From: Desulfosarcina ovata subsp. ovata
Lineage (GTDB): Bacteria; Desulfobacterota; Desulfobacteria; Desulfobacterales; Desulfosarcinaceae
Length of the DNA stretch: 64,000 nt
Assembly (NCBI RefSeq): GCF_009689005.1
Contig: NZ_AP021879.1
Coordinates: 7,565,501-7,629,500, forward strand
Reading direction: 5' to 3'
Shown one piece after another: positions 1-64,000 of this stretch. The position numbers and the translations under genes were made by a program. The notes below the pieces were generated by a model that searched no databases, was not told where the DNA came from, and saw nothing but the letters and a program-made list of their open reading frames with translations. The first letter of the stretch is position 1, and each line of letters starts with the position of its first letter.

Positions 1-1065
1 ACCACCGATTTCGGGTTGAACCTAAAATTGGGGTCCCAGAGCTACAATCTCTCCGAGATCGCCTACGGCAGCCACATTATGTATGAAGTGCCCGCCGGCG
101 TGACGGCCAGCTACCCGATCAACGAAAGGACCTCGATCAGCGCCGGCTGGTTCCGTTTCGCCGACCTGATGGACGACACCGATCATAACACCAGCGACCA
201 AGCCGACTTCCTGTTCGCCAAACTGGGTGCGGATTTGGGCGGCTTCAAGCTGACCCCCTGGATTGCCTTTGCCAACATCCAGGAAGACGTCGTCAAATAT
301 GAAGTGGAAGATGGTGATACGGTAAACAACTACACTAGATATGCCTATTTCGATTACCCGACCCTGATTGGTGAAACAAACGGCCTGGGGATCGGCGACG
401 CCAACCCGACGGATGCGGTAACGGCCTATTACCTGGGTTTGAAACTGGACTTCAATCCATCCGATCTGCTCTCCATTCAAGCCAGTGGAACATACGGTGA
501 CATGGATTGGGAGACCGCCACCGAGGATATTACCATTGCCGGTTACTTTTTCGATCTGGTGGTGGATTACAACGCCGGATTCGCCACGCCGGAATTTTTC
601 GCTTTTTACGGCAACGGTCCGGACGACAACGACAACGATATCGACATGATGCCGGTGTTGATCGGCGGCCCGACCTACACCAGTTCCTATTTCGGCGGCA
701 GTCGGTACAACGACAACATGTTCGATTCTTATGACAGCACCTATGCGACGTCCATGTGGGCGGTCGGTTTCAAACTCAAAGACATCAAAACCGCCGAGTG
801 GGCCAGCCACGAATTCCAGTTCATGTATGCCGAGGGCCTGGCCGATGATTCCATCTTCGAGGCGCCGGACGATATTTTGCTGAACGATGATGAAAGCCTG
901 ATGGAGTTCAACTTCAACTCCACCTTTCAGCTCAGGAAGCACCTCGTCTTTGCAACGGAATTGGGCTATATCATTTTTGACGAAGATTCGGACTATGATG
1001 AAGCTGCCAATGGATCGGTGGAGGATATGTGGAAAGTGGCCTGCTCATTTGAATTTACATTCTGA
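1..1065 (+). CDS. Outer-membrane beta-barrel protein, 5' truncated
   Basis: The reading frame is open from the first base of the window, so the N-terminus and any signal peptide lie upstream. The visible 355 residues alternate polar and hydrophobic residues in short strands, are rich in Asp, Asn, Tyr and Gly, and end in FEFTF. A C-terminal aromatic residue is the usual barrel-assembly signal of Gram-negative outer-membrane proteins. Acidic, low-complexity stretches (DDNDNDID; DEDSDYDEA) probably form loops. I do not recognise a specific family; a porin-like role is inferred only from the strand pattern and C-terminus. A strong terminator follows directly, so this is the last gene of its transcription unit. 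Confidence 0.6.
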   Translation, partial: TTDFGLNLKLGSQSYNLSEIAYGSHIMYEVPAGVTASYPINERTSISAGWFRFADLMDDTDHNTSDQADFLFAKLGADLGGFKLTPWIAFANIQEDVVKYEVEDGDTVNNYTRYAYFDYPTLIGETNGLGIGDANPTDAVTAYYLGLKLDFNPSDLLSIQASGTYGDMDWETATEDITIAGYFFDLVVDYNAGFATPEFFAFYGNGPDDNDNDIDMMPVLIGGPTYTSSYFGGSRYNDNMFDSYDSTYATSMWAVGFKLKDIKTAEWASHEFQFMYAEGLADDSIFEAPDDILLNDDESLMEFNFNSTFQLRKHLVFATELGYIIFDEDSDYDEAANGSVEDMWKVACSFEFTF

Positions 1066-1102
1066 TCGGGTCGTTTGAGGATGCTCCCTTTTGAGATACT
1101 GG

Positions 1103-1152
1103 ACCGGCGTCGCTAATGCCTGTATAGCTGGGCGGCGCCGGTTTTCTTTTTC
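1103..1152 (+). terminator. Rho-independent terminator after the barrel gene
   Basis: An 11-bp GC-rich stem (ACCGGCGTCGC at 1103-1113 with GCGGCGCCGGT at 1132-1142, one G-U pair) is followed by TTTCTTTTTC. It lies 38 nt after the barrel stop codon. Confidence 0.85.
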
Positions 1153-1303
1153 TGGATTGGTAACGTTACCGTAGTTACGAGTTGCGCAACTTTGTTTCCA
1201 GCCCCTGCACGATTGCAGGGGCGATGCGGCGCCCCCGTCAGGGCAATCGCAAGTAGAATCAAAAACCGGCCGTTCCTGAACACGCACCATTCCCGTAAGT
1301 GGG

Positions 1304-1420
1304 AAAATGCCAAATGCCAACGCCCAAATGTCAAATGAAGGATGAAATCGATTTTAAAATAGATAGAATACCACCATTTGGCATTTTTCATTTGGTCTTT
1401 GACATTCATGGACGCTCTAA
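1304..1420. repeat. Imperfect inverted intergenic repeat (AATGCCAAATG type)
   Basis: The left arm (about 1305-1345) contains AATGCCAAATG and AAATGTCAAATGA. The right arm (about 1378-1412) contains CATTTGGCATTTTTCATTTG and TTTGACATT, their reverse complements. The arms flank an AT-rich centre around 1346-1372. Related motifs recur in non-coding DNA of many bacterial genomes; that statement is from general knowledge and not checked here. No gene is visible between 1153 and 1695. Confidence 0.5.
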
Positions 1421-1540
1421 TTTTGGAAAGAAAAGCAACCCGGAAATATACATGCAATTGCCCTGGCGCCCCCGCAACGTTATATGGCCTTTGAATAAGA
1501 TCCATGATAACCCAATACGAAATGGCATAAAGATCAGGTG

Positions 1541-1622
1541 ATCGATGGATCAGTGTTAAGCAACGGTATGCTATCGATTTGAATCTAAAATAGATTCGAT
1601 CCATCGCTTAACCACTTAACAC
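1541..1622. promoter_or_regulatory. Nested palindrome upstream of the first ABC exporter
   Basis: Three inverted repeats share this stretch: GTGTTAAG (1553-1560) with CTTAACAC (1615-1622), CGATGGATC (1543-1551) with GATCCATCG (1598-1606), and GAATCTA (1581-1587) with TAGATTC (1591-1597). It ends 73 nt before the exporter start codon and has no T-run, so an operator or leader-RNA structure is more likely than a terminator. No regulator is assigned. Confidence 0.45.
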
Positions 1623-1695
1623 GGTCTCAAACAATCCATTGAATTTATATGTTTTTATAAATTCAGCTTTATGTGGAATCTTGTCAGGAGTCATC

Positions 1696-4263
1696 ATGGT
1701 AACCGAAAAGCCGTTGTTTTCCTGGATCCTGAAGCGATACCGGGCGGCGCAGGTCGCTCTTCTGATCCTGATGCTGGCGAGTATCGTGCTGCGCATCCTG
1801 CCCCTTGAATTTCAGAAACGGATTGTCAATACGGCCATTGCCGATGGGAATACCCCTCTCCTTATCCGCTATTGTATTTTATTTCTGCTCGCCCTGATCA
1901 TCGCGGGGGGGTTGAAATACGTGGGTAACGTGGCCGAAAAATGGATCGGCCTGAAGCTGACCGAGGAGATTCGCAACCGGCTTTTCACCCATGTGCTGAC
2001 CTTGCCCATGGGCTATTTTCGGCATACGGCACCCGGCACCGTCATTACCGCCCTGACCGCCGAACTCAGCGCGGTCAGCTTTTTTTTGGGCGGTGCGTTG
2101 GTGGTTCCCATCACCAGCCTTCTAACGTTCTTGCTTTTTTTCGCCTATATGGTTTATCTTGAGCCGTATCTGGCATTGATCACATTGATCATTTACCCGT
2201 TTGAAGTCGCCATCGTGCCGCAACTCCAAAAACGGATGAACCAGCTGAATGTCAGGCGGATTCATGTGGTTCGCCAGATGAGCAACCAGATCGGTGAATC
2301 GGTGGCCGGGATACACGAAATCCATGGCAATGCGAGTTTTCGCTTGGAGGCCAACCGATTTGCGGCCGAGAGCGCGGGCCTGACGGAGATTGTCAAACGC
2401 ACCTTCGTCCTGAAATACGGTGTTAAATTCCTGAACAATATTTTTCAGCACCTGGGGCCGTTCTTCCTTTTCCTGGTCGGCGGCTATCTTGCCATCGAGG
2501 GGCGATTTTCGCTGGGGGCCCTGGTCGCCTTTCTCTCGGCCCACGAAAAGCTGTATGACCCGTGGAAGGAGATATTGGAATACTATCAAAATTATCAGGA
2601 CGCCAACGTCCGCTATCGACGGGTCATGGCGCAGTTCGACCGCCAGCCGGACTTCGTGTTGAACGGCGCGTCGCCACCCGCCCAACAATTTGCCGGCAAT
2701 ATACGGGTTCAGGGCCTCAGCTATTCCATCGGCAGCCACGTTCACCTGTTGAGTGATGTCAATATGAACGTCCGGCACGGCGAACTTGTGGCGCTGGTCG
2801 GCCCTTCGGGCAGTGGAAAAAGCACCCTGGCGATGCTAATCGGCCAGCAATACCGTTACCGACGGGGCAGCATCCGCATCGATCATCAGGAGTTGAGCGA
2901 TCTGAACAAACGCGATATCAGCAGCAATATCGGATTTGTTGCCCAGCATCCGTTCATTTTCAGCGGCACGATCCGGGATAATTTGTGTTACAGCCGCCGA
3001 GCCCTGAGGGAAGCGGATGCATCAGGTCATGCCCGGAAGTTGCCAACAACGTCCGAGCTTCTGGATGTCGTGTATCAGGTGGGGTTGACTGACGACATCC
3101 TGCGTTTCGGATTGCACGCAAAGCTGGCGCCGGACGACGAAGACAATCTGGCAGCGCCCATCGTCGAACTGCGGCGTTTGTTGCGCAGGGAAGCGGACGC
3201 AAGCATCCAGGGACTGATCGAATCCTACGACGTTCACCGGTATCTGGCGTATGGCAGTATCTATGAGAATATCGTTTTTGGGCGCCCTTTAGATCCGGCC
3301 TATGGAATCGACACGGTTGCCGGACATCCGGTCTTTGTCGATTTTCTTTACGCCCAGGGGATCTATACCCAACTTGTTGATTTGGGATTTCAAATTGCCC
3401 GGGCAACCGTACAACTGCTGGAAGGTGTCCAGCCGGAGGCGCTTTTTTTCGCCTCCAGTCCCATGTCCCTGGACGAGTTCGAGCGCTATCGGGACATCAT
3501 CGACCACCACAACGTTCAGCGGGAACGCCCCGTCTGGCAGGAAGAAGATGAAAAGGCGCTTTTAACGCTCGCCTTGCGCTTCGTGCCCGGCCGCCATAAA
3601 ATGATTGCCTTGCCGGCACAATTAAAACGTCTGTTGCTTGCGGCGCGCAACGCCTTTCTGGTTCAAATCGGAAACATCGATCCATCGGTATGCGAATCCG
3701 ATGGCGCAATGGGCACCGTGAACCATGCCGCTGCGTCCATCAATCGCCCGTCGGCGCCATTTGCCTTTTATTGCCCGAATGACCTGATTTATATGGCACC
3801 GATCATCGAGAATATTGTGTTCGGAAAAGCCATCTCCGACGATCCCGCTGAGCGGGCGGAACTGGATGGCATCGTCTTCAAACTGCTCAGAACCCAAAAG
3901 GTCACCGAATCCATCGTTGCCATGGGACTTGGCTTTGACGTCGGCTCCAAGGGAGATCGCCTGTCCGGTGGGCAGCGACAAAAGCTGGCTCTGGCCAGGG
4001 CGCTGTTGAAATACCCGTCGGTTCTGATTCTGGACGAAGCCACCGCCAGCCTGGACAATATGTCCCAGGCCCAAATTCAGCGGCTGCTGGAGACCCAAAT
4101 GCGTTCGAAGACAACCGTCATTGCGGTGATCCATCGGCTGGATCTCCTGCCGGGGTATGACCAGGTCGTGGTATTGGAGGGCGGCAGGATTACCGAATCG
4201 GGAACTTACGACGAACTCATCCATCGCAAAGGGGCATTGTATGACCTTATCCAAAGCCACTGA
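1696..4263 (+). CDS. ABC exporter with an expanded nucleotide-binding domain (copy 1)
   Basis: A type-IV ABC half-transporter of 855 residues: an N-terminal six-helix membrane domain (about 1-330) fused to an ATPase domain. Walker A GPSGSGKST is at 369-377, LSGGQ at 756-760 and Walker B ending LILDEATA near 776-783. Walker A and LSGGQ are normally about 105-110 residues apart; here they are 387 apart. The extra stretch holds three copies of a D/E-N-[LI]-x-[YF]-[SG] motif (DNLCYS at 428, ENIVFG at 524, ENIVFG at 705), as if the post-Q-loop segment had been duplicated. ATG 1696 is chosen over upstream TTG 1639 because AGGAG lies 5 nt before it. It overlaps the CNB gene by 23 nt. The substrate is unknown. 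It is homologous to the - strand protein at 18850-21363. Confidence 0.85.
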   Translation: MVTEKPLFSWILKRYRAAQVALLILMLASIVLRILPLEFQKRIVNTAIADGNTPLLIRYCILFLLALIIAGGLKYVGNVAEKWIGLKLTEEIRNRLFTHVLTLPMGYFRHTAPGTVITALTAELSAVSFFLGGALVVPITSLLTFLLFFAYMVYLEPYLALITLIIYPFEVAIVPQLQKRMNQLNVRRIHVVRQMSNQIGESVAGIHEIHGNASFRLEANRFAAESAGLTEIVKRTFVLKYGVKFLNNIFQHLGPFFLFLVGGYLAIEGRFSLGALVAFLSAHEKLYDPWKEILEYYQNYQDANVRYRRVMAQFDRQPDFVLNGASPPAQQFAGNIRVQGLSYSIGSHVHLLSDVNMNVRHGELVALVGPSGSGKSTLAMLIGQQYRYRRGSIRIDHQELSDLNKRDISSNIGFVAQHPFIFSGTIRDNLCYSRRALREADASGHARKLPTTSELLDVVYQVGLTDDILRFGLHAKLAPDDEDNLAAPIVELRRLLRREADASIQGLIESYDVHRYLAYGSIYENIVFGRPLDPAYGIDTVAGHPVFVDFLYAQGIYTQLVDLGFQIARATVQLLEGVQPEALFFASSPMSLDEFERYRDIIDHHNVQRERPVWQEEDEKALLTLALRFVPGRHKMIALPAQLKRLLLAARNAFLVQIGNIDPSVCESDGAMGTVNHAAASINRPSAPFAFYCPNDLIYMAPIIENIVFGKAISDDPAERAELDGIVFKLLRTQKVTESIVAMGLGFDVGSKGDRLSGGQRQKLALARALLKYPSVLILDEATASLDNMSQAQIQRLLETQMRSKTTVIAVIHRLDLLPGYDQVVVLEGGRITESGTYDELIHRKGALYDLIQSH

Positions 4264-4795
4264 ACCGGGTATTGATGCTCCTGAAAACGTGAAACCCGAG
4301 CTTTTGGAAAATTTTGATCTGCTGCGCATCCTACCGGCATTTGCCGGACTGTCGTATAAAATCCTGCAGCTCTATGCTTATCTGGCCCGCCGCAAGACGT
4401 ACGAAGCCGGTGCCTCCATTTTCGAGTCGGGGCAGCCGGCCACGCGTGCCTACATTGTGCGCCAGGGGCGGGTTCAATTGTACATCACCCGAGGTTCCCG
4501 TGAAACCGGGCTTCAGATTCTGGAACAACAGGGTTTTTTCGGTTATATGGCCCTGTTGGCAGGTTTCCAATGGCCGATTGGTGCCAGGGCCCTTGTGCGG
4601 ACGGAACTGCTCACCCTGGACCGGGATCGGTTCAAGCAATTGGTCCATCAATTTCCCGAGGAAAGCATGCAGGTGGTTGAGAAGCTGGTCCAATTGAAAA
4701 TGCATCGCATGCAGCAGCACATGGAGACGCTGATGCAAAGTGCCAACGATGAGCGGCAACAGCTGTTGTTTTTCCGAATGGAAAACGATTATTAA
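4241..4795 (+). CDS. CNB-domain protein coupled to exporter copy 1
   Basis: A 184-residue protein with one cyclic-nucleotide-binding/Crp-like beta-roll domain (about 25-145) and a helical tail. There is no DNA-binding helix-turn-helix, so it is not a Crp-type transcription factor. In the phosphate-binding cassette the usual Gly-Glu is Gly-Tyr (FFGYMALLAG) and the conserved Arg-Ala is not evident, so cNMP binding is doubtful. ATG 4241 lies inside the last codons of the exporter gene (23-nt overlap), which implies translational coupling and probably a physical partnership. The same arrangement recurs at 18354-18875 beside exporter copy 2. A regulatory or adaptor role for the exporter is inference. 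Confidence 0.75.
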   Translation: MTLSKATEPGIDAPENVKPELLENFDLLRILPAFAGLSYKILQLYAYLARRKTYEAGASIFESGQPATRAYIVRQGRVQLYITRGSRETGLQILEQQGFFGYMALLAGFQWPIGARALVRTELLTLDRDRFKQLVHQFPEESMQVVEKLVQLKMHRMQQHMETLMQSANDERQQLLFFRMENDY

Positions 4796-5054
4796 CAGAG
4801 CCGCGGTGCGATTCGTATGTTCGTTTTGTACACCACTTCCTTCCCCGTCTTTCTTTTCTGTTGACCGTCCACGGCGTCACACCCCTGCCTGGTATACCTG
4901 CCTGTGTTTCGGATAGCGTCGAGGGCGTCGATCCGATAAAGAAGAACCATTATCAATTTCTGACTATTTCTTTATCTCCGCTTATGCTACAGAATCAGGC
5001 TTGGCATACATCGCTTTGGGGACCATACGCGTTAGAAGAGAGAAACTGCCTTCC

Positions 5055-5738
5055 ATGGAAAAATCCACAGACAGCGGCGCTATCCGCATTGATCGTCAGG
5101 TTGTGCTCCCCTTTGATAAATCCTTGTCCATCGCTTTTCAGAGTATCCGGGTTCGGTTTTTCCGTTCGCTGATCACAACCCTCAATCTGGTGCTGGCAGT
5201 CGCTTTCCTATGTTTCGTCAGCCTCACCACCGATATTGCCAATGGCCTTCTGGCCTCCGGTGAGCCGGGATTGCGCCAAGCGTTGATCAACAGCGGCTAT
5301 GATTTGTCGCCGGAGGAAACCCATGTGGGCGCCAGCCCCAAGCAGCGCTGGATCCTCATTCTGTCGCTTCTGGTCTGTGTGGTGGGCATCGTCAACGCCC
5401 AGCTCATGGCGGTTACCGAAAGATTCCGTGAAATCGGCACCATGAAATGCCTTGGCGCCCTGAACCGGTTCATATTGAAGCTGTTTCTTTTGGAGGCTGC
5501 CATGCAGGGTCTTGCCGGCGCGTTGGTCGGGGCGCTTTGTGGCGGACTTTTTGCCCTGTTACACGGTCTCGTGCGTTTCAATTTGCCGGCAATGGCATGG
5601 CTGCCGGCAGGTGCAGTGCTGCGATCGGTGGCGGTATCCGTTGCCATCGGCTGTGGGCTAAACCTTTTGGGCGCTTTTTATCCGGCTCTGGTTGCCGCCC
5701 GCATGCAACCGGTGGCGGCCATGCGGGTGGATCAATGA
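5055..5738 (+). CDS. Short FtsX/MacB-type ABC permease
   Basis: A 227-residue membrane protein with the FtsX-family layout: one helix near residues 35-57, a very short extracytoplasmic segment (about 40 residues; MacB and LolC/E have about 200), then three C-terminal helices. The cytoplasmic loop VTERFREIGTMKCLGA matches the conserved coupling region of this family. The stop overlaps the ATPase start (ATGA), so the two are co-translated. ATG 5055 is preferred over TTG 5001, which lacks a ribosome binding site. It presumably pairs with the giant permease at 6498-11432 over a shared ATPase. The spacer 4796-5054 holds nothing I can name. Confidence 0.75.
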   Translation: MEKSTDSGAIRIDRQVVLPFDKSLSIAFQSIRVRFFRSLITTLNLVLAVAFLCFVSLTTDIANGLLASGEPGLRQALINSGYDLSPEETHVGASPKQRWILILSLLVCVVGIVNAQLMAVTERFREIGTMKCLGALNRFILKLFLLEAAMQGLAGALVGALCGGLFALLHGLVRFNLPAMAWLPAGAVLRSVAVSVAIGCGLNLLGAFYPALVAARMQPVAAMRVDQ

Positions 5739-6481
5739 ACATGGCAGACAGGAAAAACATCGTTCGCGTTTCCCGCGTCCACAAATCATTCAAGATGGGG
5801 GCGGTCTCCCTGGAGGCCCTCAAGGGCGTCGACCTTGAGATCCAGGCCGGACACTATATTTCCATCATGGGGCCCTCGGGCTCGGGCAAGTCCACCCTCT
5901 TCAATATGATCGGCGGACTGGATAAACCAACATCGGGCAAGGTCTTCATTGACGATATCGACATCGCCCAGTTGGACGCCTACGAGCTGGCTTGGCTGCG
6001 TTGCCGAAAAATCGGATACATTTTCCAGACCTTCAACCTGATTCCCGTGATGACGGCGTTGGAGAACGTCACCCTGCCGATGATTTTTGCCGGATTCGGC
6101 AGCGAAGAGGCCGTGGCCAAGGGAATGGAACTGCTCTCCCTGGTCGGTCTGGGCGATCGTTTCCAGCACAAACCCAGCGAGCTCAGCGGCGGGCAGCAGC
6201 AACGTGTCGCCGTGGCCCGCTCCATGGCCAACGACCCGGCCATCATTCTGGCGGATGAACCCACCGGTAACTTGGACCTTTCCACGGGAGAGGAGATTAT
6301 CGCTCTGTTGAAGCGGCTTTCGGCCGAAAAAAGGGTTACCGTTATCTCCGCCACCCACGACTTCAAGATGCTGAACGTGTCCGACCAGGTGATCTGGATT
6401 CGTGACGGCAAAGTCGAAAAAGTCGAAGACCGCGAAGATCTCTCCATCTCCCTTGGCCAGATTGAAGACAAGCAATTGTAA
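5735..6481 (+). CDS. MacB/LolD-type ABC ATPase
   Basis: A 248-residue ATPase with Walker A GPSGSGKST, Q-loop, signature LSGGQQQR, Walker B ILADEPTGNLD and switch His in SATHDFKM. The ADEPTGNLD form is characteristic of the LolD/MacB/FtsE branch, whose members work with FtsX-type permeases in mechanotransmission or lipoprotein release instead of classic import. It starts at ATG 5735 in a 4-nt overlap with the short permease and is followed 16 nt later by the large permease, so it most likely powers both. The exact substrate cannot be told from the sequence. Confidence 0.9.
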   Translation: MNMADRKNIVRVSRVHKSFKMGAVSLEALKGVDLEIQAGHYISIMGPSGSGKSTLFNMIGGLDKPTSGKVFIDDIDIAQLDAYELAWLRCRKIGYIFQTFNLIPVMTALENVTLPMIFAGFGSEEAVAKGMELLSLVGLGDRFQHKPSELSGGQQQRVAVARSMANDPAIILADEPTGNLDLSTGEEIIALLKRLSAEKRVTVISATHDFKMLNVSDQVIWIRDGKVEKVEDREDLSISLGQIEDKQL

Positions 6482-6497
6482 TAACGATCGAGTGACC

Positions 6498-9400
6498 ATG
6501 CACGAAGTTTCCCACAGACGATCCGTCAGGTGGTGGGCACGCCCGCGGCGACGATTCGCCTGCCGACGGACAACAGGTCTTGGCCTGGGTCTTTTTTTTG
6601 CCCTGATGGTTCTTTCCGGCGGCCATGCCACGGCAGCTCCCGACACCGGGCTGGAGGCGGTCGTCGCCCAACTCTCCCGTCTGGGCGACCGCAGTACGGG
6701 AACGACAGGTGCCGCCCGGGCTGCCGACTATATTGCGACCCATCTTACCGACCTGGGCATCGGCGATGTGGACCGCACCCCGTTTTTCCTGCCTGTACGC
6801 AGGCATGTCCAAAGCACCATAGAAATCGACGGACACCTGGTTCAAGAATCGATCACCCCCCTTTTGGCCAACGCCATTTCACCGGGAACGGCCGGCGGCG
6901 GTGGCATCGAAGGGCCGTTTTACTACGCCGGTCGGGGGGCACTTCACGACTACAACCGTATTCCCATGGTGGGCGCCATCATTGCCCTCGAGATGGATTC
7001 GAACCTCAATTGGCAGCATGCGGCGTCACTGGGGGCCAAGGCGGTGGTGTTTATTGACCGTGCGGGTCAATCCGGTTTTACACCCCGGTCCGAGTTCGAG
7101 GACAAACTGGAACTCTCGCCCATCGATTTTCCGCTCTTTCATCTGCCCGTTCAGGCCGCCAGGCGCCTATTCGGCGATTTCGACGCCATGCCGGAAAAAC
7201 GCCTGGCCAATACAATTAAACTTTTTTCAGATATCACCTGGCAAAACGAACGGGCTGAGAACATCTCCTGCCTGATCCCGGGCACGGACCCCGAGCTCCA
7301 GGCCCAGTTGCTGGTGGTGGAGGCCTTTTACGACACCAGTCGCTATCTTCCCGGAAATGCCCCCGGTGCCGATGAAGCCTTGAGCATTGCCTCGTTGCTG
7401 GCCCTGGCCACCGAATTCAAGCAACGGCCGCCCCGGCGTTCGGTGCTCTTGTTGGCCACGGCGGGGCATGCGCAGACCCTTGCCGGGATGCGTGAATTCA
7501 TTTGGAGTCTTACCACCAAGAGCAAGGAGATGAAGCGCCGCGAGGCCTTTCTTGAGGATACCAGCGGTCAGATAAAGGCCTATCTTCAGGCCCTGTCCGC
7601 ACTCGATCTTACCGGTGATTTGCGATCAGCGCTGCAGGGCACCCAGCACCCGGAGGTGATCATCGAGGCCCTTGCCGAAACCATCAAAACCGAGGTGGAT
7701 CGCCTGTCGGCCCACCTGATGGAATCTCGCATGCGGGCGCAGCCGTTGTCCAAAGAAGAGATGCAGGTCCTGGCCCGCGAACGGTTGGCGCTTCGGCAGC
7801 TTGGTTGGCGGACCCATCTGAACCGGCTGTCCGATCACGAAGCGGATCTGGTCAGGATGCTGGTGCCCCGGGCCCTTGCCGGTTATCGAGAGGACCTTGC
7901 CGATCTGGAAAACACGCAAAAAGCGCTCAAAAAGGCTCGCAAACTCAGAAAGCGACTGGACCCGTTCGACCTCAAAGTGGTGGTCTCGCTCCACCTTTCG
8001 AGCCATGGCGACGGGATCGGGGCCTTTTACCAGGGCTGGCTGTACTCCTTGGCGCCGAAAATCAATCACGTCGGCGCCTTCAGCCGCTTGAACCAGATCC
8101 TGATGGCGGTCGGCCAGGATTCAGGCGATGGCCCAAACCCGACGCCGCGCGTCCAGTTGTTCGAAACCTTGCGGCCCAGCCGCCTGCGGCCCTGGCAGGG
8201 TTATCTGCCGGACAGGCCGCAGCTGGGCGGGGAAATCAGCACGCTGGCCGGTTACCTTGGGTTGACCCTGGCCACCTGCAACGACCAGCGCAGCCGCTGG
8301 GGAACCCCTTACGATACCATGGCTCGGATCGACTGGGCATTCGCTACCGAGCAGCAGCACCTGGTGCAAACCCTTGTCCGCAGCCTGATCGAGGCGCCGC
8401 GCCACGATACCGGCAAAATGCCCAAAAACGCTTTTGCCACCGTGTACGGGTACGCCAAACGGCTACGCCACGGCGAGCTTTTTCCGGACCAGCCCACGCC
8501 CGGAACCGTGGTTATGGCCTTCCAGAATATGACGCGCTACTATACCATGGTGAACCGTCTGGGTGATTTCTATCTCAAGGGGGTGGCGACCAAGAAACAT
8601 GTGCCGGACAAACTGATCATCGAGGGCTACCGATTCGATTCGGCCACCGGTCGGGCGGTGTGGGCCATCGACAAGGTGCAGACCGGTAAGGACGCTTACC
8701 GGCTCAAGATCCGGCGGCGGTCCATGGAGACCGACCTGATCATGTTCAACTGCCGTCAGAGCACCCTGTTTAACCTGTTGGAACCGCGTAATTTCCGGTA
8801 TATGACAAAAATCAACATCCTGGACGGCCGACGGGAGGCCGAGCCACTGAGGTACTGGTACAGCCGCATCGACACGCGCCGTTCGGTGATCACGACGCTT
8901 TTCCTGCCGCCGGAGACCCGCTTCAAACTGACCCTTTCCGATTCGGTGCTGAATCGCAAATTGATCCTCACCCGGGCGACACCGAACCGGCCGGAGGGTG
9001 TTGGGTATGCCATTGATGCCTGGCCCCGGCTTTACCACACCGAATTTGCCGTTGCCCGGGACATGTGGGCCCTGACGATCCCCCGCATCGATAGTCTCGA
9101 ATCCCACGGCATCATCAATGTAAAATTGCACGATTTAAAAGACGCCGGCACGGCCGCCCTGACGCGCGCCCAGGACGCGCTGATGCGCAAGGCTTACGAC
9201 GATTTCACCCAGGCCGCCACCACTGCCTGGGCCCTGGCCGGTCGTGTGTACGACCAGGTGGAGAAGACCCGCAAGGATGTCCTTTTCGGTGTGCTGTTTT
9301 ATATCGCTCTGTTTGTTCCATTTGCCTTCTGTCTGGAGCGCCTTCTGTTCGGCTATACCAACATTCACAAGCGGCTCATCGCTTTTTCCGTCCTGCTATG

Positions 9401-11432
9401 CCTGCTTATTGCCGTCATCTATGCGGTCCATCCCGCCTTCGAACTGGCCTACAGTCCCCTGGTGGTGATTCTGGCCTTTTTCATCATGGGGCTCTCGATG
9501 ATCGTCACCGCCATCATTTTTGCGCGCTTCGAAACGGAAATGCAACGTCTGCAACGGCGCTACCAGCAATCGAAACTGGCTGAGATCGGCAGAATGAAAG
9601 CCTTCATGGCCGCCTTTTTCCTGGGGATCAGTAACCTCAGGCGGCGGCGCTTGCGTACGGCACTGACCTGCACCACCTTGATCATTCTGACCTTTACCAT
9701 CATGAGCTTCACGTCGGTAAAATCCGTCCGCCAACACACGCGCCTGCGCTTTGAGGATAATGGCGGCTACCCGGGGATGCTCTTTCAACACCCATCCTTT
9801 CAAACGCTGCCGCAGCAGACGCTGGACATTGTTCAGACGGCCATGGGGGGGCCGGGAACCACCTTGCCTCGGGTGTGGCTGGAGGGTGAGGACCCGACCC
9901 GCCCACGACTTGTGCCGGTGGTGAACGGGGTGCGTGCATTCGACGCCCAGGGACTGGTGGGGATGTCGGCCGGTGAACCTCAAATCACCGGTCTTGACCG
10001 GATGCTTACCGCCGGACGCTGGTTCACCCCCGAAGAATCACGGGCAGTCATTCTGTCTCAACGCATGGCCGCCCACCTGGGTGTTTCTCCGCCGGCGGTT
10101 CTGTCCATCTGGGGAGACGCCTACGAACTGGTGGGGGTCTTCGACGGGGAGGCTCTGGAGCGGTACAAAGACTTGAACGGTGAGAGCATCACACCGGTGG
10201 TTTTTTCCAGTGAGGCCGCGCTTACCATGACCGATGCCGAGGTCGATGCCCTGGAAGCCGGTGAAGACATCCATCGTTTCCAGGGTCGCTACAAGCACGT
10301 TCAGGCGGACCTGATCGTGATCATGCCTTTCCGTGAGGTTCTTTCGATGAACGGCGTCTTGAAGGGTATCGTCGCCAGGCCGGGATCCGTACCCGAAGCG
10401 GAGGCCGGTGTTGCCGCCTTGCGGGATCTGGCCGAACGGCTGGTGGACCGTTTTGGCCTGATGCTCTTTGTCGGTGAACCCGATGGGGTTTTCGTTTATC
10501 ACGCGGCGGACACGCTGCGTTACAGCGGGGTGCCCAACATCGTGATCCCCCTTTTCATTGCCATCCTGATCGTACTGAACACCATGATCGGCAGTGTCGT
10601 GGAACGTAAAAACGAAATCGCGACCTATACCTCCGTCGGCCTTGCTCCCTCGCACGTCTCCTTTCTGTTCATTGCCGAAGCCATGGCTTTTGCCGTGCTT
10701 TCCGTGGTGCTCGGGTATCTTTTGGCCCAGACGAGTGGTGAACTGTTGTCGCAAACCGCGCTTTGGCAGGGGATTACGGTCAACTACTCATCCCTCGCCG
10801 GTGTGGGCGCCATGCTGCTTGTCATGGGCTTGGTGCTGATCTCCGTGATCTATCCGGCCAAGGTTGCCGGAAGGATCGCCATTCCAGACGTGCGGCGGGC
10901 ATGGACGTTGCCCCAGGCGAGCGGCAACGTGATCGAGGTTGCCCTGCCATTTTTAATGAAGCATGCGGAGCGCAACGGCCTGGCCGGGTTTGTCCACGAC
11001 TATTTTGTGGAGCATGCGGATGTCTCCCACGGGGTGTTCGCCACCGCCAACGTATCCGTGGTTTCGGCCTGTCCCATATCGCCCGCGGCGTTGCAACCCG
11101 CAGGAGGGCAGCCTGCGATGACCAACGCACCCATGATTTGCTTGCAGATCCATGCAGATGTCTGGTTGGCACCTTTTGACTTTGGTATTCTGCAGAAGGT
11201 CGAGTTGTGGTTTTGTGATGCCGAGGACGATCCGGGGTTTCTCGAAATTCGGGTAAAACTCATTCGCCAGGCCGGAGAGGGCAACCTCTGGCATCGGATC
11301 AACAAATCCTTTCTGGATGAACTGCGCAAACATCTTCTGGTGTGGCGTTTCATGGATCCGGACGTTCAAGCCGCTTTCAGCGACCAGATGAACACGGTAC
11401 TGGCAAAATGCGAGCCGCCAACGGATGATTGA
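6498..11432 (+). CDS. Giant FtsX-type permease fused to an M28-peptidase-like domain
   Basis: A 1644-residue protein. An N-terminal basic segment and hydrophobic helix ending at ATAA (about residue 45) suggest a signal peptide or anchor. Residues about 50-700 resemble an M28 aminopeptidase fold with a PA-like insertion and a charged helical insertion (about 330-510). The metal site looks degenerate: the HxD motif is F277-Y-D279, the bridging-Asp region reads GADEALS (292-298), and the usual Glu-Glu segment is TAGHAQTLAG. Three helices follow (about 925-1010), then an FtsX module with its first helix near 1040, a MacB-like extracytoplasmic domain and three helices (about 1345-1460), and a 185-residue C-terminal domain. 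It is co-operonic with the ATPase. Function unknown; a substrate-binding pseudopeptidase is my inference. Confidence 0.75.
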   Translation: MHEVSHRRSVRWWARPRRRFACRRTTGLGLGLFFALMVLSGGHATAAPDTGLEAVVAQLSRLGDRSTGTTGAARAADYIATHLTDLGIGDVDRTPFFLPVRRHVQSTIEIDGHLVQESITPLLANAISPGTAGGGGIEGPFYYAGRGALHDYNRIPMVGAIIALEMDSNLNWQHAASLGAKAVVFIDRAGQSGFTPRSEFEDKLELSPIDFPLFHLPVQAARRLFGDFDAMPEKRLANTIKLFSDITWQNERAENISCLIPGTDPELQAQLLVVEAFYDTSRYLPGNAPGADEALSIASLLALATEFKQRPPRRSVLLLATAGHAQTLAGMREFIWSLTTKSKEMKRREAFLEDTSGQIKAYLQALSALDLTGDLRSALQGTQHPEVIIEALAETIKTEVDRLSAHLMESRMRAQPLSKEEMQVLARERLALRQLGWRTHLNRLSDHEADLVRMLVPRALAGYREDLADLENTQKALKKARKLRKRLDPFDLKVVVSLHLSSHGDGIGAFYQGWLYSLAPKINHVGAFSRLNQILMAVGQDSGDGPNPTPRVQLFETLRPSRLRPWQGYLPDRPQLGGEISTLAGYLGLTLATCNDQRSRWGTPYDTMARIDWAFATEQQHLVQTLVRSLIEAPRHDTGKMPKNAFATVYGYAKRLRHGELFPDQPTPGTVVMAFQNMTRYYTMVNRLGDFYLKGVATKKHVPDKLIIEGYRFDSATGRAVWAIDKVQTGKDAYRLKIRRRSMETDLIMFNCRQSTLFNLLEPRNFRYMTKINILDGRREAEPLRYWYSRIDTRRSVITTLFLPPETRFKLTLSDSVLNRKLILTRATPNRPEGVGYAIDAWPRLYHTEFAVARDMWALTIPRIDSLESHGIINVKLHDLKDAGTAALTRAQDALMRKAYDDFTQAATTAWALAGRVYDQVEKTRKDVLFGVLFYIALFVPFAFCLERLLFGYTNIHKRLIAFSVLLCLLIAVIYAVHPAFELAYSPLVVILAFFIMGLSMIVTAIIFARFETEMQRLQRRYQQSKLAEIGRMKAFMAAFFLGISNLRRRRLRTALTCTTLIILTFTIMSFTSVKSVRQHTRLRFEDNGGYPGMLFQHPSFQTLPQQTLDIVQTAMGGPGTTLPRVWLEGEDPTRPRLVPVVNGVRAFDAQGLVGMSAGEPQITGLDRMLTAGRWFTPEESRAVILSQRMAAHLGVSPPAVLSIWGDAYELVGVFDGEALERYKDLNGESITPVVFSSEAALTMTDAEVDALEAGEDIHRFQGRYKHVQADLIVIMPFREVLSMNGVLKGIVARPGSVPEAEAGVAALRDLAERLVDRFGLMLFVGEPDGVFVYHAADTLRYSGVPNIVIPLFIAILIVLNTMIGSVVERKNEIATYTSVGLAPSHVSFLFIAEAMAFAVLSVVLGYLLAQTSGELLSQTALWQGITVNYSSLAGVGAMLLVMGLVLISVIYPAKVAGRIAIPDVRRAWTLPQASGNVIEVALPFLMKHAERNGLAGFVHDYFVEHADVSHGVFATANVSVVSACPISPAALQPAGGQPAMTNAPMICLQIHADVWLAPFDFGILQKVELWFCDAEDDPGFLEIRVKLIRQAGEGNLWHRINKSFLDELRKHLLVWRFMDPDVQAAFSDQMNTVLAKCEPPTDD

Positions 11433-11461
11433 AACCATTTTTAACCGAACGAAAGAGGACG

Positions 11462-13483
11462 ATGGCGTTGACGAAAACTGCCCCCCATTCCGATGCTGAC
11501 GACCAGACATCCGGGCGCGTGCGCTGGCGGGCGGTCATTCTGGGCCTCTTGCTGACGGTCCTGATCTGTGCCTATACGCCGTTTCACAATTGCTTCCGTC
11601 ACGGAACACCCCTGGGGGGCGGGCATTTTCCGCTGGCCCCCTTCTTCATCCTGACCTGGTTGGTCATTTTGACGGCCGGGATCAGGTGCCTGTTCAATGC
11701 CAGGACACCACTGACCGGTCGAGAACTGCTCTGCGCATGGGTCCTGATGGTCATCGGATCGGGCATTGCCTATACCGGCCTGGCCCGGACCTTTTTCATC
11801 AATCTCACCGCCCCGTACCACTTCGCCACCATTGGGAATAACTGGGCTGCGGTGCTGCAGCCGCTTTTGCCCGACGGGTGGTACCCGGCAGACCGTCAGG
11901 CCATTACCGACTTGTACAACGGGCTGCCGGGCGGTCGGGAACTCGGCCTTGGCGCCCTGATGGCCAAAATTCCCTGGCAGGCCTGGGTGCGACCCTTGTT
12001 GGGATGGGCGGTTTTCATATTCCTGTGCTACGGAGTGATGATCGGACTGACCAACCTGATGAGCCGCCAGTGGCTGCGCAACGAGCGCATGAACCTGCCG
12101 CTTCTCAGAGTGCCCGAAATGCTCGAGACCGCATTCGATCAGCAGCAGCTATGGCCTTTTTTCGAGGATCGTTTTCTGCTTGCCGGGTTGTCGATTCCGG
12201 TGTTGCTGCACCTTTTAAACGGGCTTCATTTTTATTTTCCCCAGGTGCCCCAGGTGCCCACCCTGGTACTGGCCGGCCCGCTTTTCCCGCAGACAGGCCT
12301 GTTTGCAGGCTTTTACAAACTAAAGATCTACATTTATCCGGCGTTTATCGGATTTGCATTTTTAACGACCAAGCAAATCTCAGCCTCTTTTTTCATTTTC
12401 TATCTGCTGGGCTGCCTGTTGACCGGCCTTCTGGGGCTGTTGGGCTTCGCAATACCGGCCGCCGCCCTGGGCACCACCTTCGGCCCGACCTTGAGCCATC
12501 CGGAAGAGATGCAGATGATCGGTGCGGGCGGCATTTTCTTTTTGTTCATCGTGTGGCTCGGCAGGCGTCATATCGTGGATATCGTCGCCCAGGTGGCCGG
12601 GCGACAGGCGGCGCCGACCCTGGAGACGGAGTGGATCTCCTTGAGCGGCGCCTTCTGGACCTCGCTCGGGTGCAGCATCGGTCTTGTGGCCTGGTGCCTC
12701 TATTTCGGATTTCCCCTTTTGCCAGCGTTGTTTTTGCTGGGTGCCGGGTTCATGCTCCTGATTGTTGCGACCCGGGTGATCTGCCAGGGCGGTATTGCCT
12801 ATTTTACCCTCACCGCAGCACCGATCGACGGCATCTTCGCCCTCTTTGGCTCACGGTTTTTCACCGCCACCGGTGTGCTCATGGCTGCTGTCATCCAGAA
12901 GGTGCTCTTTGTGGATTTGCGCGAAACCCTGATGCCTTCGCTGATGCATGGCGCCAAGATCTCCCAGGCGACGCGCCAGAAAAGGACCATGCTGACGGGT
13001 ATCGGGTTGGTTCTGGTGCTGTCGGTAGGTGTCTCGTTCGTCGCCATGCTGGTGCTCTGCTACCGGTATGGTCTGCGGGAACTGAACCTGGACTGGGCCA
13101 CCCGGACGACGGTGGGGGTGTACGAGAATGTGCAAACCCTCATCGAACAACCCATGACGCCCAACCGGTTCGTGCTCTCCTTTGCCATCGTGGGGGCGGT
13201 GTTCATGCTCGCCCTGGTGGTCGCCTACCATCGCTTTTACTGGTGGCCGTTGCATCCCATCGGCTACCTGACCGCTTACAGTTCGGCTGCCCGCATTCTG
13301 TGGTTCAGTTTTTTCATAGGCTGGGCGTGCAACACCCTGTGCATGCGCTACGGCGGAGTGGGCCTTTTCAAACGGGCACGGCTGTTTTTCATCGGCTTGA
13401 TTCTGGGCGACTTTATGATGGGCGGGCTATGGGCCCTGGTGGGGATTTTTATGGACACGAGCTATCTGGTTCTGCCCGATTAG
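11462..13483 (+). CDS. Polytopic membrane protein, DUF6785/DUF6784-like
   Basis: A 673-residue protein with about a dozen hydrophobic helices. Recognisable blocks are the N-terminal GRELLCAWVLMVIGSGIAYTGLAR, given here only as GSGIAYTGLAR, the central NGLHFYFPQVPQVP, and the C-terminal HPIGYLTAYSS, RYGGVGLFKR and FFIGLILGDF. These match my memory of DUF6785 followed by DUF6784, uncharacterised membrane domains often paired with OPT-like proteins. ATG 11462 has GAAAGAGG upstream; an alternative TTG at 11429 would overlap the previous stop. With the next gene it forms a tandem pair of large transport-like proteins. A transport function is inference. Confidence 0.65.
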   Translation: MALTKTAPHSDADDQTSGRVRWRAVILGLLLTVLICAYTPFHNCFRHGTPLGGGHFPLAPFFILTWLVILTAGIRCLFNARTPLTGRELLCAWVLMVIGSGIAYTGLARTFFINLTAPYHFATIGNNWAAVLQPLLPDGWYPADRQAITDLYNGLPGGRELGLGALMAKIPWQAWVRPLLGWAVFIFLCYGVMIGLTNLMSRQWLRNERMNLPLLRVPEMLETAFDQQQLWPFFEDRFLLAGLSIPVLLHLLNGLHFYFPQVPQVPTLVLAGPLFPQTGLFAGFYKLKIYIYPAFIGFAFLTTKQISASFFIFYLLGCLLTGLLGLLGFAIPAAALGTTFGPTLSHPEEMQMIGAGGIFFLFIVWLGRRHIVDIVAQVAGRQAAPTLETEWISLSGAFWTSLGCSIGLVAWCLYFGFPLLPALFLLGAGFMLLIVATRVICQGGIAYFTLTAAPIDGIFALFGSRFFTATGVLMAAVIQKVLFVDLRETLMPSLMHGAKISQATRQKRTMLTGIGLVLVLSVGVSFVAMLVLCYRYGLRELNLDWATRTTVGVYENVQTLIEQPMTPNRFVLSFAIVGAVFMLALVVAYHRFYWWPLHPIGYLTAYSSAARILWFSFFIGWACNTLCMRYGGVGLFKRARLFFIGLILGDFMMGGLWALVGIFMDTSYLVLPD

Positions 13484-13546
13484 GCACACCCATCGACAAA
13501 TGGCATACTACGCCCACAAGCGGCGTTTTCACCGAGAATAATTGGT

Positions 13547-15502
13547 ATGGATAAAGAACTCCAGGAATATCGCGACCTGCTCCCCCCGCCCGACCATTTC
13601 GAAGAGGGGTTTGACCTAAAGACAGTGATCGGGGCGATTTTCATCGGTTTTCTGATGATGCCCGGCAGCATGTACCTGCAACTGGTTATCGGCACGGGCA
13701 TCGGTCCCGCCGCCCGCTGGGTCACCATCATCCTGTTCGCCGAGGTCGCCAAACGTTCGTACACCGACTTGAAGCAGCAGGAGATCTTCCTGCTCTACTA
13801 TATGGCCGGCGCGGCCCTGGCCTCACCCTTCCAGGGGCTGTTGTGGCATCAATACCTGGTGCAGTCGGATGCGGCCAAGATGCTGGGACTGACCGAATTT
13901 ATTCCCCATTGGATCGCGCCGGGGCTCGATTCGGAGTCCCTGGTGGAGCGGACCTTCTTCCACCGGGACTGGATGATTCCTATCCTGCTGTTGATCGGGG
14001 CCCAGATCATCCAGCGCATTGACCATTTCGGACTGGGCTATGCGCTTTACCGCATCACCTCCGATGTGGAAAAGCTGCCTTTTCCCATGGCCCCTGTGGG
14101 TGCTCTGGGCACCATGGCCCTGGCGGAATCGACAGAAGACAAAAAAACATCCTGGAAATGGCGCATCTTTTCCATCGGGGGGGTGATCGGCCTTGGTTTC
14201 GGGGCTATTTACGTGCTCCTGCCCACCATTTCGGGGTTGATTTTCCTGGAACCCATCCGGTTGATTCCCATTCCCTGGATCGAACTGACGGGCCATACGG
14301 AAGACGTCTTGCCGGCGGTTGCCGTGGGCATCCAGCTCGATCTGGGCTTGGTCTTCATTGGTATGGTGCTTCCTTTTTGGGCCGTCATCGGCGGATTGAT
14401 CGGGTTGATCATCACGTTTGCTGCCAACCCGATGCTTTATCGCATGGGGATCCTGCACCGCTGGCACCCCGGCATGCAGACCGTCGATACGGTGTTCGCC
14501 AACAATTTTGATTTCTATATGAGCTTCGGTATCGGCCTTGGCCTGGCCATTGGCGCGGTGGGTATTTATGCGGTGATCGCCTCTTTCAGAAAATCAAACC
14601 GCAACCATCGGGGCAGTTTCAAGGAGCTTTTCAACCCCCCGCCAGGTCGGGGGGATTTCAATTTCTGGATATCCATCGGCATCTATGTGGCCGCCACCTT
14701 CGCCTATGTGGGCCTCTGCGTGCTGCTGGTTCCCAATTTTCCCTGGATTTTCTTTTTGGGTTACGGGTTCATCTACACCCCGGTGATCTCTTATATCTCC
14801 GCACGCATGGAAGGCATTGCCGGACAGTTTGTGAGCCTGCCGATGGTGCGGGAGGCCAGCTTTATCGCTGGTGCCAAATTTTTCGGCTACCAGGGCATAG
14901 AAATCTGGTACGCCCCCATTCCCTTTCATAACTACGGTGAAACGACCGTCCATTTCAGGGAAGTCGAGTTGACCGGTACAAGCATTCGCGGAATCATTAA
15001 AGCCGAGCTGGTGGTGTTTCCGGTGGTCATGGTGGCCAGTCTGCTGTTTTCCCAGTTTATCTGGCGTCTGGCTCCGATTCCATCCGCCAACTACCCCTAC
15101 GCCCAGGAGTTGTGGCATCTCCAGGCCCTCAATACACTGCTCATGCAGACCTCCACCCTCGAGGGCAGTGCCTTTTTTTACCAGGCGCTGAGCGCCAAGT
15201 ATATTCTCTCGGGACTGGGGTTCGGCCTGGTGACCTACATGCTTCTGACTTGCTTCGGCCTGCCTGTGTTACTAATATATGGCGTTGTCCGAGGGCTGGG
15301 CCAGACCACCCCTCACGGCATGCTGCTCGAGCTCATCGGGGCGTTGGTGGGGCGCTTTTTCTTTCTGAAACGGTATGGCGCCAAGTGGCGTCAATATGCG
15401 CCCGTACTACTGGCCGGTTTTTCCTGCGGCATGGGGCTGACCGGCATGTTCGCCATGGGGGTGGCCCTGATTCTGAAATCGCTGGGCCGTCTCGCTTATT
15501 AA
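13547..15502 (+). CDS. OPT-like oligopeptide-transporter family membrane protein
   Basis: A 651-residue polytopic protein with about 14 hydrophobic segments and a soluble N-terminus. The segment MMPGSMYLQLVIGTGIGPAA and the following helix resemble proteins annotated as peptide transporters of the OPT superfamily, which carry oligopeptides or metal chelates across the inner membrane. It sits 63 nt behind the DUF6785-like gene, with which it appears to share overall topology, so the two may act as a pair. No soluble binding protein is nearby. Peptide specificity is inferred from family resemblance alone. The start has only a weak ribosome binding site. Confidence 0.6.
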   Translation: MDKELQEYRDLLPPPDHFEEGFDLKTVIGAIFIGFLMMPGSMYLQLVIGTGIGPAARWVTIILFAEVAKRSYTDLKQQEIFLLYYMAGAALASPFQGLLWHQYLVQSDAAKMLGLTEFIPHWIAPGLDSESLVERTFFHRDWMIPILLLIGAQIIQRIDHFGLGYALYRITSDVEKLPFPMAPVGALGTMALAESTEDKKTSWKWRIFSIGGVIGLGFGAIYVLLPTISGLIFLEPIRLIPIPWIELTGHTEDVLPAVAVGIQLDLGLVFIGMVLPFWAVIGGLIGLIITFAANPMLYRMGILHRWHPGMQTVDTVFANNFDFYMSFGIGLGLAIGAVGIYAVIASFRKSNRNHRGSFKELFNPPPGRGDFNFWISIGIYVAATFAYVGLCVLLVPNFPWIFFLGYGFIYTPVISYISARMEGIAGQFVSLPMVREASFIAGAKFFGYQGIEIWYAPIPFHNYGETTVHFREVELTGTSIRGIIKAELVVFPVVMVASLLFSQFIWRLAPIPSANYPYAQELWHLQALNTLLMQTSTLEGSAFFYQALSAKYILSGLGFGLVTYMLLTCFGLPVLLIYGVVRGLGQTTPHGMLLELIGALVGRFFFLKRYGAKWRQYAPVLLAGFSCGMGLTGMFAMGVALILKSLGRLAY

Positions 15503-15565
15503 GCGTATCATGGTCCGGCCATGGTATTTGTTCTATGGCCAAATTCGAGCATGTTGAGGTGACCC

Positions 15566-16189
15566 ATGACCGAAATCCGATTCAAAACGATCCTTGTTTT
15601 CGCCGCTTTGATTTGCTGCCTGGTAGGAACGGCTGTCGGTGAAGATGCCCCGATGTCCATCTGCCGCTATCGCCTTGGCGAGAATATTTCCGCCTACAAG
15701 GACCGCATCGATTGGGAATCGGTCATGCCCATCCGCTATCAACCATACCTCAGAGAGGCGGAAATCATCCCCGACAAGGAATTTAAAACCGGTCTGATTA
15801 CGTTTGGCGATTGTGCCGTCAAAGGCCGTATTATGCGCATCAAGCTGAAATACATCGACAACACGGAGGCATTTTACAAAAAGCTGCTGACCCGTTACAA
15901 AAGGCGTTTCGGCGAACCGGATGACTGGCGTGGCGATGCCTTTGGCGTCGTCAAGGCGTGGAAATGGTCCTTCAAAGACGCATCCGGAAGAAGCATCAGT
16001 CTGATTTTGCAGCACAATCATTTGGATCGGGAACAGAAGATGGGCAATTCCGTAAAACTTTCTTTAAGCGATTATTTCGACGAGGAATACCGCTGTTACC
16101 AGAACGCCAATCCGGAATTCAACTCGGAAAATCGGGGGCCCCGACGGTTGAAAGGAGATCTGGAATGGGATCGCCTGATTCCCCAATAA
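15566..16189 (+). CDS. Secreted protein of unknown function
   Basis: A 207-residue protein with a typical signal peptide: MTEIRFK, a hydrophobic stretch to about residue 22, and a likely cleavage near TAVGED. The mature part has two cysteines (positions 33 and about 89), a basic-aromatic segment (FYKKLLTRYKRRFGEP) and an acidic, Asn-rich C-terminus. I do not recognise the family. GAGGTG lies 4 nt before ATG 15566. It sits between the transporter pair and two cytosolic genes in the same operon, so a periplasmic accessory role is plausible but unproven. Confidence 0.6.
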   Translation: MTEIRFKTILVFAALICCLVGTAVGEDAPMSICRYRLGENISAYKDRIDWESVMPIRYQPYLREAEIIPDKEFKTGLITFGDCAVKGRIMRIKLKYIDNTEAFYKKLLTRYKRRFGEPDDWRGDAFGVVKAWKWSFKDASGRSISLILQHNHLDREQKMGNSVKLSLSDYFDEEYRCYQNANPEFNSENRGPRRLKGDLEWDRLIPQ

Positions 16190-16229
16190 AGCCCAGTCTC
16201 AAGGGGCCTCGAAGAGCTTTTGAAGCCGA

Positions 16230-17180
16230 ATGATAGAACCCGCCGAAGCTTTTTGGTCCACGCCTGATGACAATGCGGGCGTGCAAAATCCCGGGCAGCC
16301 CATCGCCTGGGATGGCATTCAGATCGTCGTGCCCATGACTTGGCAGATTCATACGCTTGATAGAAGCTACCTGAAAATGGTCGCCGATGATGGCACCGTT
16401 TTCGAGTTGAAATGGCGGCTCAACCAGAAACGGTTCAAGATCGACCGGTTTCTGGCACGCTTTATCAAACGTCACCAGCGCATGGTTGCCGGAACCATGC
16501 ATCCCGATCCGGTGCCTCACCAATGGCAGGCGATCCTGCCCGGTCGTGCCCTGCGCACCTTCAAATGGACCGAAGGCGACCATTGTGCACTGGGGGTGGT
16601 CGTTCATTGCCCTGTCTGCCATACCGCGACGCTGATGAAATTGTCGGGATTGCCATCAAAGCGCCTCGAGGCGATCGCCGCATCCGTTCTGGCGTCGTTT
16701 CAGGATCACGGAAAAAGGACCGCGGCATCGCCCTGGCAGCCCTGGCAGATTTTCGACATCCACGCCCGCCTGCCCCAAACCTATACACTGGCCCACCATC
16801 GGTTACTTTCCGGAAGCTTTGAGCTATCGTTTCTTTCGGATCAAACGCGGCTGCGTTTGTATCGGTGGGGGCCGGCGGCCGTTTTGCTGGAAGAGGTGGA
16901 ACTCAGGCAGTTCGCCCTTGACCATATCGATCCGCTGACGAAAGGCGGAATATGGTCGCCCATGTTTGATGCTCCGGCATGGTGCTGGCGCACACGGCCT
17001 CGCATCGGTATCGTTTCCCGGTTGGCGAACCCACGGCTAAGAGGTTACCGGTACCAAAGCGGCCGCATCTGGCATTTGTCCGGTCAGAATCGTATTCTGG
17101 CCGCGGTGATGGACGGAAGGCGCCCCATTGACGAGAAGATTCTGGAGAAAATTTGTGAGCAATATGGCTGCGATGCGTAA
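16230..17180 (+). CDS. Cytosolic protein of unknown function, two similar halves
   Basis: A 316-residue protein with no signal peptide or membrane helix. Two segments (about 25-140 and 165-280) each begin with a WxxxxxxxP-type strand pair (WDGIQIVVPMTWQI; WQIFDIHARLPQTY) followed by beta-rich sequence, which suggests two copies of one alpha/beta module, perhaps of the PsbP/Mog1 kind. That fold guess is weak. A CPVC pair is present near residue 131. It overlaps the PqqD-like gene by 26 nt, so the two are translated together and may work together. Function not assigned. Confidence 0.55.
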   Translation: MIEPAEAFWSTPDDNAGVQNPGQPIAWDGIQIVVPMTWQIHTLDRSYLKMVADDGTVFELKWRLNQKRFKIDRFLARFIKRHQRMVAGTMHPDPVPHQWQAILPGRALRTFKWTEGDHCALGVVVHCPVCHTATLMKLSGLPSKRLEAIAASVLASFQDHGKRTAASPWQPWQIFDIHARLPQTYTLAHHRLLSGSFELSFLSDQTRLRLYRWGPAAVLLEEVELRQFALDHIDPLTKGGIWSPMFDAPAWCWRTRPRIGIVSRLANPRLRGYRYQSGRIWHLSGQNRILAAVMDGRRPIDEKILEKICEQYGCDA

Positions 17181-17556
17181 ACCATCATCCAATCAATTGA
17201 CCCGGACGGCCGCCTTGGACTGTGTTCCGGTGAAAAACAGCCGCGTCATCACCCGGCGGATGGAAAACGGTTTGGTTCGCATCACCTATCCGGCCACCCA
17301 GAATACCTGGTTCGCCAAGCTGGCCAATGTTTTTGCACGCAAGGCTCCGGACCGTGTTTTCGTTCGCAAACTGGAACTCGACCATCTCGGCACCAGTGTG
17401 TGGCATATGATCGACGCCCGGCAATCGGTTCAAACGATCATCAGGCATTTTGCGGCCGCTCAGCAGCTCAGCTCGAGAGAGGCCGAGGTTTCGGTGACCC
17501 AATTTTTGCGTGAACTTGGCCGGCGGGGAATCATCGGCATGCGCCAGGCCCCGTGA
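17155..17556 (+). CDS. PqqD-like protein (RiPP recognition element fold)
   Basis: The C-terminal 85 residues match the PqqD pattern: LDHLGTSVWHMIDARQSVQT followed by a winged-helix-like stretch with VTQFLRELGRRGIIGM. PqqD-like domains bind leader peptides for modifying enzymes in ribosomal peptide pathways, but stand-alone members also occur without a known partner. No radical-SAM or other modifying enzyme is visible in this window. GTG 17155 is chosen because GGAG at 17144-17147 is 7 nt upstream; ATG 17164 is the alternative. It is the last gene of the + operon and ends 4 nt from the convergent STAS gene. Confidence 0.7.
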   Translation: MSNMAAMRKPSSNQLTRTAALDCVPVKNSRVITRRMENGLVRITYPATQNTWFAKLANVFARKAPDRVFVRKLELDHLGTSVWHMIDARQSVQTIIRHFAAAQQLSSREAEVSVTQFLRELGRRGIIGMRQAP

Positions 17557-17560
17557 TGTT

Positions 17561-17893
17561 TCAGAATGCGCCCAGTGCATCATCCAGTGTACCCACAATG
17601 GGCAGAAATGTATCGAAACCGGCTATTTCAAAGACTTCACGGATATAGTCGACCATCAGGCACAAAACGATCTTGCCGGCTTCGGGCTGCAACCGTTTGG
17701 TGGCCTTGTTCAGCACCCGCAGTCCGGCGCTGGAGATATATTCCAGGTCCTCACAATCGATCACCAGCTTGCTGCCACCACTGCCGATGATCTGCATCAG
17801 CACTTCGTCGAATTGGGGTGCCGTCATCGAATCGAGACGGCCGACTACCTTGAAGATGTGAATATCACCCTGCTTATTTTGGATTAGCTTCAT
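17561..17893 (-). CDS. STAS-domain anti-anti-sigma-type protein
   Basis: A 110-residue single STAS domain. The conserved phospho-acceptor region reads LEYISSAGLRVL, which keeps the Ser expected in SpoIIAA/RsbV proteins. In partner switching, the unphosphorylated STAS protein captures the anti-sigma kinase; the kinase inactivates it by phosphorylating this Ser and a PP2C phosphatase reactivates it. All three parts are in this operon (21412-23055, 17896-18333 and here). ATG 17893 has AAGGAG 6 nt upstream; earlier GTG/ATG codons sit too close to it. No sigma factor is adjacent, so the target may be another protein. Confidence 0.85.
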   Translation of the reverse strand: MKLIQNKQGDIHIFKVVGRLDSMTAPQFDEVLMQIIGSGGSKLVIDCEDLEYISSAGLRVLNKATKRLQPEAGKIVLCLMVDYIREVFEIAGFDTFLPIVGTLDDALGAF

Positions 17894-17895
17894 CA

Positions 17896-18333
17896 TCACT
17901 CCTTCTTGGAAAAAAGCGATCTCTTTTTCTTTAAAATCAGTATATTTTTGCCCCCTTGCCGCTGATAGCGGATTTCATCCATCATGGTTTTGATCATGTG
18001 GATGCCCAGCCCGCCCTCATGGCGATCGCACAAGGGTTTGCTCAGATCCGGGGCGGCTGTTGACAGTGGATTAAATGCCTGCCCATGGTCTTCAAATCGA
18101 ATCGTAATCGCCTCTTTTTCGAGATTCAACCTGATCTCTATCGCATGCGGGGTGTTATCGCTGAAGGCGTAGGCGACGATGTTGGTGAAGACCTCTTCGA
18201 TGGCTACCTCGAGTTGGTAGCGCACCCTTTTGTCCAGCCCCAGGGGGCTCAATACCCGCTCGAGTCCTTGGCACAGCGATGGCAGCGCTTTTAAATCGTT
18301 GGCGAGCGTCAGGTGTATCTGTTTAGACTTCAT
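17896..18333 (-). CDS. RsbW/SpoIIAB-like serine kinase (anti-sigma type)
   Basis: A 145-residue GHKL-fold ATPase. The N-box is EEVFTNIVAYAF, the G1 box FEDHGQAFNP, and the G2 box GGLGIHMIKTMMD. These are the ATP-binding motifs of the RsbW/SpoIIAB family, which phosphorylates a STAS partner and sequesters a sigma factor or other target. It lies 2 nt before the STAS start and 20 nt after the CNB gene. ATG 18333 begins where family homology begins, although no clear ribosome binding site is seen. Confidence 0.85.
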   Translation of the reverse strand: MKSKQIHLTLANDLKALPSLCQGLERVLSPLGLDKRVRYQLEVAIEEVFTNIVAYAFSDNTPHAIEIRLNLEKEAITIRFEDHGQAFNPLSTAAPDLSKPLCDRHEGGLGIHMIKTMMDEIRYQRQGGKNILILKKKRSLFSKKE

Positions 18334-18353
18334 CAAAAGATGGCCCACGGGGA

Positions 18354-18875
18354 TCAAAGCATGCTCACCCCCACGGGCATGGCCGTTTGGCCATCCTGCC
18401 CGCGACGGAGGTTTTGCTTTTCCCAATTTGCGATTTTGGTTGCAACAACCTGCATGATGAGCGGGTACAATTGCGGAAACGGGTCCAATGCCTGAGAGAA
18501 TTTTTCCCGGCTGAGCAACAGGCAATGCATCTGGGTCCGGGCGATGAGGGTGTACAGGCGATTCGTTTGGCCGATCAATGTCAGGCGGCCCAAAAATGTT
18601 CCTGCCTCATAGGTGCGTAGGGACGCGTCCGGATCCTTTTCCAGATCCACCAAACGGGCACTGCCTTCGATGATGTAGTAGGCCTGCCCATTGTCTTCTC
18701 CTTGACTGAAGAGCACGTCGCCGGGCTGGAACGTCTCCCGTTCGCACAAATAGGCAAATACTTTTAAACTCTCGATGGGAAGTCGGGCAAACAGATCAAT
18801 CTGCCGTAACATTTTCAGGTTGCTCTTGTATTCGCACTCCTGGCTGTTCTTATGCGTTTCCGTGCTCAAGCTCAT
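18354..18875 (-). CDS. CNB-domain protein coupled to exporter copy 2
   Basis: A 173-residue protein with a single Crp-like beta-roll (about 30-150) and no helix-turn-helix. The phosphate-binding cassette is altered (TFLGRLTLIGQTNRLYTL): the normal Glu after Gly is Arg, though one Arg may be retained. It begins inside the end of exporter copy 2 with a 26-nt overlap, the same coupling as the pair at 1696-4795. It is probably a regulatory or adaptor subunit of that exporter, or a link between the exporter and the downstream RsbW/STAS switch. That role is inference. Confidence 0.75.
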   Translation of the reverse strand: MSLSTETHKNSQECEYKSNLKMLRQIDLFARLPIESLKVFAYLCERETFQPGDVLFSQGEDNGQAYYIIEGSARLVDLEKDPDASLRTYEAGTFLGRLTLIGQTNRLYTLIARTQMHCLLLSREKFSQALDPFPQLYPLIMQVVATKIANWEKQNLRRGQDGQTAMPVGVSML

Positions 18876-21363
18876 ACAGGTGTCCTTTCTTTTGCATCAG
18901 CTCCGCATAGGTGCCGATTTCAACAATTTTACCCGCTTTCATCACGGCCACTTTATCAAATTCAACGATGGTATCCAAACGATGGACCACCGAAATCAAT
19001 GTACTTTTTCCTTTCCAGCGTTTTTGCAGAAGATTCTGAATGCGCGCCTGGGACTTATTGTCCAGGGCCGAGGTGGCTTCATCCATGATGAGGACCGGTG
19101 GCTTTTTCAGCAGCGCCCGGGCAATGGCCAGTTTTTGCCGCTGGCCGCCGGACAAATTTTCGCCCTTGCTGCCCACCATGAACTGCATGCCTGCCTCGAC
19201 AATGGTTTCCAGAAGATCTTCCTCGATGAGCAGCTGGATGATGCTCTGGTTGATCCGCTCCTGAGCACTGGACTTGCCTGTTTTGATCTGACCGAAAAAG
19301 ACGTTGTTCAAAATGGTCTGGGTGTGAATGTAGTCTGCCATGCGGTAAAACGCGACCACTCCATTCTCCTGGCTTTCGATTTTGGATCTGAACAGTGACC
19401 GACCCCTCAGAATCAATGCCTTCAGCCGGGGTGGCAGGCTGATCAGCTTGTGGACACCGGGGGTGAAGCGAAGGGCGAGCTGCACCACCGCCTGCCGTTC
19501 TTTGTCGGTCAGTTCATCGATCGTTTTGTTGCGAATTTGGTGGTAGAGTTCATTGAAATGCGGCATCTCGGATGGATCTACCGGGCTTTGTTTGAAGAAC
19601 ACCGGTTGCGGCGGTAGGCTGCCGAGAATGTCGATCAACGGATGCAACAGATTGATGCCCAAATGAATCAGATGCGGGGTAAGGTCCGCTTCTTCCAGAA
19701 ACTCCCGGAAAAATGGACTGTCCAAGCGTCGATCCGGCCCAAGGTCGGTTCGGATCGGTGTGCCGAATACTATATTTGTTGCGATGTCAGCATAATAAAG
19801 ATATTGTTGCTCATCATAAAATTCGACTACATCGGCCAGGGCCTGCCCGTAATCTTGTTGCAGTTTGGCACGGATGCGTAAAAGATCCGCCACCAATTGT
19901 TCCTCGCTGCCTTCGGGGATGACCGTATTCATGCCGAATCCCAGCACATCGACGAATATTCCGGTCTGGTGTAACATGGCGATGGCATCATCACGCGTGG
20001 GCAGCTGGCGCCCCACTACCGTGGCCGTTCCCTGAAGCGCCTTGCAGGCGTAAAACAGATTGTCGGCGATCGTACCATCGAAGATAAATGGCGCCTGGGA
20101 GACATACCCGATGGTAAGGGCCATGTCGCTTTTGGATAGCGCCGCCACTTCCTGTCCGCCGATGCTGACAGTCCCCCCCGTGTAGCGGTAAAGTTGCCCG
20201 ATGCACTGGGCCAGGGTACTCTTGCCGCTGCCGGAGAAACCCACCACCGCCAGATGCTCACCCTGGTCCAGCGTCAGCGAAATATCTCTTAAGAGCTGGA
20301 TGCCGTTTTCGGTGATAAAATTGAGGCCCCGGATGTCGATGTCACCTGGCAGTTCAATCGGTTCCCGCCCCGCGGGAAGCAAGGCATGATCCGGCTGGAT
20401 ATCAAAGCGTTGCATGGTGCGGCGATAGCGTATGGAGGCATCTTGAAAGGTCTGATAATTGTCCAGAAGTTCTTTCCAGGGCTCGGCAACACGCTCCTGG
20501 GCTGATAGAAATGCGACCATGGCACCGAGTTCCAGCCGACCGTGCATGGCCAGATAGCCGCCCAACAGGAAGACCACAAAGGGGCTCAGGTTGTTGAAAA
20601 AATTATTTGTGACCTTGACGCCGAAACGGTACAGGTTCCAGACCATTCGAATTCGAAACAGCTGTTCCACAATGCGGTCGAATCTCTGATTTTCGATTGA
20701 GAATGCACCGTTGGACTGAACTTCATGAATACCGGTGATGGTCTCACCGATAATGCTGGACATCTCCCGGGTTGCGTCCACGCGCCGTTTGTTGGCCTCG
20801 TTGGCGTGTTTCTGGATCAGCGGCACTAGGAATAGGACGATGGGATAGGTGACCATGGAAATGGCGGCCAGCAGCGGATTTAGCCAGAACAGGTATGCCG
20901 CGAAAGCCAGGAGGGTCAAAACGCTGGTGACCGGTCCGGCCAGGGCGACGCCCACGAAATCACCTGCCGGGGCAATCTCTGTTACCAGCGCAGAGACCAC
21001 CATGCCGGGTTGGGTTTTCCTGAAGAAATGGAGCGGCAATGTGATGATATGGTGATAAAGGGCCTGGCGTATGTTGGCCAGTGCCCGTTGGCCGATGTAA
21101 GTCTGCAGGGCGTTAGCGGCCATTTTCAATCCGGACGCTACGACGATCGCACCCAGGTAGATCAGGCTGTAAAGGACCAGCATGTCGACCTTTTTCAGCT
21201 TGATGGCATGGTTGACAATCCGCTTTTGCATCTCCAGTGGCAGCACGCGCAAAGCCACCATGATCAGAATGATGATTAAAAGCAGAATCTGAAGCTTGAT
21301 GTTGCCCTCAAAAACGAACGAGTAGAGTGATCGTTTGACAATGGGCGGTCGGGCTTTTGGCAT
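18850..21363 (-). CDS. ABC exporter with an expanded nucleotide-binding domain (copy 2)
   Basis: An 837-residue half-transporter and paralogue of the protein at 1696-4263. The membrane domain covers about 1-335. Walker A GFSGSGKST is at 375-383, LSGGQ at 737-741, and Walker B is VLIMDEATSALD. As in copy 1 the Walker A to signature distance is far too long (362 residues), and the expansion carries three related motifs: DNLFYA (434), TNIVFG (529-534) and NNVFFG (686). The first two are 96 residues apart in both paralogues. AAGGGA precedes ATG 21363 by 7 nt. It follows the PP2C gene by 48 nt and overlaps the CNB gene. Substrate unknown. Confidence 0.85.
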   Translation of the reverse strand: MPKARPPIVKRSLYSFVFEGNIKLQILLLIIILIMVALRVLPLEMQKRIVNHAIKLKKVDMLVLYSLIYLGAIVVASGLKMAANALQTYIGQRALANIRQALYHHIITLPLHFFRKTQPGMVVSALVTEIAPAGDFVGVALAGPVTSVLTLLAFAAYLFWLNPLLAAISMVTYPIVLFLVPLIQKHANEANKRRVDATREMSSIIGETITGIHEVQSNGAFSIENQRFDRIVEQLFRIRMVWNLYRFGVKVTNNFFNNLSPFVVFLLGGYLAMHGRLELGAMVAFLSAQERVAEPWKELLDNYQTFQDASIRYRRTMQRFDIQPDHALLPAGREPIELPGDIDIRGLNFITENGIQLLRDISLTLDQGEHLAVVGFSGSGKSTLAQCIGQLYRYTGGTVSIGGQEVAALSKSDMALTIGYVSQAPFIFDGTIADNLFYACKALQGTATVVGRQLPTRDDAIAMLHQTGIFVDVLGFGMNTVIPEGSEEQLVADLLRIRAKLQQDYGQALADVVEFYDEQQYLYYADIATNIVFGTPIRTDLGPDRRLDSPFFREFLEEADLTPHLIHLGINLLHPLIDILGSLPPQPVFFKQSPVDPSEMPHFNELYHQIRNKTIDELTDKERQAVVQLALRFTPGVHKLISLPPRLKALILRGRSLFRSKIESQENGVVAFYRMADYIHTQTILNNVFFGQIKTGKSSAQERINQSIIQLLIEEDLLETIVEAGMQFMVGSKGENLSGGQRQKLAIARALLKKPPVLIMDEATSALDNKSQARIQNLLQKRWKGKSTLISVVHRLDTIVEFDKVAVMKAGKIVEIGTYAELMQKKGHLYELEHGNA

Positions 21364-21411
21364 GGCTTGTCCCTTACGGTCGGCAGTCCGACAATGGAAA
21401 AAGCGGGCCCC

Positions 21412-23055
21412 TTACGCCAGTGTGGACGATGTTTTGGCTTCGCCTGCCGTTCGGCGAATTGCCAGGATGGTGATGTCGTCCATCAGTGCGGAAGAGCCGA
21501 TGAAATCGAACAGGTTTTGGCGAAGCGCGTCGACGGTGGCCTCCGCCGAAACCGAGCCTCCGGACTCGAGCATGGTTCGCAGCCGCTGGCGGGAGTAAAA
21601 TTCATCAAACGGAGAGCGGGCTTCGGTTACTCCATCCGTGTACCCAACGAGCAGCATTCCCGGATCAACGATTTTTTCACTGGGTTGATAAACATAATCG
21701 GCCACGAGTCCCACTGCCGGTCCCGTGTGGTTCAGCTGTTCGACCCTGCCCTTGGCGCCGACGGCGAAAACGGGTTCATGGCCCGCGTTAATATAGGTCA
21801 TCCGTCCCGTATCGGGATCGAGTACGCCAAAGAATATGGAGGCAAACATCCCCTCATCGCTATGGTTCTGCAGCAGGTAGGCATTGGTCAGGTCGATCGC
21901 CTTCAGCACATCGGTCTGATCGGCGGACGATTGGAATCGGCCCTTGAACATTGTACAGGATTCGGTCAGCCTGTTTTCGCGGATGGATCGATAGTTTCCC
22001 GAAAAAATGCGAACCAGGCTCCGGATCAACGCCATGTAAAATGCGGCCCCGACGCCTTTGTCGGCCACGTCACCGATGACGAACCCAACCCGGCCGTAAG
22101 GCAGTTCGAATACATCGTAAAAGTCGCCTGACACTTGCCGGGCCGGGAAGAACGCTGCCGCAACCTCCCAATTTGTCAGCGGTGGAAACCGTTTGGGAAG
22201 AAATTCACGTTGAATCTGACGACCTTTTTCGAGTTCATTGTTCAGGGCTTTCGTATAGTTCTCTACCTGTGCCAGACTTTGTTGCAATGAATGCTCGGCA
22301 CGTTTTCGCCTGTCAATGGCTTCCAGAATCTGATCGAACATATTTCTGAATGCAATTATCACATCGCCCAATTCATCGGGCCGGTTTTTGACGTCGGCTG
22401 TGAATGACGGCGCATGGCGATCGGCCTGTACGGCCTCACCGGCATTGATGAGATCCTGGCGCAGCCTGAGAATCGGCTTGATGACAAGCGGATTGATAGC
22501 CAGCCATGTGCCGGCGGTGACGAAAACCGAAATGATGATCACCAGGCCGATAATCCGCAGGATGAATGCATGCAGTTCATGGCGCGCACCCATGGCGTCA
22601 TGCCGCAGTATCAGGATGTAATCATTGCCGGGACCGGCAATGAAACAAAGTGCGTCATACCGATACGTCCGGCGGTTCAACAATTCTCGATGCATTTCAG
22701 GTGTCTTTGGAGAGACCTCCAGCACCGGTTTTTCGCCAAAGGTGCCGATTTGTTCATCACCATCACTCGTGTAAAGCCGGCCGCCCAGTACCGAAGAACG
22801 TACCAAATAGGTGCGATACAGGTTCAGAAGGTCCTGGCCGGATGCCTCCTTGCCAGCCATATGGGTGACAACTTTCACCCGTGCAATGCTCACTGCCCTG
22901 AGTTGCGCCAACAATTCGTTGCGCCGGTTGTTGGCCGACAGAATGAGAATGATTCCCTCGATCACGATGACACACAGAAACACCCACAACACCAAACGCA
23001 GGCTCAACCGGGCCTTGGGGACGTGGTTAAATAGTCGCTTGATAACCGGGGGCAT
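21412..23055 (-). CDS. Membrane-anchored PP2C (RsbU/SpoIIE-type) phosphatase with HAMP
   Basis: A 547-residue sensor phosphatase. Helix 1 (about 21-40), an extracytoplasmic region of about 120 residues and helix 2 (about 163-188) are followed by a HAMP domain (about 183-240), a coiled coil, and a PP2C catalytic domain. Metal-binding motifs are SGDFYDVF (from 319), GDVADKGVGAA (from about 338), INAGHEP, GYTDGVTEA and MDDITILAI. This is the layout of signal-responsive RsbU phosphatases that dephosphorylate STAS proteins. It is the first gene of the operon that ends in RsbW and STAS, so the periplasmic domain probably provides the input of that switch. Confidence 0.9.
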   Translation of the reverse strand: MPPVIKRLFNHVPKARLSLRLVLWVFLCVIVIEGIILILSANNRRNELLAQLRAVSIARVKVVTHMAGKEASGQDLLNLYRTYLVRSSVLGGRLYTSDGDEQIGTFGEKPVLEVSPKTPEMHRELLNRRTYRYDALCFIAGPGNDYILILRHDAMGARHELHAFILRIIGLVIIISVFVTAGTWLAINPLVIKPILRLRQDLINAGEAVQADRHAPSFTADVKNRPDELGDVIIAFRNMFDQILEAIDRRKRAEHSLQQSLAQVENYTKALNNELEKGRQIQREFLPKRFPPLTNWEVAAAFFPARQVSGDFYDVFELPYGRVGFVIGDVADKGVGAAFYMALIRSLVRIFSGNYRSIRENRLTESCTMFKGRFQSSADQTDVLKAIDLTNAYLLQNHSDEGMFASIFFGVLDPDTGRMTYINAGHEPVFAVGAKGRVEQLNHTGPAVGLVADYVYQPSEKIVDPGMLLVGYTDGVTEARSPFDEFYSRQRLRTMLESGGSVSAEATVDALRQNLFDFIGSSALMDDITILAIRRTAGEAKTSSTLA

Positions 23056-23493
23056 CAGCGTTCACCATGCAAAGTTGAGTTGACGCTCATCGCAAAAAAC
23101 ACATGCCGTTAGACAACTATAAGGACTTGTGACGGCAAGCACAAATTGCCAGGGAGGAAAATGTGCCTGGCTGTCTGGTTCCATCAGAGGGATGTATACC
23201 AAAAAATCGATACTGGAAGTAGCGCCTGTTTTGATTAATTACTGCCGGGAAGCAGGAGCGAGGCCGGTGGCCTCATAAAAGCCGATGAGATCGAAGTGGA
23301 TACCCCGTTGATGCAAATTACGCCTTCGGCGTCGGGAAAAATCCAGGCGACAAGCCGTACACGCCAAACTACCGTTTTTCTGGGGCCAGAATCTGGTGGG
23401 GGAGGGGGCGGTTGGGGCAAGGGCATCACCGATGCCATGCAAAGGAAAGCCAAACACGCCTTCGTTGTACCGCGAGTATCTTGGGCCACTAAC
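23056..23493. other. Gene-free spacer
   Basis: I see no supported gene here. Short open frames on both strands lack ribosome binding sites and known motifs. A G-rich run occurs at about 23395-23413. The - strand frame around 23239-23489 may contain degraded coding sequence but is not recognisable. Confidence 0.4.
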
Positions 23494-23640
23494 TTACATG
23501 CTTTTTTTCTTCATTTCCTTTAGGATACCGCCAGGGATCTTAAAACGCGCGGTTACAATCACTGCAATGGAAGCGGTGGTGATGCCCTTTTCCGGTTCTT
23601 TCATACAAGTTTTCCCCTTCTTCGTGCAAGTATTTTCGCA
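23494..23640 (-). pseudogene. Remnant of a Fur-family regulator
   Basis: Reading the - strand from 23608 gives [17 protein letters not shown] and then CNRAF, 19 of 22 residues identical to the metal-binding region of the intact Fur-family gene at 25982-26359. A stop codon (23542-23540) follows immediately, but in the next frame the homology continues as KIPGGILKE, matching DLPGCALKE of the intact protein, before ending at 23494. The N-terminal helix-turn-helix and the C-terminal CxxC are both absent. It is therefore a truncated, frameshifted copy. Confidence 0.75.
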
Positions 23641-23735
23641 ATGAGATTGGCAGACACTCTTCCCCGGATATATTGATCCACGCCCGATTTGTGCTGCTTG
23701 CGCTGGGCATGGGCGGCCACCGCCCCTTTGAGAAA

Positions 23736-25829
23736 TTACCAATTCATCCCTATCGTCGCATAAAGGAACCTGCCTGGCTCGCTGACTATAGCGGGATTTG
23801 CCCCCGTTCCACCGACCACGTCCCACTCATATGAATTCGCGACGGTGTAATCCCGGTCAAAAACATTGTCCACGCCGATGTTCAACGTGTACGATTTGAA
23901 CTGGTAGCCCATGCGCAGGTTCATGATGTCCCACGCCGCAAGCCGCTGCTCACCGACATCGGCGTCGATGTCCCTGGCGGCCTCGGAATGGACCCATTCG
24001 ACGGTGCCAAACAGACCGGTGTTCTCTTTCCCAAACGGTTTATCGCTGTTGTAATGCAGCGCCAGTTTTCCTTTAAAGGGCGCAATTTGACCGAGATCTT
24101 TGTCGTCGTTGTTGTCGGGAAAACTATCTTTGCGTCCACGCTGGTATGCGAGTCCGCCTTCCAGGGAAAATCCGTACATGAGATCCACTCCGGCTTTGAT
24201 GTCTCCTCCCCAGATGTGGGCATCAATGTTGGTGTAACTTCGATAGCCGGCAACAGTTTCCTCCTGGTAGATGTAGTCTTCAAGATCGGAATAAAAAACC
24301 TTGGTTCGGAACATCCATCTCCCCCGTTCGTAGGCAAATCCAAGGTCAAATTCCGTATTGGCCGTTGGTTTGAGCTCCGGATTACCGAAATAAGTGGCGC
24401 TGCCCTGGATATATCGTTCCGTCGAGGTTGGTGTTCGATAATTGCGTCCGACGCCGCCAAAAACCATTCCATGCTCGTTCAGAAAGTATTTTGCTGAGAT
24501 ATGTCCGCCGAGAAGATCATCGACTTGGCGATTTTCGTCGGTGATGGTGCCCGAGAAAAGGAGTTCTTCATCGGCTTCCTGCTGGAAACGGTCATACCGT
24601 CCTCCCAGACCCAAGGACCATTTTTCGAATGTTTTGTCCACTTGCAGATAGGCGCCAAGGTTTATCGTTTCAACAGATGGAATGAGGTTATCGTTGATTT
24701 TTGTGCCTGTCAGGCTGTTGTAAACATCGCCCCACCAATCCCGGTGGGTTAAGTCGATTCCATAGGTCAGCGTTGCAAAGCCCGTCTCGGTTCGGTTTTG
24801 AATGGTGCCGCCGGTAATCACCGATTCAACGTCGTTGTTTTTGGGTACGGCTACGTTGCGGAATTCCTGCGAAGGGGAATGGTCTACTTCGTTGCGGAAG
24901 AAAGACAGGGAGAGTTTCTCCGATAGATCGCCAAGGTCACGCATTTCCCAACTCGCCTTGGTCAAATTGCTGATTTCCTCTTCTGTATCGAAGGAGACCC
25001 GAGGCGTAAGAATGTTTTGAGCATTTCCGTACGTATGCTCCAAAAGGATTGTGTGGTTCTCGCTTGGCGTGAATTGTAGCTTGCCCCAGACATCATGTTT
25101 TTGAAAGGCCTTTTCGTCACGCCCCTCGTCGTTATATGAAGCGGCCTGCCCTTCTCTCACCGTCCATAGCCTGTTACCGGAGCCATCTTCGTATTGGTCT
25201 GACTCGGAGAAGTTGTATCCGATAAGTCCCTGGACTTTGTCGTTGCCTCCGCTGGTCGTCATGCCGCCGCTGTGAAAACCGTAACTTCCGATTTTTGTCA
25301 GTATTTCTCCCTCAAAACCGGGTTTCGGCTTTTTCGTGATCACGTCAATGTACCCGCCCAAATATCCCGGCTTGGTGACGTCGAAAGGTCCTTGTTGTAT
25401 CACCAATTTTTGCACGGTCAGCATGTTAATGTGGGATAGCGACGGATCCTTGCGGCTACCGCATGCACCTTCAAGCATGCCGCCATCCAGCAGGACTTTC
25501 ATATTTTCCTGACCGAACCCGCGCATGGAAACCTCGTTTCCGTACCCGCTTTTGCGTATCATCTGCACTTCTACCAATTCATTGGAGAGGATTTCTGCCA
25601 GGTCGACCTCTTTGTGCGATTTAAGTTTGCGGCTTTCGATTTCCTGGGTTTTATTATCGCTTGCGGTCCCGGTCACGACGATGGTGTCAAGCTGAAATAT
25701 TTCCTCGGAAGAGTCAGTCAATAAAAGGGTGTCCTCACTCTTTTCTCCCTGAGCGTACGAAAAACCATAAACCAATAGAAGAATCACCGCCACAAATAGA
25801 GATTTTTTATTTAAGCCCCCGCTGTTCAT
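23736..25829 (-). CDS. TonB-dependent outer-membrane receptor
   Basis: A 697-residue receptor with a signal peptide (cleavage near FSYAQG, residue 27). A TonB-box-like segment (LDTIVVTG, about 47-54) and a plug domain follow (about 55-180), with [11 protein letters not shown], and then a 22-strand-type barrel ending in [15 protein letters not shown] near the C-terminus is a family hallmark. The plug contains [10 protein letters not shown], which recalls the cysteine-bearing GxxRxDP motif of OprC/NosA-type copper receptors, so a metal or metallophore substrate is likely. It diverges from a Fur-family gene across a 152-nt region with putative operators, consistent with metal-dependent repression. 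Confidence 0.88.
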
Positions 25830-25865
25830 TTTCCCTTCCCTTTTCAGCTTGTTCTCTTTAATGCT

Positions 25866-25937
25866 ATTGCGAAATCATTTGCATTAATAAGCGAGAACCT
25901 CATGTTTTGTCAAGTTTATTGCGAAACGACTTGAAAT
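25866..25937. promoter_or_regulatory. Putative Fur-family operators between receptor and regulator
   Basis: Two sites share ATTGCGAAA: 25866-25874, within the near-palindrome TGCGAAATCATTTGCA (25868-25883), and 25918-25926, continuing as CGACTTGAAAT. They are 52 bp apart in the divergent intergenic region. The palindrome resembles AT-rich Fur/Zur boxes in size and symmetry. Binding by the adjacent regulator is inference. Confidence 0.5.
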
Positions 25938-25981
25938 AAGAATGGAAGACGCTATATTAACAGAAAAGGCAGATTTAGCTG

Positions 25982-26359
25982 ATGAAACGCAACACAACAC
26001 AGAGAATGGCCATAGAGCATGTCTTCAGGCAGCACGAGCGCCCGTTGGCGGTGGATGAGATTCTTGCATACGGCCGTGACCGCGTGCCGTCACTCAACCA
26101 GGCGACGGTCTATCGGAACCTGAAAATTCTGGTCGATGACGGCTGGTTGAAACGGGTTTTCCATCCATCTCTCGGCACCTTGTATGAGCGAACCGGGAAA
26201 GGGCACCACCACCACTTTCATTGCCGGGAGTGCAACCGGGCCTTTGATCTCCCCGGCTGTGCCTTGAAGGAAGGAGAATTGGCGCCAGACGGATTTATTG
26301 TGGAAAACCACGAAATTTTTTTATTTGGTGTTTGTCCCTCTTGTGGAGGGACGAAATGA
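25982..26359 (+). CDS. Fur-family metal-responsive repressor
   Basis: A 125-residue protein: an N-terminal winged helix (about 1-72) with [10 protein letters not shown], the DNA-recognition region of the family, then a dimerisation domain with [13 protein letters not shown] and a C-terminal CPSC, giving the CxxC pairs of a structural zinc site. It is somewhat short for Fur (about 135-150 residues). Whether it senses iron, zinc or copper cannot be told. It is divergent from a TonB receptor and probably controls that gene and itself. A broken paralogue lies at 23494-23640. Confidence 0.88.
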
Positions 26360-26640
26360 TCCCCCACCGTTTTGCCTGAACCGAGAACGAGGATGGTTTT
26401 TTACTCGTCATGAATCGGGTATGCGTCGACGCCGTTCATGGAGCCACACGGTTGCCTCAGAGTCGCTGGGCGCCCTCCAATTCCCCCGCGGTGACAATGA
26501 CCCTCCCGGAAATATATCAAGGAACAAGAAAAATAAGGCAAACGGCTCGATCAACTTCAACGTTTGATTAGGGCAACGCCACCTTGAGGTGGTTAACGTG
26601 TCAGGCCTTTAGCTTTGCCGGCGGTCGTGACGTTGTGGCA

Positions 26641-26674
26641 TAAAAAAAGGGATTCACAATCTCTTGTAACTCCC
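26641..26674 (-). terminator. Terminator after tRNA-Arg
   Basis: On the - strand GGGAGTTACA pairs imperfectly with TGTGAATCCC and is followed by seven T. It is 14 nt past the tRNA 3' end. The rest of 26360-26640 shows no gene. Confidence 0.65.
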
Positions 26675-26687
26675 TGTTTTAACTATT

Positions 26688-26763
26688 TGGCGCGCCCGGC
26701 AGGGATCGAACCTGCGGCACCCAGCTCCGGAGGCTGGTGCTCTATCCACTGAGCTACGGGCGC
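26688..26763 (-). tRNA. tRNA-Arg (anticodon CCG)
   Basis: The 76-nt - strand sequence folds as a cloverleaf: acceptor GCGCCCG/CGGGCGC, D-arm AGCTCAGTGGATAGAGC, anticodon stem CCAGC/GCTGG with loop CTCCGGA (anticodon CCG), T-arm with GGTTCGATCCC, and an encoded 3' CCA. No integrase or attachment-site duplication is seen beside it. Confidence 0.95.
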
Positions 26764-26824
26764 AATATGTCGGGGGAAAATAGAGTATTGGCGGCGTTAA
26801 GTCAAGGCTGTTTTCGGTAAACCG

Positions 26825-28120
26825 TCAGATCGGGTACAGGGCTTCCCCGGATTTGTCCAACTCGGCTTTGGCTTCGCCGACCACATAAAGCGATCCGGCA
26901 ATGCAGACGGCGTCTTCGGGAGCGGAGGTGGCGATGGCGTAGCGTACGGCTTCGGCGACGTCATTAACGATCTGGATGTCCGGAACCAGGGGGCGGGCCA
27001 CGGATTCCAGTGTTTCCGGTGGCAGTGAGCGGTCAATCTTGGCCCGGGTGACGATCAGCCTGGCGCAGGGGGCGACCAGGTCCTTCAAGATCGCCTCATA
27101 GGGCTTGTCTTCAAGAATGCCGGCCACCATGGTGATCCGCCGGCCAGCCAGATTGTCCTGCAGGTATCGGCCCAGGCGCCTGGCTGCCATGAGGTTGTGG
27201 GCGCCATCCAGGATGACGAAGGGCTTTTCGGAAACCACTTCCAGGCGACCCGGCCAACGGTTCTGAGCCAGTCCGAACTGGATCTGATCCTTCAGAAGGT
27301 TCGGTTCCCGGCGCATGAGAAGTTCACTGGCCGCCAGGACCAGGGCGGCGTTGTCCACCTGGTGGTTGCCCATGAGGCCGGATTTCATTCCGGGCCACCA
27401 GTGGTCGATACCGGCGTATGAGAATCGGCCGTTGCCCGAGCGACGAACCCGGAAATCGCGACCTTTGATGTAAAGCGGGGCCGACTGACGGTTGGCCACC
27501 GCTTCGATGACGGTTCTTGCAACTTTCTGGGTGGTGCCGGTGATCACGGGAACACCGGGTTTGATGATGCCGGCTTTCTCTCCGGTAATTTGCTTGATGG
27601 TATTTCCCAGATAGGTTTTGTGCTCCAGAGAAATGTTGGTGATGATGCTGATTGCCGGATCGATGACATTGGTGGAATCCATCCGTCCGCCCATGCCGGT
27701 TTCGATGACCGCCCAATCCACCGCGTGCCGGCCGAATTCGTAAAAGGCCATGGCCGTGGTAAATTCGAAAAAGGTCGGTTCCCGGTCACCACAATGGACT
27801 GATTTGACCGCCTCCCAGGAGTTCACCACCGCGTCATCGGAAATGGGCTCGCCGTTAATGCAGATGCGTTCGTTAAATCGGATCAGATGGGGGGAGGTGT
27901 AAAGCCCCACGCGATAGCCGGCTTTTTGAAGAATCGTCGCCAGTGCCGACGCCACCGACCCCTTTCCATTGGTACCGGCGATGTGGATGGCGGAAAAGGT
28001 TTGTTGGGGATTGCCAAGTCCCGCCAGGATGTTGGCGGTGGTTGAAAGACCGAGGATAATACCGAATCGGCGCATGCTGTACATGGCGTCGAGGCATTCA
28101 GTGTATTCGGGGGTCGGCAT
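26825..28120 (-). CDS. folC: Folylpolyglutamate/dihydrofolate synthase
   Basis: A 431-residue Mur-ligase-superfamily enzyme that adds glutamate to folates (and, in bifunctional members, to dihydropteroate), in the cytosol. ATP-binding P-loop GTNGKGSV, YTSPHL, the substrate region ETGMGGRMDSTNV, and the C-terminal domain motif LDGAHN are all present. The start is set at 28120 (MPTPEYTE), where family homology begins; an in-frame ATG at 28168 would extend it by 16 residues. It is transcribed away from rpsU-side genes and separated from them by a terminator. Length is normal for the family. Confidence 0.92.
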   Translation of the reverse strand: MPTPEYTECLDAMYSMRRFGIILGLSTTANILAGLGNPQQTFSAIHIAGTNGKGSVASALATILQKAGYRVGLYTSPHLIRFNERICINGEPISDDAVVNSWEAVKSVHCGDREPTFFEFTTAMAFYEFGRHAVDWAVIETGMGGRMDSTNVIDPAISIITNISLEHKTYLGNTIKQITGEKAGIIKPGVPVITGTTQKVARTVIEAVANRQSAPLYIKGRDFRVRRSGNGRFSYAGIDHWWPGMKSGLMGNHQVDNAALVLAASELLMRREPNLLKDQIQFGLAQNRWPGRLEVVSEKPFVILDGAHNLMAARRLGRYLQDNLAGRRITMVAGILEDKPYEAILKDLVAPCARLIVTRAKIDRSLPPETLESVARPLVPDIQIVNDVAEAVRYAIATSAPEDAVCIAGSLYVVGEAKAELDKSGEALYPI

Positions 28121-28160
28121 GATGGCCACTCTTTCAGGGTGCGATTCAGCCCATCGGAAC

Positions 28161-28200
28161 GAAAACAAAAACCCGGCGGGAAAAGCATTTCCTGCCGGGT
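28161..28200 (-). terminator. Terminator after rpsU
   Basis: On the - strand ACCCGGCAGGAAA pairs with TTTCCCGCCGGGT (one mismatch) around a short loop, followed by TTTTGTTTTC. It begins 22 nt beyond the rpsU stop. Confidence 0.85.
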
Positions 28201-28222
28201 CGTTGGGTCGAACAGGGTGTCG

Positions 28223-28429
28223 CTAACGGTATCTCCTGCTTCGCGCGGCAGCGATGCGCTGTCTGCGAAGGGCTTCCCGTTCCTTGCGACGACGGTACTC
28301 GCTTGGCTTTTCGTAGCTTTTTTTCAGTTTCAACCGTTTGAACAGACCATCATTTTGAATTTTTTTCTTCAGAATGCGCATGGCCTTTTCGAGATCATTA
28401 TCGAAGACTTTGACTTCAATTGCTTTCAA
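28223..28429 (-). CDS. rpsU: 30S ribosomal protein S21
   Basis: A 68-residue, very basic protein beginning MKAIEVKVFDNDLEKAMR with the family's KRLKLKKSYEKPSEYRRRK core. S21 assists initiation on the small ribosomal subunit near the 3' end of 16S rRNA. Length and sequence are typical. It has its own terminator. The 130-nt region upstream, up to the insertion sequence, should hold its promoter, so the insertion at 28562 may limit or alter upstream regulation. Confidence 0.95.
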   Translation of the reverse strand: MKAIEVKVFDNDLEKAMRILKKKIQNDGLFKRLKLKKSYEKPSEYRRRKEREALRRQRIAAARSRRYR

Positions 28430-28561
28430 GCTGGATCAACCCCCTTTTTTCCCATCGGGTCGACTTTTATGTAAACCGTTTCAACCATGATGGTTATTTA
28501 TTTTTTTAAAACTTGACTTATACCAAATAACAGGGTCGATTTCAACAAAAAGATTGCCTTG

Positions 28562-30325
28562 ACAGCAATTGTAATTATGCGGTTCAGGTTTGTACCAGCA
28601 TGGCAATTCGATCAGTTCTTCGAAAAATTTAGTTCAGGTTATGATCAAAAAGTGAAACAAAACTGTACGCAATTAGCCAGCCGATGAATTTTTTCATTTT
28701 TGGCTCTCTGTATCAGAAATTTTGATCAAACCTATCCATTGGTTAATAAAGGAACTCGTACGGTTTGATGTGAAAATCTGCCAAGGATTTTAACTGGTGT
28801 CTACGTATTCGATCTCCAGGCCTCGCATCATAAAAGTTAACATCGCCTCCCAACTGGGAAAATACATATATCGCGTCAAAGCGCGCACATCGTCAAAAAA
28901 GGTTTTGCGCGTTGGTAACTCAGCACGAACCAAGCTGTACTTCTCATCCATCAGTTCAAGAACGGTATGGAACAGAAAGGCTAACAAGTTGAAGGTCAGC
29001 AATAATGATGAAAGGTGCTTGTTCCCGTGACCGAAGTTGTGTTCAATATTATAGCCTCTGTTTTTCAAAACATTATTATTTTCGTTCTCGACTTTCCAGC
29101 GTGCTCGGCCATCTTTGACAATTTGCTTGACGTTGCTCTTTGAAACTTCAAAATTGGTTGCAAATGCGTTTTTGTACACGATTTTTCCATCGGGCAGGGT
29201 TGTTGTCAGTTCGCACCAATTAACATCAATGGCGTTTTCACTATCACGTAGCGGCAGTTTGTTGGCAAAGCGATACGTATCGATTTCATGGGTTTTGCCG
29301 GTCCAGCGCTTCTCCACCACGGTTTCGATGGTCTGCATGGCGTCCAATTCATCCAGCCACTGGTAAAGGGTTTTATGAGAATCGGGTTTACAGACCAAAA
29401 TGAAATCAAGTTCTTGATCTAATAGTTTTTTGCAAATCGGTTGTTTACAGTATAGATCATCGCCCAATACAGTGATGCCAAAAGGTTGATACTCCGCCGC
29501 ATATTGATCGATCCAGCGTTTTGCTGCCGCGTTTTCGCAATCTTGTTTATCATGGCCATCCTGGGGGGTAATAAATTCCGGTTGCAAAGCAATCACCTTA
29601 TTGTTTTCCGGTGCCACAATCACCGGGGTCACGACTGAATGCGAATAGGTTACGGTTCCATTTTTATGGTGCTTGCGACTACAATTATCACAATGAATTG
29701 TATTTGAAGCAAAATACTGCGTTCCGTCAAAGGCAACCAATAAATTGTTGTCGTATGAGCGAAACCCGTCCAGATGACCGGATTTTTCCAATCCGTCGAA
29801 AAGATATTTGAACACGGGCGTGACATAAGAGGGATGGACCTCGTCCATTAAACTTTTGATGTGGTTGGTACAGGGAATTTGAGTGAGGCCGAAAAGTGAT
29901 TGCGCATTGTTTTTGCCTTTTGTTTGCTGCATAGCGGATTGAAAGGCTAAAAAGGATGGGCTTTGGGTAAAAAAAACAGAAAAAGCTCCCAGGGCTGCGT
30001 CTTCTATGCTGTAGCTGGTATTAGTGCCGATGCGCCGGTCAGGAAATGCAGAAATAGTTTGGCGAAAAAATTGGATCACTTTGTCAAATGTGAATTCTGC
30101 ATGTTTCCTTTCAAGTAGGATGCGGTTTTCTTCTTGTTCTGGCAATCGCATGGCCCTGGCTCGCTTTTGGTAAAAGTGGATGAGTATTCACCCTCTTATA
30201 TCCATTACAAGCTTCTGTGTCCAGAACATTTTGAAATAATAAAGAAAATAAATGCATCGAACTTTGATTGAAAAAAACTTCTGTTTGGGTAGCAAAGAGA
30301 GCCATTTCAAAATTACAATTGCTGT
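28562..30325 (-). mobile_element. Complete insertion sequence, 1764 bp
   Basis: The ends are perfect 15-bp inverted repeats: ACAGCAATTGTAATT (28562-28576) and AATTACAATTGCTGT (30311-30325); the match extends to 17 of 18 inward. TGCCTTG is directly duplicated outside both ends (28555-28561 and 30326-30332), a 7-bp target-site duplication. A single transposase gene fills the interior. Intact ends and duplication suggest a recent insertion between rpsU and adk. Confidence 0.9.
28790..30151 (-). CDS. DDE transposase
   Basis: A 453-residue transposase. Candidate catalytic residues are the Asp in VAFDGTQYF, the Asp in VLGDDLYCKQP, and the Glu in RWKVENENNN, a DDE arrangement like IS4-related families. 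A CDNCSRKHH metal-binding-like motif lies between. The gene is uninterrupted and the terminal repeats are intact, so the element may be active. I cannot assign the IS family with certainty from sequence alone. The 213 nt between the left end and the stop contain no further gene. Confidence 0.85.
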   Translation of the reverse strand: MRLPEQEENRILLERKHAEFTFDKVIQFFRQTISAFPDRRIGTNTSYSIEDAALGAFSVFFTQSPSFLAFQSAMQQTKGKNNAQSLFGLTQIPCTNHIKSLMDEVHPSYVTPVFKYLFDGLEKSGHLDGFRSYDNNLLVAFDGTQYFASNTIHCDNCSRKHHKNGTVTYSHSVVTPVIVAPENNKVIALQPEFITPQDGHDKQDCENAAAKRWIDQYAAEYQPFGITVLGDDLYCKQPICKKLLDQELDFILVCKPDSHKTLYQWLDELDAMQTIETVVEKRWTGKTHEIDTYRFANKLPLRDSENAIDVNWCELTTTLPDGKIVYKNAFATNFEVSKSNVKQIVKDGRARWKVENENNNVLKNRGYNIEHNFGHGNKHLSSLLLTFNLLAFLFHTVLELMDEKYSLVRAELPTRKTFFDDVRALTRYMYFPSWEAMLTFMMRGLEIEYVDTS

Positions 30326-30400
30326 TGCCTTGAGGATGGGCGCGTCTTGCATTTCTCCAGGCGGAAAAACCGGCGTGCGGCGGTCCAGGCATTCGAACGC

Positions 30401-30437
30401 AAAACGGTGAAGTCCCACGGGCGGACTTCACCGTTTT
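30401..30437 (-). terminator. Terminator after adk
   Basis: A perfect 15-bp inverted repeat, AAAACGGTGAAGTCC (30401-30415) with GGACTTCACCGTTTT (30423-30437), 18 nt downstream of the adk stop. The A/T ends of the stem would work in either direction. Confidence 0.8.
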
Positions 30438-30454
30438 GTTTCCCAAAAAAGGGC

Positions 30455-31132
30455 TTAATCCAGTTTGGAAACCAACTCGTTGGTCACATCTTTCACGCTG
30501 GGGGTGCCGTCCAGGGTGATGTACTTCATGGCGGCGCCTTTCTCGGCCAGATCTTTGAAGTAATACGCCGAGGCCAGGGTCCCGTCGGTGGTGTTGTAAT
30601 AGATGTCGTGACGCTTGTTGATGGCCGTTTCGTCCTGGTCATCGCTTCGGGTCTTCAGTTCGCCGCCGCACACCCGGCATTTGTCGCCGTCGGGCTTGAT
30701 CGCGTCAATGTAGATGTTATTGGGATGGTTGTTGTCGTTTACGCACAGACGGCGGCCCATGATCCGATTTTTGGCAATTTCGCGGTCAAGCAGGATCTCC
30801 ACAACGATATCCAGCGCCATGCCGGCCTCTTTCAGGGCTTCATCCAGTTTGATGGCCTGGTTTTTGTTACGGGGGAATCCGTCCAGCAGCCAGCCGTTCT
30901 TGCAGTCGTCCTGCTGCAGGCGGTCAAGAATCATGGGGATGGTGATCTCATCGGGAACCAGGTCGCCTTTGTCGATGTAGGCTTTGGCCTGAGCACCCAG
31001 TTCCGTTCCCTTGCCGATGTTGTCACGGAAGATGGCACCGGACTCGATGTGGGGCGTGTTGTATTTGTCTTTCAGAATTGAGCCCTGGGTACCTTTTCCG
31101 CTGCCGTTGGGACCAAAAAACAAGATGTTCAT
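30455..31132 (-). CDS. adk: Adenylate kinase
   Basis: A 225-residue nucleoside monophosphate kinase that interconverts AMP + ATP and 2 ADP. The P-loop is GPNGSGKGT, the AMP site contains IESGAIFRDN, and LLDGFPRN is the NMP-kinase signature. A long LID segment (about 125-185) contains CRVC and the Arg-rich GRRLC. The LID is unusually long and Asn/Asp-rich compared with the E. coli enzyme (214 residues). AAGGAGAAGG precedes the start closely. It is a monocistronic unit here, with a terminator after it. The 245-nt spacer to the next gene shows no feature I can support. Confidence 0.92.
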   Translation of the reverse strand: MNILFFGPNGSGKGTQGSILKDKYNTPHIESGAIFRDNIGKGTELGAQAKAYIDKGDLVPDEITIPMILDRLQQDDCKNGWLLDGFPRNKNQAIKLDEALKEAGMALDIVVEILLDREIAKNRIMGRRLCVNDNNHPNNIYIDAIKPDGDKCRVCGGELKTRSDDQDETAINKRHDIYYNTTDGTLASAYYFKDLAEKGAAMKYITLDGTPSVKDVTNELVSKLD

Positions 31133-31377
31133 TCACCTTCTCCTTTCTGTTTCCTGCTCACATGGACAGGATCATTGAAAATACCAATCGCACCGCGATG
31201 CCGGGTGTCACCTATTCAGTCCAGAAAGTAGAATTTCCGTGCAATCGTCGAGTGCCGTTCTTTTCTATTGTTGCGGCGGTCGGCCGCCTTCTTTGTTATG
31301 ATTGCGTTCAGGTGGGCTGGTACCGAAGTATAAAATCTCCAGCTACCCCGCGTTAGTACAGAAATGCTGGATGCTTG

Positions 31378-32784
31378 TCAAGCATCGGCGTGGGGCCGGG
31401 ATCGCTTCAGGTAGGCCCGCACCCACCCAAGAGCCTGCTCCCGGCTGGACAGCGTACCGCAAAGGCGCTGCTCGTCTACCTTACTAAGGAGCTGCTTGAA
31501 ACGCGGGGAGGGGGCAAGGCCTAGCTCATTTATCAGATCATAACCGTTGATCAGCGGCTTGGTGGTTGCCTGTCGGTCCTGGAAGATGCCATGGGCCACA
31601 GCCAGGCGATGGCAGAACCGGATGAAATCGCTGTCGCGGTTTTCCAGGGTTTTGCCCTTGGCCATGATGTCGGCCATGGCATGGACGACGATGGGCAGGG
31701 CCAGGGGGCCGCAACGGTTGAAAAAACGGGTCTTGCCGTTGGGACCGAGGGTGCCGTTCTGCCAGGCGATAAACAGAAACAACGGCCGGATGTGGTGGCG
31801 GATAACGGTCTCGGTAATTTGATCCTGCTGGCGGGAAAGCCTCAGCCGCCGGTTGATGGTTTGTGCGATCAGGGCACTTTTTGCGGCGTGACCGGGAAAA
31901 CGGACACGTCCGTCGGCTTCGATCTGCCGGGTGGCCGGTTTGCCCACATCGTGGAGCAGGGCACTGTATTTCAACAGCGGAGCTTGGCCGGGCAATCCGG
32001 CTCTGCGGGCAACGGTCGCAAGATCGGGAAAACGCCGGTCAAAGTCGGCCAGAAGCGTTTCAAGGCAGTCGACGGCACGCAAGCTGTGCTCAAAGACATC
32101 GAAACGATGGTGCCGGTTTTGGGTGCAACCGATGGACGGTTCAAGCTCCGGGAAAATTGCCGTCAGCAGACCGCTGGCCGCCATAAGGCGAAAGGTGGCG
32201 GCACATCGGGATGTATTGAGAATCTTGATCAGTTCGGCCCAGATCCGTTCCCCGGCCACCGTTTCGATCCGATGCCGGTGGTCGGCGATGGCTTCACCGG
32301 TGGCGTCGGCGAGGACAAAATCGAGCTCTGCCGCAAACCGGTAAGCACGCACCAGCCGGGCCGGATCATGGACAAACGCATCCGGCGAGACAATCCGAAT
32401 GACCTTCCGGCGGATATCGGCGAGACCGCCGGTACAGTCGATCAGGCGTTTGGCCTTTAAATCGTAGGCCATGGCATTGAGCGTAAAATCCCGCGCCTGC
32501 AGGTCGGCCTCGATGGATTGACCGGTCATTGGTGTGATGTCAATGGTGGCGGCGGGAGAGACGATCCTGAATAGGGGAAATCCCTTTTTGCCCAGATCGA
32601 CCAGTCGGCCGCCGGTGCGTTCGGCGAGTTGCGTGGCCATCGCTGTGATCTCACCGCGCACCACAAGATCGATGTCCAGGGGCGTGCGGCCGGTGAGCAT
32701 GTCGCGCAGGGCACCGCCGACCAGATAGATGCCGTCGGGCGGGTCGGGCAGGAAATCGAACCGAATGTCTGTTAACTGATCCAT
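31378..32784 (-). CDS. tRNA nucleotidyltransferase/poly(A) polymerase family protein with HD domain
   Basis: A 468-residue class II nucleotidyltransferase. The head domain has LVGGALRDML and the catalytic DIDLV (Asp-x-Asp), followed by RDFTLNAMAYD and the RNA-binding region RLVRAYRFAAEL. An HD phosphohydrolase domain follows with LLHDVGKP and a later HH pair. The family includes CCA-adding enzymes, A-adding enzymes and poly(A) polymerases, which are hard to tell apart by sequence. The tRNA at 26688 encodes its own CCA, so repair is the more likely use. It is the most upstream gene of the - strand group, divergent from rho. Confidence 0.85.
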   Translation of the reverse strand: MDQLTDIRFDFLPDPPDGIYLVGGALRDMLTGRTPLDIDLVVRGEITAMATQLAERTGGRLVDLGKKGFPLFRIVSPAATIDITPMTGQSIEADLQARDFTLNAMAYDLKAKRLIDCTGGLADIRRKVIRIVSPDAFVHDPARLVRAYRFAAELDFVLADATGEAIADHRHRIETVAGERIWAELIKILNTSRCAATFRLMAASGLLTAIFPELEPSIGCTQNRHHRFDVFEHSLRAVDCLETLLADFDRRFPDLATVARRAGLPGQAPLLKYSALLHDVGKPATRQIEADGRVRFPGHAAKSALIAQTINRRLRLSRQQDQITETVIRHHIRPLFLFIAWQNGTLGPNGKTRFFNRCGPLALPIVVHAMADIMAKGKTLENRDSDFIRFCHRLAVAHGIFQDRQATTKPLINGYDLINELGLAPSPRFKQLLSKVDEQRLCGTLSSREQALGWVRAYLKRSRPHADA

Positions 32785-33293
32785 ATTGTATCGAATTCAA
32801 TTCTTCTAAAATTTAACCTATCCACTGTTCATGGCGGTCGGGGGAGACCATTTTTCGACTACTCCAAATTTGCTTGACACCGGCCAGCGCATAGTATAAC
32901 AAATTTGCAAAAAATCACGATCAGCCCCCTTTGACGGGGTAATTCAGATAACTTCTATCACATAAACACGCTTATTCCTCCAAAAAACCGACAGTCCGGT
33001 CCAGACCACCCGAAAGGCATCGTTGCAACATGAAATTGGATATGCCGGGATAGGGCAAAACCGTGTTACCGTCGCCGGTGACGGGAAGGGGAGCGCTGTT
33101 GTTTTTTGTATACAGGAAGATTGCCAGAGGTGCTGTCGAGGTTAGCGGAATTCAGAAGATAACGGCGGGGTCAGGGGGACGTGTTCAACACAAGCAGTGA
33201 ATTGTTGGGTTTGCATAATTTCACTAAATTTTCTTAGGTCCTATCTTTAACAGCCGAAACATAAGCAGTACAAAAAAGAGCATGGAGGCGGAT
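32785..33293. other. Long rho leader/divergent intergenic region
   Basis: About 510 nt lie between the - strand nucleotidyltransferase gene and the rho leader ORF. A promoter candidate is listed separately. The remainder has short GC-rich inverted motifs (for example CCGTCGCCGGTGACGG near 33070) but no gene. A long untranslated leader would fit autoregulated rho expression, which is known in other bacteria. Confidence 0.4.
32874..32900 (+). promoter_or_regulatory. Candidate sigma-70 promoter for rho
   Basis: TTGACA (32874-32879) and TATAAC (32895-32900) match the -35 and -10 boxes, but the 15-nt spacer is shorter than the usual 16-18. Confidence 0.4.
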
Positions 33294-33338
33294 ATGGGAT
33301 GCGGACGGGCAGCCGTTCCATGTTTGCTCTCACCGTGA
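33294..33338 (+). CDS. Candidate rho leader peptide (14 residues)
   Basis: ATG 33294 is preceded by GGAGG with a 5-nt spacer and opens a 14-codon frame, MGCGRAAVPCLLSP, ending 39 nt before rho. E. coli rho also has a short leader ORF (rhoL), though with different sequence. The ideal ribosome binding site is the main evidence; conservation could not be tested. Confidence 0.4.
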   Translation: MGCGRAAVPCLLSP

Positions 33339-33377
33339 TGGCAGCGGGCGAAAGACAACTTAAAATGGGGTGTTTTG

Positions 33378-34625
33378 ATGAACATCGTGGAACTGAAAAA
33401 CAAAAAAATCAATGAATTGACCAAACTGGCCAAGCAGCTCAATATTGACGGGGCTGCCGGTATGCGCAAGCAGGAACTGATATTTTCCCTGCTTCAGGCG
33501 CAGATCGAAAAAAACGGGCTGATTTTCGGTGAAGGGACCCTCGAGATCCTGCCCGACGGCTTTGGTTTTCTAAGGGCACCGACCTATAACTACCTGCCCG
33601 GCCCGGATGATATTTATGTCTCTCCCTCGCAGATCCGGCGTTTCAACCTGAGAACCGGCGACACCGTGTCGGGTCAGATTCGTCAGCCCAAGGAGTCCGA
33701 ACGCTATTTCGCCCTGCTCAAAGTGGAAGCGGTCAATTACGAAGATCCGGAAGTGGCCCGTGAGAAAATTCTCTTTGACAACCTGATTCCCCTGTATCCG
33801 GATAACAAAGTGAACCTGGAGACCGAACCGGAAAATTACTCTGCCCGCATTATGGATCTGTTGACTCCCATCGGCTTCGGCCAGCGTGGTCTGATCGTTT
33901 CGCCCCCCCGTTCCGGTAAAACCATGCTGCTCCAGTGCATTGCCAACTGTATCGTTAAAAATCACAAGGATATTGTCCTTTTTGTGCTGCTGATCGATGA
34001 ACGCCCCGAAGAGGTGACCGATATGCAGCGCTCGGTGAAAGGGGAGGTGATCAGCTCCACCTTTGATGAACCGGCCGAACGCCATGTCCAGGTTGCCGAA
34101 ATGGTCATCGAAAAAGCCAAACGCCTGGTGGAGCACAAAAAGAATGTGGTCATTTTGCTGGACAGCATCACCCGCCTGGCCCGTGCCTACAACTCGGTCA
34201 TGCCGCCCAGTGGCAAAATCCTCTCCGGTGGTGTCGACTCCAACGCCCTGCAGCGGCCCAAACGATTTTTTGGCGCCGCGCGGAACATCGAAGAGGGCGG
34301 TAGCCTGACCATTATCGCAACGGCCCTGGTCGATACCGGATCGCGGATGGATGAAGTGATTTTTGAGGAGTTCAAGGGCACCGGCAACATGGAGATTCAG
34401 CTGGATCGTCGCCTGGCCGACAAGCGCATCTTCCCCGCTATCGACATCAAGAAGTCCGGCACCCGTAAGGAGGAACTGCTCCTCGACGAGGCCACCTTGA
34501 ACCGAGTCTGGATCTTGCGGAAACTTTTTTCCTCCTTGAATCCTTCGGACAGCCTTGAATTTTTACTTGAAAAAATGAACGGAACCAAGGATAATGCTGA
34601 GTTCTTAGATTCAATGAGCTCATAA
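33378..34625 (+). CDS. rho: Transcription termination factor Rho
   Basis: A 415-residue hexameric RNA helicase. The N-terminal Rho helix bundle ([18 protein letters not shown]) and the cold-shock-like RNA-binding domain ([12 protein letters not shown]) precede the ATPase core with Walker [22 protein letters not shown] and [16 protein letters not shown]. It terminates transcription at C-rich RNA sites. ATG 33378 is favoured over TTG 33375, with GGGGTG just upstream. Length is standard. It heads the + strand block and rpmE follows in 26 nt. Confidence 0.96.
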
Positions 34626-34651
34626 ATTATATACAGGGGGTTGAAATAACA

Positions 34652-34864
34652 ATGAAAGCCGACATCCATCCGGATTATCAGACCACCACCATTCAATGTG
34701 CCTGTGGCAATATCATTGAAGTCGGGTCAACGAAAAAGGACATTCGCGTGGAAATTTGTTCCAAGTGCCACCCGTTTTTTACCGGCAAACAGAAGCTGGT
34801 GGATACGGCCGGCCGTATCGAGCGGTTCAGAAAAAAATACGAGAAATTCCAGAAGAACCAGTAG
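34652..34864 (+). CDS. rpmE: 50S ribosomal protein L31
   Basis: A 70-residue L31 of the zinc-binding (C+) type: CACG near residue 16 and CSKCHPF near 36-42 supply the four cysteines. [12 protein letters not shown] and [16 protein letters not shown] are family hallmarks. The C+ type can act as a zinc reserve in some bacteria, with a zinc-free paralogue replacing it under starvation; none is visible here. GGGGG precedes the start by about 10 nt. It is probably co-transcribed with rho. Confidence 0.96.
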
Positions 34865-35115
34865 CGTCTCCGTCCTGTCTTTTTTCAGGCTGCATCCGGT
34901 GCCTCCGCCGCTGGACGGCACCGGAGCCTGCCCGCCCTGAACTTTCAAGTCCCGACCTCATTTTCGAACAGCGAGCGGCTCGCCCCTTCCACCCATCCAA
35001 CCGGATGGCTGAAAACGGGGCTGTTGATGATTGATAACCTCCGCAGTGACGAGGGAAACGTGCAGGCGCCGATATCGGCTTTTTTTACGAATCCGTCAAC
35101 CGTTGGTGGTGGAAC

Positions 35116-36192
35116 ATGTTTGACAAACTGAAGGGTGTTGAAGACCGTTTTCAGGAGTTGGAGCGCCTGTTGTCCGATCCGAAGGTGGTTCAGGACAGGG
35201 AGGCATACCAGACGTACATCCGCGAGCACGCCGAGATCGCGCCGATCGTCACCGCTTTCCGGGAATACAAGCGGGTGGATCGGGAATTGGATGACAGCCT
35301 CGAATTGCTCCATGACGACGATCCCGAGATGAAAAAAATGGCCGCGGAAGAGGTCGATCGCCTGGAAAAGGAAAAGGACCGGCTCAAGGAGGAACTCAAG
35401 GTCCTTCTGATCCCCAAGGATCCGCTGGACGACAAGAACGTGATCCTGGAAATCCGGGCCGGTACCGGTGGCGACGAAGCCGGCCTCTTTGCCGGCGATC
35501 TGTTCAAGATGTATCAGCGTTATGCCGATGGTCGTGGCTGGAAAGTGGATGTGATGGACCACCACACCACCGGCGTGGGCGGCCTCAAGGAGATCATCGC
35601 CAGCATCAATGGCAAAGGTGCCTACAGCCGCCTCAAGTTTGAAAGCGGCACCCATCGGGTACAGCGGGTGCCCACCACGGAGACCCAGGGACGCATTCAT
35701 ACGTCCGCCGTCACCGTGGCGGTTTTGCCTGAAGCCGAGGATATCGAGGTCAATATCGACGCCAATGAACTCAAGGTGGACGTCTACCGCTCGTCGGGAC
35801 CCGGCGGGCAGAGCGTCAACACCACCGACTCGGCCGTGCGCATCACCCACCTGCCCACTGGTCTGGTGGTGACCTGTCAGGACGAGAAATCCCAGCACAA
35901 GAACAAGGCCAAGGCCATGAAGGTGTTGCGATCCCGCCTACTCGACCAGATGGTTCGCGAACAGAATGAGCAGCGCTCCCAGGACCGGCGCAGCCAGGTA
36001 GGCAGCGGCGATCGCAGCGAACGTATCCGGACTTACAATTTTCCCCAGGGGCGGGTGACCGACCATCGCATCGGGTTGACCCTGTACCGACTGGAATCGA
36101 TTCTTCAGGGAGATGTGGACGAGGTGATCGACTCCCTGGTGACCTATTACCAGAGCCAGGCGCTTCAGCATGCCGAACGCCTCGACGGATAA
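35116..36192 (+). CDS. prfA: Peptide chain release factor 1
   Basis: A 358-residue class I release factor reading UAA and UAG. The catalytic GGQ sits in [18 protein letters not shown]. The codon-recognition tripeptide is PTT ([12 protein letters not shown]) where E. coli has PAT, still fitting the PxT rule of RF1. The N-terminal coiled-coil domain and the C-terminal [16 protein letters not shown] segment are normal. The last 23 nt overlap prmC, the methylase that modifies the GGQ Gln, so the pair is translationally coupled. The 250 nt before it contain nothing identifiable. Confidence 0.96.
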
Positions 36193-37066
36193 TCGCGTTA
36201 CCTGGACCATTCTGGAACTGGTGCGCTGGACCACGGATTATTTCCGGGATAACGGACTGGACAGCGCCCGCAGCGAGGCGGAGATCCTGCTTGCCCATGC
36301 CCTGGGCGTGCGGCGGATCGATCTTTACCTGAACCATGACAAACCGCTGGGGCCCGACGAACGCGCCGTTTTTAAAAACCTGATCCGAAGGCGGCTCAGC
36401 GGCGAACCGGTGGCCTACCTGACCGGCACCAAGGAGTTCTGGTCCCTGGAACTGGCCGTGAATCCGGCCGTGCTGATTCCGCGGCCGGAGACCGAGTGCC
36501 TGGTGGAAGCCGTTTTGCCTTTCCTTGAAACGGAAACCGGCGTCGCCAAGCGGGTGCTGGACATGGGCACCGGCAGCGGTGCCATTATCATCGCCCTGGC
36601 TCACGAGTGTCCCGGGCACCGTTACTTTGCCATGGATCGCTCCATGGATGCATTGGTCACGGCCCGCCGCAATGCCCGAACCCATGGCCTCGAGGCGCGC
36701 ATCGACTGGTTTTGCGGCAACTGGGACGCGGCCCTGGCACCGCAGCGGGCGCGTTTTGATCTCATCGTTTCCAATCCGCCTTACATCCGCAGCGCCGAAA
36801 TCGACGAGCTGCAGCCGGAAGTCCGGGATCACGAGCCCCGTCCGGCACTGGATGGCAGCCCTGACGGGCTGGCCGGTTTGCGCCACATCATCGAAATGGC
36901 CCATTGCCATCTCAACGACGGCGGTGTGCTGGCCCTGGAGATGGGCTATGATCAGGCAACGGCATTGCAGACGATTGCCGATGCGGTCGGTCAATACACC
37001 CCACCACGCATCATTAAGGATTACAGCGGTCTTGACCGGGTGGCGGTGATGACCAGGAACGCATGA
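36170..37066 (+). CDS. prmC: Release-factor glutamine N5-methyltransferase
   Basis: A 298-residue PrmC/HemK methylase that methylates the Gln of GGQ in release factors with S-adenosylmethionine. It has a helical N-terminal domain, [20 protein letters not shown] with the PRPETE motif after it, the SAM-binding [15 protein letters not shown], and the catalytic NPPYI. It starts within the end of prfA. Sequence and length fit the family well. Confidence 0.95.
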
Positions 37067-37278
37067 GCGGTGATTCGCGATCCGTGAAAGCAGTGACGTT
37101 CGGATGGCCAGCCTTTTGGACGCGCCATTATTTTAGGCTTGCGGCCGATACCGATTTTTGGTAACTAAACTCGTTTTTAAAACCGCACGTCCGTGGACCG
37201 GATCCCGGTGCTTTCCACAGGAAAGTCGGATTCAGGGTCGAAGCGGGCGCAGGCAAAACCAACAACAAGGAGAAAACA

Positions 37279-38178
37279 ATGGCTTACGTGACAATGAAAG
37301 AACTGCTGGAAGCCGGTGTGCACTTTGGCCACCAGACCAAACGCTGGAATCCGAAAATGAAACCCTATATTTTCGGAGCCAGAAACGGCATCTATATTAT
37401 CGATCTGCAGAAAACCGTGAGAATGTTTCGTGACGCTTATGATTTTATCGTCAACACGGTTGCCGGTGGCAAATCGGTCCTTTTTGTGGGCACCAAGAAA
37501 CAGGCCCGCGAGTCGATTTACGAAGAAGCCAACCGGGCCGAAATGTTCTACGTGCACAACCGCTGGCTGGGCGGTATGCTGACCAACTTCCAGACCATCA
37601 AGAAAAGCATCGACCGGCTCAATTATCTCAACACCATCGAAAACGACGGGTCGATCAACCTCTTTCCCAAAAAAGAACGTCTGAAACTGGGCAAGGAGCG
37701 TGAGAAACTAGACAGCACCCTGGGCGGTATCCGCAGCATGACCAAGCTGCCCGGTGTTATTTTTATCGTCGATCCGAAAAACGAAGCCATTGCCGTACGC
37801 GAAGGCCGCCGCCTGGGCATTCCCATCGTGGCGATTGTGGACACCAACTGTGATCCCGATGAAATCGATCACGCCATTCCCGGCAACGATGACGCCATTC
37901 GCGCCATTCGCCTGGTCGCATCCAAAATGGCCGATGCCTGCATCGAGGGGCGCGACCGTTACAACGAACGCCAGCAGGCCGAAGCCGACAAGGGCGAGGA
38001 AGAGCCCTCTGAACTCGATAGTGCTGCGGCCGACCTCAAACCCGGCGAGCGCAAAGTGATTTCCGACGGCACCGATGGACCGGTGGTCGAAATTATCCGT
38101 AAGGGCGCCGGTGTTTCCGAAACCAGTGAATCCTCTGAAGAGGCAGCGGCCTCTGAAGCAGAACCGACGGGAGAATAA
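37279..38178 (+). CDS. rpsB: 30S ribosomal protein S2
   Basis: A 299-residue S2, part of the small ribosomal subunit. [40 protein letters not shown] and the VIFIVDP block are canonical. It is longer than the usual 230-260 residues because of an acidic Glu/Ser/Ala-rich C-terminal tail (about 230-299). AAGGAGAAAAC lies directly upstream of the start. The gene heads the rpsB-tsf-pyrH-frr operon, a common bacterial order. The 212-nt leader may carry regulation by S2, as in other bacteria, but I see no conserved motif. Confidence 0.96.
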
Positions 38179-38184
38179 TTTAAA

Positions 38185-38784
38185 ATGGCAGATATCACTG
38201 CAGCAATGGTAAAAGAGCTCCGTGAAAAATCCGGGGCCGGGATGATGGATTGCAAGGCCGCCCTGGTCGAGTGCGGCGGCGACCTTGAAAAGGCAATCGA
38301 CTTTCTGAGAAAAAAGGGCATCGCCACCGCCGCCAAACGGGCCGGCCGGGCCACTTCCGAAGGGACTGTCCAATCTTATATCCATATGGGCGGCAAGATC
38401 GGTGTGATGGTGGAAGTGAACTGCGAAACCGATTTCGTGGCCAAGACCGACGATTTCGGCGACTTCGCCAAAAATATTGCCATGCACATCGCGGCCACCA
38501 ACCCGGTGGGGATCACCCAGGAGGATGTTCCCCAGGAGGTGATCGACCGCGAACGCGAAATCTACCGCGCCCAGGTAATCGAGATGGGTAAACCGGAGCA
38601 GATGGTCGAAAAGATCGCCGAGGGCAAGATGAACAAGTTCTACAAGGAAAACTGCCTGATGAATCAGCAGTATGTCAAGGAGCCGGACAAGACCATTGCG
38701 GACTACCTCAACGAAGTCATTGCCCGGACCGGTGAGAAGATCAGCATTAAACGATTCGCCAGATTCCAGATTGGGGCAGACTAA
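38185..38784 (+). CDS. tsf: Elongation factor Ts
   Basis: A 199-residue EF-Ts, the nucleotide exchange factor of EF-Tu. The N-terminal UBA-like domain includes [19 protein letters not shown], followed by the core with [19 protein letters not shown], which contacts EF-Tu. It has the short form with one core subdomain, common outside the gammaproteobacteria (E. coli has 283 residues). It lies 6 nt after rpsB and 1 nt before pyrH. Confidence 0.95.
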
Positions 38785-38785
38785 C

Positions 38786-39499
38786 GTGGCCACGCGATTC
38801 AAGCGTATATTGCTCAAACTGAGCGGAGAAGCCCTGATGGGCGATCAGGGCTTCGGCATTTGTCCCAATATGCTCTCCTATGTTGCCGAAGAGGTCCGTT
38901 CCATCATCGAGCTGGATGTACAGTTGGCCATTGTGGTTGGCGGCGGAAACATTTTTCGCGGTGTGGCGGCCGGCTCGTTCGGCATGGAGCGGACGTCGGC
39001 CGACCACATGGGGATGCTGGCCACGGTGCTCAACAGCCTGGCGCTCCAGGATGCCCTGGAAAAAAAGGGCATTCAGACCCGCGTCCAAACGGCCATCTCC
39101 ATGCACGAGGTGGCCGAGCCGTATATCCTGCGGCGGGCGTTGCGGCATCTGGAGAAGGGGCGGGTGGTGATTTTCGCCGCCGGTTCCGGCAACCCCTATT
39201 TTACCACCGATACGGCGGCCGTGCTGCGCGCCAAGGAGATCCACGCCGAGATTCTGCTCAAGGCCACCAAGGTCAACGGCCTGTACGACAGCGATCCCGA
39301 GCGCAACGCCGACGCCCGTTTTATCAAGACCATCAGTTATATGGAAGTGCTCGAACGGCAGCTGAAGGTGATGGACATGACCGCCATCTCCCTGGCCATG
39401 GACAACCAGCTGCCCCTGATGGTGTTCAATCTCAAGGAAAAGGGAAACATCCAAAAAGTGGTCTGCGGCGAAAACGTGGGAACCACGATCGGCGGCTGA
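38786..39499 (+). CDS. pyrH: UMP kinase
   Basis: A 237-residue bacterial UMP kinase of the amino-acid-kinase fold, making UDP from UMP in pyrimidine synthesis. Motifs: [23 protein letters not shown], the [16 protein letters not shown] block and [16 protein letters not shown] 38786, just after the tsf stop, gives the family N-terminus; upstream in-frame codons lie inside tsf. Translation is probably coupled to tsf. Confidence 0.95.
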
Positions 39500-39560
39500 T
39501 CCGGCCGTTGGGACGCCCCGACCGATACTGCGCTAACCCCGCCCTACCGAGGTAACTACC

Positions 39561-40118
39561 ATGATCGATGAAACCCTTCAGGAAACCAAATCGCGGATGG
39601 GCAAGACCATCGGCGCACTGGAAAACGAACTCAAACGGGTGAGGACCGGAAGGGCCTCTCTTGCGCTTTTGGACGGTATCCGGGTCGATTATTACGGTGC
39701 CCAGACCCAACTGAACCAGATGGCCTCCCTCTCCGTGCCGGAGAGCCGGCTGATCGTTATCCAGCCTTGGGATGTCTCCGCCATCAAGGAGATCGAGAAG
39801 GCGATTTTAAAGTCCGACCTCGGCCTGACGCCTTCCAGCGATGGGAAACTGATTCGCATTTCGATTCCGCCCCTGACCGAAGAGCGCCGCAAGGAGCTGG
39901 TCAAGGTGGTCAGCAAGATGTGTGAAGAACACAAGGTCGCCACCCGCAATATTCGACGCGACGCCAATGACCTGCTCAAAGGTTTCAAGAAAGACGGCGA
40001 CATCGCCGAAGACGATGCCTTCAAGGCCCAGGATCAAGTTCAGAAAATCACCGACGAGTATATCGCCAAGATCGACGAGATATACAAAAGCAAAGAGAAG
40101 GAAATCCTTGAATTTTAG
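39561..40118 (+). CDS. frr: Ribosome recycling factor
   Basis: A 185-residue RRF that, with EF-G, splits post-termination ribosomes. The family features LKRVRTGRASLALLDGIRVDYYG, given here as RTGRASLALLDG, IQPWDVSAIKEIEKAI and the C-terminal helical DEYIAKIDEIYKSKEKEILEF segment (DEIYKSKEKEI) are all present at standard length. GAGGTAACTACC precedes the start. It may overlap uppS if that gene uses its TTG start at 40108. Confidence 0.95.
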   Translation: MIDETLQETKSRMGKTIGALENELKRVRTGRASLALLDGIRVDYYGAQTQLNQMASLSVPESRLIVIQPWDVSAIKEIEKAILKSDLGLTPSSDGKLIRISIPPLTEERRKELVKVVSKMCEEHKVATRNIRRDANDLLKGFKKDGDIAEDDAFKAQDQVQKITDEYIAKIDEIYKSKEKEILEF

Positions 40119-40131
40119 TTCATCCTCTTCG

Positions 40132-40860
40132 ATGCGGAATGAACTCGACCCTGATCGGATGCCCAGACACGTTGCCATCATTATGGATGGCAATGGCCGC
40201 TGGGCCAAAAAACGCCTGCTTAACCGCATCAACGGGCATGAAAAGGGGGCGGAAGCCGTACGGACCGTCGTGCGCACCGCCCGCCGCCTCAATATCGACG
40301 CACTCACCCTTTACGCCTTTTCCACCGAAAACTGGCAGCGTCCCCAGTCCGAAATTTCAGGCCTGATGCTGCTCCTGCGCCGTTTTCTGGAGTCTGAACG
40401 GCAAACGCTGATCGACAAACAGATCCGGCTGAACACCATTGGCGAGACCGACCGGCTGCCGGACGCGGTTCGCGACAAATTGCTTGCCGTGATCGACGAG
40501 ACCGCGGAAAACACCAAAATGACCCTGACCCTGGCGCTTAGTTACGGGGCGCGCACGGAAATCGTCCACATGGCCAGGCAGATCGCCGCCGCCGCAAAAT
40601 TTGGTACCATCGATCCGGATGCGGTGACGGAGCAGATCGTTGCCGACCACCTCTATACCCGTGGACTGCCCGATCCGGACCTGTTGATTCGTACCAGCGG
40701 TGAACAGCGACTGAGCAATTTTCTGCTTTGGCAGATCGCCTACGCGGAGCTGGTTTTCACCCCCACGCTGTGGCCCGATTTCGGCGAGGCGGAGTTTATC
40801 CGGATTTTAAGCGATTACCAGAACCGGGAACGCCGTTTCGGCGGGGTCCTCTCACCCTAA
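40132..40860 (+). CDS. uppS: Undecaprenyl diphosphate synthase
   Basis: A 242-residue cis-prenyltransferase that makes the C55 lipid carrier for peptidoglycan and LPS. The catalytic MDGNGRWA, the LTLYAFSTENW motif, and the C-terminal LIRTSGEQRLSNFLLWQ and RERRFGG motifs are present. The start is uncertain: ATG 40132 lacks a ribosome binding site, while TTG 40108 has AAGGA 5 nt upstream and would add eight residues and overlap frr by 11 nt. The cdsA and dxr genes follow in the same unit. Confidence 0.94.
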   Translation: MRNELDPDRMPRHVAIIMDGNGRWAKKRLLNRINGHEKGAEAVRTVVRTARRLNIDALTLYAFSTENWQRPQSEISGLMLLLRRFLESERQTLIDKQIRLNTIGETDRLPDAVRDKLLAVIDETAENTKMTLTLALSYGARTEIVHMARQIAAAAKFGTIDPDAVTEQIVADHLYTRGLPDPDLLIRTSGEQRLSNFLLWQIAYAELVFTPTLWPDFGEAEFIRILSDYQNRERRFGGVLSP

Positions 40861-40889
40861 ACCGGAGTTCAGAGGCTCCAGGAACGCCC

Positions 40890-41696
40890 ATGCACCTGAA
40901 ACGCTGGATCACCGGAATCGTTGCCGTTCCCATTGTCTACCTGCTGGTCGCTGCCGGTGGACCTGTTTTTCTCCTGCTGATCGCCGCCGTGTCGGCGCTG
41001 ACCCTCTGGGAGTACTACCAGGCCGTTTTTCCGCCTCCGAACAAAGGGCTGCGTCAGGTCATGGTTGTTCTCGGGCTCTGTCTGGCACCGGTCATCGTCG
41101 TGGCCGTACAGCGCTGGGGCCTGACTCCGCTGCCCCTGATCCTGGCGGTGGATCTGGTCGTGGTGGCCGGATTGACCTTGCCCATTTTCAAAAATGACTC
41201 GCAGGCCCCTTTCCTGGTGGCCAAACAGGTGCTGGGGCTGGTCTATATTCCCATGCTGCTCTCATTTTTGGTTTTGATACGCGCTGGCGAAAGTGGCGCC
41301 CAGTGGATTTTCCTGCTGCTCTTGGTCGTTGCTGCCGGCGATACCGGCGCGTTCTACACCGGTACCTATCTGGGGCGCCACAAGCTTTGTCCCTGGGTCA
41401 GTCCCAAAAAGACCATTGAAGGCAGTTTGGGCGGGTTGACCGCCAACGTCATCACCGGCCTGGTGTTCAAGATGATCCTGCTTCCCGGTTTGGCCACCTT
41501 GCCGGTCGTCGCGTTCGCCCTGGTTATCGGCATTGCCGGGCAGGTGGGCGATCTGTTTGCATCGGAGTTCAAACGCTCGGCCGGTATCAAAGATTCCGGC
41601 CGCCTGCTTCCCGGCCACGGCGGTTTCCTGGACCGGCTGGATGCCCTTTTGTTTGCCTCGCCGCTTGCCTATCTGCTGAAAATCAGTATATTTTGA
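40890..41696 (+). CDS. cdsA: Phosphatidate cytidylyltransferase
   Basis: A 268-residue membrane enzyme with about eight helices that makes CDP-diacylglycerol from phosphatidate and CTP for phospholipid synthesis. The C-terminal family signature (S-x8-KD-x-G-x-PGHGG-x-DRxD) is visible as KDSGRLLPGHGGFLDRLD, and a middle motif as VSPKKTIEGSLGG. ATG 40890 begins the hydrophobic N-terminus; upstream codons are inside uppS. The uppS-cdsA-dxr-rseP order is common in proteobacteria. Confidence 0.94.
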   Translation: MHLKRWITGIVAVPIVYLLVAAGGPVFLLLIAAVSALTLWEYYQAVFPPPNKGLRQVMVVLGLCLAPVIVVAVQRWGLTPLPLILAVDLVVVAGLTLPIFKNDSQAPFLVAKQVLGLVYIPMLLSFLVLIRAGESGAQWIFLLLLVVAAGDTGAFYTGTYLGRHKLCPWVSPKKTIEGSLGGLTANVITGLVFKMILLPGLATLPVVAFALVIGIAGQVGDLFASEFKRSAGIKDSGRLLPGHGGFLDRLDALLFASPLAYLLKISIF

Positions 41697-41733
41697 TCTA
41701 AATTGCCTTTAATCCGTTAGAAATGAAACCATC

Positions 41734-42897
<1,164 letters not shown>

Positions 42898-42907
42898 GGT
42901 TTCGCCT

Positions 42908-44272
42908 ATGACAACCAGTATTTTTGCCTTTGTCGTCGTTCTTGGTGTGCTCATTTTTTTCCACGAGCTGGGCCATTTTCTGGTGGCCCGGCTTTTCGGG
43001 GTGGGGGTCGAGAAGTTCTCGCTCGGTTTCGGTCCGCGCCTGCTGGGCCGGACCGTCGGGATTACCGATTATCGCCTTTCGGCCATCCCCCTGGGCGGCT
43101 ATGTCAAAATGGTGGGCGACGAGCCGGATGCCGAAATCGATCCGGAGATGATCCCCTACTCGTTCACCCACAAGCATGTTTTCAAGAAAATCCTGATCGT
43201 TGCCGCCGGCCCCTTTTTCAATCTGCTGCTGGCCGTGATCATCTACTTCGGCTTTTTTTATTTCATCGGCACCGAGGATATCCGGCCGGTGGTCAAGCAT
43301 GTGGTAGCCGAGAGTCCGGCGGCCCGGGCCGGGTTTCGCAATGGCGACGAGATCGTGGCCATTGACGGCAAAACCGTGGCCGCCTGGGGGGATATTGAAC
43401 GGTTGATCGCCGACGGAGGCGGAACTCCGGCACACATCACCGCCCGGCGGGGGGGAGAGCTGTTCGATGTCACCCTGACGCCCCAGACCAAGGTGGCCAA
43501 GGATATTCTGGGGGATGACACGCCTTACTACGATGCCGGATTCTCGGGGCTTCCGCCGCTTAAAGCCATCGTGGGCGAGGTGGCCGAGGGCTACCCGGCC
43601 AAAAAGGCCGGCCTCAAAAAGGGCGATCTGATCATCGGCATCAACGGGACGCCGGTGGACAGCTGGAACACCATGAAGACGATCATCTCCCAGAGCAAGG
43701 GCGAGGCCCTGTCCGTGCGGGTGCGGCGCGGTGCGGAAACCCTGACCGTGGAGATCATACCGGTATTGTTCAGTGAGGAAAACGTTCGTGGTGAGAAGGT
43801 CGACAGCTACCGCATCGGCATCTCCACGCCGGGAATCACGATTCCCGATGCCGACCGGATCATTGTCAAACGGGGACTTTGGGGAGCCCTGCAGGAGAGC
43901 GTCGGCCAGACCTACCAGATTTCACGACTGACCATTCTGAGCATCGGCAAACTGATCAAAGGCACCGTCTCCACCAAGACCCTGGGCGGTCCGATCATGA
44001 TCGCCGAGATGGCCGGCCAGCAGGCCGAAGCCGGGCTGACCAATCTGATCTTCTTCATTGCCGTTTTGAGCATCAACCTGGCCGTACTCAACTTCCTGCC
44101 CATCCCGGTGCTCGACGGTGGCCATCTGATGTTTTTTTTCATCGAGGCGATCATCCGGCGGCCGGTCAACATGCGCATGCGCGAGATTGCCCAGCAGGCC
44201 GGGATATTTATTTTGATCCTGTTGATGATTTTTGTTTTTTATAACGATATAACCCGTCTTTTTGCGAGTTAG
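42908..44272 (+). CDS. rseP: Site-2 protease RseP
   Basis: A 454-residue intramembrane zinc metalloprotease. The first helix carries the HExxH site as FFHELGHFLVA. Two PDZ domains follow (about 115-180 and 205-290; SPAARAGFRNGDEIVAIDG, YPAKKAGLKKGDLIIGING). The third metal ligand region is NFLPIPVLDGGHL near the C-terminus. In E. coli it cleaves the anti-sigma factor RseA and remnant signal peptides. No rseA homologue is in the window. Two PDZ domains and length match the proteobacterial enzyme. Confidence 0.95.
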   Translation: MTTSIFAFVVVLGVLIFFHELGHFLVARLFGVGVEKFSLGFGPRLLGRTVGITDYRLSAIPLGGYVKMVGDEPDAEIDPEMIPYSFTHKHVFKKILIVAAGPFFNLLLAVIIYFGFFYFIGTEDIRPVVKHVVAESPAARAGFRNGDEIVAIDGKTVAAWGDIERLIADGGGTPAHITARRGGELFDVTLTPQTKVAKDILGDDTPYYDAGFSGLPPLKAIVGEVAEGYPAKKAGLKKGDLIIGINGTPVDSWNTMKTIISQSKGEALSVRVRRGAETLTVEIIPVLFSEENVRGEKVDSYRIGISTPGITIPDADRIIVKRGLWGALQESVGQTYQISRLTILSIGKLIKGTVSTKTLGGPIMIAEMAGQQAEAGLTNLIFFIAVLSINLAVLNFLPIPVLDGGHLMFFFIEAIIRRPVNMRMREIAQQAGIFILILLMIFVFYNDITRLFAS

Positions 44273-44319
44273 ACGAACAATTTTTCAACCTTTTGCTATC
44301 CTTAACGGATGTGGACGTT

Positions 44320-47316
44320 ATGCCGCAACGAATAGAAATTACGCTCACGGAAAACCTTGTGGATGCCGAAGGGGAAGCCCTTCGCCATAAAGCCAAGAAC
44401 TACTTCGATATCGACATCGACACGGTACGCACGATCCAGATCGTGACCATCGATGCGGATCTGGCCGATGCCCAGGTCGAGACGGCACGTAGCGAAATCT
44501 TTACCAATCCGGTGACCCAGGTCTCGGACCTGACGCCGCTGGCCGTGGATTTCGACTGGATCATCTGGATCGGTTTCCGGCCCGGCGTGCGCGACAACCC
44601 CGGGGCCACGGCCGTGGAGGCGGTGGAGGATCTCCTGCGCGTGAAACTGGCTCCCGGCCAGGCAATCTATACCTCCCGGCGCTATTGTCTCAAGGGCGCC
44701 ACCATCACCCGCCAGGATGCCGAGAAGATCGCCGGTGAGATCCTGGCCAATGACATCATCCAGCAATGGGCCGTGTACGACCGCAGCCAGTGGGATCCTG
44801 GGACCGGCATCGGTTTTGTCATCCCCAAGGTGATTCTCGATCACACCCCCGAGGTGACCACGCTGGCCATCGACAGCGATGCGACCCTGGCGCGGCTCAG
44901 CGACGAGCGCAGCCTCTCCCTCAATCCCAGCGACATTCCCACCATCCGGGCCTATTTCCTCGACCCGGTGGTTCAGCGCCAGCGCCAAGCGGTCTCCCTC
45001 GGCGACCCCACCGATGTGGAGCTGGAGTACATTTCCCAGGGGCGCAGCGATCACTGCAACCACAACACCTTTGGCGGACGCTTTTACTACCGCGACCTGT
45101 CGACCGGTGAGAGCGAGACCATCGAGAGCCTCTTCAAGACCTATATCGAGGCGCCCACCCTGGCCCTGCAGAAGAAAAAACCGTGGGTGGTGTCGGTGCT
45201 GTGGGACAACGCCGGCGTGGGGCGCTTTGATGACGACAATTGCTACACCATCACCGGCGAGACCCATAACTCGCCCTCCAACATGGAGGCCTACGGCGGC
45301 GCGATTACCGGTATCGTCGGCATCTACCGCGATCCCATGGGTACCGGCAAGGGGTCCCGGCTGATCATGGGCAGTTATGGGTACTGCGTGGGGCCCCGGG
45401 ATTACGCCGGCGATCTCAAACCCAAACTGCATCCCAAACGACTCTTGGATGGCGTGATCGAAGGCGTGCGCGACGGTGGCAACAAGAGCGGCATCCCGAC
45501 CCCCTTCGGACAGGTGATGTTTCATCCCGGATATCTTGGCAAGTGCCTGGTGTTCGTCACCGCCCTGGGGATCATGCCGGCAACGGTCGACGGCGCGCCG
45601 TCGGACCGGAAGACCATCTACCCCGGCGATCTGGCGATCATGTGCGGCGGCCGGGTGGGCAAGGACGGTATCCACGGGGTGACCGCCTCGTCGGCCACCT
45701 TTTCCGCGAACACCCCGGCCGGCCATGTGCAGATCGGCGACCCCTACACCCAGAAGAAGATGCACGATTTTCTGCTGGAGGCCCGTGACGAAGGGCTGAT
45801 TCGCTTCATTACCGACAACGGCGGGGGCGGACTCTCCTCGTCGGTGGGGGAGAGCGCCCGTTTTTCGGGCGGCTGCGAGATTCAACTGGAGAAGGTGCCG
45901 CTGAAATACGACGGCCTGGACCAGTGGGAAATCTGGGTTTCCGAATCCCAGGAGCGCATGACCGTGGCCATCGATCCCAGGCACCTGGATCGTTTCATGG
46001 CCCTGTCGCGGTTGCATGCCGTGGAGAGCACGGTGATCGGTACCTATACCGACAGCGGCAAGATTCACATCACTTACAACGGCGTCACCTGCGCGTACGT
46101 CGATCTGGATCTGCTCACCTCGGCTTTTCCCAAGTGGGAATTCGAGGCGGTCTGGCAGCCGCCGGAGCGGCGCGGACTCAGCGAGCCGGTCTTGGGCACC
46201 CCCATTGATATGGCCGGCCTGATCCTGGATCTTCTGGCCCGGCCGAACATTTGCTCCAAGGCGTGGGTCACCCGCCAGTACGACCACGAGGTGCAGGGCA
46301 GCAGCGTGATCAAGCCCCTGGTGGGCGCTGGTCAGGACATTCCCACAGACGCCGCCGTGATCCGTCCGGTGCTTGCCTCCCAGTGCGGACTGGTTTTCTC
46401 CCAGGCCCTGATTCCCATGTACTCGGCCATCGACGCCTATCACATGACCACCTGCACCATAGACGAGGCCGTGCGGCGGGCCATTGCCGTGGGCGGCGAC
46501 CCCGGTCACCTGGGCGGGGTGGACAACTTCTGCTGGCCCAACATCCAGTATGACCCAAAGACAAATCCCGACGGCCGCCACAAGGCCGCCCAACTGGTGC
46601 GCGCCTGCAAGGCTTTGGAGCGCATGTGCCTGGCCTACGGGATCCCGCTTTTGTCGGGCAAGGACTCCATGTATGTGGACGGCCACCTGCCGGGCCGTTA
46701 CGGCGAAACCCACAAGGTCTCCGCCCTGGAGACATTGCAGTTTTCGGTGACCGGCGTGATCGACGATGTTCGCCAGTGCATTACCCTGGACAGCAAGGTG
46801 GCCGGCGACCGGGTCTGGATCGTCGGCATGACCCGCGACGAGTTGGGCGGGTCCGAATATTACGACCATCTGGGCAAGATCGGGGTCAATGTGCCCACCG
46901 TGGACCCCGAGGCTTTTGCCGAGGTGTACCGGCGGATGGCCGATGCCATCCGCCAGGGGCTGCTGGCCTCCTGCCACGGCGTTTACCGCGGCGGCCTGGC
47001 CGTGCACTTGGGGCTGGTGGCCATGGCCGGTGAACTGGGGATGACCGTGGATCTGGCCAAGGTGCCGGCCGGGGACGCCTTGCGCAGCGACACCCTGCTG
47101 TTCTCGGAAAGTGCCGGCCGGTTTATCGTTACCGTGGCACCCGACAACCAGGATGCCTTTGCCGCCCTGTTTGCCGGCCGGCCGGCCGCCTGCGTGGGCG
47201 AGGTGACCCAGGCGCCGGAACTGGCGATTACCGGAACGGATGGCAAGAACCTGGCAACACTGAGCGTAGACGCAATGAAGGCGGCCTGGAAACGGCCTTT
47301 TGGGGATCTGATATGA
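44320..47316 (+). CDS. purL: Phosphoribosylformylglycinamidine synthase, PurS-like/PurL fusion
   Basis: A 998-residue enzyme making FGAM from FGAR, ATP and ammonia. The N-terminal 170 residues contain two PurS-like units (RIEITLTENLVDAEGEAL; WIGFRPGVRDNPGATAVEAV), followed by two PurM-like halves with SDHCNHNTFGG, ETHNSPSNMEAYGGAITGIV (ETHNSPSNMEAYGG), DNGGGGLSSSVGE and GGDPGHLGGVDN. It resembles the large-type PurL without its C-terminal glutaminase, which is the next gene. ATG 44320 is chosen over TTG 44293 because it begins the PurS-like strand. It overlaps purQ by 4 nt. Confidence 0.94.
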   Translation: MPQRIEITLTENLVDAEGEALRHKAKNYFDIDIDTVRTIQIVTIDADLADAQVETARSEIFTNPVTQVSDLTPLAVDFDWIIWIGFRPGVRDNPGATAVEAVEDLLRVKLAPGQAIYTSRRYCLKGATITRQDAEKIAGEILANDIIQQWAVYDRSQWDPGTGIGFVIPKVILDHTPEVTTLAIDSDATLARLSDERSLSLNPSDIPTIRAYFLDPVVQRQRQAVSLGDPTDVELEYISQGRSDHCNHNTFGGRFYYRDLSTGESETIESLFKTYIEAPTLALQKKKPWVVSVLWDNAGVGRFDDDNCYTITGETHNSPSNMEAYGGAITGIVGIYRDPMGTGKGSRLIMGSYGYCVGPRDYAGDLKPKLHPKRLLDGVIEGVRDGGNKSGIPTPFGQVMFHPGYLGKCLVFVTALGIMPATVDGAPSDRKTIYPGDLAIMCGGRVGKDGIHGVTASSATFSANTPAGHVQIGDPYTQKKMHDFLLEARDEGLIRFITDNGGGGLSSSVGESARFSGGCEIQLEKVPLKYDGLDQWEIWVSESQERMTVAIDPRHLDRFMALSRLHAVESTVIGTYTDSGKIHITYNGVTCAYVDLDLLTSAFPKWEFEAVWQPPERRGLSEPVLGTPIDMAGLILDLLARPNICSKAWVTRQYDHEVQGSSVIKPLVGAGQDIPTDAAVIRPVLASQCGLVFSQALIPMYSAIDAYHMTTCTIDEAVRRAIAVGGDPGHLGGVDNFCWPNIQYDPKTNPDGRHKAAQLVRACKALERMCLAYGIPLLSGKDSMYVDGHLPGRYGETHKVSALETLQFSVTGVIDDVRQCITLDSKVAGDRVWIVGMTRDELGGSEYYDHLGKIGVNVPTVDPEAFAEVYRRMADAIRQGLLASCHGVYRGGLAVHLGLVAMAGELGMTVDLAKVPAGDALRSDTLLFSESAGRFIVTVAPDNQDAFAALFAGRPAACVGEVTQAPELAITGTDGKNLATLSVDAMKAAWKRPFGDLI

Positions 47317-48131
47317 GTGTGAAACCGAACGTACTGGTGCTGACGGGCTTTGGCCTGAACTGTGATCATGAGACGGCGTACGCCTTTGAGCTGGCCGGTG
47401 CCGTGGCCAACCGGGTGCACATCAACACCCTGATTGGCGGAGATGTCCGTCTGGACGATTTTCAGATCCTGGTCTTCGGTGGCGGCTTCAGTTGGGGTGA
47501 CGACCACGGTGCCGGGGTGATCCAGGCCCTGCGCCTGAAAACCAACCTGGGCGACCGGCTGCTGGCCTTCGTGGCCGCCGACAAACTGGTCATGGGCATC
47601 TGCAACGGCTTCCAGACCCTGGTGAACCTGGGCCTGCTGCCCGGTATCGACGGCGACTACACCTGCCGCTCCGTGGCCCTGACCAACAACGACTGCGGCA
47701 ATTTCCGGGATCAGTGGGTGCATCTGGCGGTCAACCCCGATTCGCCCTGCATTTTCACCCGGGGCATCGAGACCCTGGATCTGCCGGTGCGCCACGGTGA
47801 AGGCAAGTTCTATGCGGACGACAAAACGATCCAAACCCTGTCAGCGGGAAACCAGATCGCCCTGCGCTACGCCCTGCCCGACGGGCGGGTTGCCGACGGT
47901 ACCTTTCCCCACAACCCCAACGGATCCCTGATGGACATCGCCGGCATCTGCGATCCCAGCGGACGGGTCTTCGGCCTGATGCCCCACCCCGAAGCCTACA
48001 ACCACGTCACCAACCATCCGGCGTGGACCCGTCGCCTGGAAATGGACAAGCGGCGCGGGACGGTGCCCCCAACCACGGTGGGCGAGGGGATCCGGGTGTT
48101 CGAGAATGCCGTGGCCTACTTCAGCGGTTGA
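47313..48131 (+). CDS. purQ: Phosphoribosylformylglycinamidine synthase glutaminase subunit
   Basis: A 272-residue class I glutamine amidotransferase that feeds ammonia to PurL. The oxyanion/nucleophile motif is MGICNGFQTL (catalytic Cys), and the His-Glu pair is in LMPHPEAYNHV. The early GGFSWGDDHGAG block resembles the glutaminase domain of fused large PurL more than the short PurQ of Gram-positives. The gene starts inside the purL stop (ATGA overlap), so the subunits are made together. Confidence 0.94.
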   Translation: MSVKPNVLVLTGFGLNCDHETAYAFELAGAVANRVHINTLIGGDVRLDDFQILVFGGGFSWGDDHGAGVIQALRLKTNLGDRLLAFVAADKLVMGICNGFQTLVNLGLLPGIDGDYTCRSVALTNNDCGNFRDQWVHLAVNPDSPCIFTRGIETLDLPVRHGEGKFYADDKTIQTLSAGNQIALRYALPDGRVADGTFPHNPNGSLMDIAGICDPSGRVFGLMPHPEAYNHVTNHPAWTRRLEMDKRRGTVPPTTVGEGIRVFENAVAYFSG

Positions 48132-48257
48132 TTGTGTCATCGCCGGCCTTGCGGACCGTTCATGTCGTTCAATAAGAAATATTTAAAAGCGATCTTCAAA
48201 GATGAACGGATCCGGTCCTGGCTGCAATTCAGCTTTTTGAGGATGTGGCTTTCCCGT

Positions 48258-50024
48258 TCATGCGTGCTTGCCGGAGGTGGCATACTGCATCGTGTAAAGC
48301 TTGAAGTACTCTCCCTTTTGGACGAGCAGGGTCTCGTGGGACCCCGTTTCCACGACATGGCCACCAACGATGACGGCGATGTGATCGGCGCCGGCAATGG
48401 TTGAGAGCCGGTGGGCGATGACGATGGTCGTGCGTCCGTGCATGAGGTTTTCAAGGGCCTTCTGAACCACGGCTTCGGCTTCGGAATCCAGCGAGGAGGT
48501 GGCCTCGTCCAGGATCAGGATCGGCGCATCCTTGATCAGCGCCCGGGCAATGCACAGCCGCTGTTTTTCACCGCCGGACAGGCGGCCGCCCAATTCACCG
48601 ATCATGGTATCGTACCCGCTTGGAAAGCGCATGATGAAATCGTGGGCAAACGCCGCCCTGGCGGCGGCGACGATCTGTTCCTCCGTGGCCTCCGACCGGC
48701 CATAGGCGATATTATCGCGGACGGTTTCGTTGAAGAGGATCGGTTCCTGGGTGACAATGGCGATTTGCCGCCTGAGATCGGCAACGGCAAATTGGCGGAT
48801 GTCAATACCGTCAATCAGAATTTTCCCCTCCGTGACGTCGTAAAAGCGGGGAATCAGATTGGCCAGGGTGCTTTTCCCGCCACCGCTCATGCCCACCAGA
48901 GCCAGCACCTCCCCCGGGTTGACGCTGATATTGACGCCGCTGAGAACGTCCTGGTCCCCATAACTGAAAGAGACGTTTTCGAAGTACAAATTATGGGTGC
49001 ATGAAGCGATCTCATGGGGGGTGGGCGGATCAATGATGTCCGGTGGGGTTTCGATAATATCGAACACGCGATCGGCGGCGGCCATTCCGCGTTGAATCGA
49101 ATTGTTCAAGCGGCTGATTTTTTTTACCGGATCATACAGAAGCAGAACACAGGCCAGGAAGCTCATGAATGTCCCCGGCGTGGTCTTGCCGGCGATGACC
49201 TCAGATCCGCCGTACCAGATAACAAAAGCGATGCCCAGCCCGCCGAAAAATTCCATGACCGGGGAGGAGATGGCCTGTACAATGACGCCTTTGATTTCCA
49301 GATCGAAGAGTCGACTGGTCCGATCAAAGAAACGCTGCTTTTCATGCTGTTCCATGCCGAAGGCCTTGACGATTTTGTTGCCGGCGAACGTTTCGTGCAG
49401 GAACGCGTTGAGGTCGGCCATGGCCTGCTGGCAGCCGGTGCTGACCCGGCGAACCTTGCGGCCCAGGATAAACACCGGCCAGAACGCGGCAGGAAGAACG
49501 ATGAAGGCAAGAATCGCCATGCGCCAGTTCTGGTAAAGGATCACCGCCGCCAGCCCGATGATGGTGGAGATGTCGCGCAAGGACGAGGTGACGGCGGTTG
49601 ACACCATCGATTTAAGGATATTGACATCGTTGGTGATTCGCGACATGAGGGTACCGGTGCGTTCTTTCTGAAAAAAGGCCAGGGACAGATCCTGAATGCG
49701 ATCATAAAGCTGGTTGCGCAGCCGACGAATAATATCTTCGCCAACGTAGTTCATGAAATATTCCTGTCCGTAGCTGCCCACCCCCTTGATCAAAAAAACG
49801 GCAATCACCACCAGCGGCAGCAGCAACAGCCCGCTGGTATCGCGGTTGACGAAAATGTCGTCGATCACCGGTTTGATCAGGTAGCCCATTGCCGTCGTGG
49901 ATGCCGATACCAGCAGGCTGCACCCGGCCGCCAAAATCAATCGTCCGCTATTTTTTTTGATCAGGGACAACAGGTCTCGATGGCGATTTTTTATTTTCAT
50001 GCCAAAGAAATGGTTCACATTCAT
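48258..50024 (-). CDS. msbA: Lipid A/LPS-type flippase MsbA family ABC exporter
   Basis: A 588-residue ABC half-transporter: six helices (about 25-320), then an ATPase with Walker A GMSGGGKST, Q-loop VTQEPILFNETVRDNIAYG, signature GRLSGGEKQR, Walker B ILILDEATSSLD and the switch His in IAHRLSTI. Walker A to signature spacing is normal, unlike the two exporters in the first 22 kb. The MsbA assignment rests on overall similarity and nearby heptose genes; a peptide or lipid exporter of the same subfamily is possible. It is convergent with purQ. Confidence 0.85.
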   Translation of the reverse strand: MNVNHFFGMKIKNRHRDLLSLIKKNSGRLILAAGCSLLVSASTTAMGYLIKPVIDDIFVNRDTSGLLLLPLVVIAVFLIKGVGSYGQEYFMNYVGEDIIRRLRNQLYDRIQDLSLAFFQKERTGTLMSRITNDVNILKSMVSTAVTSSLRDISTIIGLAAVILYQNWRMAILAFIVLPAAFWPVFILGRKVRRVSTGCQQAMADLNAFLHETFAGNKIVKAFGMEQHEKQRFFDRTSRLFDLEIKGVIVQAISSPVMEFFGGLGIAFVIWYGGSEVIAGKTTPGTFMSFLACVLLLYDPVKKISRLNNSIQRGMAAADRVFDIIETPPDIIDPPTPHEIASCTHNLYFENVSFSYGDQDVLSGVNISVNPGEVLALVGMSGGGKSTLANLIPRFYDVTEGKILIDGIDIRQFAVADLRRQIAIVTQEPILFNETVRDNIAYGRSEATEEQIVAAARAAFAHDFIMRFPSGYDTMIGELGGRLSGGEKQRLCIARALIKDAPILILDEATSSLDSEAEAVVQKALENLMHGRTTIVIAHRLSTIAGADHIAVIVGGHVVETGSHETLLVQKGEYFKLYTMQYATSGKHA

Positions 50025-50291
50025 TCCCTTTGCTGCGGGTCACTGCCCTGTTTATTGCGAACTCAATGGTTCAGGCTATTAACCCAAGGACCGTTTTTTG
50101 TAAATGATCAGGATTGAAATGAACGGAAGGTGGCTCCATTCAGGAAGGGCCGCTTTGTGGGATAGGCATTGCCAAGGCGTAGCCGGCATTATATAAAAAC
50201 GACCAAAAAAGAACCTGCTGGCCTGGCAATACAGCTGGTTTTTGTCCGCTGAATCCCAAGGCGGACCCACACTGGCGAATGGACGGTAATA

Positions 50292-51233
50292 ATGCCCTAT
50301 GATGAAATCGATCTGTCAAAAATAACCACCTATTCGGCTGCCGGGCGGGCATCGAAGGTTTCCACCAATATCGAGGGAAAGCCACTGCGAGCCGGTATGC
50401 GGATGGCCGAATTCCTGGAACGCCTGCCGTCAGTGCTCAAGACCGACGAACTCAAGGCCGTGGCCCGGGCAGTGGCGGCGGCCCGGCGCCTGAAAAAGCC
50501 GGTGATCGTGATGTTCGGCGGGCATGTGATCAAGACCGGGTGTGCACCGGTGCTGGCCGGACTGGCTGCCGACGGCTTCATTACCCATTTGGCCTCCAAC
50601 GGCGCCGCCGCCATTCACGACACCGAACTGGCCCGCTTCGGCAGCACTTCCGAGGATGTGGCCGCCCAACTGGCCGACGGCTCCTTCGGCATGGCCGCCG
50701 ATACCGCCCTTTTGGTCAATGACGCGGCCCGGCGGGCAGCTGCCGGCAAAGAAGGCTTCGGCGAGGCGGTGGGGGCACTGCTGCTCGAGGAAAACGCGCC
50801 CCATGTCGATCGGGCCTTGATCGCCCGGGCCTACCGTCTGAAAATTCCCTACACCCTGCATGTGGCCATGGGCACCGATATTGTTCATCAGCATCCCACG
50901 GCCTCCGGTGCCGCCATCGGTGAGGCTTCCCTGCGGGATTTCCGCATTTTCGCGGCCAGCGTGGCCGAATTGGGCGGCGGCGGGGTGGTGCTCAACCTGG
51001 GCAGTGCGGTGATCATGCCGGAGGTGTTCCTGAAGGCCATTTCCGTGGCGCGCAACTTGGGCCATCCGGTCGTGGACTTCACCACGGCCAATTTCGATAT
51101 GATCCAGCACTACCGCCCGGGGATGAATGTGGTCCGGCGGCCGGTCCTGGGCGGTGGCAGCGGATACGCCATTACCGGTCATCATGAGATCATGATTCCC
51201 TTGCTGGCCGTGGCGATCTACGAGGCGGCATGA
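50292..51233 (+). CDS. Deoxyhypusine-synthase-like protein of unknown function
   Basis: A 313-residue protein resembling deoxyhypusine synthase: SNGAAAIHDTELARFG, GSTSEDVAAQLADGSFGMA and the C-terminal GHHEIMIPLL line up with that family. Bacteria lack eIF5A, the normal substrate, and the catalytic Lys of PKHHI is Gly here (TGHHEI), so the classic reaction is unlikely. It precedes gmhA and hldE by 115 nt, and a link to surface sugars or polyamines is only suggested by position. The divergent region between it and msbA (267 nt) should hold both promoters, but none is clear. Confidence 0.7.
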   Translation: MPYDEIDLSKITTYSAAGRASKVSTNIEGKPLRAGMRMAEFLERLPSVLKTDELKAVARAVAAARRLKKPVIVMFGGHVIKTGCAPVLAGLAADGFITHLASNGAAAIHDTELARFGSTSEDVAAQLADGSFGMAADTALLVNDAARRAAAGKEGFGEAVGALLLEENAPHVDRALIARAYRLKIPYTLHVAMGTDIVHQHPTASGAAIGEASLRDFRIFAASVAELGGGGVVLNLGSAVIMPEVFLKAISVARNLGHPVVDFTTANFDMIQHYRPGMNVVRRPVLGGGSGYAITGHHEIMIPLLAVAIYEAA

Positions 51234-51348
51234 TCGTTAAAAGTGCTGCAAAAGACGCTGGTGTATGCTATGTAAGCCCACTTTTTGACGCATGGATTGG
51301 CGGGATGGTTAGCCCTTCGCCAATTTGAATGAAGCAAGAGGAGCAACC

Positions 51349-51924
51349 ATGCTTGACACGATGATCGATCAGCATGTGCGGTGTCTGCAAAATCTGAAAA
51401 CCATCGCGCCGGCGATCCAGGCTGCCGGAGAGACTATGTTGGCCTGCCTTCTGGCCGGCGCCAAAATCATGGCCTGTGGCAACGGGGGCAGTGCCGGTGA
51501 TGCCCAGCACTTTGCCGCCGAGATCGTCGGCCGTTTCGAACGGGAGCGGAGGGCTTACCCGGCCGTGGCGCTGACCACCGATACCTCGATTCTCACTGCC
51601 GTGGGTAACGACTACGGGTACCGGGAAGTTTTCGCCCGGCAGGTGGAAGGACTCGGCCGTTCCGGCGACGTGCTCATTGGCATTTCCACATCGGGGCACT
51701 CCGACAACGTGATCCGGGCCGTGGAATCCGCCCGGTCCATGGGGATCGCCACCATCGGCCTGCTGGGCAAGGACGGCGGTGCTCTGAAATCGCGGGTCGA
51801 CCGGGCCATCGTGGTGTCCAGCGACACCACGGCGCGCATCCAGGAGGCGCACATTTTTATCCTGCACTACTGGGCCTGGCAGATCGAGAGCGGATTGCCG
51901 GCGGGCAGGGGCGATTCGGTATGA
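51349..51924 (+). CDS. gmhA: Phosphoheptose isomerase
   Basis: A 191-residue SIS-domain enzyme that converts sedoheptulose 7-phosphate to D-glycero-manno-heptose 7-phosphate, the first step of LPS core heptose synthesis. [36 protein letters not shown] and [11 protein letters not shown] are characteristic. ATG 51349 has AGAGGAG 5 nt upstream, better than TTG 51325. It overlaps hldE by 4 nt, the enzyme of the next steps. Confidence 0.95.
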
Positions 51925-53438
51925 CGGCACCTGTATCTTCCCTTTACAAGGATCTTCCCGGCCGCCTGGAGCGGACAACGATGCTCGTGGTCGGCGATCT
52001 GATGCTGGACCGCTACTACTGGGGCGAGGTGCGCCGCATTTCCCCCGAGGCTCCGGTGCCGGTGGTCAAGGTCAACGAGAAGACCTTCTCTCTCGGCGGT
52101 GCCGGCAACGTGGCCGCCAACCTCGCCGGGCTGGGCTGCCGCGTTTTTCTGATGGGGGTGGTCGGTGCCGATGCGACGGCGCAAAAGATCAGCGCCATGC
52201 TGGCAGACGCCCATATCACCGATCACTGCCTGGTGGACACCCGGCGGCCCACCATTACCAAGACGCGTATCATGGCCGGCAAGCAGCAGGTGGTGCGGCT
52301 TGACGAGGAGAGCGGCAACGACATCGATGCGGCCATGGCGGCGAGTATCCTCGAGTCGATCAAACCGATGCTTTCATCGGTGGGCGCGGTGGTCCTTTCT
52401 GATTACGGCAAGGGCATGTTCCGGCGCATCGACGACGTTCAGCGGATCATCCAGGCCTGCCAAAAGGCGGGGGTGCCGGTTTTCGTCGATCCCAAAGACA
52501 GTGACTGGCAGCGTTATGCCGGCGCCACTGCGGTAACCCCCAACACCGCGGAACTGGAGCAGGTGCATGGTGCCCGGATTGGCGATGAGAAGTCCCTGGT
52601 GGATGTTGCCGGGACGTTGCGCCGGCGGCTTTCCCTCGACTGGCTGCTGGTTACCCGGGGGGGCAGGGGGATGGCCCTTTTCGGTGATGCCAACGGTCCG
52701 GTGATGATTGCTGCCCGCACCCGGGAGGTGTTTGATGTCTCCGGTGCCGGCGACACGGTCATCGCCACCCTGGCCGCCTGTGTGGGCGCGGGGCTGGATG
52801 TTGCCGCTGCCGCCGGGGTGGCCAATGTGGCGGCTGGTATCGTGGTTGCGAAAGTCGGCACGCAGCCGGTGCGCATGGACGAACTGGTCCGTGAACTGGC
52901 CGACACCGGGCAGTCGCGGCCGTCTTCAACGCTGTGGAAGGTTGCCGACCCCCAGGAGGCCGCGGCGCGGCTTTCCCGCTGGCGGCAGGCCGACCAGCGC
53001 ATCGTTTTCACCAACGGTTGCTTCGATCTGTTGCATCCCGGTCATGTCAGCCTGCTGCACCAGGCCCGCCATCTGGGCGACCGGTTGATCGTGGGCCTGA
53101 ACACGGATGCCTCCATTCGCCGGCTCAAGGGCGAGAGCCGGCCCATCCTGCCCGGCGAGGACCGGGCCGCCATCCTGAGCGCCCTGGAGGATGTGGATAT
53201 GGTGGTTTTCTTCGACGAAGACACCCCATTGACCCTGATCGGCCAGCTCAAGCCGGACATCCTGGTCAAGGGGGCGGATTACCGCATCGAGGATGTGGTC
53301 GGCAGAAACGTTGTCGAAGCCTACGGCGGCCAGGTCCGCCTGGTGGATATCCTGCCCGGGCACAGCACCACCGCCATCGCCCGCAAACTGTCATCCAACG
53401 GCAATCAACCCGATAGAGGAGAAACCCATGGCCATTAA
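51921..53438 (+). CDS. hldE: Bifunctional heptose kinase/adenylyltransferase
   Basis: A 505-residue fusion for ADP-heptose synthesis. The N-terminal PfkB-type kinase (about 1-325) has [14 protein letters not shown] and SGAGDTV with the catalytic Asp. The C-terminal nucleotidyltransferase (about 350-500) has [13 protein letters not shown] and VKGADY. The kinase phosphorylates heptose 7-phosphate at C1 and the second domain adds AMP; a GmhB phosphatase acts in between and is not in this window. The last 11 nt overlap the Trm112-like gene. Confidence 0.95.
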
Positions 53439-53604
53439 CCCGGAACTGCTCGACATTCTTGCCTGCCCCAAATGCAAAGGCGACATTCATCTCAACGAGG
53501 CCGAGGACGGCCTGGTCTGCGATGCCTGCAAACTGGTTTACGAAATCCGCGATGATATTCCGATCATGCTCATCGAAGAAGCCAAACCCCTGGCCACTGC
53601 GTAA
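53428..53604 (+). CDS. Trm112-like zinc-ribbon small protein
   Basis: A 58-residue protein of the YcaR/Trm112 family: LLDILACPKCKGDI and the second pair CDACKLVYEI supply four zinc-binding cysteines, followed by RDDIPIMLIEEA. In eukaryotes and archaea Trm112 activates methyltransferases; the bacterial role is unclear. GAGGAG precedes ATG 53428 by 7 nt, and the start lies inside the end of hldE. Confidence 0.9.
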   Translation: MAINPELLDILACPKCKGDIHLNEAEDGLVCDACKLVYEIRDDIPIMLIEEAKPLATA

Positions 53605-53619
53605 GCGATCCGGTTATCC

Positions 53620-54210
53620 ATGAGCCGCCCCCAGCCCCCCAAACCGGCCAAGCCGATCGTGGGATTTTTTTTAAAGGAGCGATCCCTGGCCGCGGACATC
53701 GCCGGGATGCTGCAGGCCCGACTGGGCCCTGTGGACATGATCAGCCCCTGGCTCGACTTTGATTTTACCAGCTACTACGAAAAGGAGATGGGGGCGCCCC
53801 TTTTCCGTCGGCTGATGGTTTTCAAACCGCTGATCGAACAAACCCGGCTGGCCGCGATCAAACGGATGACCAACGAACTGGAAAACACGCTTCAACGCGG
53901 GGGCCGGCGCCGGGTGAACATCGATCCCGGTTACCTGCTTCCCGAACGCTTTGTCCTGGCCACCGGGAAGAATTTTACTCACCGCATCTACATCGGCGAG
54001 GGGATTTATGCCGACCTGACCCTGATTTACCGGAAAGGCGTTTTTCGCACGCTGCCATGGACCTACCCGGACTATGCCGACCGGCGTCTGATTGACTTTT
54101 TAACCCTGGTTCGAAATAAGTATATGATCGACCTTAAAAAAGAGCTGGCCCGGAAGCCGGATGCGCTGCCCGGCAGTGCATCGCCCGACGCCGGCGGGGA
54201 GTTTTCATGA
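53620..54210 (+). CDS. DUF4416 family protein
   Basis: A 196-residue cytosolic protein I recognise as DUF4416, common in Desulfobacterota and thermophiles. Visible features are the N-terminal KPIVGFFLKE, SPWLDFDFTSYYEKEMG, RVNIDPGYLLPERFVLATGK (NIDPGYLLPERFVLATGK) and YADLTLIYRKG. No function is established. It begins 15 nt after the Trm112-like gene and overlaps yicC by 4 nt, which places it in the hldE-to-rlmB operon. Confidence 0.85.
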   Translation: MSRPQPPKPAKPIVGFFLKERSLAADIAGMLQARLGPVDMISPWLDFDFTSYYEKEMGAPLFRRLMVFKPLIEQTRLAAIKRMTNELENTLQRGGRRRVNIDPGYLLPERFVLATGKNFTHRIYIGEGIYADLTLIYRKGVFRTLPWTYPDYADRRLIDFLTLVRNKYMIDLKKELARKPDALPGSASPDAGGEFS

Positions 54211-55088
54211 TCAAGAGCATGACCGCCTACGCCCGGGTGGAACAGCAGGTCGCGCCGTTCACCTTCCGTATCGAGGTGCGAACGTACAACAGCCGCCACC
54301 TGGACGTGGCCCTGAAACTGACCCACGGTTTCGAACCGCTGGAGGAGCGCATCAAGACCCGCATTGCCGGGACCGTGGCCCGGGGACGGGTGGAGATCCG
54401 TGTGATCATCCAGGACGAGTCCGAGGCGAGCACGGTGTTCGAGGTCAACCTGCCGCGGGCGAAAGCCTATCATCGGGCGCTGTGCGATCTGAACCAGGCC
54501 CTGGGAAAAAGCGACCCCGTCGCCATGGAGACGGTCCTGGCCACAGGTGGGCTGATCCAGACGGTAGAGGTGGAAAAGGATGTGGATGCGGTCTGGCGGC
54601 AGTTACAGCCGTGTCTAGCCAAGGCGCTTGCCGATCTGGACGCCATGCGCCGGGTGGAGGGGGCCAATCTGGCCGAGGACTTCAAACAGCGCCTGGCTGC
54701 CATCGAAACCATGCTGGCAGAGATCGACGCGCAGGCCGGTCAGGTGCCTGAAATGTACCGCCAGCGGCTTGTCGAGCGCATCGAGGCGCTGACCCATGGC
54801 ATCGTCGAGATCGATCAGACCCGCATTGCCCAGGAAGCAGCCTTGTTGGCCGACCGCAGCGATATTTCCGAGGAGATCGTGCGGGCCAGAAGCCACATCC
54901 AGCAGTTCCGCTCGCTCATGGCCGACGACGCACCGGCCGGCCGGCCGCTCAATTTTCTGCTGCAGGAGTTCAACCGCGAGTTCAACACCATGGGCTCCAA
55001 ATCGGGCAAGGCGAGCATGTCCCACACGATCGTGGCGGTGAAATCGGAGCTGGAGAAATTGCGCGAACAGGTTCAGAATGTCGAGTAG
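54207..55088 (+). CDS. yicC: YicC family endoribonuclease-like protein
   Basis: A 293-residue YicC/YloC protein. MIKSMTAYARVEQ and RTYNSRHLD mark the N-terminal domain; the C-terminal DUF1732 region has DRSDISEEIVRARSHIQQF and the highly conserved LLQEFNREFNTMGSKS. E. coli YicC and B. subtilis YloC have been linked to RNA cleavage or sRNA turnover. Next to remA and gmk, it matches an arrangement seen in many bacteria. Confidence 0.93.
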   Translation: MIKSMTAYARVEQQVAPFTFRIEVRTYNSRHLDVALKLTHGFEPLEERIKTRIAGTVARGRVEIRVIIQDESEASTVFEVNLPRAKAYHRALCDLNQALGKSDPVAMETVLATGGLIQTVEVEKDVDAVWRQLQPCLAKALADLDAMRRVEGANLAEDFKQRLAAIETMLAEIDAQAGQVPEMYRQRLVERIEALTHGIVEIDQTRIAQEAALLADRSDISEEIVRARSHIQQFRSLMADDAPAGRPLNFLLQEFNREFNTMGSKSGKASMSHTIVAVKSELEKLREQVQNVE

Positions 55089-55118
55089 ACCCACTGAGCG
55101 GATCGGGGAGCGCTGATC

Positions 55119-55403
55119 ATGGAAAAAAAACTGCTCAATATCGGTTTCGGCAACACGGTGGTGGCCGAACGGGTGGTGGCCATTGTCTCCCCCAGTTCCT
55201 CGCCCATGAAGCGGCTCAAGGACGAGGCCCGCGAACAGCGGCATCTGGTGGATGCGACCCAGGGACGGCGGACCCGGGCCATCATTGTCATGGACAGCAA
55301 TCATATCGTGTTGTCCGCGATCCAGTTCGAAACCGTGGCCCAGCGGTTCGAGGATTTGAAAAAGGAAAAGGTGAGTGTGAATGGACCCGATGGCCCCCAA
55401 TGA
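55119..55403 (+). CDS. remA: RemA/DUF370 family protein
   Basis: A 94-residue DUF370 protein: [32 protein letters not shown] and [19 protein letters not shown] ([17 protein letters not shown]) are the conserved blocks. In B. subtilis RemA is a DNA-binding biofilm-matrix activator that forms rings; in Gram-negatives its role is open. It overlaps gmk by 23 nt. The position between yicC and gmk is widely conserved. Confidence 0.9.
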
Positions 55404-55986
55404 TCCGGTCGCACCGGATAAATCTGCTGGCAGTGGTCGTCTTTTTGTGGTTTCGGCCCCGTCGGGTGCCGGTAAGAGCACCTTGTGCCAGGCCGCCCGT
55501 AAGCAATTGCCGGACCTGGTCTACTCGGTCAGTTCGACCACCCGCCCACCGCGTTCCGGGGAGCAGGACGGGCGCGATTACTTCTTTGTCAGCCGCGAGG
55601 ATTTCCAAAAAGGCATTGACAAAGGCCTGTGGGTGGAGTGGGCCCAGGTGCACGACAACTACTACGGTACCTCGGCCCGTTTTATCGACGGCCATCTGGC
55701 CGCCGGGCGGGATGTGCTCATGGACATTGACGTCCAAGGCGCCCGGCAGATCCTCGAGCGGTATCCGCAGACCATCACGATTTTTATCATGGTCCCCTCC
55801 ATGGCGGCTTTGCGCCAGCGGCTTACCGCCCGCGGCCAGGACGACATGGACGTGATCGAAAAACGACTGCGCAATGCCAAGGCGGAAATCGCCCAGAAGG
55901 AACGCTACCGGTACGTGGTGGTCAACGATGACTTGCCGGCGGCCATCGACCGGTTTGTGCGCATCCTGAAAGGTGAGGCCGACTGA
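55381..55986 (+). CDS. gmk: Guanylate kinase
   Basis: A 201-residue kinase that converts GMP to GDP. The P-loop is [10 protein letters not shown], the GMP-binding region contains [17 protein letters not shown], and the lid and base regions follow with IDVQGARQI and VVNDDL. Length is normal. It lies between remA and rlmB, with rlmB starting 1 nt after its stop codon. Confidence 0.95.
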
Positions 55987-55987
55987 G

Positions 55988-56770
55988 ATGGTTCCCAAGA
56001 ACCGCCAGCGGCGGCCCGGACCGAATGCCAGGGAGGTATTATACGGCTTCCACCCGGTGATGGAGGCGCTGATGGCCGGCCGGCGGCGCATCAATGCCGT
56101 GATGATGGATCGCCAGGTGCCCTCCGAGCGCCAGGGCCGCGTCATCGAACTGGCCCAACCGCGCGGTATCCCTGTTCAGACGGTGACGGTAGAGGCGCTG
56201 CGCGCGGCCTGCGGCAGCGACCACCATCAGGGGGTGGCCATGACGGCCTCGCCGTTGCCCATGGCGACACTGGAATCGCTCTCGTTGCCCGAAACCGGTG
56301 GCGATGGCAGCTGCCTGTTGGTTCTTCTGGACAGCATCAAAGATCCCCACAACCTGGGGGCGATCGTGCGATCTGCGCACTGCGCGGGGGTCGATGCCCT
56401 GGTGATTCCCAAGGACCGTGCCGCCGGGGCCACCCCGGCGGTGTCCAAGGCCTCGGCCGGTGCCCTGGAACACACCCGGCTTTGTCAGGTGACCAACCTG
56501 ACCCAGGCCATCGAATGGCTGAAAAAAAAAGGCGTTTGGGTGGCCGGATTGGCCATGGAAGCGCAGCAAACCGTTTTCCAGGCCGATCTGCAAGGCCCCC
56601 TGGCTTTGGTGGTGGGCGGGGAGGAGAAGGGACTGCGACCGCTGGTGCGGCAGGCGTGCGATTTCCTGGTCTCCATCCCTCTGTGCGGCCGCGTGGATTC
56701 GCTGAACGCTTCGGCTGCCGCCGCGGTGGTGCTCTTTGAAACCTATCGTCAGCGGCATGAACAGCACTGA
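55988..56770 (+). CDS. rlmB: 23S rRNA 2'-O-methyltransferase RlmB family (SpoU)
   Basis: A 260-residue SpoU/TrmH methyltransferase with an N-terminal substrate-binding domain (EVLYGFHPVMEAL). The knotted SAM domain carries LDSIKDPHNLGAIVRSA, VVGGEEKGL and IPLCGRVDSLNASAAAAVVL (IPLCGRVDSLNASAA), the three SpoU motifs. RlmB methylates G2251 of 23S rRNA in E. coli; related TrmH-family targets cannot be excluded. ATG 55988 is preferred over GTG 55973, which lies inside gmk. Confidence 0.9.
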   Translation: MVPKNRQRRPGPNAREVLYGFHPVMEALMAGRRRINAVMMDRQVPSERQGRVIELAQPRGIPVQTVTVEALRAACGSDHHQGVAMTASPLPMATLESLSLPETGGDGSCLLVLLDSIKDPHNLGAIVRSAHCAGVDALVIPKDRAAGATPAVSKASAGALEHTRLCQVTNLTQAIEWLKKKGVWVAGLAMEAQQTVFQADLQGPLALVVGGEEKGLRPLVRQACDFLVSIPLCGRVDSLNASAAAAVVLFETYRQRHEQH

Positions 56771-56826
56771 CCGTCCAATGGTGAACGATGAACCAAACAT
56801 TTCCTCTCAGGAAGGAGGTGGGGCCG

Positions 56827-56892
56827 ATGGCCAATGCAGAGAAAATCAAATACTCCCAGTTTGCCGAAGCGATTGTCAGCCTGATGAAATAG
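56827..56892 (+). CDS. 21-residue ORF with a strong ribosome binding site
   Basis: AAGGAGGTG ends at 56821, 5 nt before ATG 56827, an almost perfect Shine-Dalgarno. The frame MANAEKIKYS... runs to TAG 56890-56892 and encodes 21 residues with an amphipathic pattern (YSQFAEAIVSLM). It lies between rlmB and comF, 24 nt before comF. It may be a small protein or a leader controlling comF. I do not recognise it. Confidence 0.5.
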   Translation: MANAEKIKYSQFAEAIVSLMK

Positions 56893-56915
56893 ACACTGGC
56901 GGTAGGGGCCGGGCG

Positions 56916-57710
56916 ATGGGCGGGCCGGTGGTTCGGCGCTGGTTGTTTAGCGCGATTGATGCCCTTTTCCCGTTTTGTTGCCGGCGTTGCGGTCACCTGT
57001 TCCTGCGCGGCGGTTCACAGCGGCCCGCAACCGACGGGGCCGTGGCAGACCCGGATCTGTCCCAGGCCCTGGCCGATCAGTTCTGTCCGGTCTGTCGTCA
57101 GCGCTGGACGGCGGTATCCTCGCCTTTTTGCAGTCGCTGCGGTCTGGTTTTTAAAAGCCGGGAAGGCGACAATCATCTGTGCGGCCGTTGCCTGGAGCGA
57201 CCGGGGGCCTTTACCCGGGCCCGTGCGCTGGGCATTTACGACGAAACCCTGAGATCCGCCATTCATGCGCTGAAATTCAGGGGGATCGTCGCCTTGGCCG
57301 TCCCACTGGGTGACTTGCTGCTGGACGTCTTCCGGCGTCATTGGGAGCCAGGCGAGATCGATTTGGTCGCACCGGTGCCCCTTCACCGCCGGCGTTTCCG
57401 CCAGCGCGGTTTCAACCAGGCTTACCTGCTGATCCGGCACTGGAACCTCCCCACCGGAGGCACCATCGTCCGCGATCTGTTGGTGCGCCGGCGGGCCACG
57501 CCCCCCCAGACCGGCATGGACCGGCGGCAGCGCCGGAGGAACATCAAAAATGCCTTTGGGGTTAGGCAGCCCGGCCAGGCCGCCGGGAAACGGGTGCTGC
57601 TGGTGGACGATGTGCTGACCACAGGCGCCACTGCCGATGCCTGCGCCCGGACGCTTTTGCAGGCCGGCGCCGAACGGGTTGATCTGCTCACCCTGGCCAG
57701 GGCCCTGTGA
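56916..57710 (+). CDS. comF: ComF family phosphoribosyltransferase-like protein
   Basis: A 264-residue protein. The N-terminal zinc region has three cysteine groups (FCCRRCG, FCPVC, FCSRCG, and CGRC), and the C-terminal phosphoribosyltransferase domain carries VLLVDDVLTTGATADAC, the PRPP-binding signature. ComF members function in DNA uptake or phosphoribosyl metabolism (GntX). ATG 56916 starts the conserved MGGPVVRRWLF region. A natural-competence role here is unproven. Confidence 0.88.
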   Translation: MGGPVVRRWLFSAIDALFPFCCRRCGHLFLRGGSQRPATDGAVADPDLSQALADQFCPVCRQRWTAVSSPFCSRCGLVFKSREGDNHLCGRCLERPGAFTRARALGIYDETLRSAIHALKFRGIVALAVPLGDLLLDVFRRHWEPGEIDLVAPVPLHRRRFRQRGFNQAYLLIRHWNLPTGGTIVRDLLVRRRATPPQTGMDRRQRRRNIKNAFGVRQPGQAAGKRVLLVDDVLTTGATADACARTLLQAGAERVDLLTLARAL

Positions 57711-57731
57711 CCCTCGGCGGCTCCAAAGACG

Positions 57732-58562
57732 ATGCTGTTGAAAAAAACGGTTGAGAGTCGGTGTCCCTTGCTGCTGCTGAAAAGAGAGCAAAACCAGCTG
57801 TTTCAATTCCCGGCCTTGAATCGTTTGCCGGGAGTGATCCACGCGATCACCACTCGGGCGGGCGGGGCCAGCTGGCCGCCTTTCGAGGGGATGAACCTGA
57901 GTTTCGGTGTTGGCGACGATCCGGTGGCGGTCACGTCCAATCGCCGGTGGCTGCACCGGCTTACCGGTGGCATTCATGTGTACAGCCGCCAGAATCACGG
58001 GACCACCGTCGGGGTGATTACACGGCAAACTCTGGGTGACCGTGACGCGGCCATCCAGACGGCACCGGTGGCCGCCGATGCCCTGATCACCGATGTGCCC
58101 GGCATTCGTCTGCTGATCCAGACCGCCGACTGCCAGGCGGTGATGCTGGTCGATCCGGTCAAGCGGGTGGTGGCCAACGTTCACAGTGGCTGGCGGGGCA
58201 GTGTGGCCAACATCATCGGCCATACGGTGGCCCGGATGATCACTGGGTTCGGTTGTGACCCCGGCGGCATGACGGCTGCCATCGGGCCTTCCCTGGGGCC
58301 GTGCTGTGCCGAGTTTGTCAACTATCGGACGGAGATCCCCGAGCCGCTGTGGCGGTTTCGGGTGGGGACGTGCCATTTCGATTTCTGGCGCATCAGCCGG
58401 CATCAACTGGTCGCTGCCGGTCTGTCGGCGGATAACCTGTTTGGTGCGGATATCTGTACCCGTTGCAACCCGCATCTTTTTTTCTCCTACCGGGTGTCGC
58501 GGCAAACCGGCCGGCTGGCCGCACTGATCGGTCTGGACGAACCGGTTGGTGGAAATCGTTGA
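57732..58562 (+). CDS. pgeF: Peptidoglycan editing factor/laccase-domain protein
   Basis: A 276-residue YfiH/YlmD-family protein. The metal-binding motifs are RQNHGTTVGV, TADCQAVMLVDP, VHSGWRGSVANI and CTRCNPHLFFSYR, with GPSLGPCCAEF in the middle. Members are purine nucleoside phosphorylases or, as PgeF in E. coli, remove misplaced L-Ser from peptidoglycan precursors; copper-oxidase annotations are historical. It starts 21 nt after comF. Confidence 0.9.
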   Translation: MLLKKTVESRCPLLLLKREQNQLFQFPALNRLPGVIHAITTRAGGASWPPFEGMNLSFGVGDDPVAVTSNRRWLHRLTGGIHVYSRQNHGTTVGVITRQTLGDRDAAIQTAPVAADALITDVPGIRLLIQTADCQAVMLVDPVKRVVANVHSGWRGSVANIIGHTVARMITGFGCDPGGMTAAIGPSLGPCCAEFVNYRTEIPEPLWRFRVGTCHFDFWRISRHQLVAAGLSADNLFGADICTRCNPHLFFSYRVSRQTGRLAALIGLDEPVGGNR

Positions 58563-58624
58563 TTGACGGAGGCAGGGCTGCTTGAAAAGGAAATTTTACG
58601 ATAGGGACGTGAGGAATTGAACGC

Positions 58625-59422
58625 ATGATCATTCAGGATGCCATCGTGCTGTGGAATCAGGCGGCGGCCAAAGGATACTGGCGCCTGGGGCTGGCCTGTA
58701 GCGCCGGATTCGAATCCGCCCGGCCCGGGCAGTTCGTCATGGTTCGCGTGGGCCGCCAGAACCGTCCCCTGCTGCGCCGGCCCTTTTCCCTGCTGGGGCT
58801 GATTAAAGACGGGGAACAGGTGACCGGGATCGAAATCCTCTTCAAGGTGGTGGGCAAGGGCACCGAAGCCCTGGCCCGCTGCCGCGCCGGAGACTGGTTG
58901 TCGGTAATCGGGCCGCTGGGAAACGCGTTTCTGGTGCCGGACGACTGCCGCCAGCTGATTCTGGTGGCCGGCGGGGTCGGCGTGCCGCCGATCCGTTTTC
59001 TGGCGCAGTCGCTACTGGAACGAGAGGGGGCGCTGGATCGCTGCGTGGTGTTCATCGGCGGGAGAACCAAAGATGACCTGGTCTGTATCGGTGAGTTCGA
59101 CCTGCCCGGATTTTTGCTGGACATTTCCACCGATGACGGCAGCCAGGGAAGTATGGGGGTGGTCACGAAAAGTTTGATGAAAACCCTGGATGCCGGTGCG
59201 GCCGACCTGATCTGTGCCTGCGGGCCCCCGGCCATGCTCAAGGCCGTGGCGGACATCGCCCTGGCGCGCAACATTCCCTGCCAGGTCTCCATCGAAGCCA
59301 TGATGGCCTGCGGCATGGGCGCCTGCCTGGGGTGTGCCGTTCAGACGCGCGGCGATGCGGCGCGGTATCGCCACGTCTGCATGGACGGCCCGGTTTTCGA
59401 TGCCCGCGAACTGGTCTGGTGA
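58625..59422 (+). CDS. pyrK: Dihydroorotate dehydrogenase electron-transfer subunit
   Basis: A 265-residue ferredoxin-reductase-family subunit that passes electrons from PyrD to NAD. FAD-binding LRRPFSLLG, VAGGVGVPPIRFLAQ, and CGPPAMLKA precede a 2Fe-2S cluster site of four Cys (MACGMGACLGCAV with a later Cys in HVCMDGPVF). The partner pyrD is not adjacent in this window. A 2Fe-2S PyrK is typical of class 1B dihydroorotate dehydrogenases. Confidence 0.92.
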   Translation: MIIQDAIVLWNQAAAKGYWRLGLACSAGFESARPGQFVMVRVGRQNRPLLRRPFSLLGLIKDGEQVTGIEILFKVVGKGTEALARCRAGDWLSVIGPLGNAFLVPDDCRQLILVAGGVGVPPIRFLAQSLLEREGALDRCVVFIGGRTKDDLVCIGEFDLPGFLLDISTDDGSQGSMGVVTKSLMKTLDAGAADLICACGPPAMLKAVADIALARNIPCQVSIEAMMACGMGACLGCAVQTRGDAARYRHVCMDGPVFDARELVW

Positions 59423-59541
59423 CCGTGCCCGTCAGACGTAACACTTTAAGATTGACTTGAAAAATCAGCTATGGTAGAGGCACGTATTCCGATCAAGACC
59501 TTATCCGATGCCATGCTATCTTCGGAGAAAGGTCGACTCCC

Positions 59542-59760
59542 ATGAAAAAAGAAACAAGAACCTGGATACGGGACCTGGCTTTTTATTCGAGCCTGGGCTT
59601 CTCCGTGTCACTCTCCATCTTTATCGGGTTGGGGATCGGGGTGTATCTGGACAGGCGCTTTGACACCGCACCATGGTTGATGCTTGTTTTCCTGGGGCTC
59701 GGTATCGCCGCCGGATACCGCAACATCGGCCTGGCGATTAAGAAGAGCCGTAAACTGTGA
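59542..59760 (+). CDS. atpZ: AtpZ/AtpI-type F0 accessory subunit
   Basis: A 72-residue protein with two membrane helices (about 18-35 and 45-62) separated by YLDRRFDTAPWL, the pattern of AtpZ/AtpI-like proteins. In Bacillus AtpZ with AtpI is linked to magnesium and calcium transport and stator stability. It opens the F0 gene group. A GAAAGG site sits before the start. The spacer 59423-59541 contains a weak TTGACT/TAGAGG promoter-like pair, not well enough spaced to call. Confidence 0.8.
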   Translation: MKKETRTWIRDLAFYSSLGFSVSLSIFIGLGIGVYLDRRFDTAPWLMLVFLGLGIAAGYRNIGLAIKKSRKL

Positions 59761-59789
59761 CCTGAAGCCGCGAAGAAACGACGCCTACA

Positions 59790-60176
59790 GTGAACATTCA
59801 GCAGCGCTTACTCACATTCGTCACACGGTCCAACTGGGTGCTTCTGGCCTCTGTCAGTCTGCTGGGGTTCGTGGCCACTTCTCCCTCGTTTGCCCGGGGG
59901 CTGATCTTCGGCGGCCTGATCGTTACGATCAACTTTCATCTTCTGGCCAGAACGCTGAAAAACGCGCTCCGCCCGTCGCGGCTGGCATCTCCCAATGTGG
60001 TTCTCGTTAAATATTACATCCGCTTCATCATCAGCGGCGTGATCATCTTTTTTCTCATCCGCCAGCAGGTGGTGAATCCCATCGGTCTGTTTCTCGGTCT
60101 TTCCGTTGTGGTGGTCAGCATCACCCTGGCCACCATGGTTGAGCTTAAAAAACTAATTTTCAAGGAGGCGGTCTAA
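59790..60176 (+). CDS. atpI: ATP synthase subunit I
   Basis: A 128-residue membrane protein with four helices, matching the ATP synthase I chain family: SNWVLLASVSLLGF near residue 15, an RxxK-containing loop, and a C-terminal LKKLIF. It is a non-essential assembly factor for the c-ring in other bacteria. GTG 59790 is the start. The stop precedes atpB by 2 nt. Confidence 0.82.
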   Translation: MNIQQRLLTFVTRSNWVLLASVSLLGFVATSPSFARGLIFGGLIVTINFHLLARTLKNALRPSRLASPNVVLVKYYIRFIISGVIIFFLIRQQVVNPIGLFLGLSVVVVSITLATMVELKKLIFKEAV

Positions 60177-60178
60177 GG

Positions 60179-60868
60179 ATGGAGCATCCCTATCTATTTT
60201 TCGTCAAGATTTTTGAAGCGATCGGCCTGGGACATTTCGCCCACACTTATACCCATGTGGTTTACTCCTGGGTGCTCATGGCGATTCTGATCATCGGCGG
60301 CGCCCTGGCCACCAAAACCATTTCCATGATTCCGGGAAAGACCCAGAACCTGTTCGAAGTGATCGTTTCCGGAATTGAGGAGTTCATGGTGGAGACGGCC
60401 GGTGAAGAGGCCCGCTGGCTGTTCCCTTTGGCGGGTACGGTTTTCCTTTATGTTTTTATCGGTAACCTGATCGGAATCATCCCCGGATTCTTTCCGCCCA
60501 CCGCCAATCTCAACACCACTGCATCCGTTGCTATCGTTGTCGTGGTCTTCACCCACGTCATTGGTATCAAATATCATGGTGCGAAATACATCAAACACTT
60601 CATGGGACCGGTCTGGTGGATGTCGCCGCTGATCTTCATCATTGAGATCATCGGTCACTTGGCTCGAATTCTCTCCCTCTCTTTCCGTCTTTTTGGAAAC
60701 ATGATGGGACACGAGATCGTTCTGGCGATCCTCTTCGGTCTGGCCGGTGCTTTCTTTGCGCCGCTGCCGATCATGGCTCTGGGTATTTTTGTGGCCTTCG
60801 TGCAGGGATTTGTCTTTTTCCTGCTCTCCATCATCTACTTCTCAGGAGCCATGGAACACGCCCACTGA
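60179..60868 (+). CDS. atpB: F0F1 ATP synthase subunit a
   Basis: A 229-residue membrane subunit forming the ion channel against the c-ring. The essential Arg lies in SLSFRLFGNMMGHEI. TKTISMIPGKTQNLFEV and IPGFFPPTANLNTT are family segments. It is co-transcribed with atpE through a spacer with a hairpin. No gene for subunits b, delta, alpha, gamma, beta or epsilon follows, so they must be elsewhere in the genome. Confidence 0.95.
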   Translation: MEHPYLFFVKIFEAIGLGHFAHTYTHVVYSWVLMAILIIGGALATKTISMIPGKTQNLFEVIVSGIEEFMVETAGEEARWLFPLAGTVFLYVFIGNLIGIIPGFFPPTANLNTTASVAIVVVVFTHVIGIKYHGAKYIKHFMGPVWWMSPLIFIIEIIGHLARILSLSFRLFGNMMGHEIVLAILFGLAGAFFAPLPIMALGIFVAFVQGFVFFLLSIIYFSGAMEHAH

Positions 60869-60899
60869 TGCGGTAGCCGGCATACTTTGGATGAATGCC

Positions 60900-60919
60900 G
60901 ATCCGCCGGTCAGCGGATC
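60900..60919 (+). promoter_or_regulatory. Hairpin between atpB and atpE
   Basis: GATCCGC (60900-60906) pairs perfectly with GCGGATC (60913-60919) around a 6-nt loop. There is no U-run. Such intercistronic hairpins often stabilise the atpE message for its high expression; that role here is inferred. Confidence 0.5.
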
Positions 60920-61015
60920 AGACCCGCCGGGTGGATTGGCTCAGGTTCAATCGAATTGGGGTAACTGGAAGAAGCCCTAACAACTATCAATCTTTTTAAG
61001 GAGGACGTGGAGAAT

Positions 61016-61288
61016 ATGGAAGCATTACAGTTTTTTATCGCATGTGTGACCGCCGCTGGGTTTGGTATTGCAATCGCCGCTTTCGGTTGTGGCCTCGGAC
61101 AGGGCATGGGCCTCAAGGCCGCCGTTGAAGGCATCGCCCGCAATCCCGAATCTTCCGGTAAAGTCACCGTGACCATGCTGATCGGTCTGGCCATGATCGA
61201 ATCTCTGTGTATTTACGCACTCGTTGTTTCCCTGATCCTGATCTACGCGCATCCCCAGGCTGCCGCCATCGCCGGACTGCTTGGCTAA
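61016..61288 (+). CDS. atpE: F0F1 ATP synthase subunit c
   Basis: A 90-residue c-ring subunit with two helices joined by the polar loop EGIARNPE. The carboxylate is in MIESLCIYAL. A Gln in GLGQGMGLK of helix 1 and the Ser after the Glu match sodium-binding c-subunits, so sodium coupling is possible. ATG 61016 is preferred: AAGGAGG lies 11 nt upstream, whereas GTG 61007 sits too close to it. A strong terminator follows 27 nt after the stop. Confidence 0.94.
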   Translation: MEALQFFIACVTAAGFGIAIAAFGCGLGQGMGLKAAVEGIARNPESSGKVTVTMLIGLAMIESLCIYALVVSLILIYAHPQAAAIAGLLG

Positions 61289-61314
61289 CACTGATTTTTC
61301 AGTACCCAGCACCT

Positions 61315-61350
61315 AAAAAAAGCCCCCTGCTGTGGCAGGGGGCTTTTTTT
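61315..61350 (+). terminator. Bidirectional terminator between atpE and uvrA
   Basis: AGCCCCCTGC (61321-61330) pairs perfectly with GCAGGGGGCT (61335-61344) around TGTG, flanked by A6 and T6. It can stop both the atp operon and the convergent uvrA transcript. Confidence 0.95.
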
Positions 61351-61366
61351 ATGCGCCGCCAGCGAA

Positions 61367-64000
<2,634 letters not shown>

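Follow-up and report, generated by a model that had tools for sequence, protein, structure and literature searches.

A recurring gene neighbourhood of Desulfobacterota around a type VII ABC complex, with a possible part in envelope glycoconjugate assembly or export

The deposition of the heterocyst envelope, with the HepA exporter and DevBCA, involves an MsbA-type exporter, a MacB-type complex and glycosyltransferases, as are also found in the locus described here. We know of no DUF6785, OPT-like protein, M28-fold giant, PqqD or I316 in that process; the models for HepA and DevA rank near the top of the matches of the locus, with scores below their cut-offs. The type VII ABC systems MacAB-TolC, LolCDE, FtsEX and YbbAP-TesA share with the locus a LolD/MacB-like ATPase and FtsX-type permeases, and the mechanism of this class, in which a periplasmic domain is driven from the cytoplasm, would be alike here. 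In YbbAP-TesA a hydrolase in the periplasm is coupled to a transporter of this kind (PMC12646458). The present complex differs from these systems in having two unequal FtsX subunits, one of which is fused to a zinc-less M28-fold ectodomain, and in its constant DUF6785 and OPT-like partners, with no MacA, LolA or TesA recognised. Partner switches in which a phosphatase/kinase and a STAS protein are tied to glycan genes, namely Syp of Vibrio fischeri and Hmp of Nostoc (PMC8256260), resemble the one found here, whose genes, in contrast, converge with those of the core operon and are not seen in many loci. Polysaccharide pathways in syntrophic sulfate reducers are treated in PMC10553843, in whose main text the words 'oligopeptide', 'FtsX', 'glycosyltransferase' and 'PqqD' do not occur.

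The window, by which we mean the whole analysed stretch of 64,000 nucleotides from Desulfosarcina ovata subsp. ovata, contains 15 packed genes between 1696 and 23055 according to its ORF listing and Pfam searches (Table 1), rather than the thirteen of the original prediction, whose division of them into three tight units was borne out. Pfam also recovered the two proposed exporter/CNB pairs (ABC_membrane with ABC_tran twice, cNMP_binding twice) and the FtsX-type ABC complex (FtsX twice, with an ABC ATPase), and backed each of the DUF6785-like, PqqD-like, PP2C, RsbW and STAS genes; with PP2C, HATPase_c_2 and STAS domain types together in one gene run, the gene content of a partner switch is present.

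Table 1. Genes of the locus, with positions in the window.
Feature	Position	Strand	Evidence and remarks
ABC exporter 1, MsbA-type	1696..4263	+	ABC_membrane and ABC_tran (Pfam); insert of ~250-280 aa in the nucleotide-binding domain, before the signature motif
CNB1, small cyclic-nucleotide-binding-fold protein, partner of exporter 1	4241..4795	+	cNMP_binding (Pfam)
Small FtsX-type permease	5055..5738	+	FtsX (Pfam)
FtsE/LolD/MacB-like ATPase	5735..6481	+	ABC ATPase (Pfam)
Giant: periplasmic M28-fold pseudopeptidase, PA-like domain, further beta-rich domain, extra TM helices, FtsX-type permease	6498..11432	+	Peptidase_M28 and FtsX (Pfam); GTG 6402 a possible start
DUF6785+DUF6784 polytopic membrane protein	11462..13483	+	Pfam; ORF from TTG 11429
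OPT-like: polytopic membrane protein of very high conservation, perhaps a divergent member of the OPT superfamily	13547..15502	+	no Pfam family
Hsec: probably secreted, one N-terminal hydrophobic stretch	15566..16189	+	no Pfam family
I316 (316 aa), CxxC largely conserved	16230..17180	+	no Pfam family
PqqD-like protein	17164..17556	+	PqqD (Pfam)
STAS, anti-sigma-antagonist type	17561..17896	-	STAS (Pfam)
RsbW-type serine kinase	17896..18333	-	HATPase_c_2 (Pfam)
CNB2	18354..18875	-	cNMP_binding (Pfam)
ABC exporter 2, nucleotide-binding domain split as in exporter 1	18850..21363	-	ABC_membrane and ABC_tran (Pfam)
SpoIIE-type PP2C phosphatase, two hydrophobic stretches with a probably extracytoplasmic segment between them	21412..23055	-	Pfam

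The presence of PF02687 in both permeases and of ABC_tran in the ATPase (Pfam), together with profile matches to MacB, places the complex in the type VII ABC class, with scores below the curated NCBIfam cut-offs for LolD (223.9 versus 307.75), MacB (216.5 versus 966) and LolCE (44.6 versus 362.45). The M28 fold of the giant is supported by a structure model (pLDDT 84.8) that matches BSAP with a Z of 26.3 over 372 aligned residues at an rmsd of 4.8; the beta-rich part beyond model residue ~630 lies outside the region covered by the structure matches. The family alignment lacks key zinc ligands and the catalytic Glu of M28 peptidases: the His of HxD is F in all 55 non-gap rows, the Glu pair reads His in 49 of 55 and Ala, Ser, Asn or Gly in 52 of 55, and G or S takes the place of the last His in all 60 cases, at a site placed by motif where the alignment score is low. 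The Asp residues of HxD and PGAD are retained. With three zinc-ligand positions replaced across the family, the term pseudopeptidase is appropriate. The membrane half of the giant (residues 905-1537 of the 1676-aa ORF) resembles the PADLOC family CARF_m8 'CARF_LolE_TM' with an E of 7.6e-60. No CARF domain was recognised in the giant by PADLOC, since the match stops at model position 597 of 810 and both the C-terminal 177 residues and the ectodomain have no PADLOC matches of their own. A role in anti-phage defence was considered and rejected: of 10 proteins, PADLOC matched the two exporters and, in the giant, the LolE-like region, and no others. The idea that another machine has taken the giant's place in three loci (L077, L106 and L122) was likewise rejected; the upstream genes there encode TamB, a protein of the Omp85 type and one of the arginase family, all unrelated to the giant, and are read as a probable rearrangement.

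In the exporters the distance from Walker A to the signature motif is 357-387 aa in all 28 sequences scored (29 in the set), and their scores against the curated model of the MsbA lipid A exporter (308.4 and 301.6) fall short of its 602. The membrane-borne PP2C is a plausible candidate for an extracytoplasmic sensor. A search for solved relatives gave no credible one for the exporter insert or for the OPT-like, DUF6785, Hsec and I316 proteins.

The most conserved protein of the locus is the OPT-like one, and its identity of 71-85% to twelve relatives, which represent eight other families, suggests that it is under strong constraint. Its label, also taken from the original prediction, survives as a faint resemblance, in the form of a match of PF03169 to the C-terminus of one relative (E 7.9e-4, 18.7 bits, below the gathering cut-off of 25.8) and a pairwise hhalign comparison with OPT (E 5.6e-4, probability only 30). 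Family membership did not follow from the Pfam search, which returned no OPT match for 23 members at E up to 10, and PF03169 matched the gene in none of the other carriers of the same draw. The structure model (pLDDT 33.9) was too poor for use, and therefore no fold search was made. Sequence comparisons of DUF6785 with the OPT-like protein and with OPT gave no signal above noise, and no plasmid homologues of the OPT-like protein or of DUF6785 were found.

The conservation of the neighbourhood was followed in 80 loci for which the OPT-like protein was the sole query, a set that leans to close relatives because it comprises the best 80 of 225; a draw across the phylum covers more distant ones. 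Loci without room on a given side were excluded from the neighbour counts, matches below 45 bits were not counted, and the exporters, CNB and switch genes were counted on the downstream side of the OPT-like gene only. Among these best 80 of 225 relatives, DUF6785 adjoins the OPT-like gene in 70 of 71 loci with room and the giant in 52 of 56, and GT28 lies upstream in 23 of 47, where the room reaches little beyond FtsX. A neighbouring TonB receptor, used as a control, was found in 0 of the 80. The least constant parts are STAS and RsbW (15/42 loci with room each) and PP2C (9/42). In one locus (L082) the OPT-like gene stands without other genes of the set within reach. Homologues in Desulfobacterota are thus not scattered, and we found no existing name for the set, in agreement with the recurring, unnamed neighbourhood that had been predicted. 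By title and start of abstract no paper on the locus was seen among the matches listed, and none was found on DUF6785 or DUF6784 by family name, subscription papers being mostly outside both searches.

Joint presence and absence was examined in 146 genomes of the window's order, falling into 104 genera. The OPT-like protein, the giant, DUF6785 and the split-ABC insert are each present in 45, GT28a in 46 and I316 in 44; all six markers occur together in 36 genomes and none in 96. Taking either the OPT-like protein or the giant as the core, we tested these two against each other separately and the remaining markers against the core, and obtained Fisher p-values of ~1e-31 to 1e-35, which ignore kinship and are inflated, because the 146 genomes share descent and are not independent. 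Roughly one in three of the genomes sampled from the order (45/146) thus carries the system, as do 20 of 297 in the phylum draw. The TonB receptor control occurs in 5 of the 146 genomes (E up to 1e-40), and of these five only the window's own is a core genome. Of the 44 genomes that share the giant and the OPT-like protein, 12 have them on different contigs, some of these being contig breaks. Module C, to which the exporters and their CNB partners belong, is a cluster of its own in G036 and is found in G161 as two pieces apart from the core; of five more stretches retrieved for this module, one (G287) held only Hsec and I316, and another (G282) ABC, CNB, RsbW and STAS, without Hsec, I316 and PqqD. 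Recurring loci and joint presence, in both phylum and order data, associate the genes beyond chance, as had been proposed, and they almost certainly constitute one functional set.

A glycosyltransferase/deacetylase cluster, situated 7 kb upstream of exporter 1 in the same genome and outside the window, belongs to this set, a result that is new here; it was tested through GT28a and the deacetylase, and its other members are included by linkage. In two genomes (G036 and G135) the order GT28b-GT4a-GT4b-HisPhos-GT28a-PDA-FtsX-FtsE-giant is contiguous, and of 14 further genomes in which the giant is full-length, 10 have GT28 genes in the fetched neighbourhood. The deacetylase occurs in 28 of 46 core genomes, being absent from 18, versus 1 of 100 others (the total of 29 includes one partial match, in G277). 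A scan of 10 upstream ORFs recognised no polymerase, flippase, priming transferase or outer-membrane exit protein nearby, so that a standard polysaccharide pathway would be incomplete.

The gene content, the recurring order, the joint presence and absence, the loss of zinc ligands and the split exporter ATPase are shown by these data. The about 20 co-travelling genes of sulfate-reducing and related bacteria look like a machine that builds or moves a sugar-containing molecule of the envelope. We tentatively favour, as a possibility falling short of an even chance, an envelope glycoconjugate assembly or export machine built around the type VII ABC complex and governed by the partner switch. In the three-module envelope system of Desulfobacterota that we infer, with its glycan substrate, direction of transport, protein roles and switch, module A (GT28-GT4-GT4-histidine phosphatase-GT28-deacetylase, just upstream of the window) would make a glycan-containing molecule in the cytoplasm, and the MsbA-type exporters of module C, with their CNB partners, would move this molecule, or a companion of it, through the inner membrane. 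Module B would be the type VII ABC complex, whose ATPase would work the two FtsX permeases, with the zinc-less M28-fold ectodomain of the giant holding the substrate or passing it on in the periplasm; DUF6785 and the OPT-like protein, both polytopic, would also belong to this module. PP2C, RsbW and STAS would switch the activity upon an extracytoplasmic cue. That this amounts to a new class of envelope machine, in which a type VII ABC motor whose holding domain is a dead peptidase, an OPT-like/DUF6785 pair and CNB-partnered split-ATPase exporters build a glycoconjugate so far unrecorded in sulfate reducers, is a rather doubtful extension.

Other readings were weighed against these data. It is unlikely, in our estimate, that the locus is a peptide system, with PqqD presenting a peptide, the exporters secreting it and either the OPT-like/DUF6785 pair or the FtsX complex processing it or taking it up. 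Only PqqD still truly points to a peptide: the protein passes the PF05402 cut-off (27.7 bits versus 23.4) and its gene lies downstream of the OPT-like gene in 35 of 44 loci with room. The exporters score against bacteriocin-exporter models, below the cut-offs, and the weak OPT resemblance also speaks for this reading. Peptide processing is nevertheless not supported, because key zinc ligands are missing from the M28 domain of the giant and a search for a conserved precursor found none, the gaps of 86 sequences holding no conserved ATG-started ORF of 22-110 aa beyond known-gene starts and overlapping or antisense ORFs. Moreover, no peptide-modifying or assembly enzyme was recognised among the recurring families, and the glycosyltransferase partner is constant. 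The peptide-like substrate of the original prediction therefore finds no support here, the strongest additional partner being the glycosyltransferase/deacetylase cluster. If the glycosyltransferases and PqqD acted on one molecule, a glycosylated peptide or lipopeptide, GT28a, the deacetylase and the exporters in one phyletic set would be explained, and PqqD by linkage; we consider this quite improbable, the same gaps holding no precursor gene and the recurring families no recognised assembly enzyme.

Uptake of a small chelate or oligopeptide by the OPT-like and DUF6785 proteins, supplied from the periplasm by the FtsX complex, with the glycosyltransferases as a linked but separate trait, would accord with the resemblance of the OPT-like C-terminus to PF03169 and with the hhalign result. 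The MsbA-type exporters and GT28a, however, show the same presence pattern, and DUF6785 has no sequence link to OPT above noise, so that this too has a low probability. It is highly improbable that the neighbours were merely retained by shared descent without a common function. All searched genomes belong to one phylum, and one group of loci does keep unrelated neighbours too (five families in 12, 11, 8, 7 and 6 loci), but the presence of the core is patchy, its 45 of 146 genomes spreading over 27 families and excluding all 3 others of the window's family; moreover, joint presence persists even when the genes are unlinked, and the TonB control does not follow the core. Against the glycoconjugate machine that we favour we counted the incomplete polysaccharide pathway, PqqD and the CNB/exporter pairs (which also occur in known bacteriocin systems) as pointers to peptides, the OPT proteins (which are known importers), GT28 upstream in 23 of 47 loci, the 7 kb distance of the cluster, the deacetylase missing in 18 of 46 core genomes, and one genome (G359) in which GT28a, the deacetylase and a split exporter are present and the core is absent.

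The unnamed families of DUF6785/DUF6784, the OPT-like protein, Hsec, I316 and the split exporters are hereby given a joint context, with a possible bearing on surface and biofilm building in sulfate reducers. The core is carried by cultured organisms, namely Desulfatibacillum alkenivorans, Desulfogranum marinum and a Desulfopila sp., and the system is therefore open to testing.

The source genome is a single contig of 7.63 Mb, with the window spanning 7565501-7629500. The original prediction had placed thirteen genes in three tight units at 1696-23055; the three units stand, and the number of genes there is 15. The first unit pairs an exporter with its small cyclic-nucleotide-binding-fold partner (ABC1-CNB1). 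The second runs FtsX-ATPase-giant-DUF6785-OPT-like-Hsec-I316-PqqD, where the giant is a permease with a periplasmic M28-fold ectodomain and an FtsX membrane half, and DUF6785 and OPT-like are polytopic membrane proteins. The third, PP2C-ABC2-CNB2-RsbW-STAS, includes a putative partner switch and converges on the second, the final plus-strand gene stopping at 17556 and STAS at 17561. Pfam bore out the labels originally assigned, save for 'OPT-like': the OPT-like, Hsec and I316 proteins of the window have no Pfam match, and the possible OPT kinship of the first is a lead only. Its mean column identity is 83% (13 sequences, nine families). A TonB-dependent receptor gene adjoining PP2C lies outside the set and served as a control.

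We searched the giant against 247 genomes of the phylum (E up to 0.001) and recovered some match in 138, but near-full-length relatives in only 15, the window's genome included; the remaining listed matches were to short FtsX or M28 segments. FtsX, ATPase and giant adjoin one another in all 14 other genomes with a near-full-length giant, and in 10 of these the next two genes are DUF6785 and OPT-like, in one (G135) across a contig break. The pair lies 2.8 kb beyond the giant in G161 and 12 kb beyond in G106; G073 has DUF6785 in the usual place and OPT-like on a different contig, and in G213 the neighbourhood ends at the contig end. The OPT-like gene itself was detected in 20 of 297 phylum genomes, among them all 15 with a near-full-length giant, always scoring above 1250 bits, and no weaker relatives were found across the 297.

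The OPT-like alignment drew in 225 relatives in one scan of public genomes, of which the best 80 are nearly all labelled Desulfobacterota or deltaproteobacterial (one Pseudomonadota, one Proteobacteria). Neighbours were counted at these 80 loci, with loci having room as denominators. The predicted co-occurrence in Desulfobacterota was recovered: the neighbourhood recurs, with DUF6785 at 70/71 loci, giant at 52/56, ATPase at 49/53 and FtsX at 42/48. Lower frequencies hold for PqqD (35/44), I316 (33/45), Hsec (32/48), the exporter (26/42), CNB (23/42), upstream GT28 and deacetylase (23/47 each), STAS and RsbW (15/42 each) and PP2C (9/42); the window's neighbouring TonB receptor was found at none of the 80. 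When ORFs from the 80 loci and the window were clustered without bias, 60 clusters reached 6 or more loci. In 55 of these, half or more of the member ORFs overlap set genes, many of them being antisense or out of frame; the remaining 5 occur in at most 12 loci.

The same set is for the most part jointly present or absent across 146 genomes of the window's order. The OPT-like protein, giant ectodomain, DUF6785 and exporter insert each have 45 carriers, GT28a 46 (E up to 1e-40), I316 44 and the deacetylase 29. Giant and OPT-like occur together in 44 genomes and each alone in 1 (p 4e-35, a value that, like all those for joint presence, takes no account of phylogeny). Among the 46 genomes with either, DUF6785, GT28a and I316 are each absent from 2, the exporter insert from 3 and the deacetylase from 18; among the 100 with neither, DUF6785 and the deacetylase are each present in 1, the exporter insert and GT28a in 2 and I316 in none. 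All six main markers occur in 36 genomes, any in 50 and none in 96. The control receptor was found in 5 of the 146, namely the window's own and four lacking both giant and OPT-like. In the 44 shared genomes the two genes lie on one contig in 32 and on different contigs in 12, some of these being contig breaks. G036 carries Hsec-I316-PqqD and STAS-RsbW-CNB-ABC clustered on a different contig from the core, arranged as in the window. G161 has two outlying groups: one of PqqD, I316, Hsec, CNB and an exporter, some 80 kb away from the core, the other of a further exporter, CNB, RsbW and STAS, at a distance of about 17 kb. Two order genomes without the core carry some of the markers: G359 has GT28a, deacetylase and a split exporter, and G250 DUF6785 alone.

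Upstream of the window, in the same genome, lies what we read as a third module, a six-gene glycosyltransferase cluster (see table), whose GT28a and deacetylase follow the phyletic pattern of the locus. The 7 kb separating it from ABC1 contain another glycosyltransferase-1 gene, an ISL3-type transposase (a possible cause of some of this distance), a sigma-54 regulator and an ORF crossing into the window, with no Pfam match in its window part. In G036 and G135 the same six-gene order leads straight into FtsX. G037 and G233 have both GT28 and both GT4 genes ahead of FtsX, two other genes replacing the phosphatase and the deacetylase being absent. In G162, G187 and G211, GT28a is the sole member there and adjoins FtsX; a gene upstream of GT28a, next to this GT28a-FtsX pair, presumably resembles poly-gamma-glutamate hydrolases. 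This cluster, outside the window, gives the best pointer to the substrate.

Coordinates of features in and around the locus (L139, stretch upstream of the window; L086, a compared locus)
Feature	Stretch	Coordinates	Strand	Remark
GT28-GT4-GT4-histidine phosphatase-GT28-deacetylase	L139	8338-14546 (genome 7553838-7560046)		upstream of window
ISL3-type transposase	L139	16297-17607	-	between cluster and ABC1
Giant, SLHLSSHG stretch	window	7986-8009		
Giant, membrane half	window	9114-11012		
TonB-dependent receptor	window	23736-25829	-	control
Hsec, tandem copies	L086	5814-6437; 6603-7226		

The predicted structure of the giant's ectodomain (pLDDT 84.8) has the M28 fold, the apical domain being matched too (BSAP Z 26.3). 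Replacements are seen at several of the positions that serve as zinc ligands in M28 enzymes: the first His is Phe in all 55 non-gap rows, the Glu pair is His in 49/55 and Ala/Ser/Asn/Gly in 52/55, and the last His is Gly or Ser in 60/60; the two Asp sites are retained. The His pair of the SLHLSSHG stretch is near-invariant although the zinc ligands are gone, and this stretch could be a rebuilt site. The membrane half matches the PADLOC CARF_m8 LolE-like model (E 7.6e-60), minus the model's last quarter; one such model also bears a beta-galactosidase label. The exporters retain Walker A, signature and Walker B, with Walker A and signature 357-387 residues apart in all 28 scorable sequences (of 29), versus 104 in the ATPase.

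No literature on the locus was found, among matches listed, under DUF6785, DUF6784 or wider terms; its parts come from known families and their combination appears to be undescribed. The locus would be an ABC-driven envelope machine and, on a bold reading, one of a categorically new class. Its substrate and transport direction we infer tentatively, at rather less than even confidence: a substrate from the glycosyltransferase cluster would be held by the giant's M28 domain, with DUF6785 and OPT-like as the membrane path or its anchor. In type VII ABC systems, cytoplasmic ATP use drives periplasmic movement, and YbbAP-TesA combines such a system with a periplasmic hydrolase acting on membrane-drawn molecules (PMC12646458). 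Polysaccharide genes can be under partner switches, Syp and Hmp being known cases (PMC8256260).

A few loci are arranged differently. Arginase-family and Omp85 genes precede DUF6785-OPT-like in L077, L081, L106, L113 and L122, in the position expected for the FtsX complex, joined by TamB in L077, L106 and L122. In L082 the OPT-like gene stands alone, with no other set gene in roughly 10 kb of flanking sequence to each side, and in L086 Hsec is doubled.
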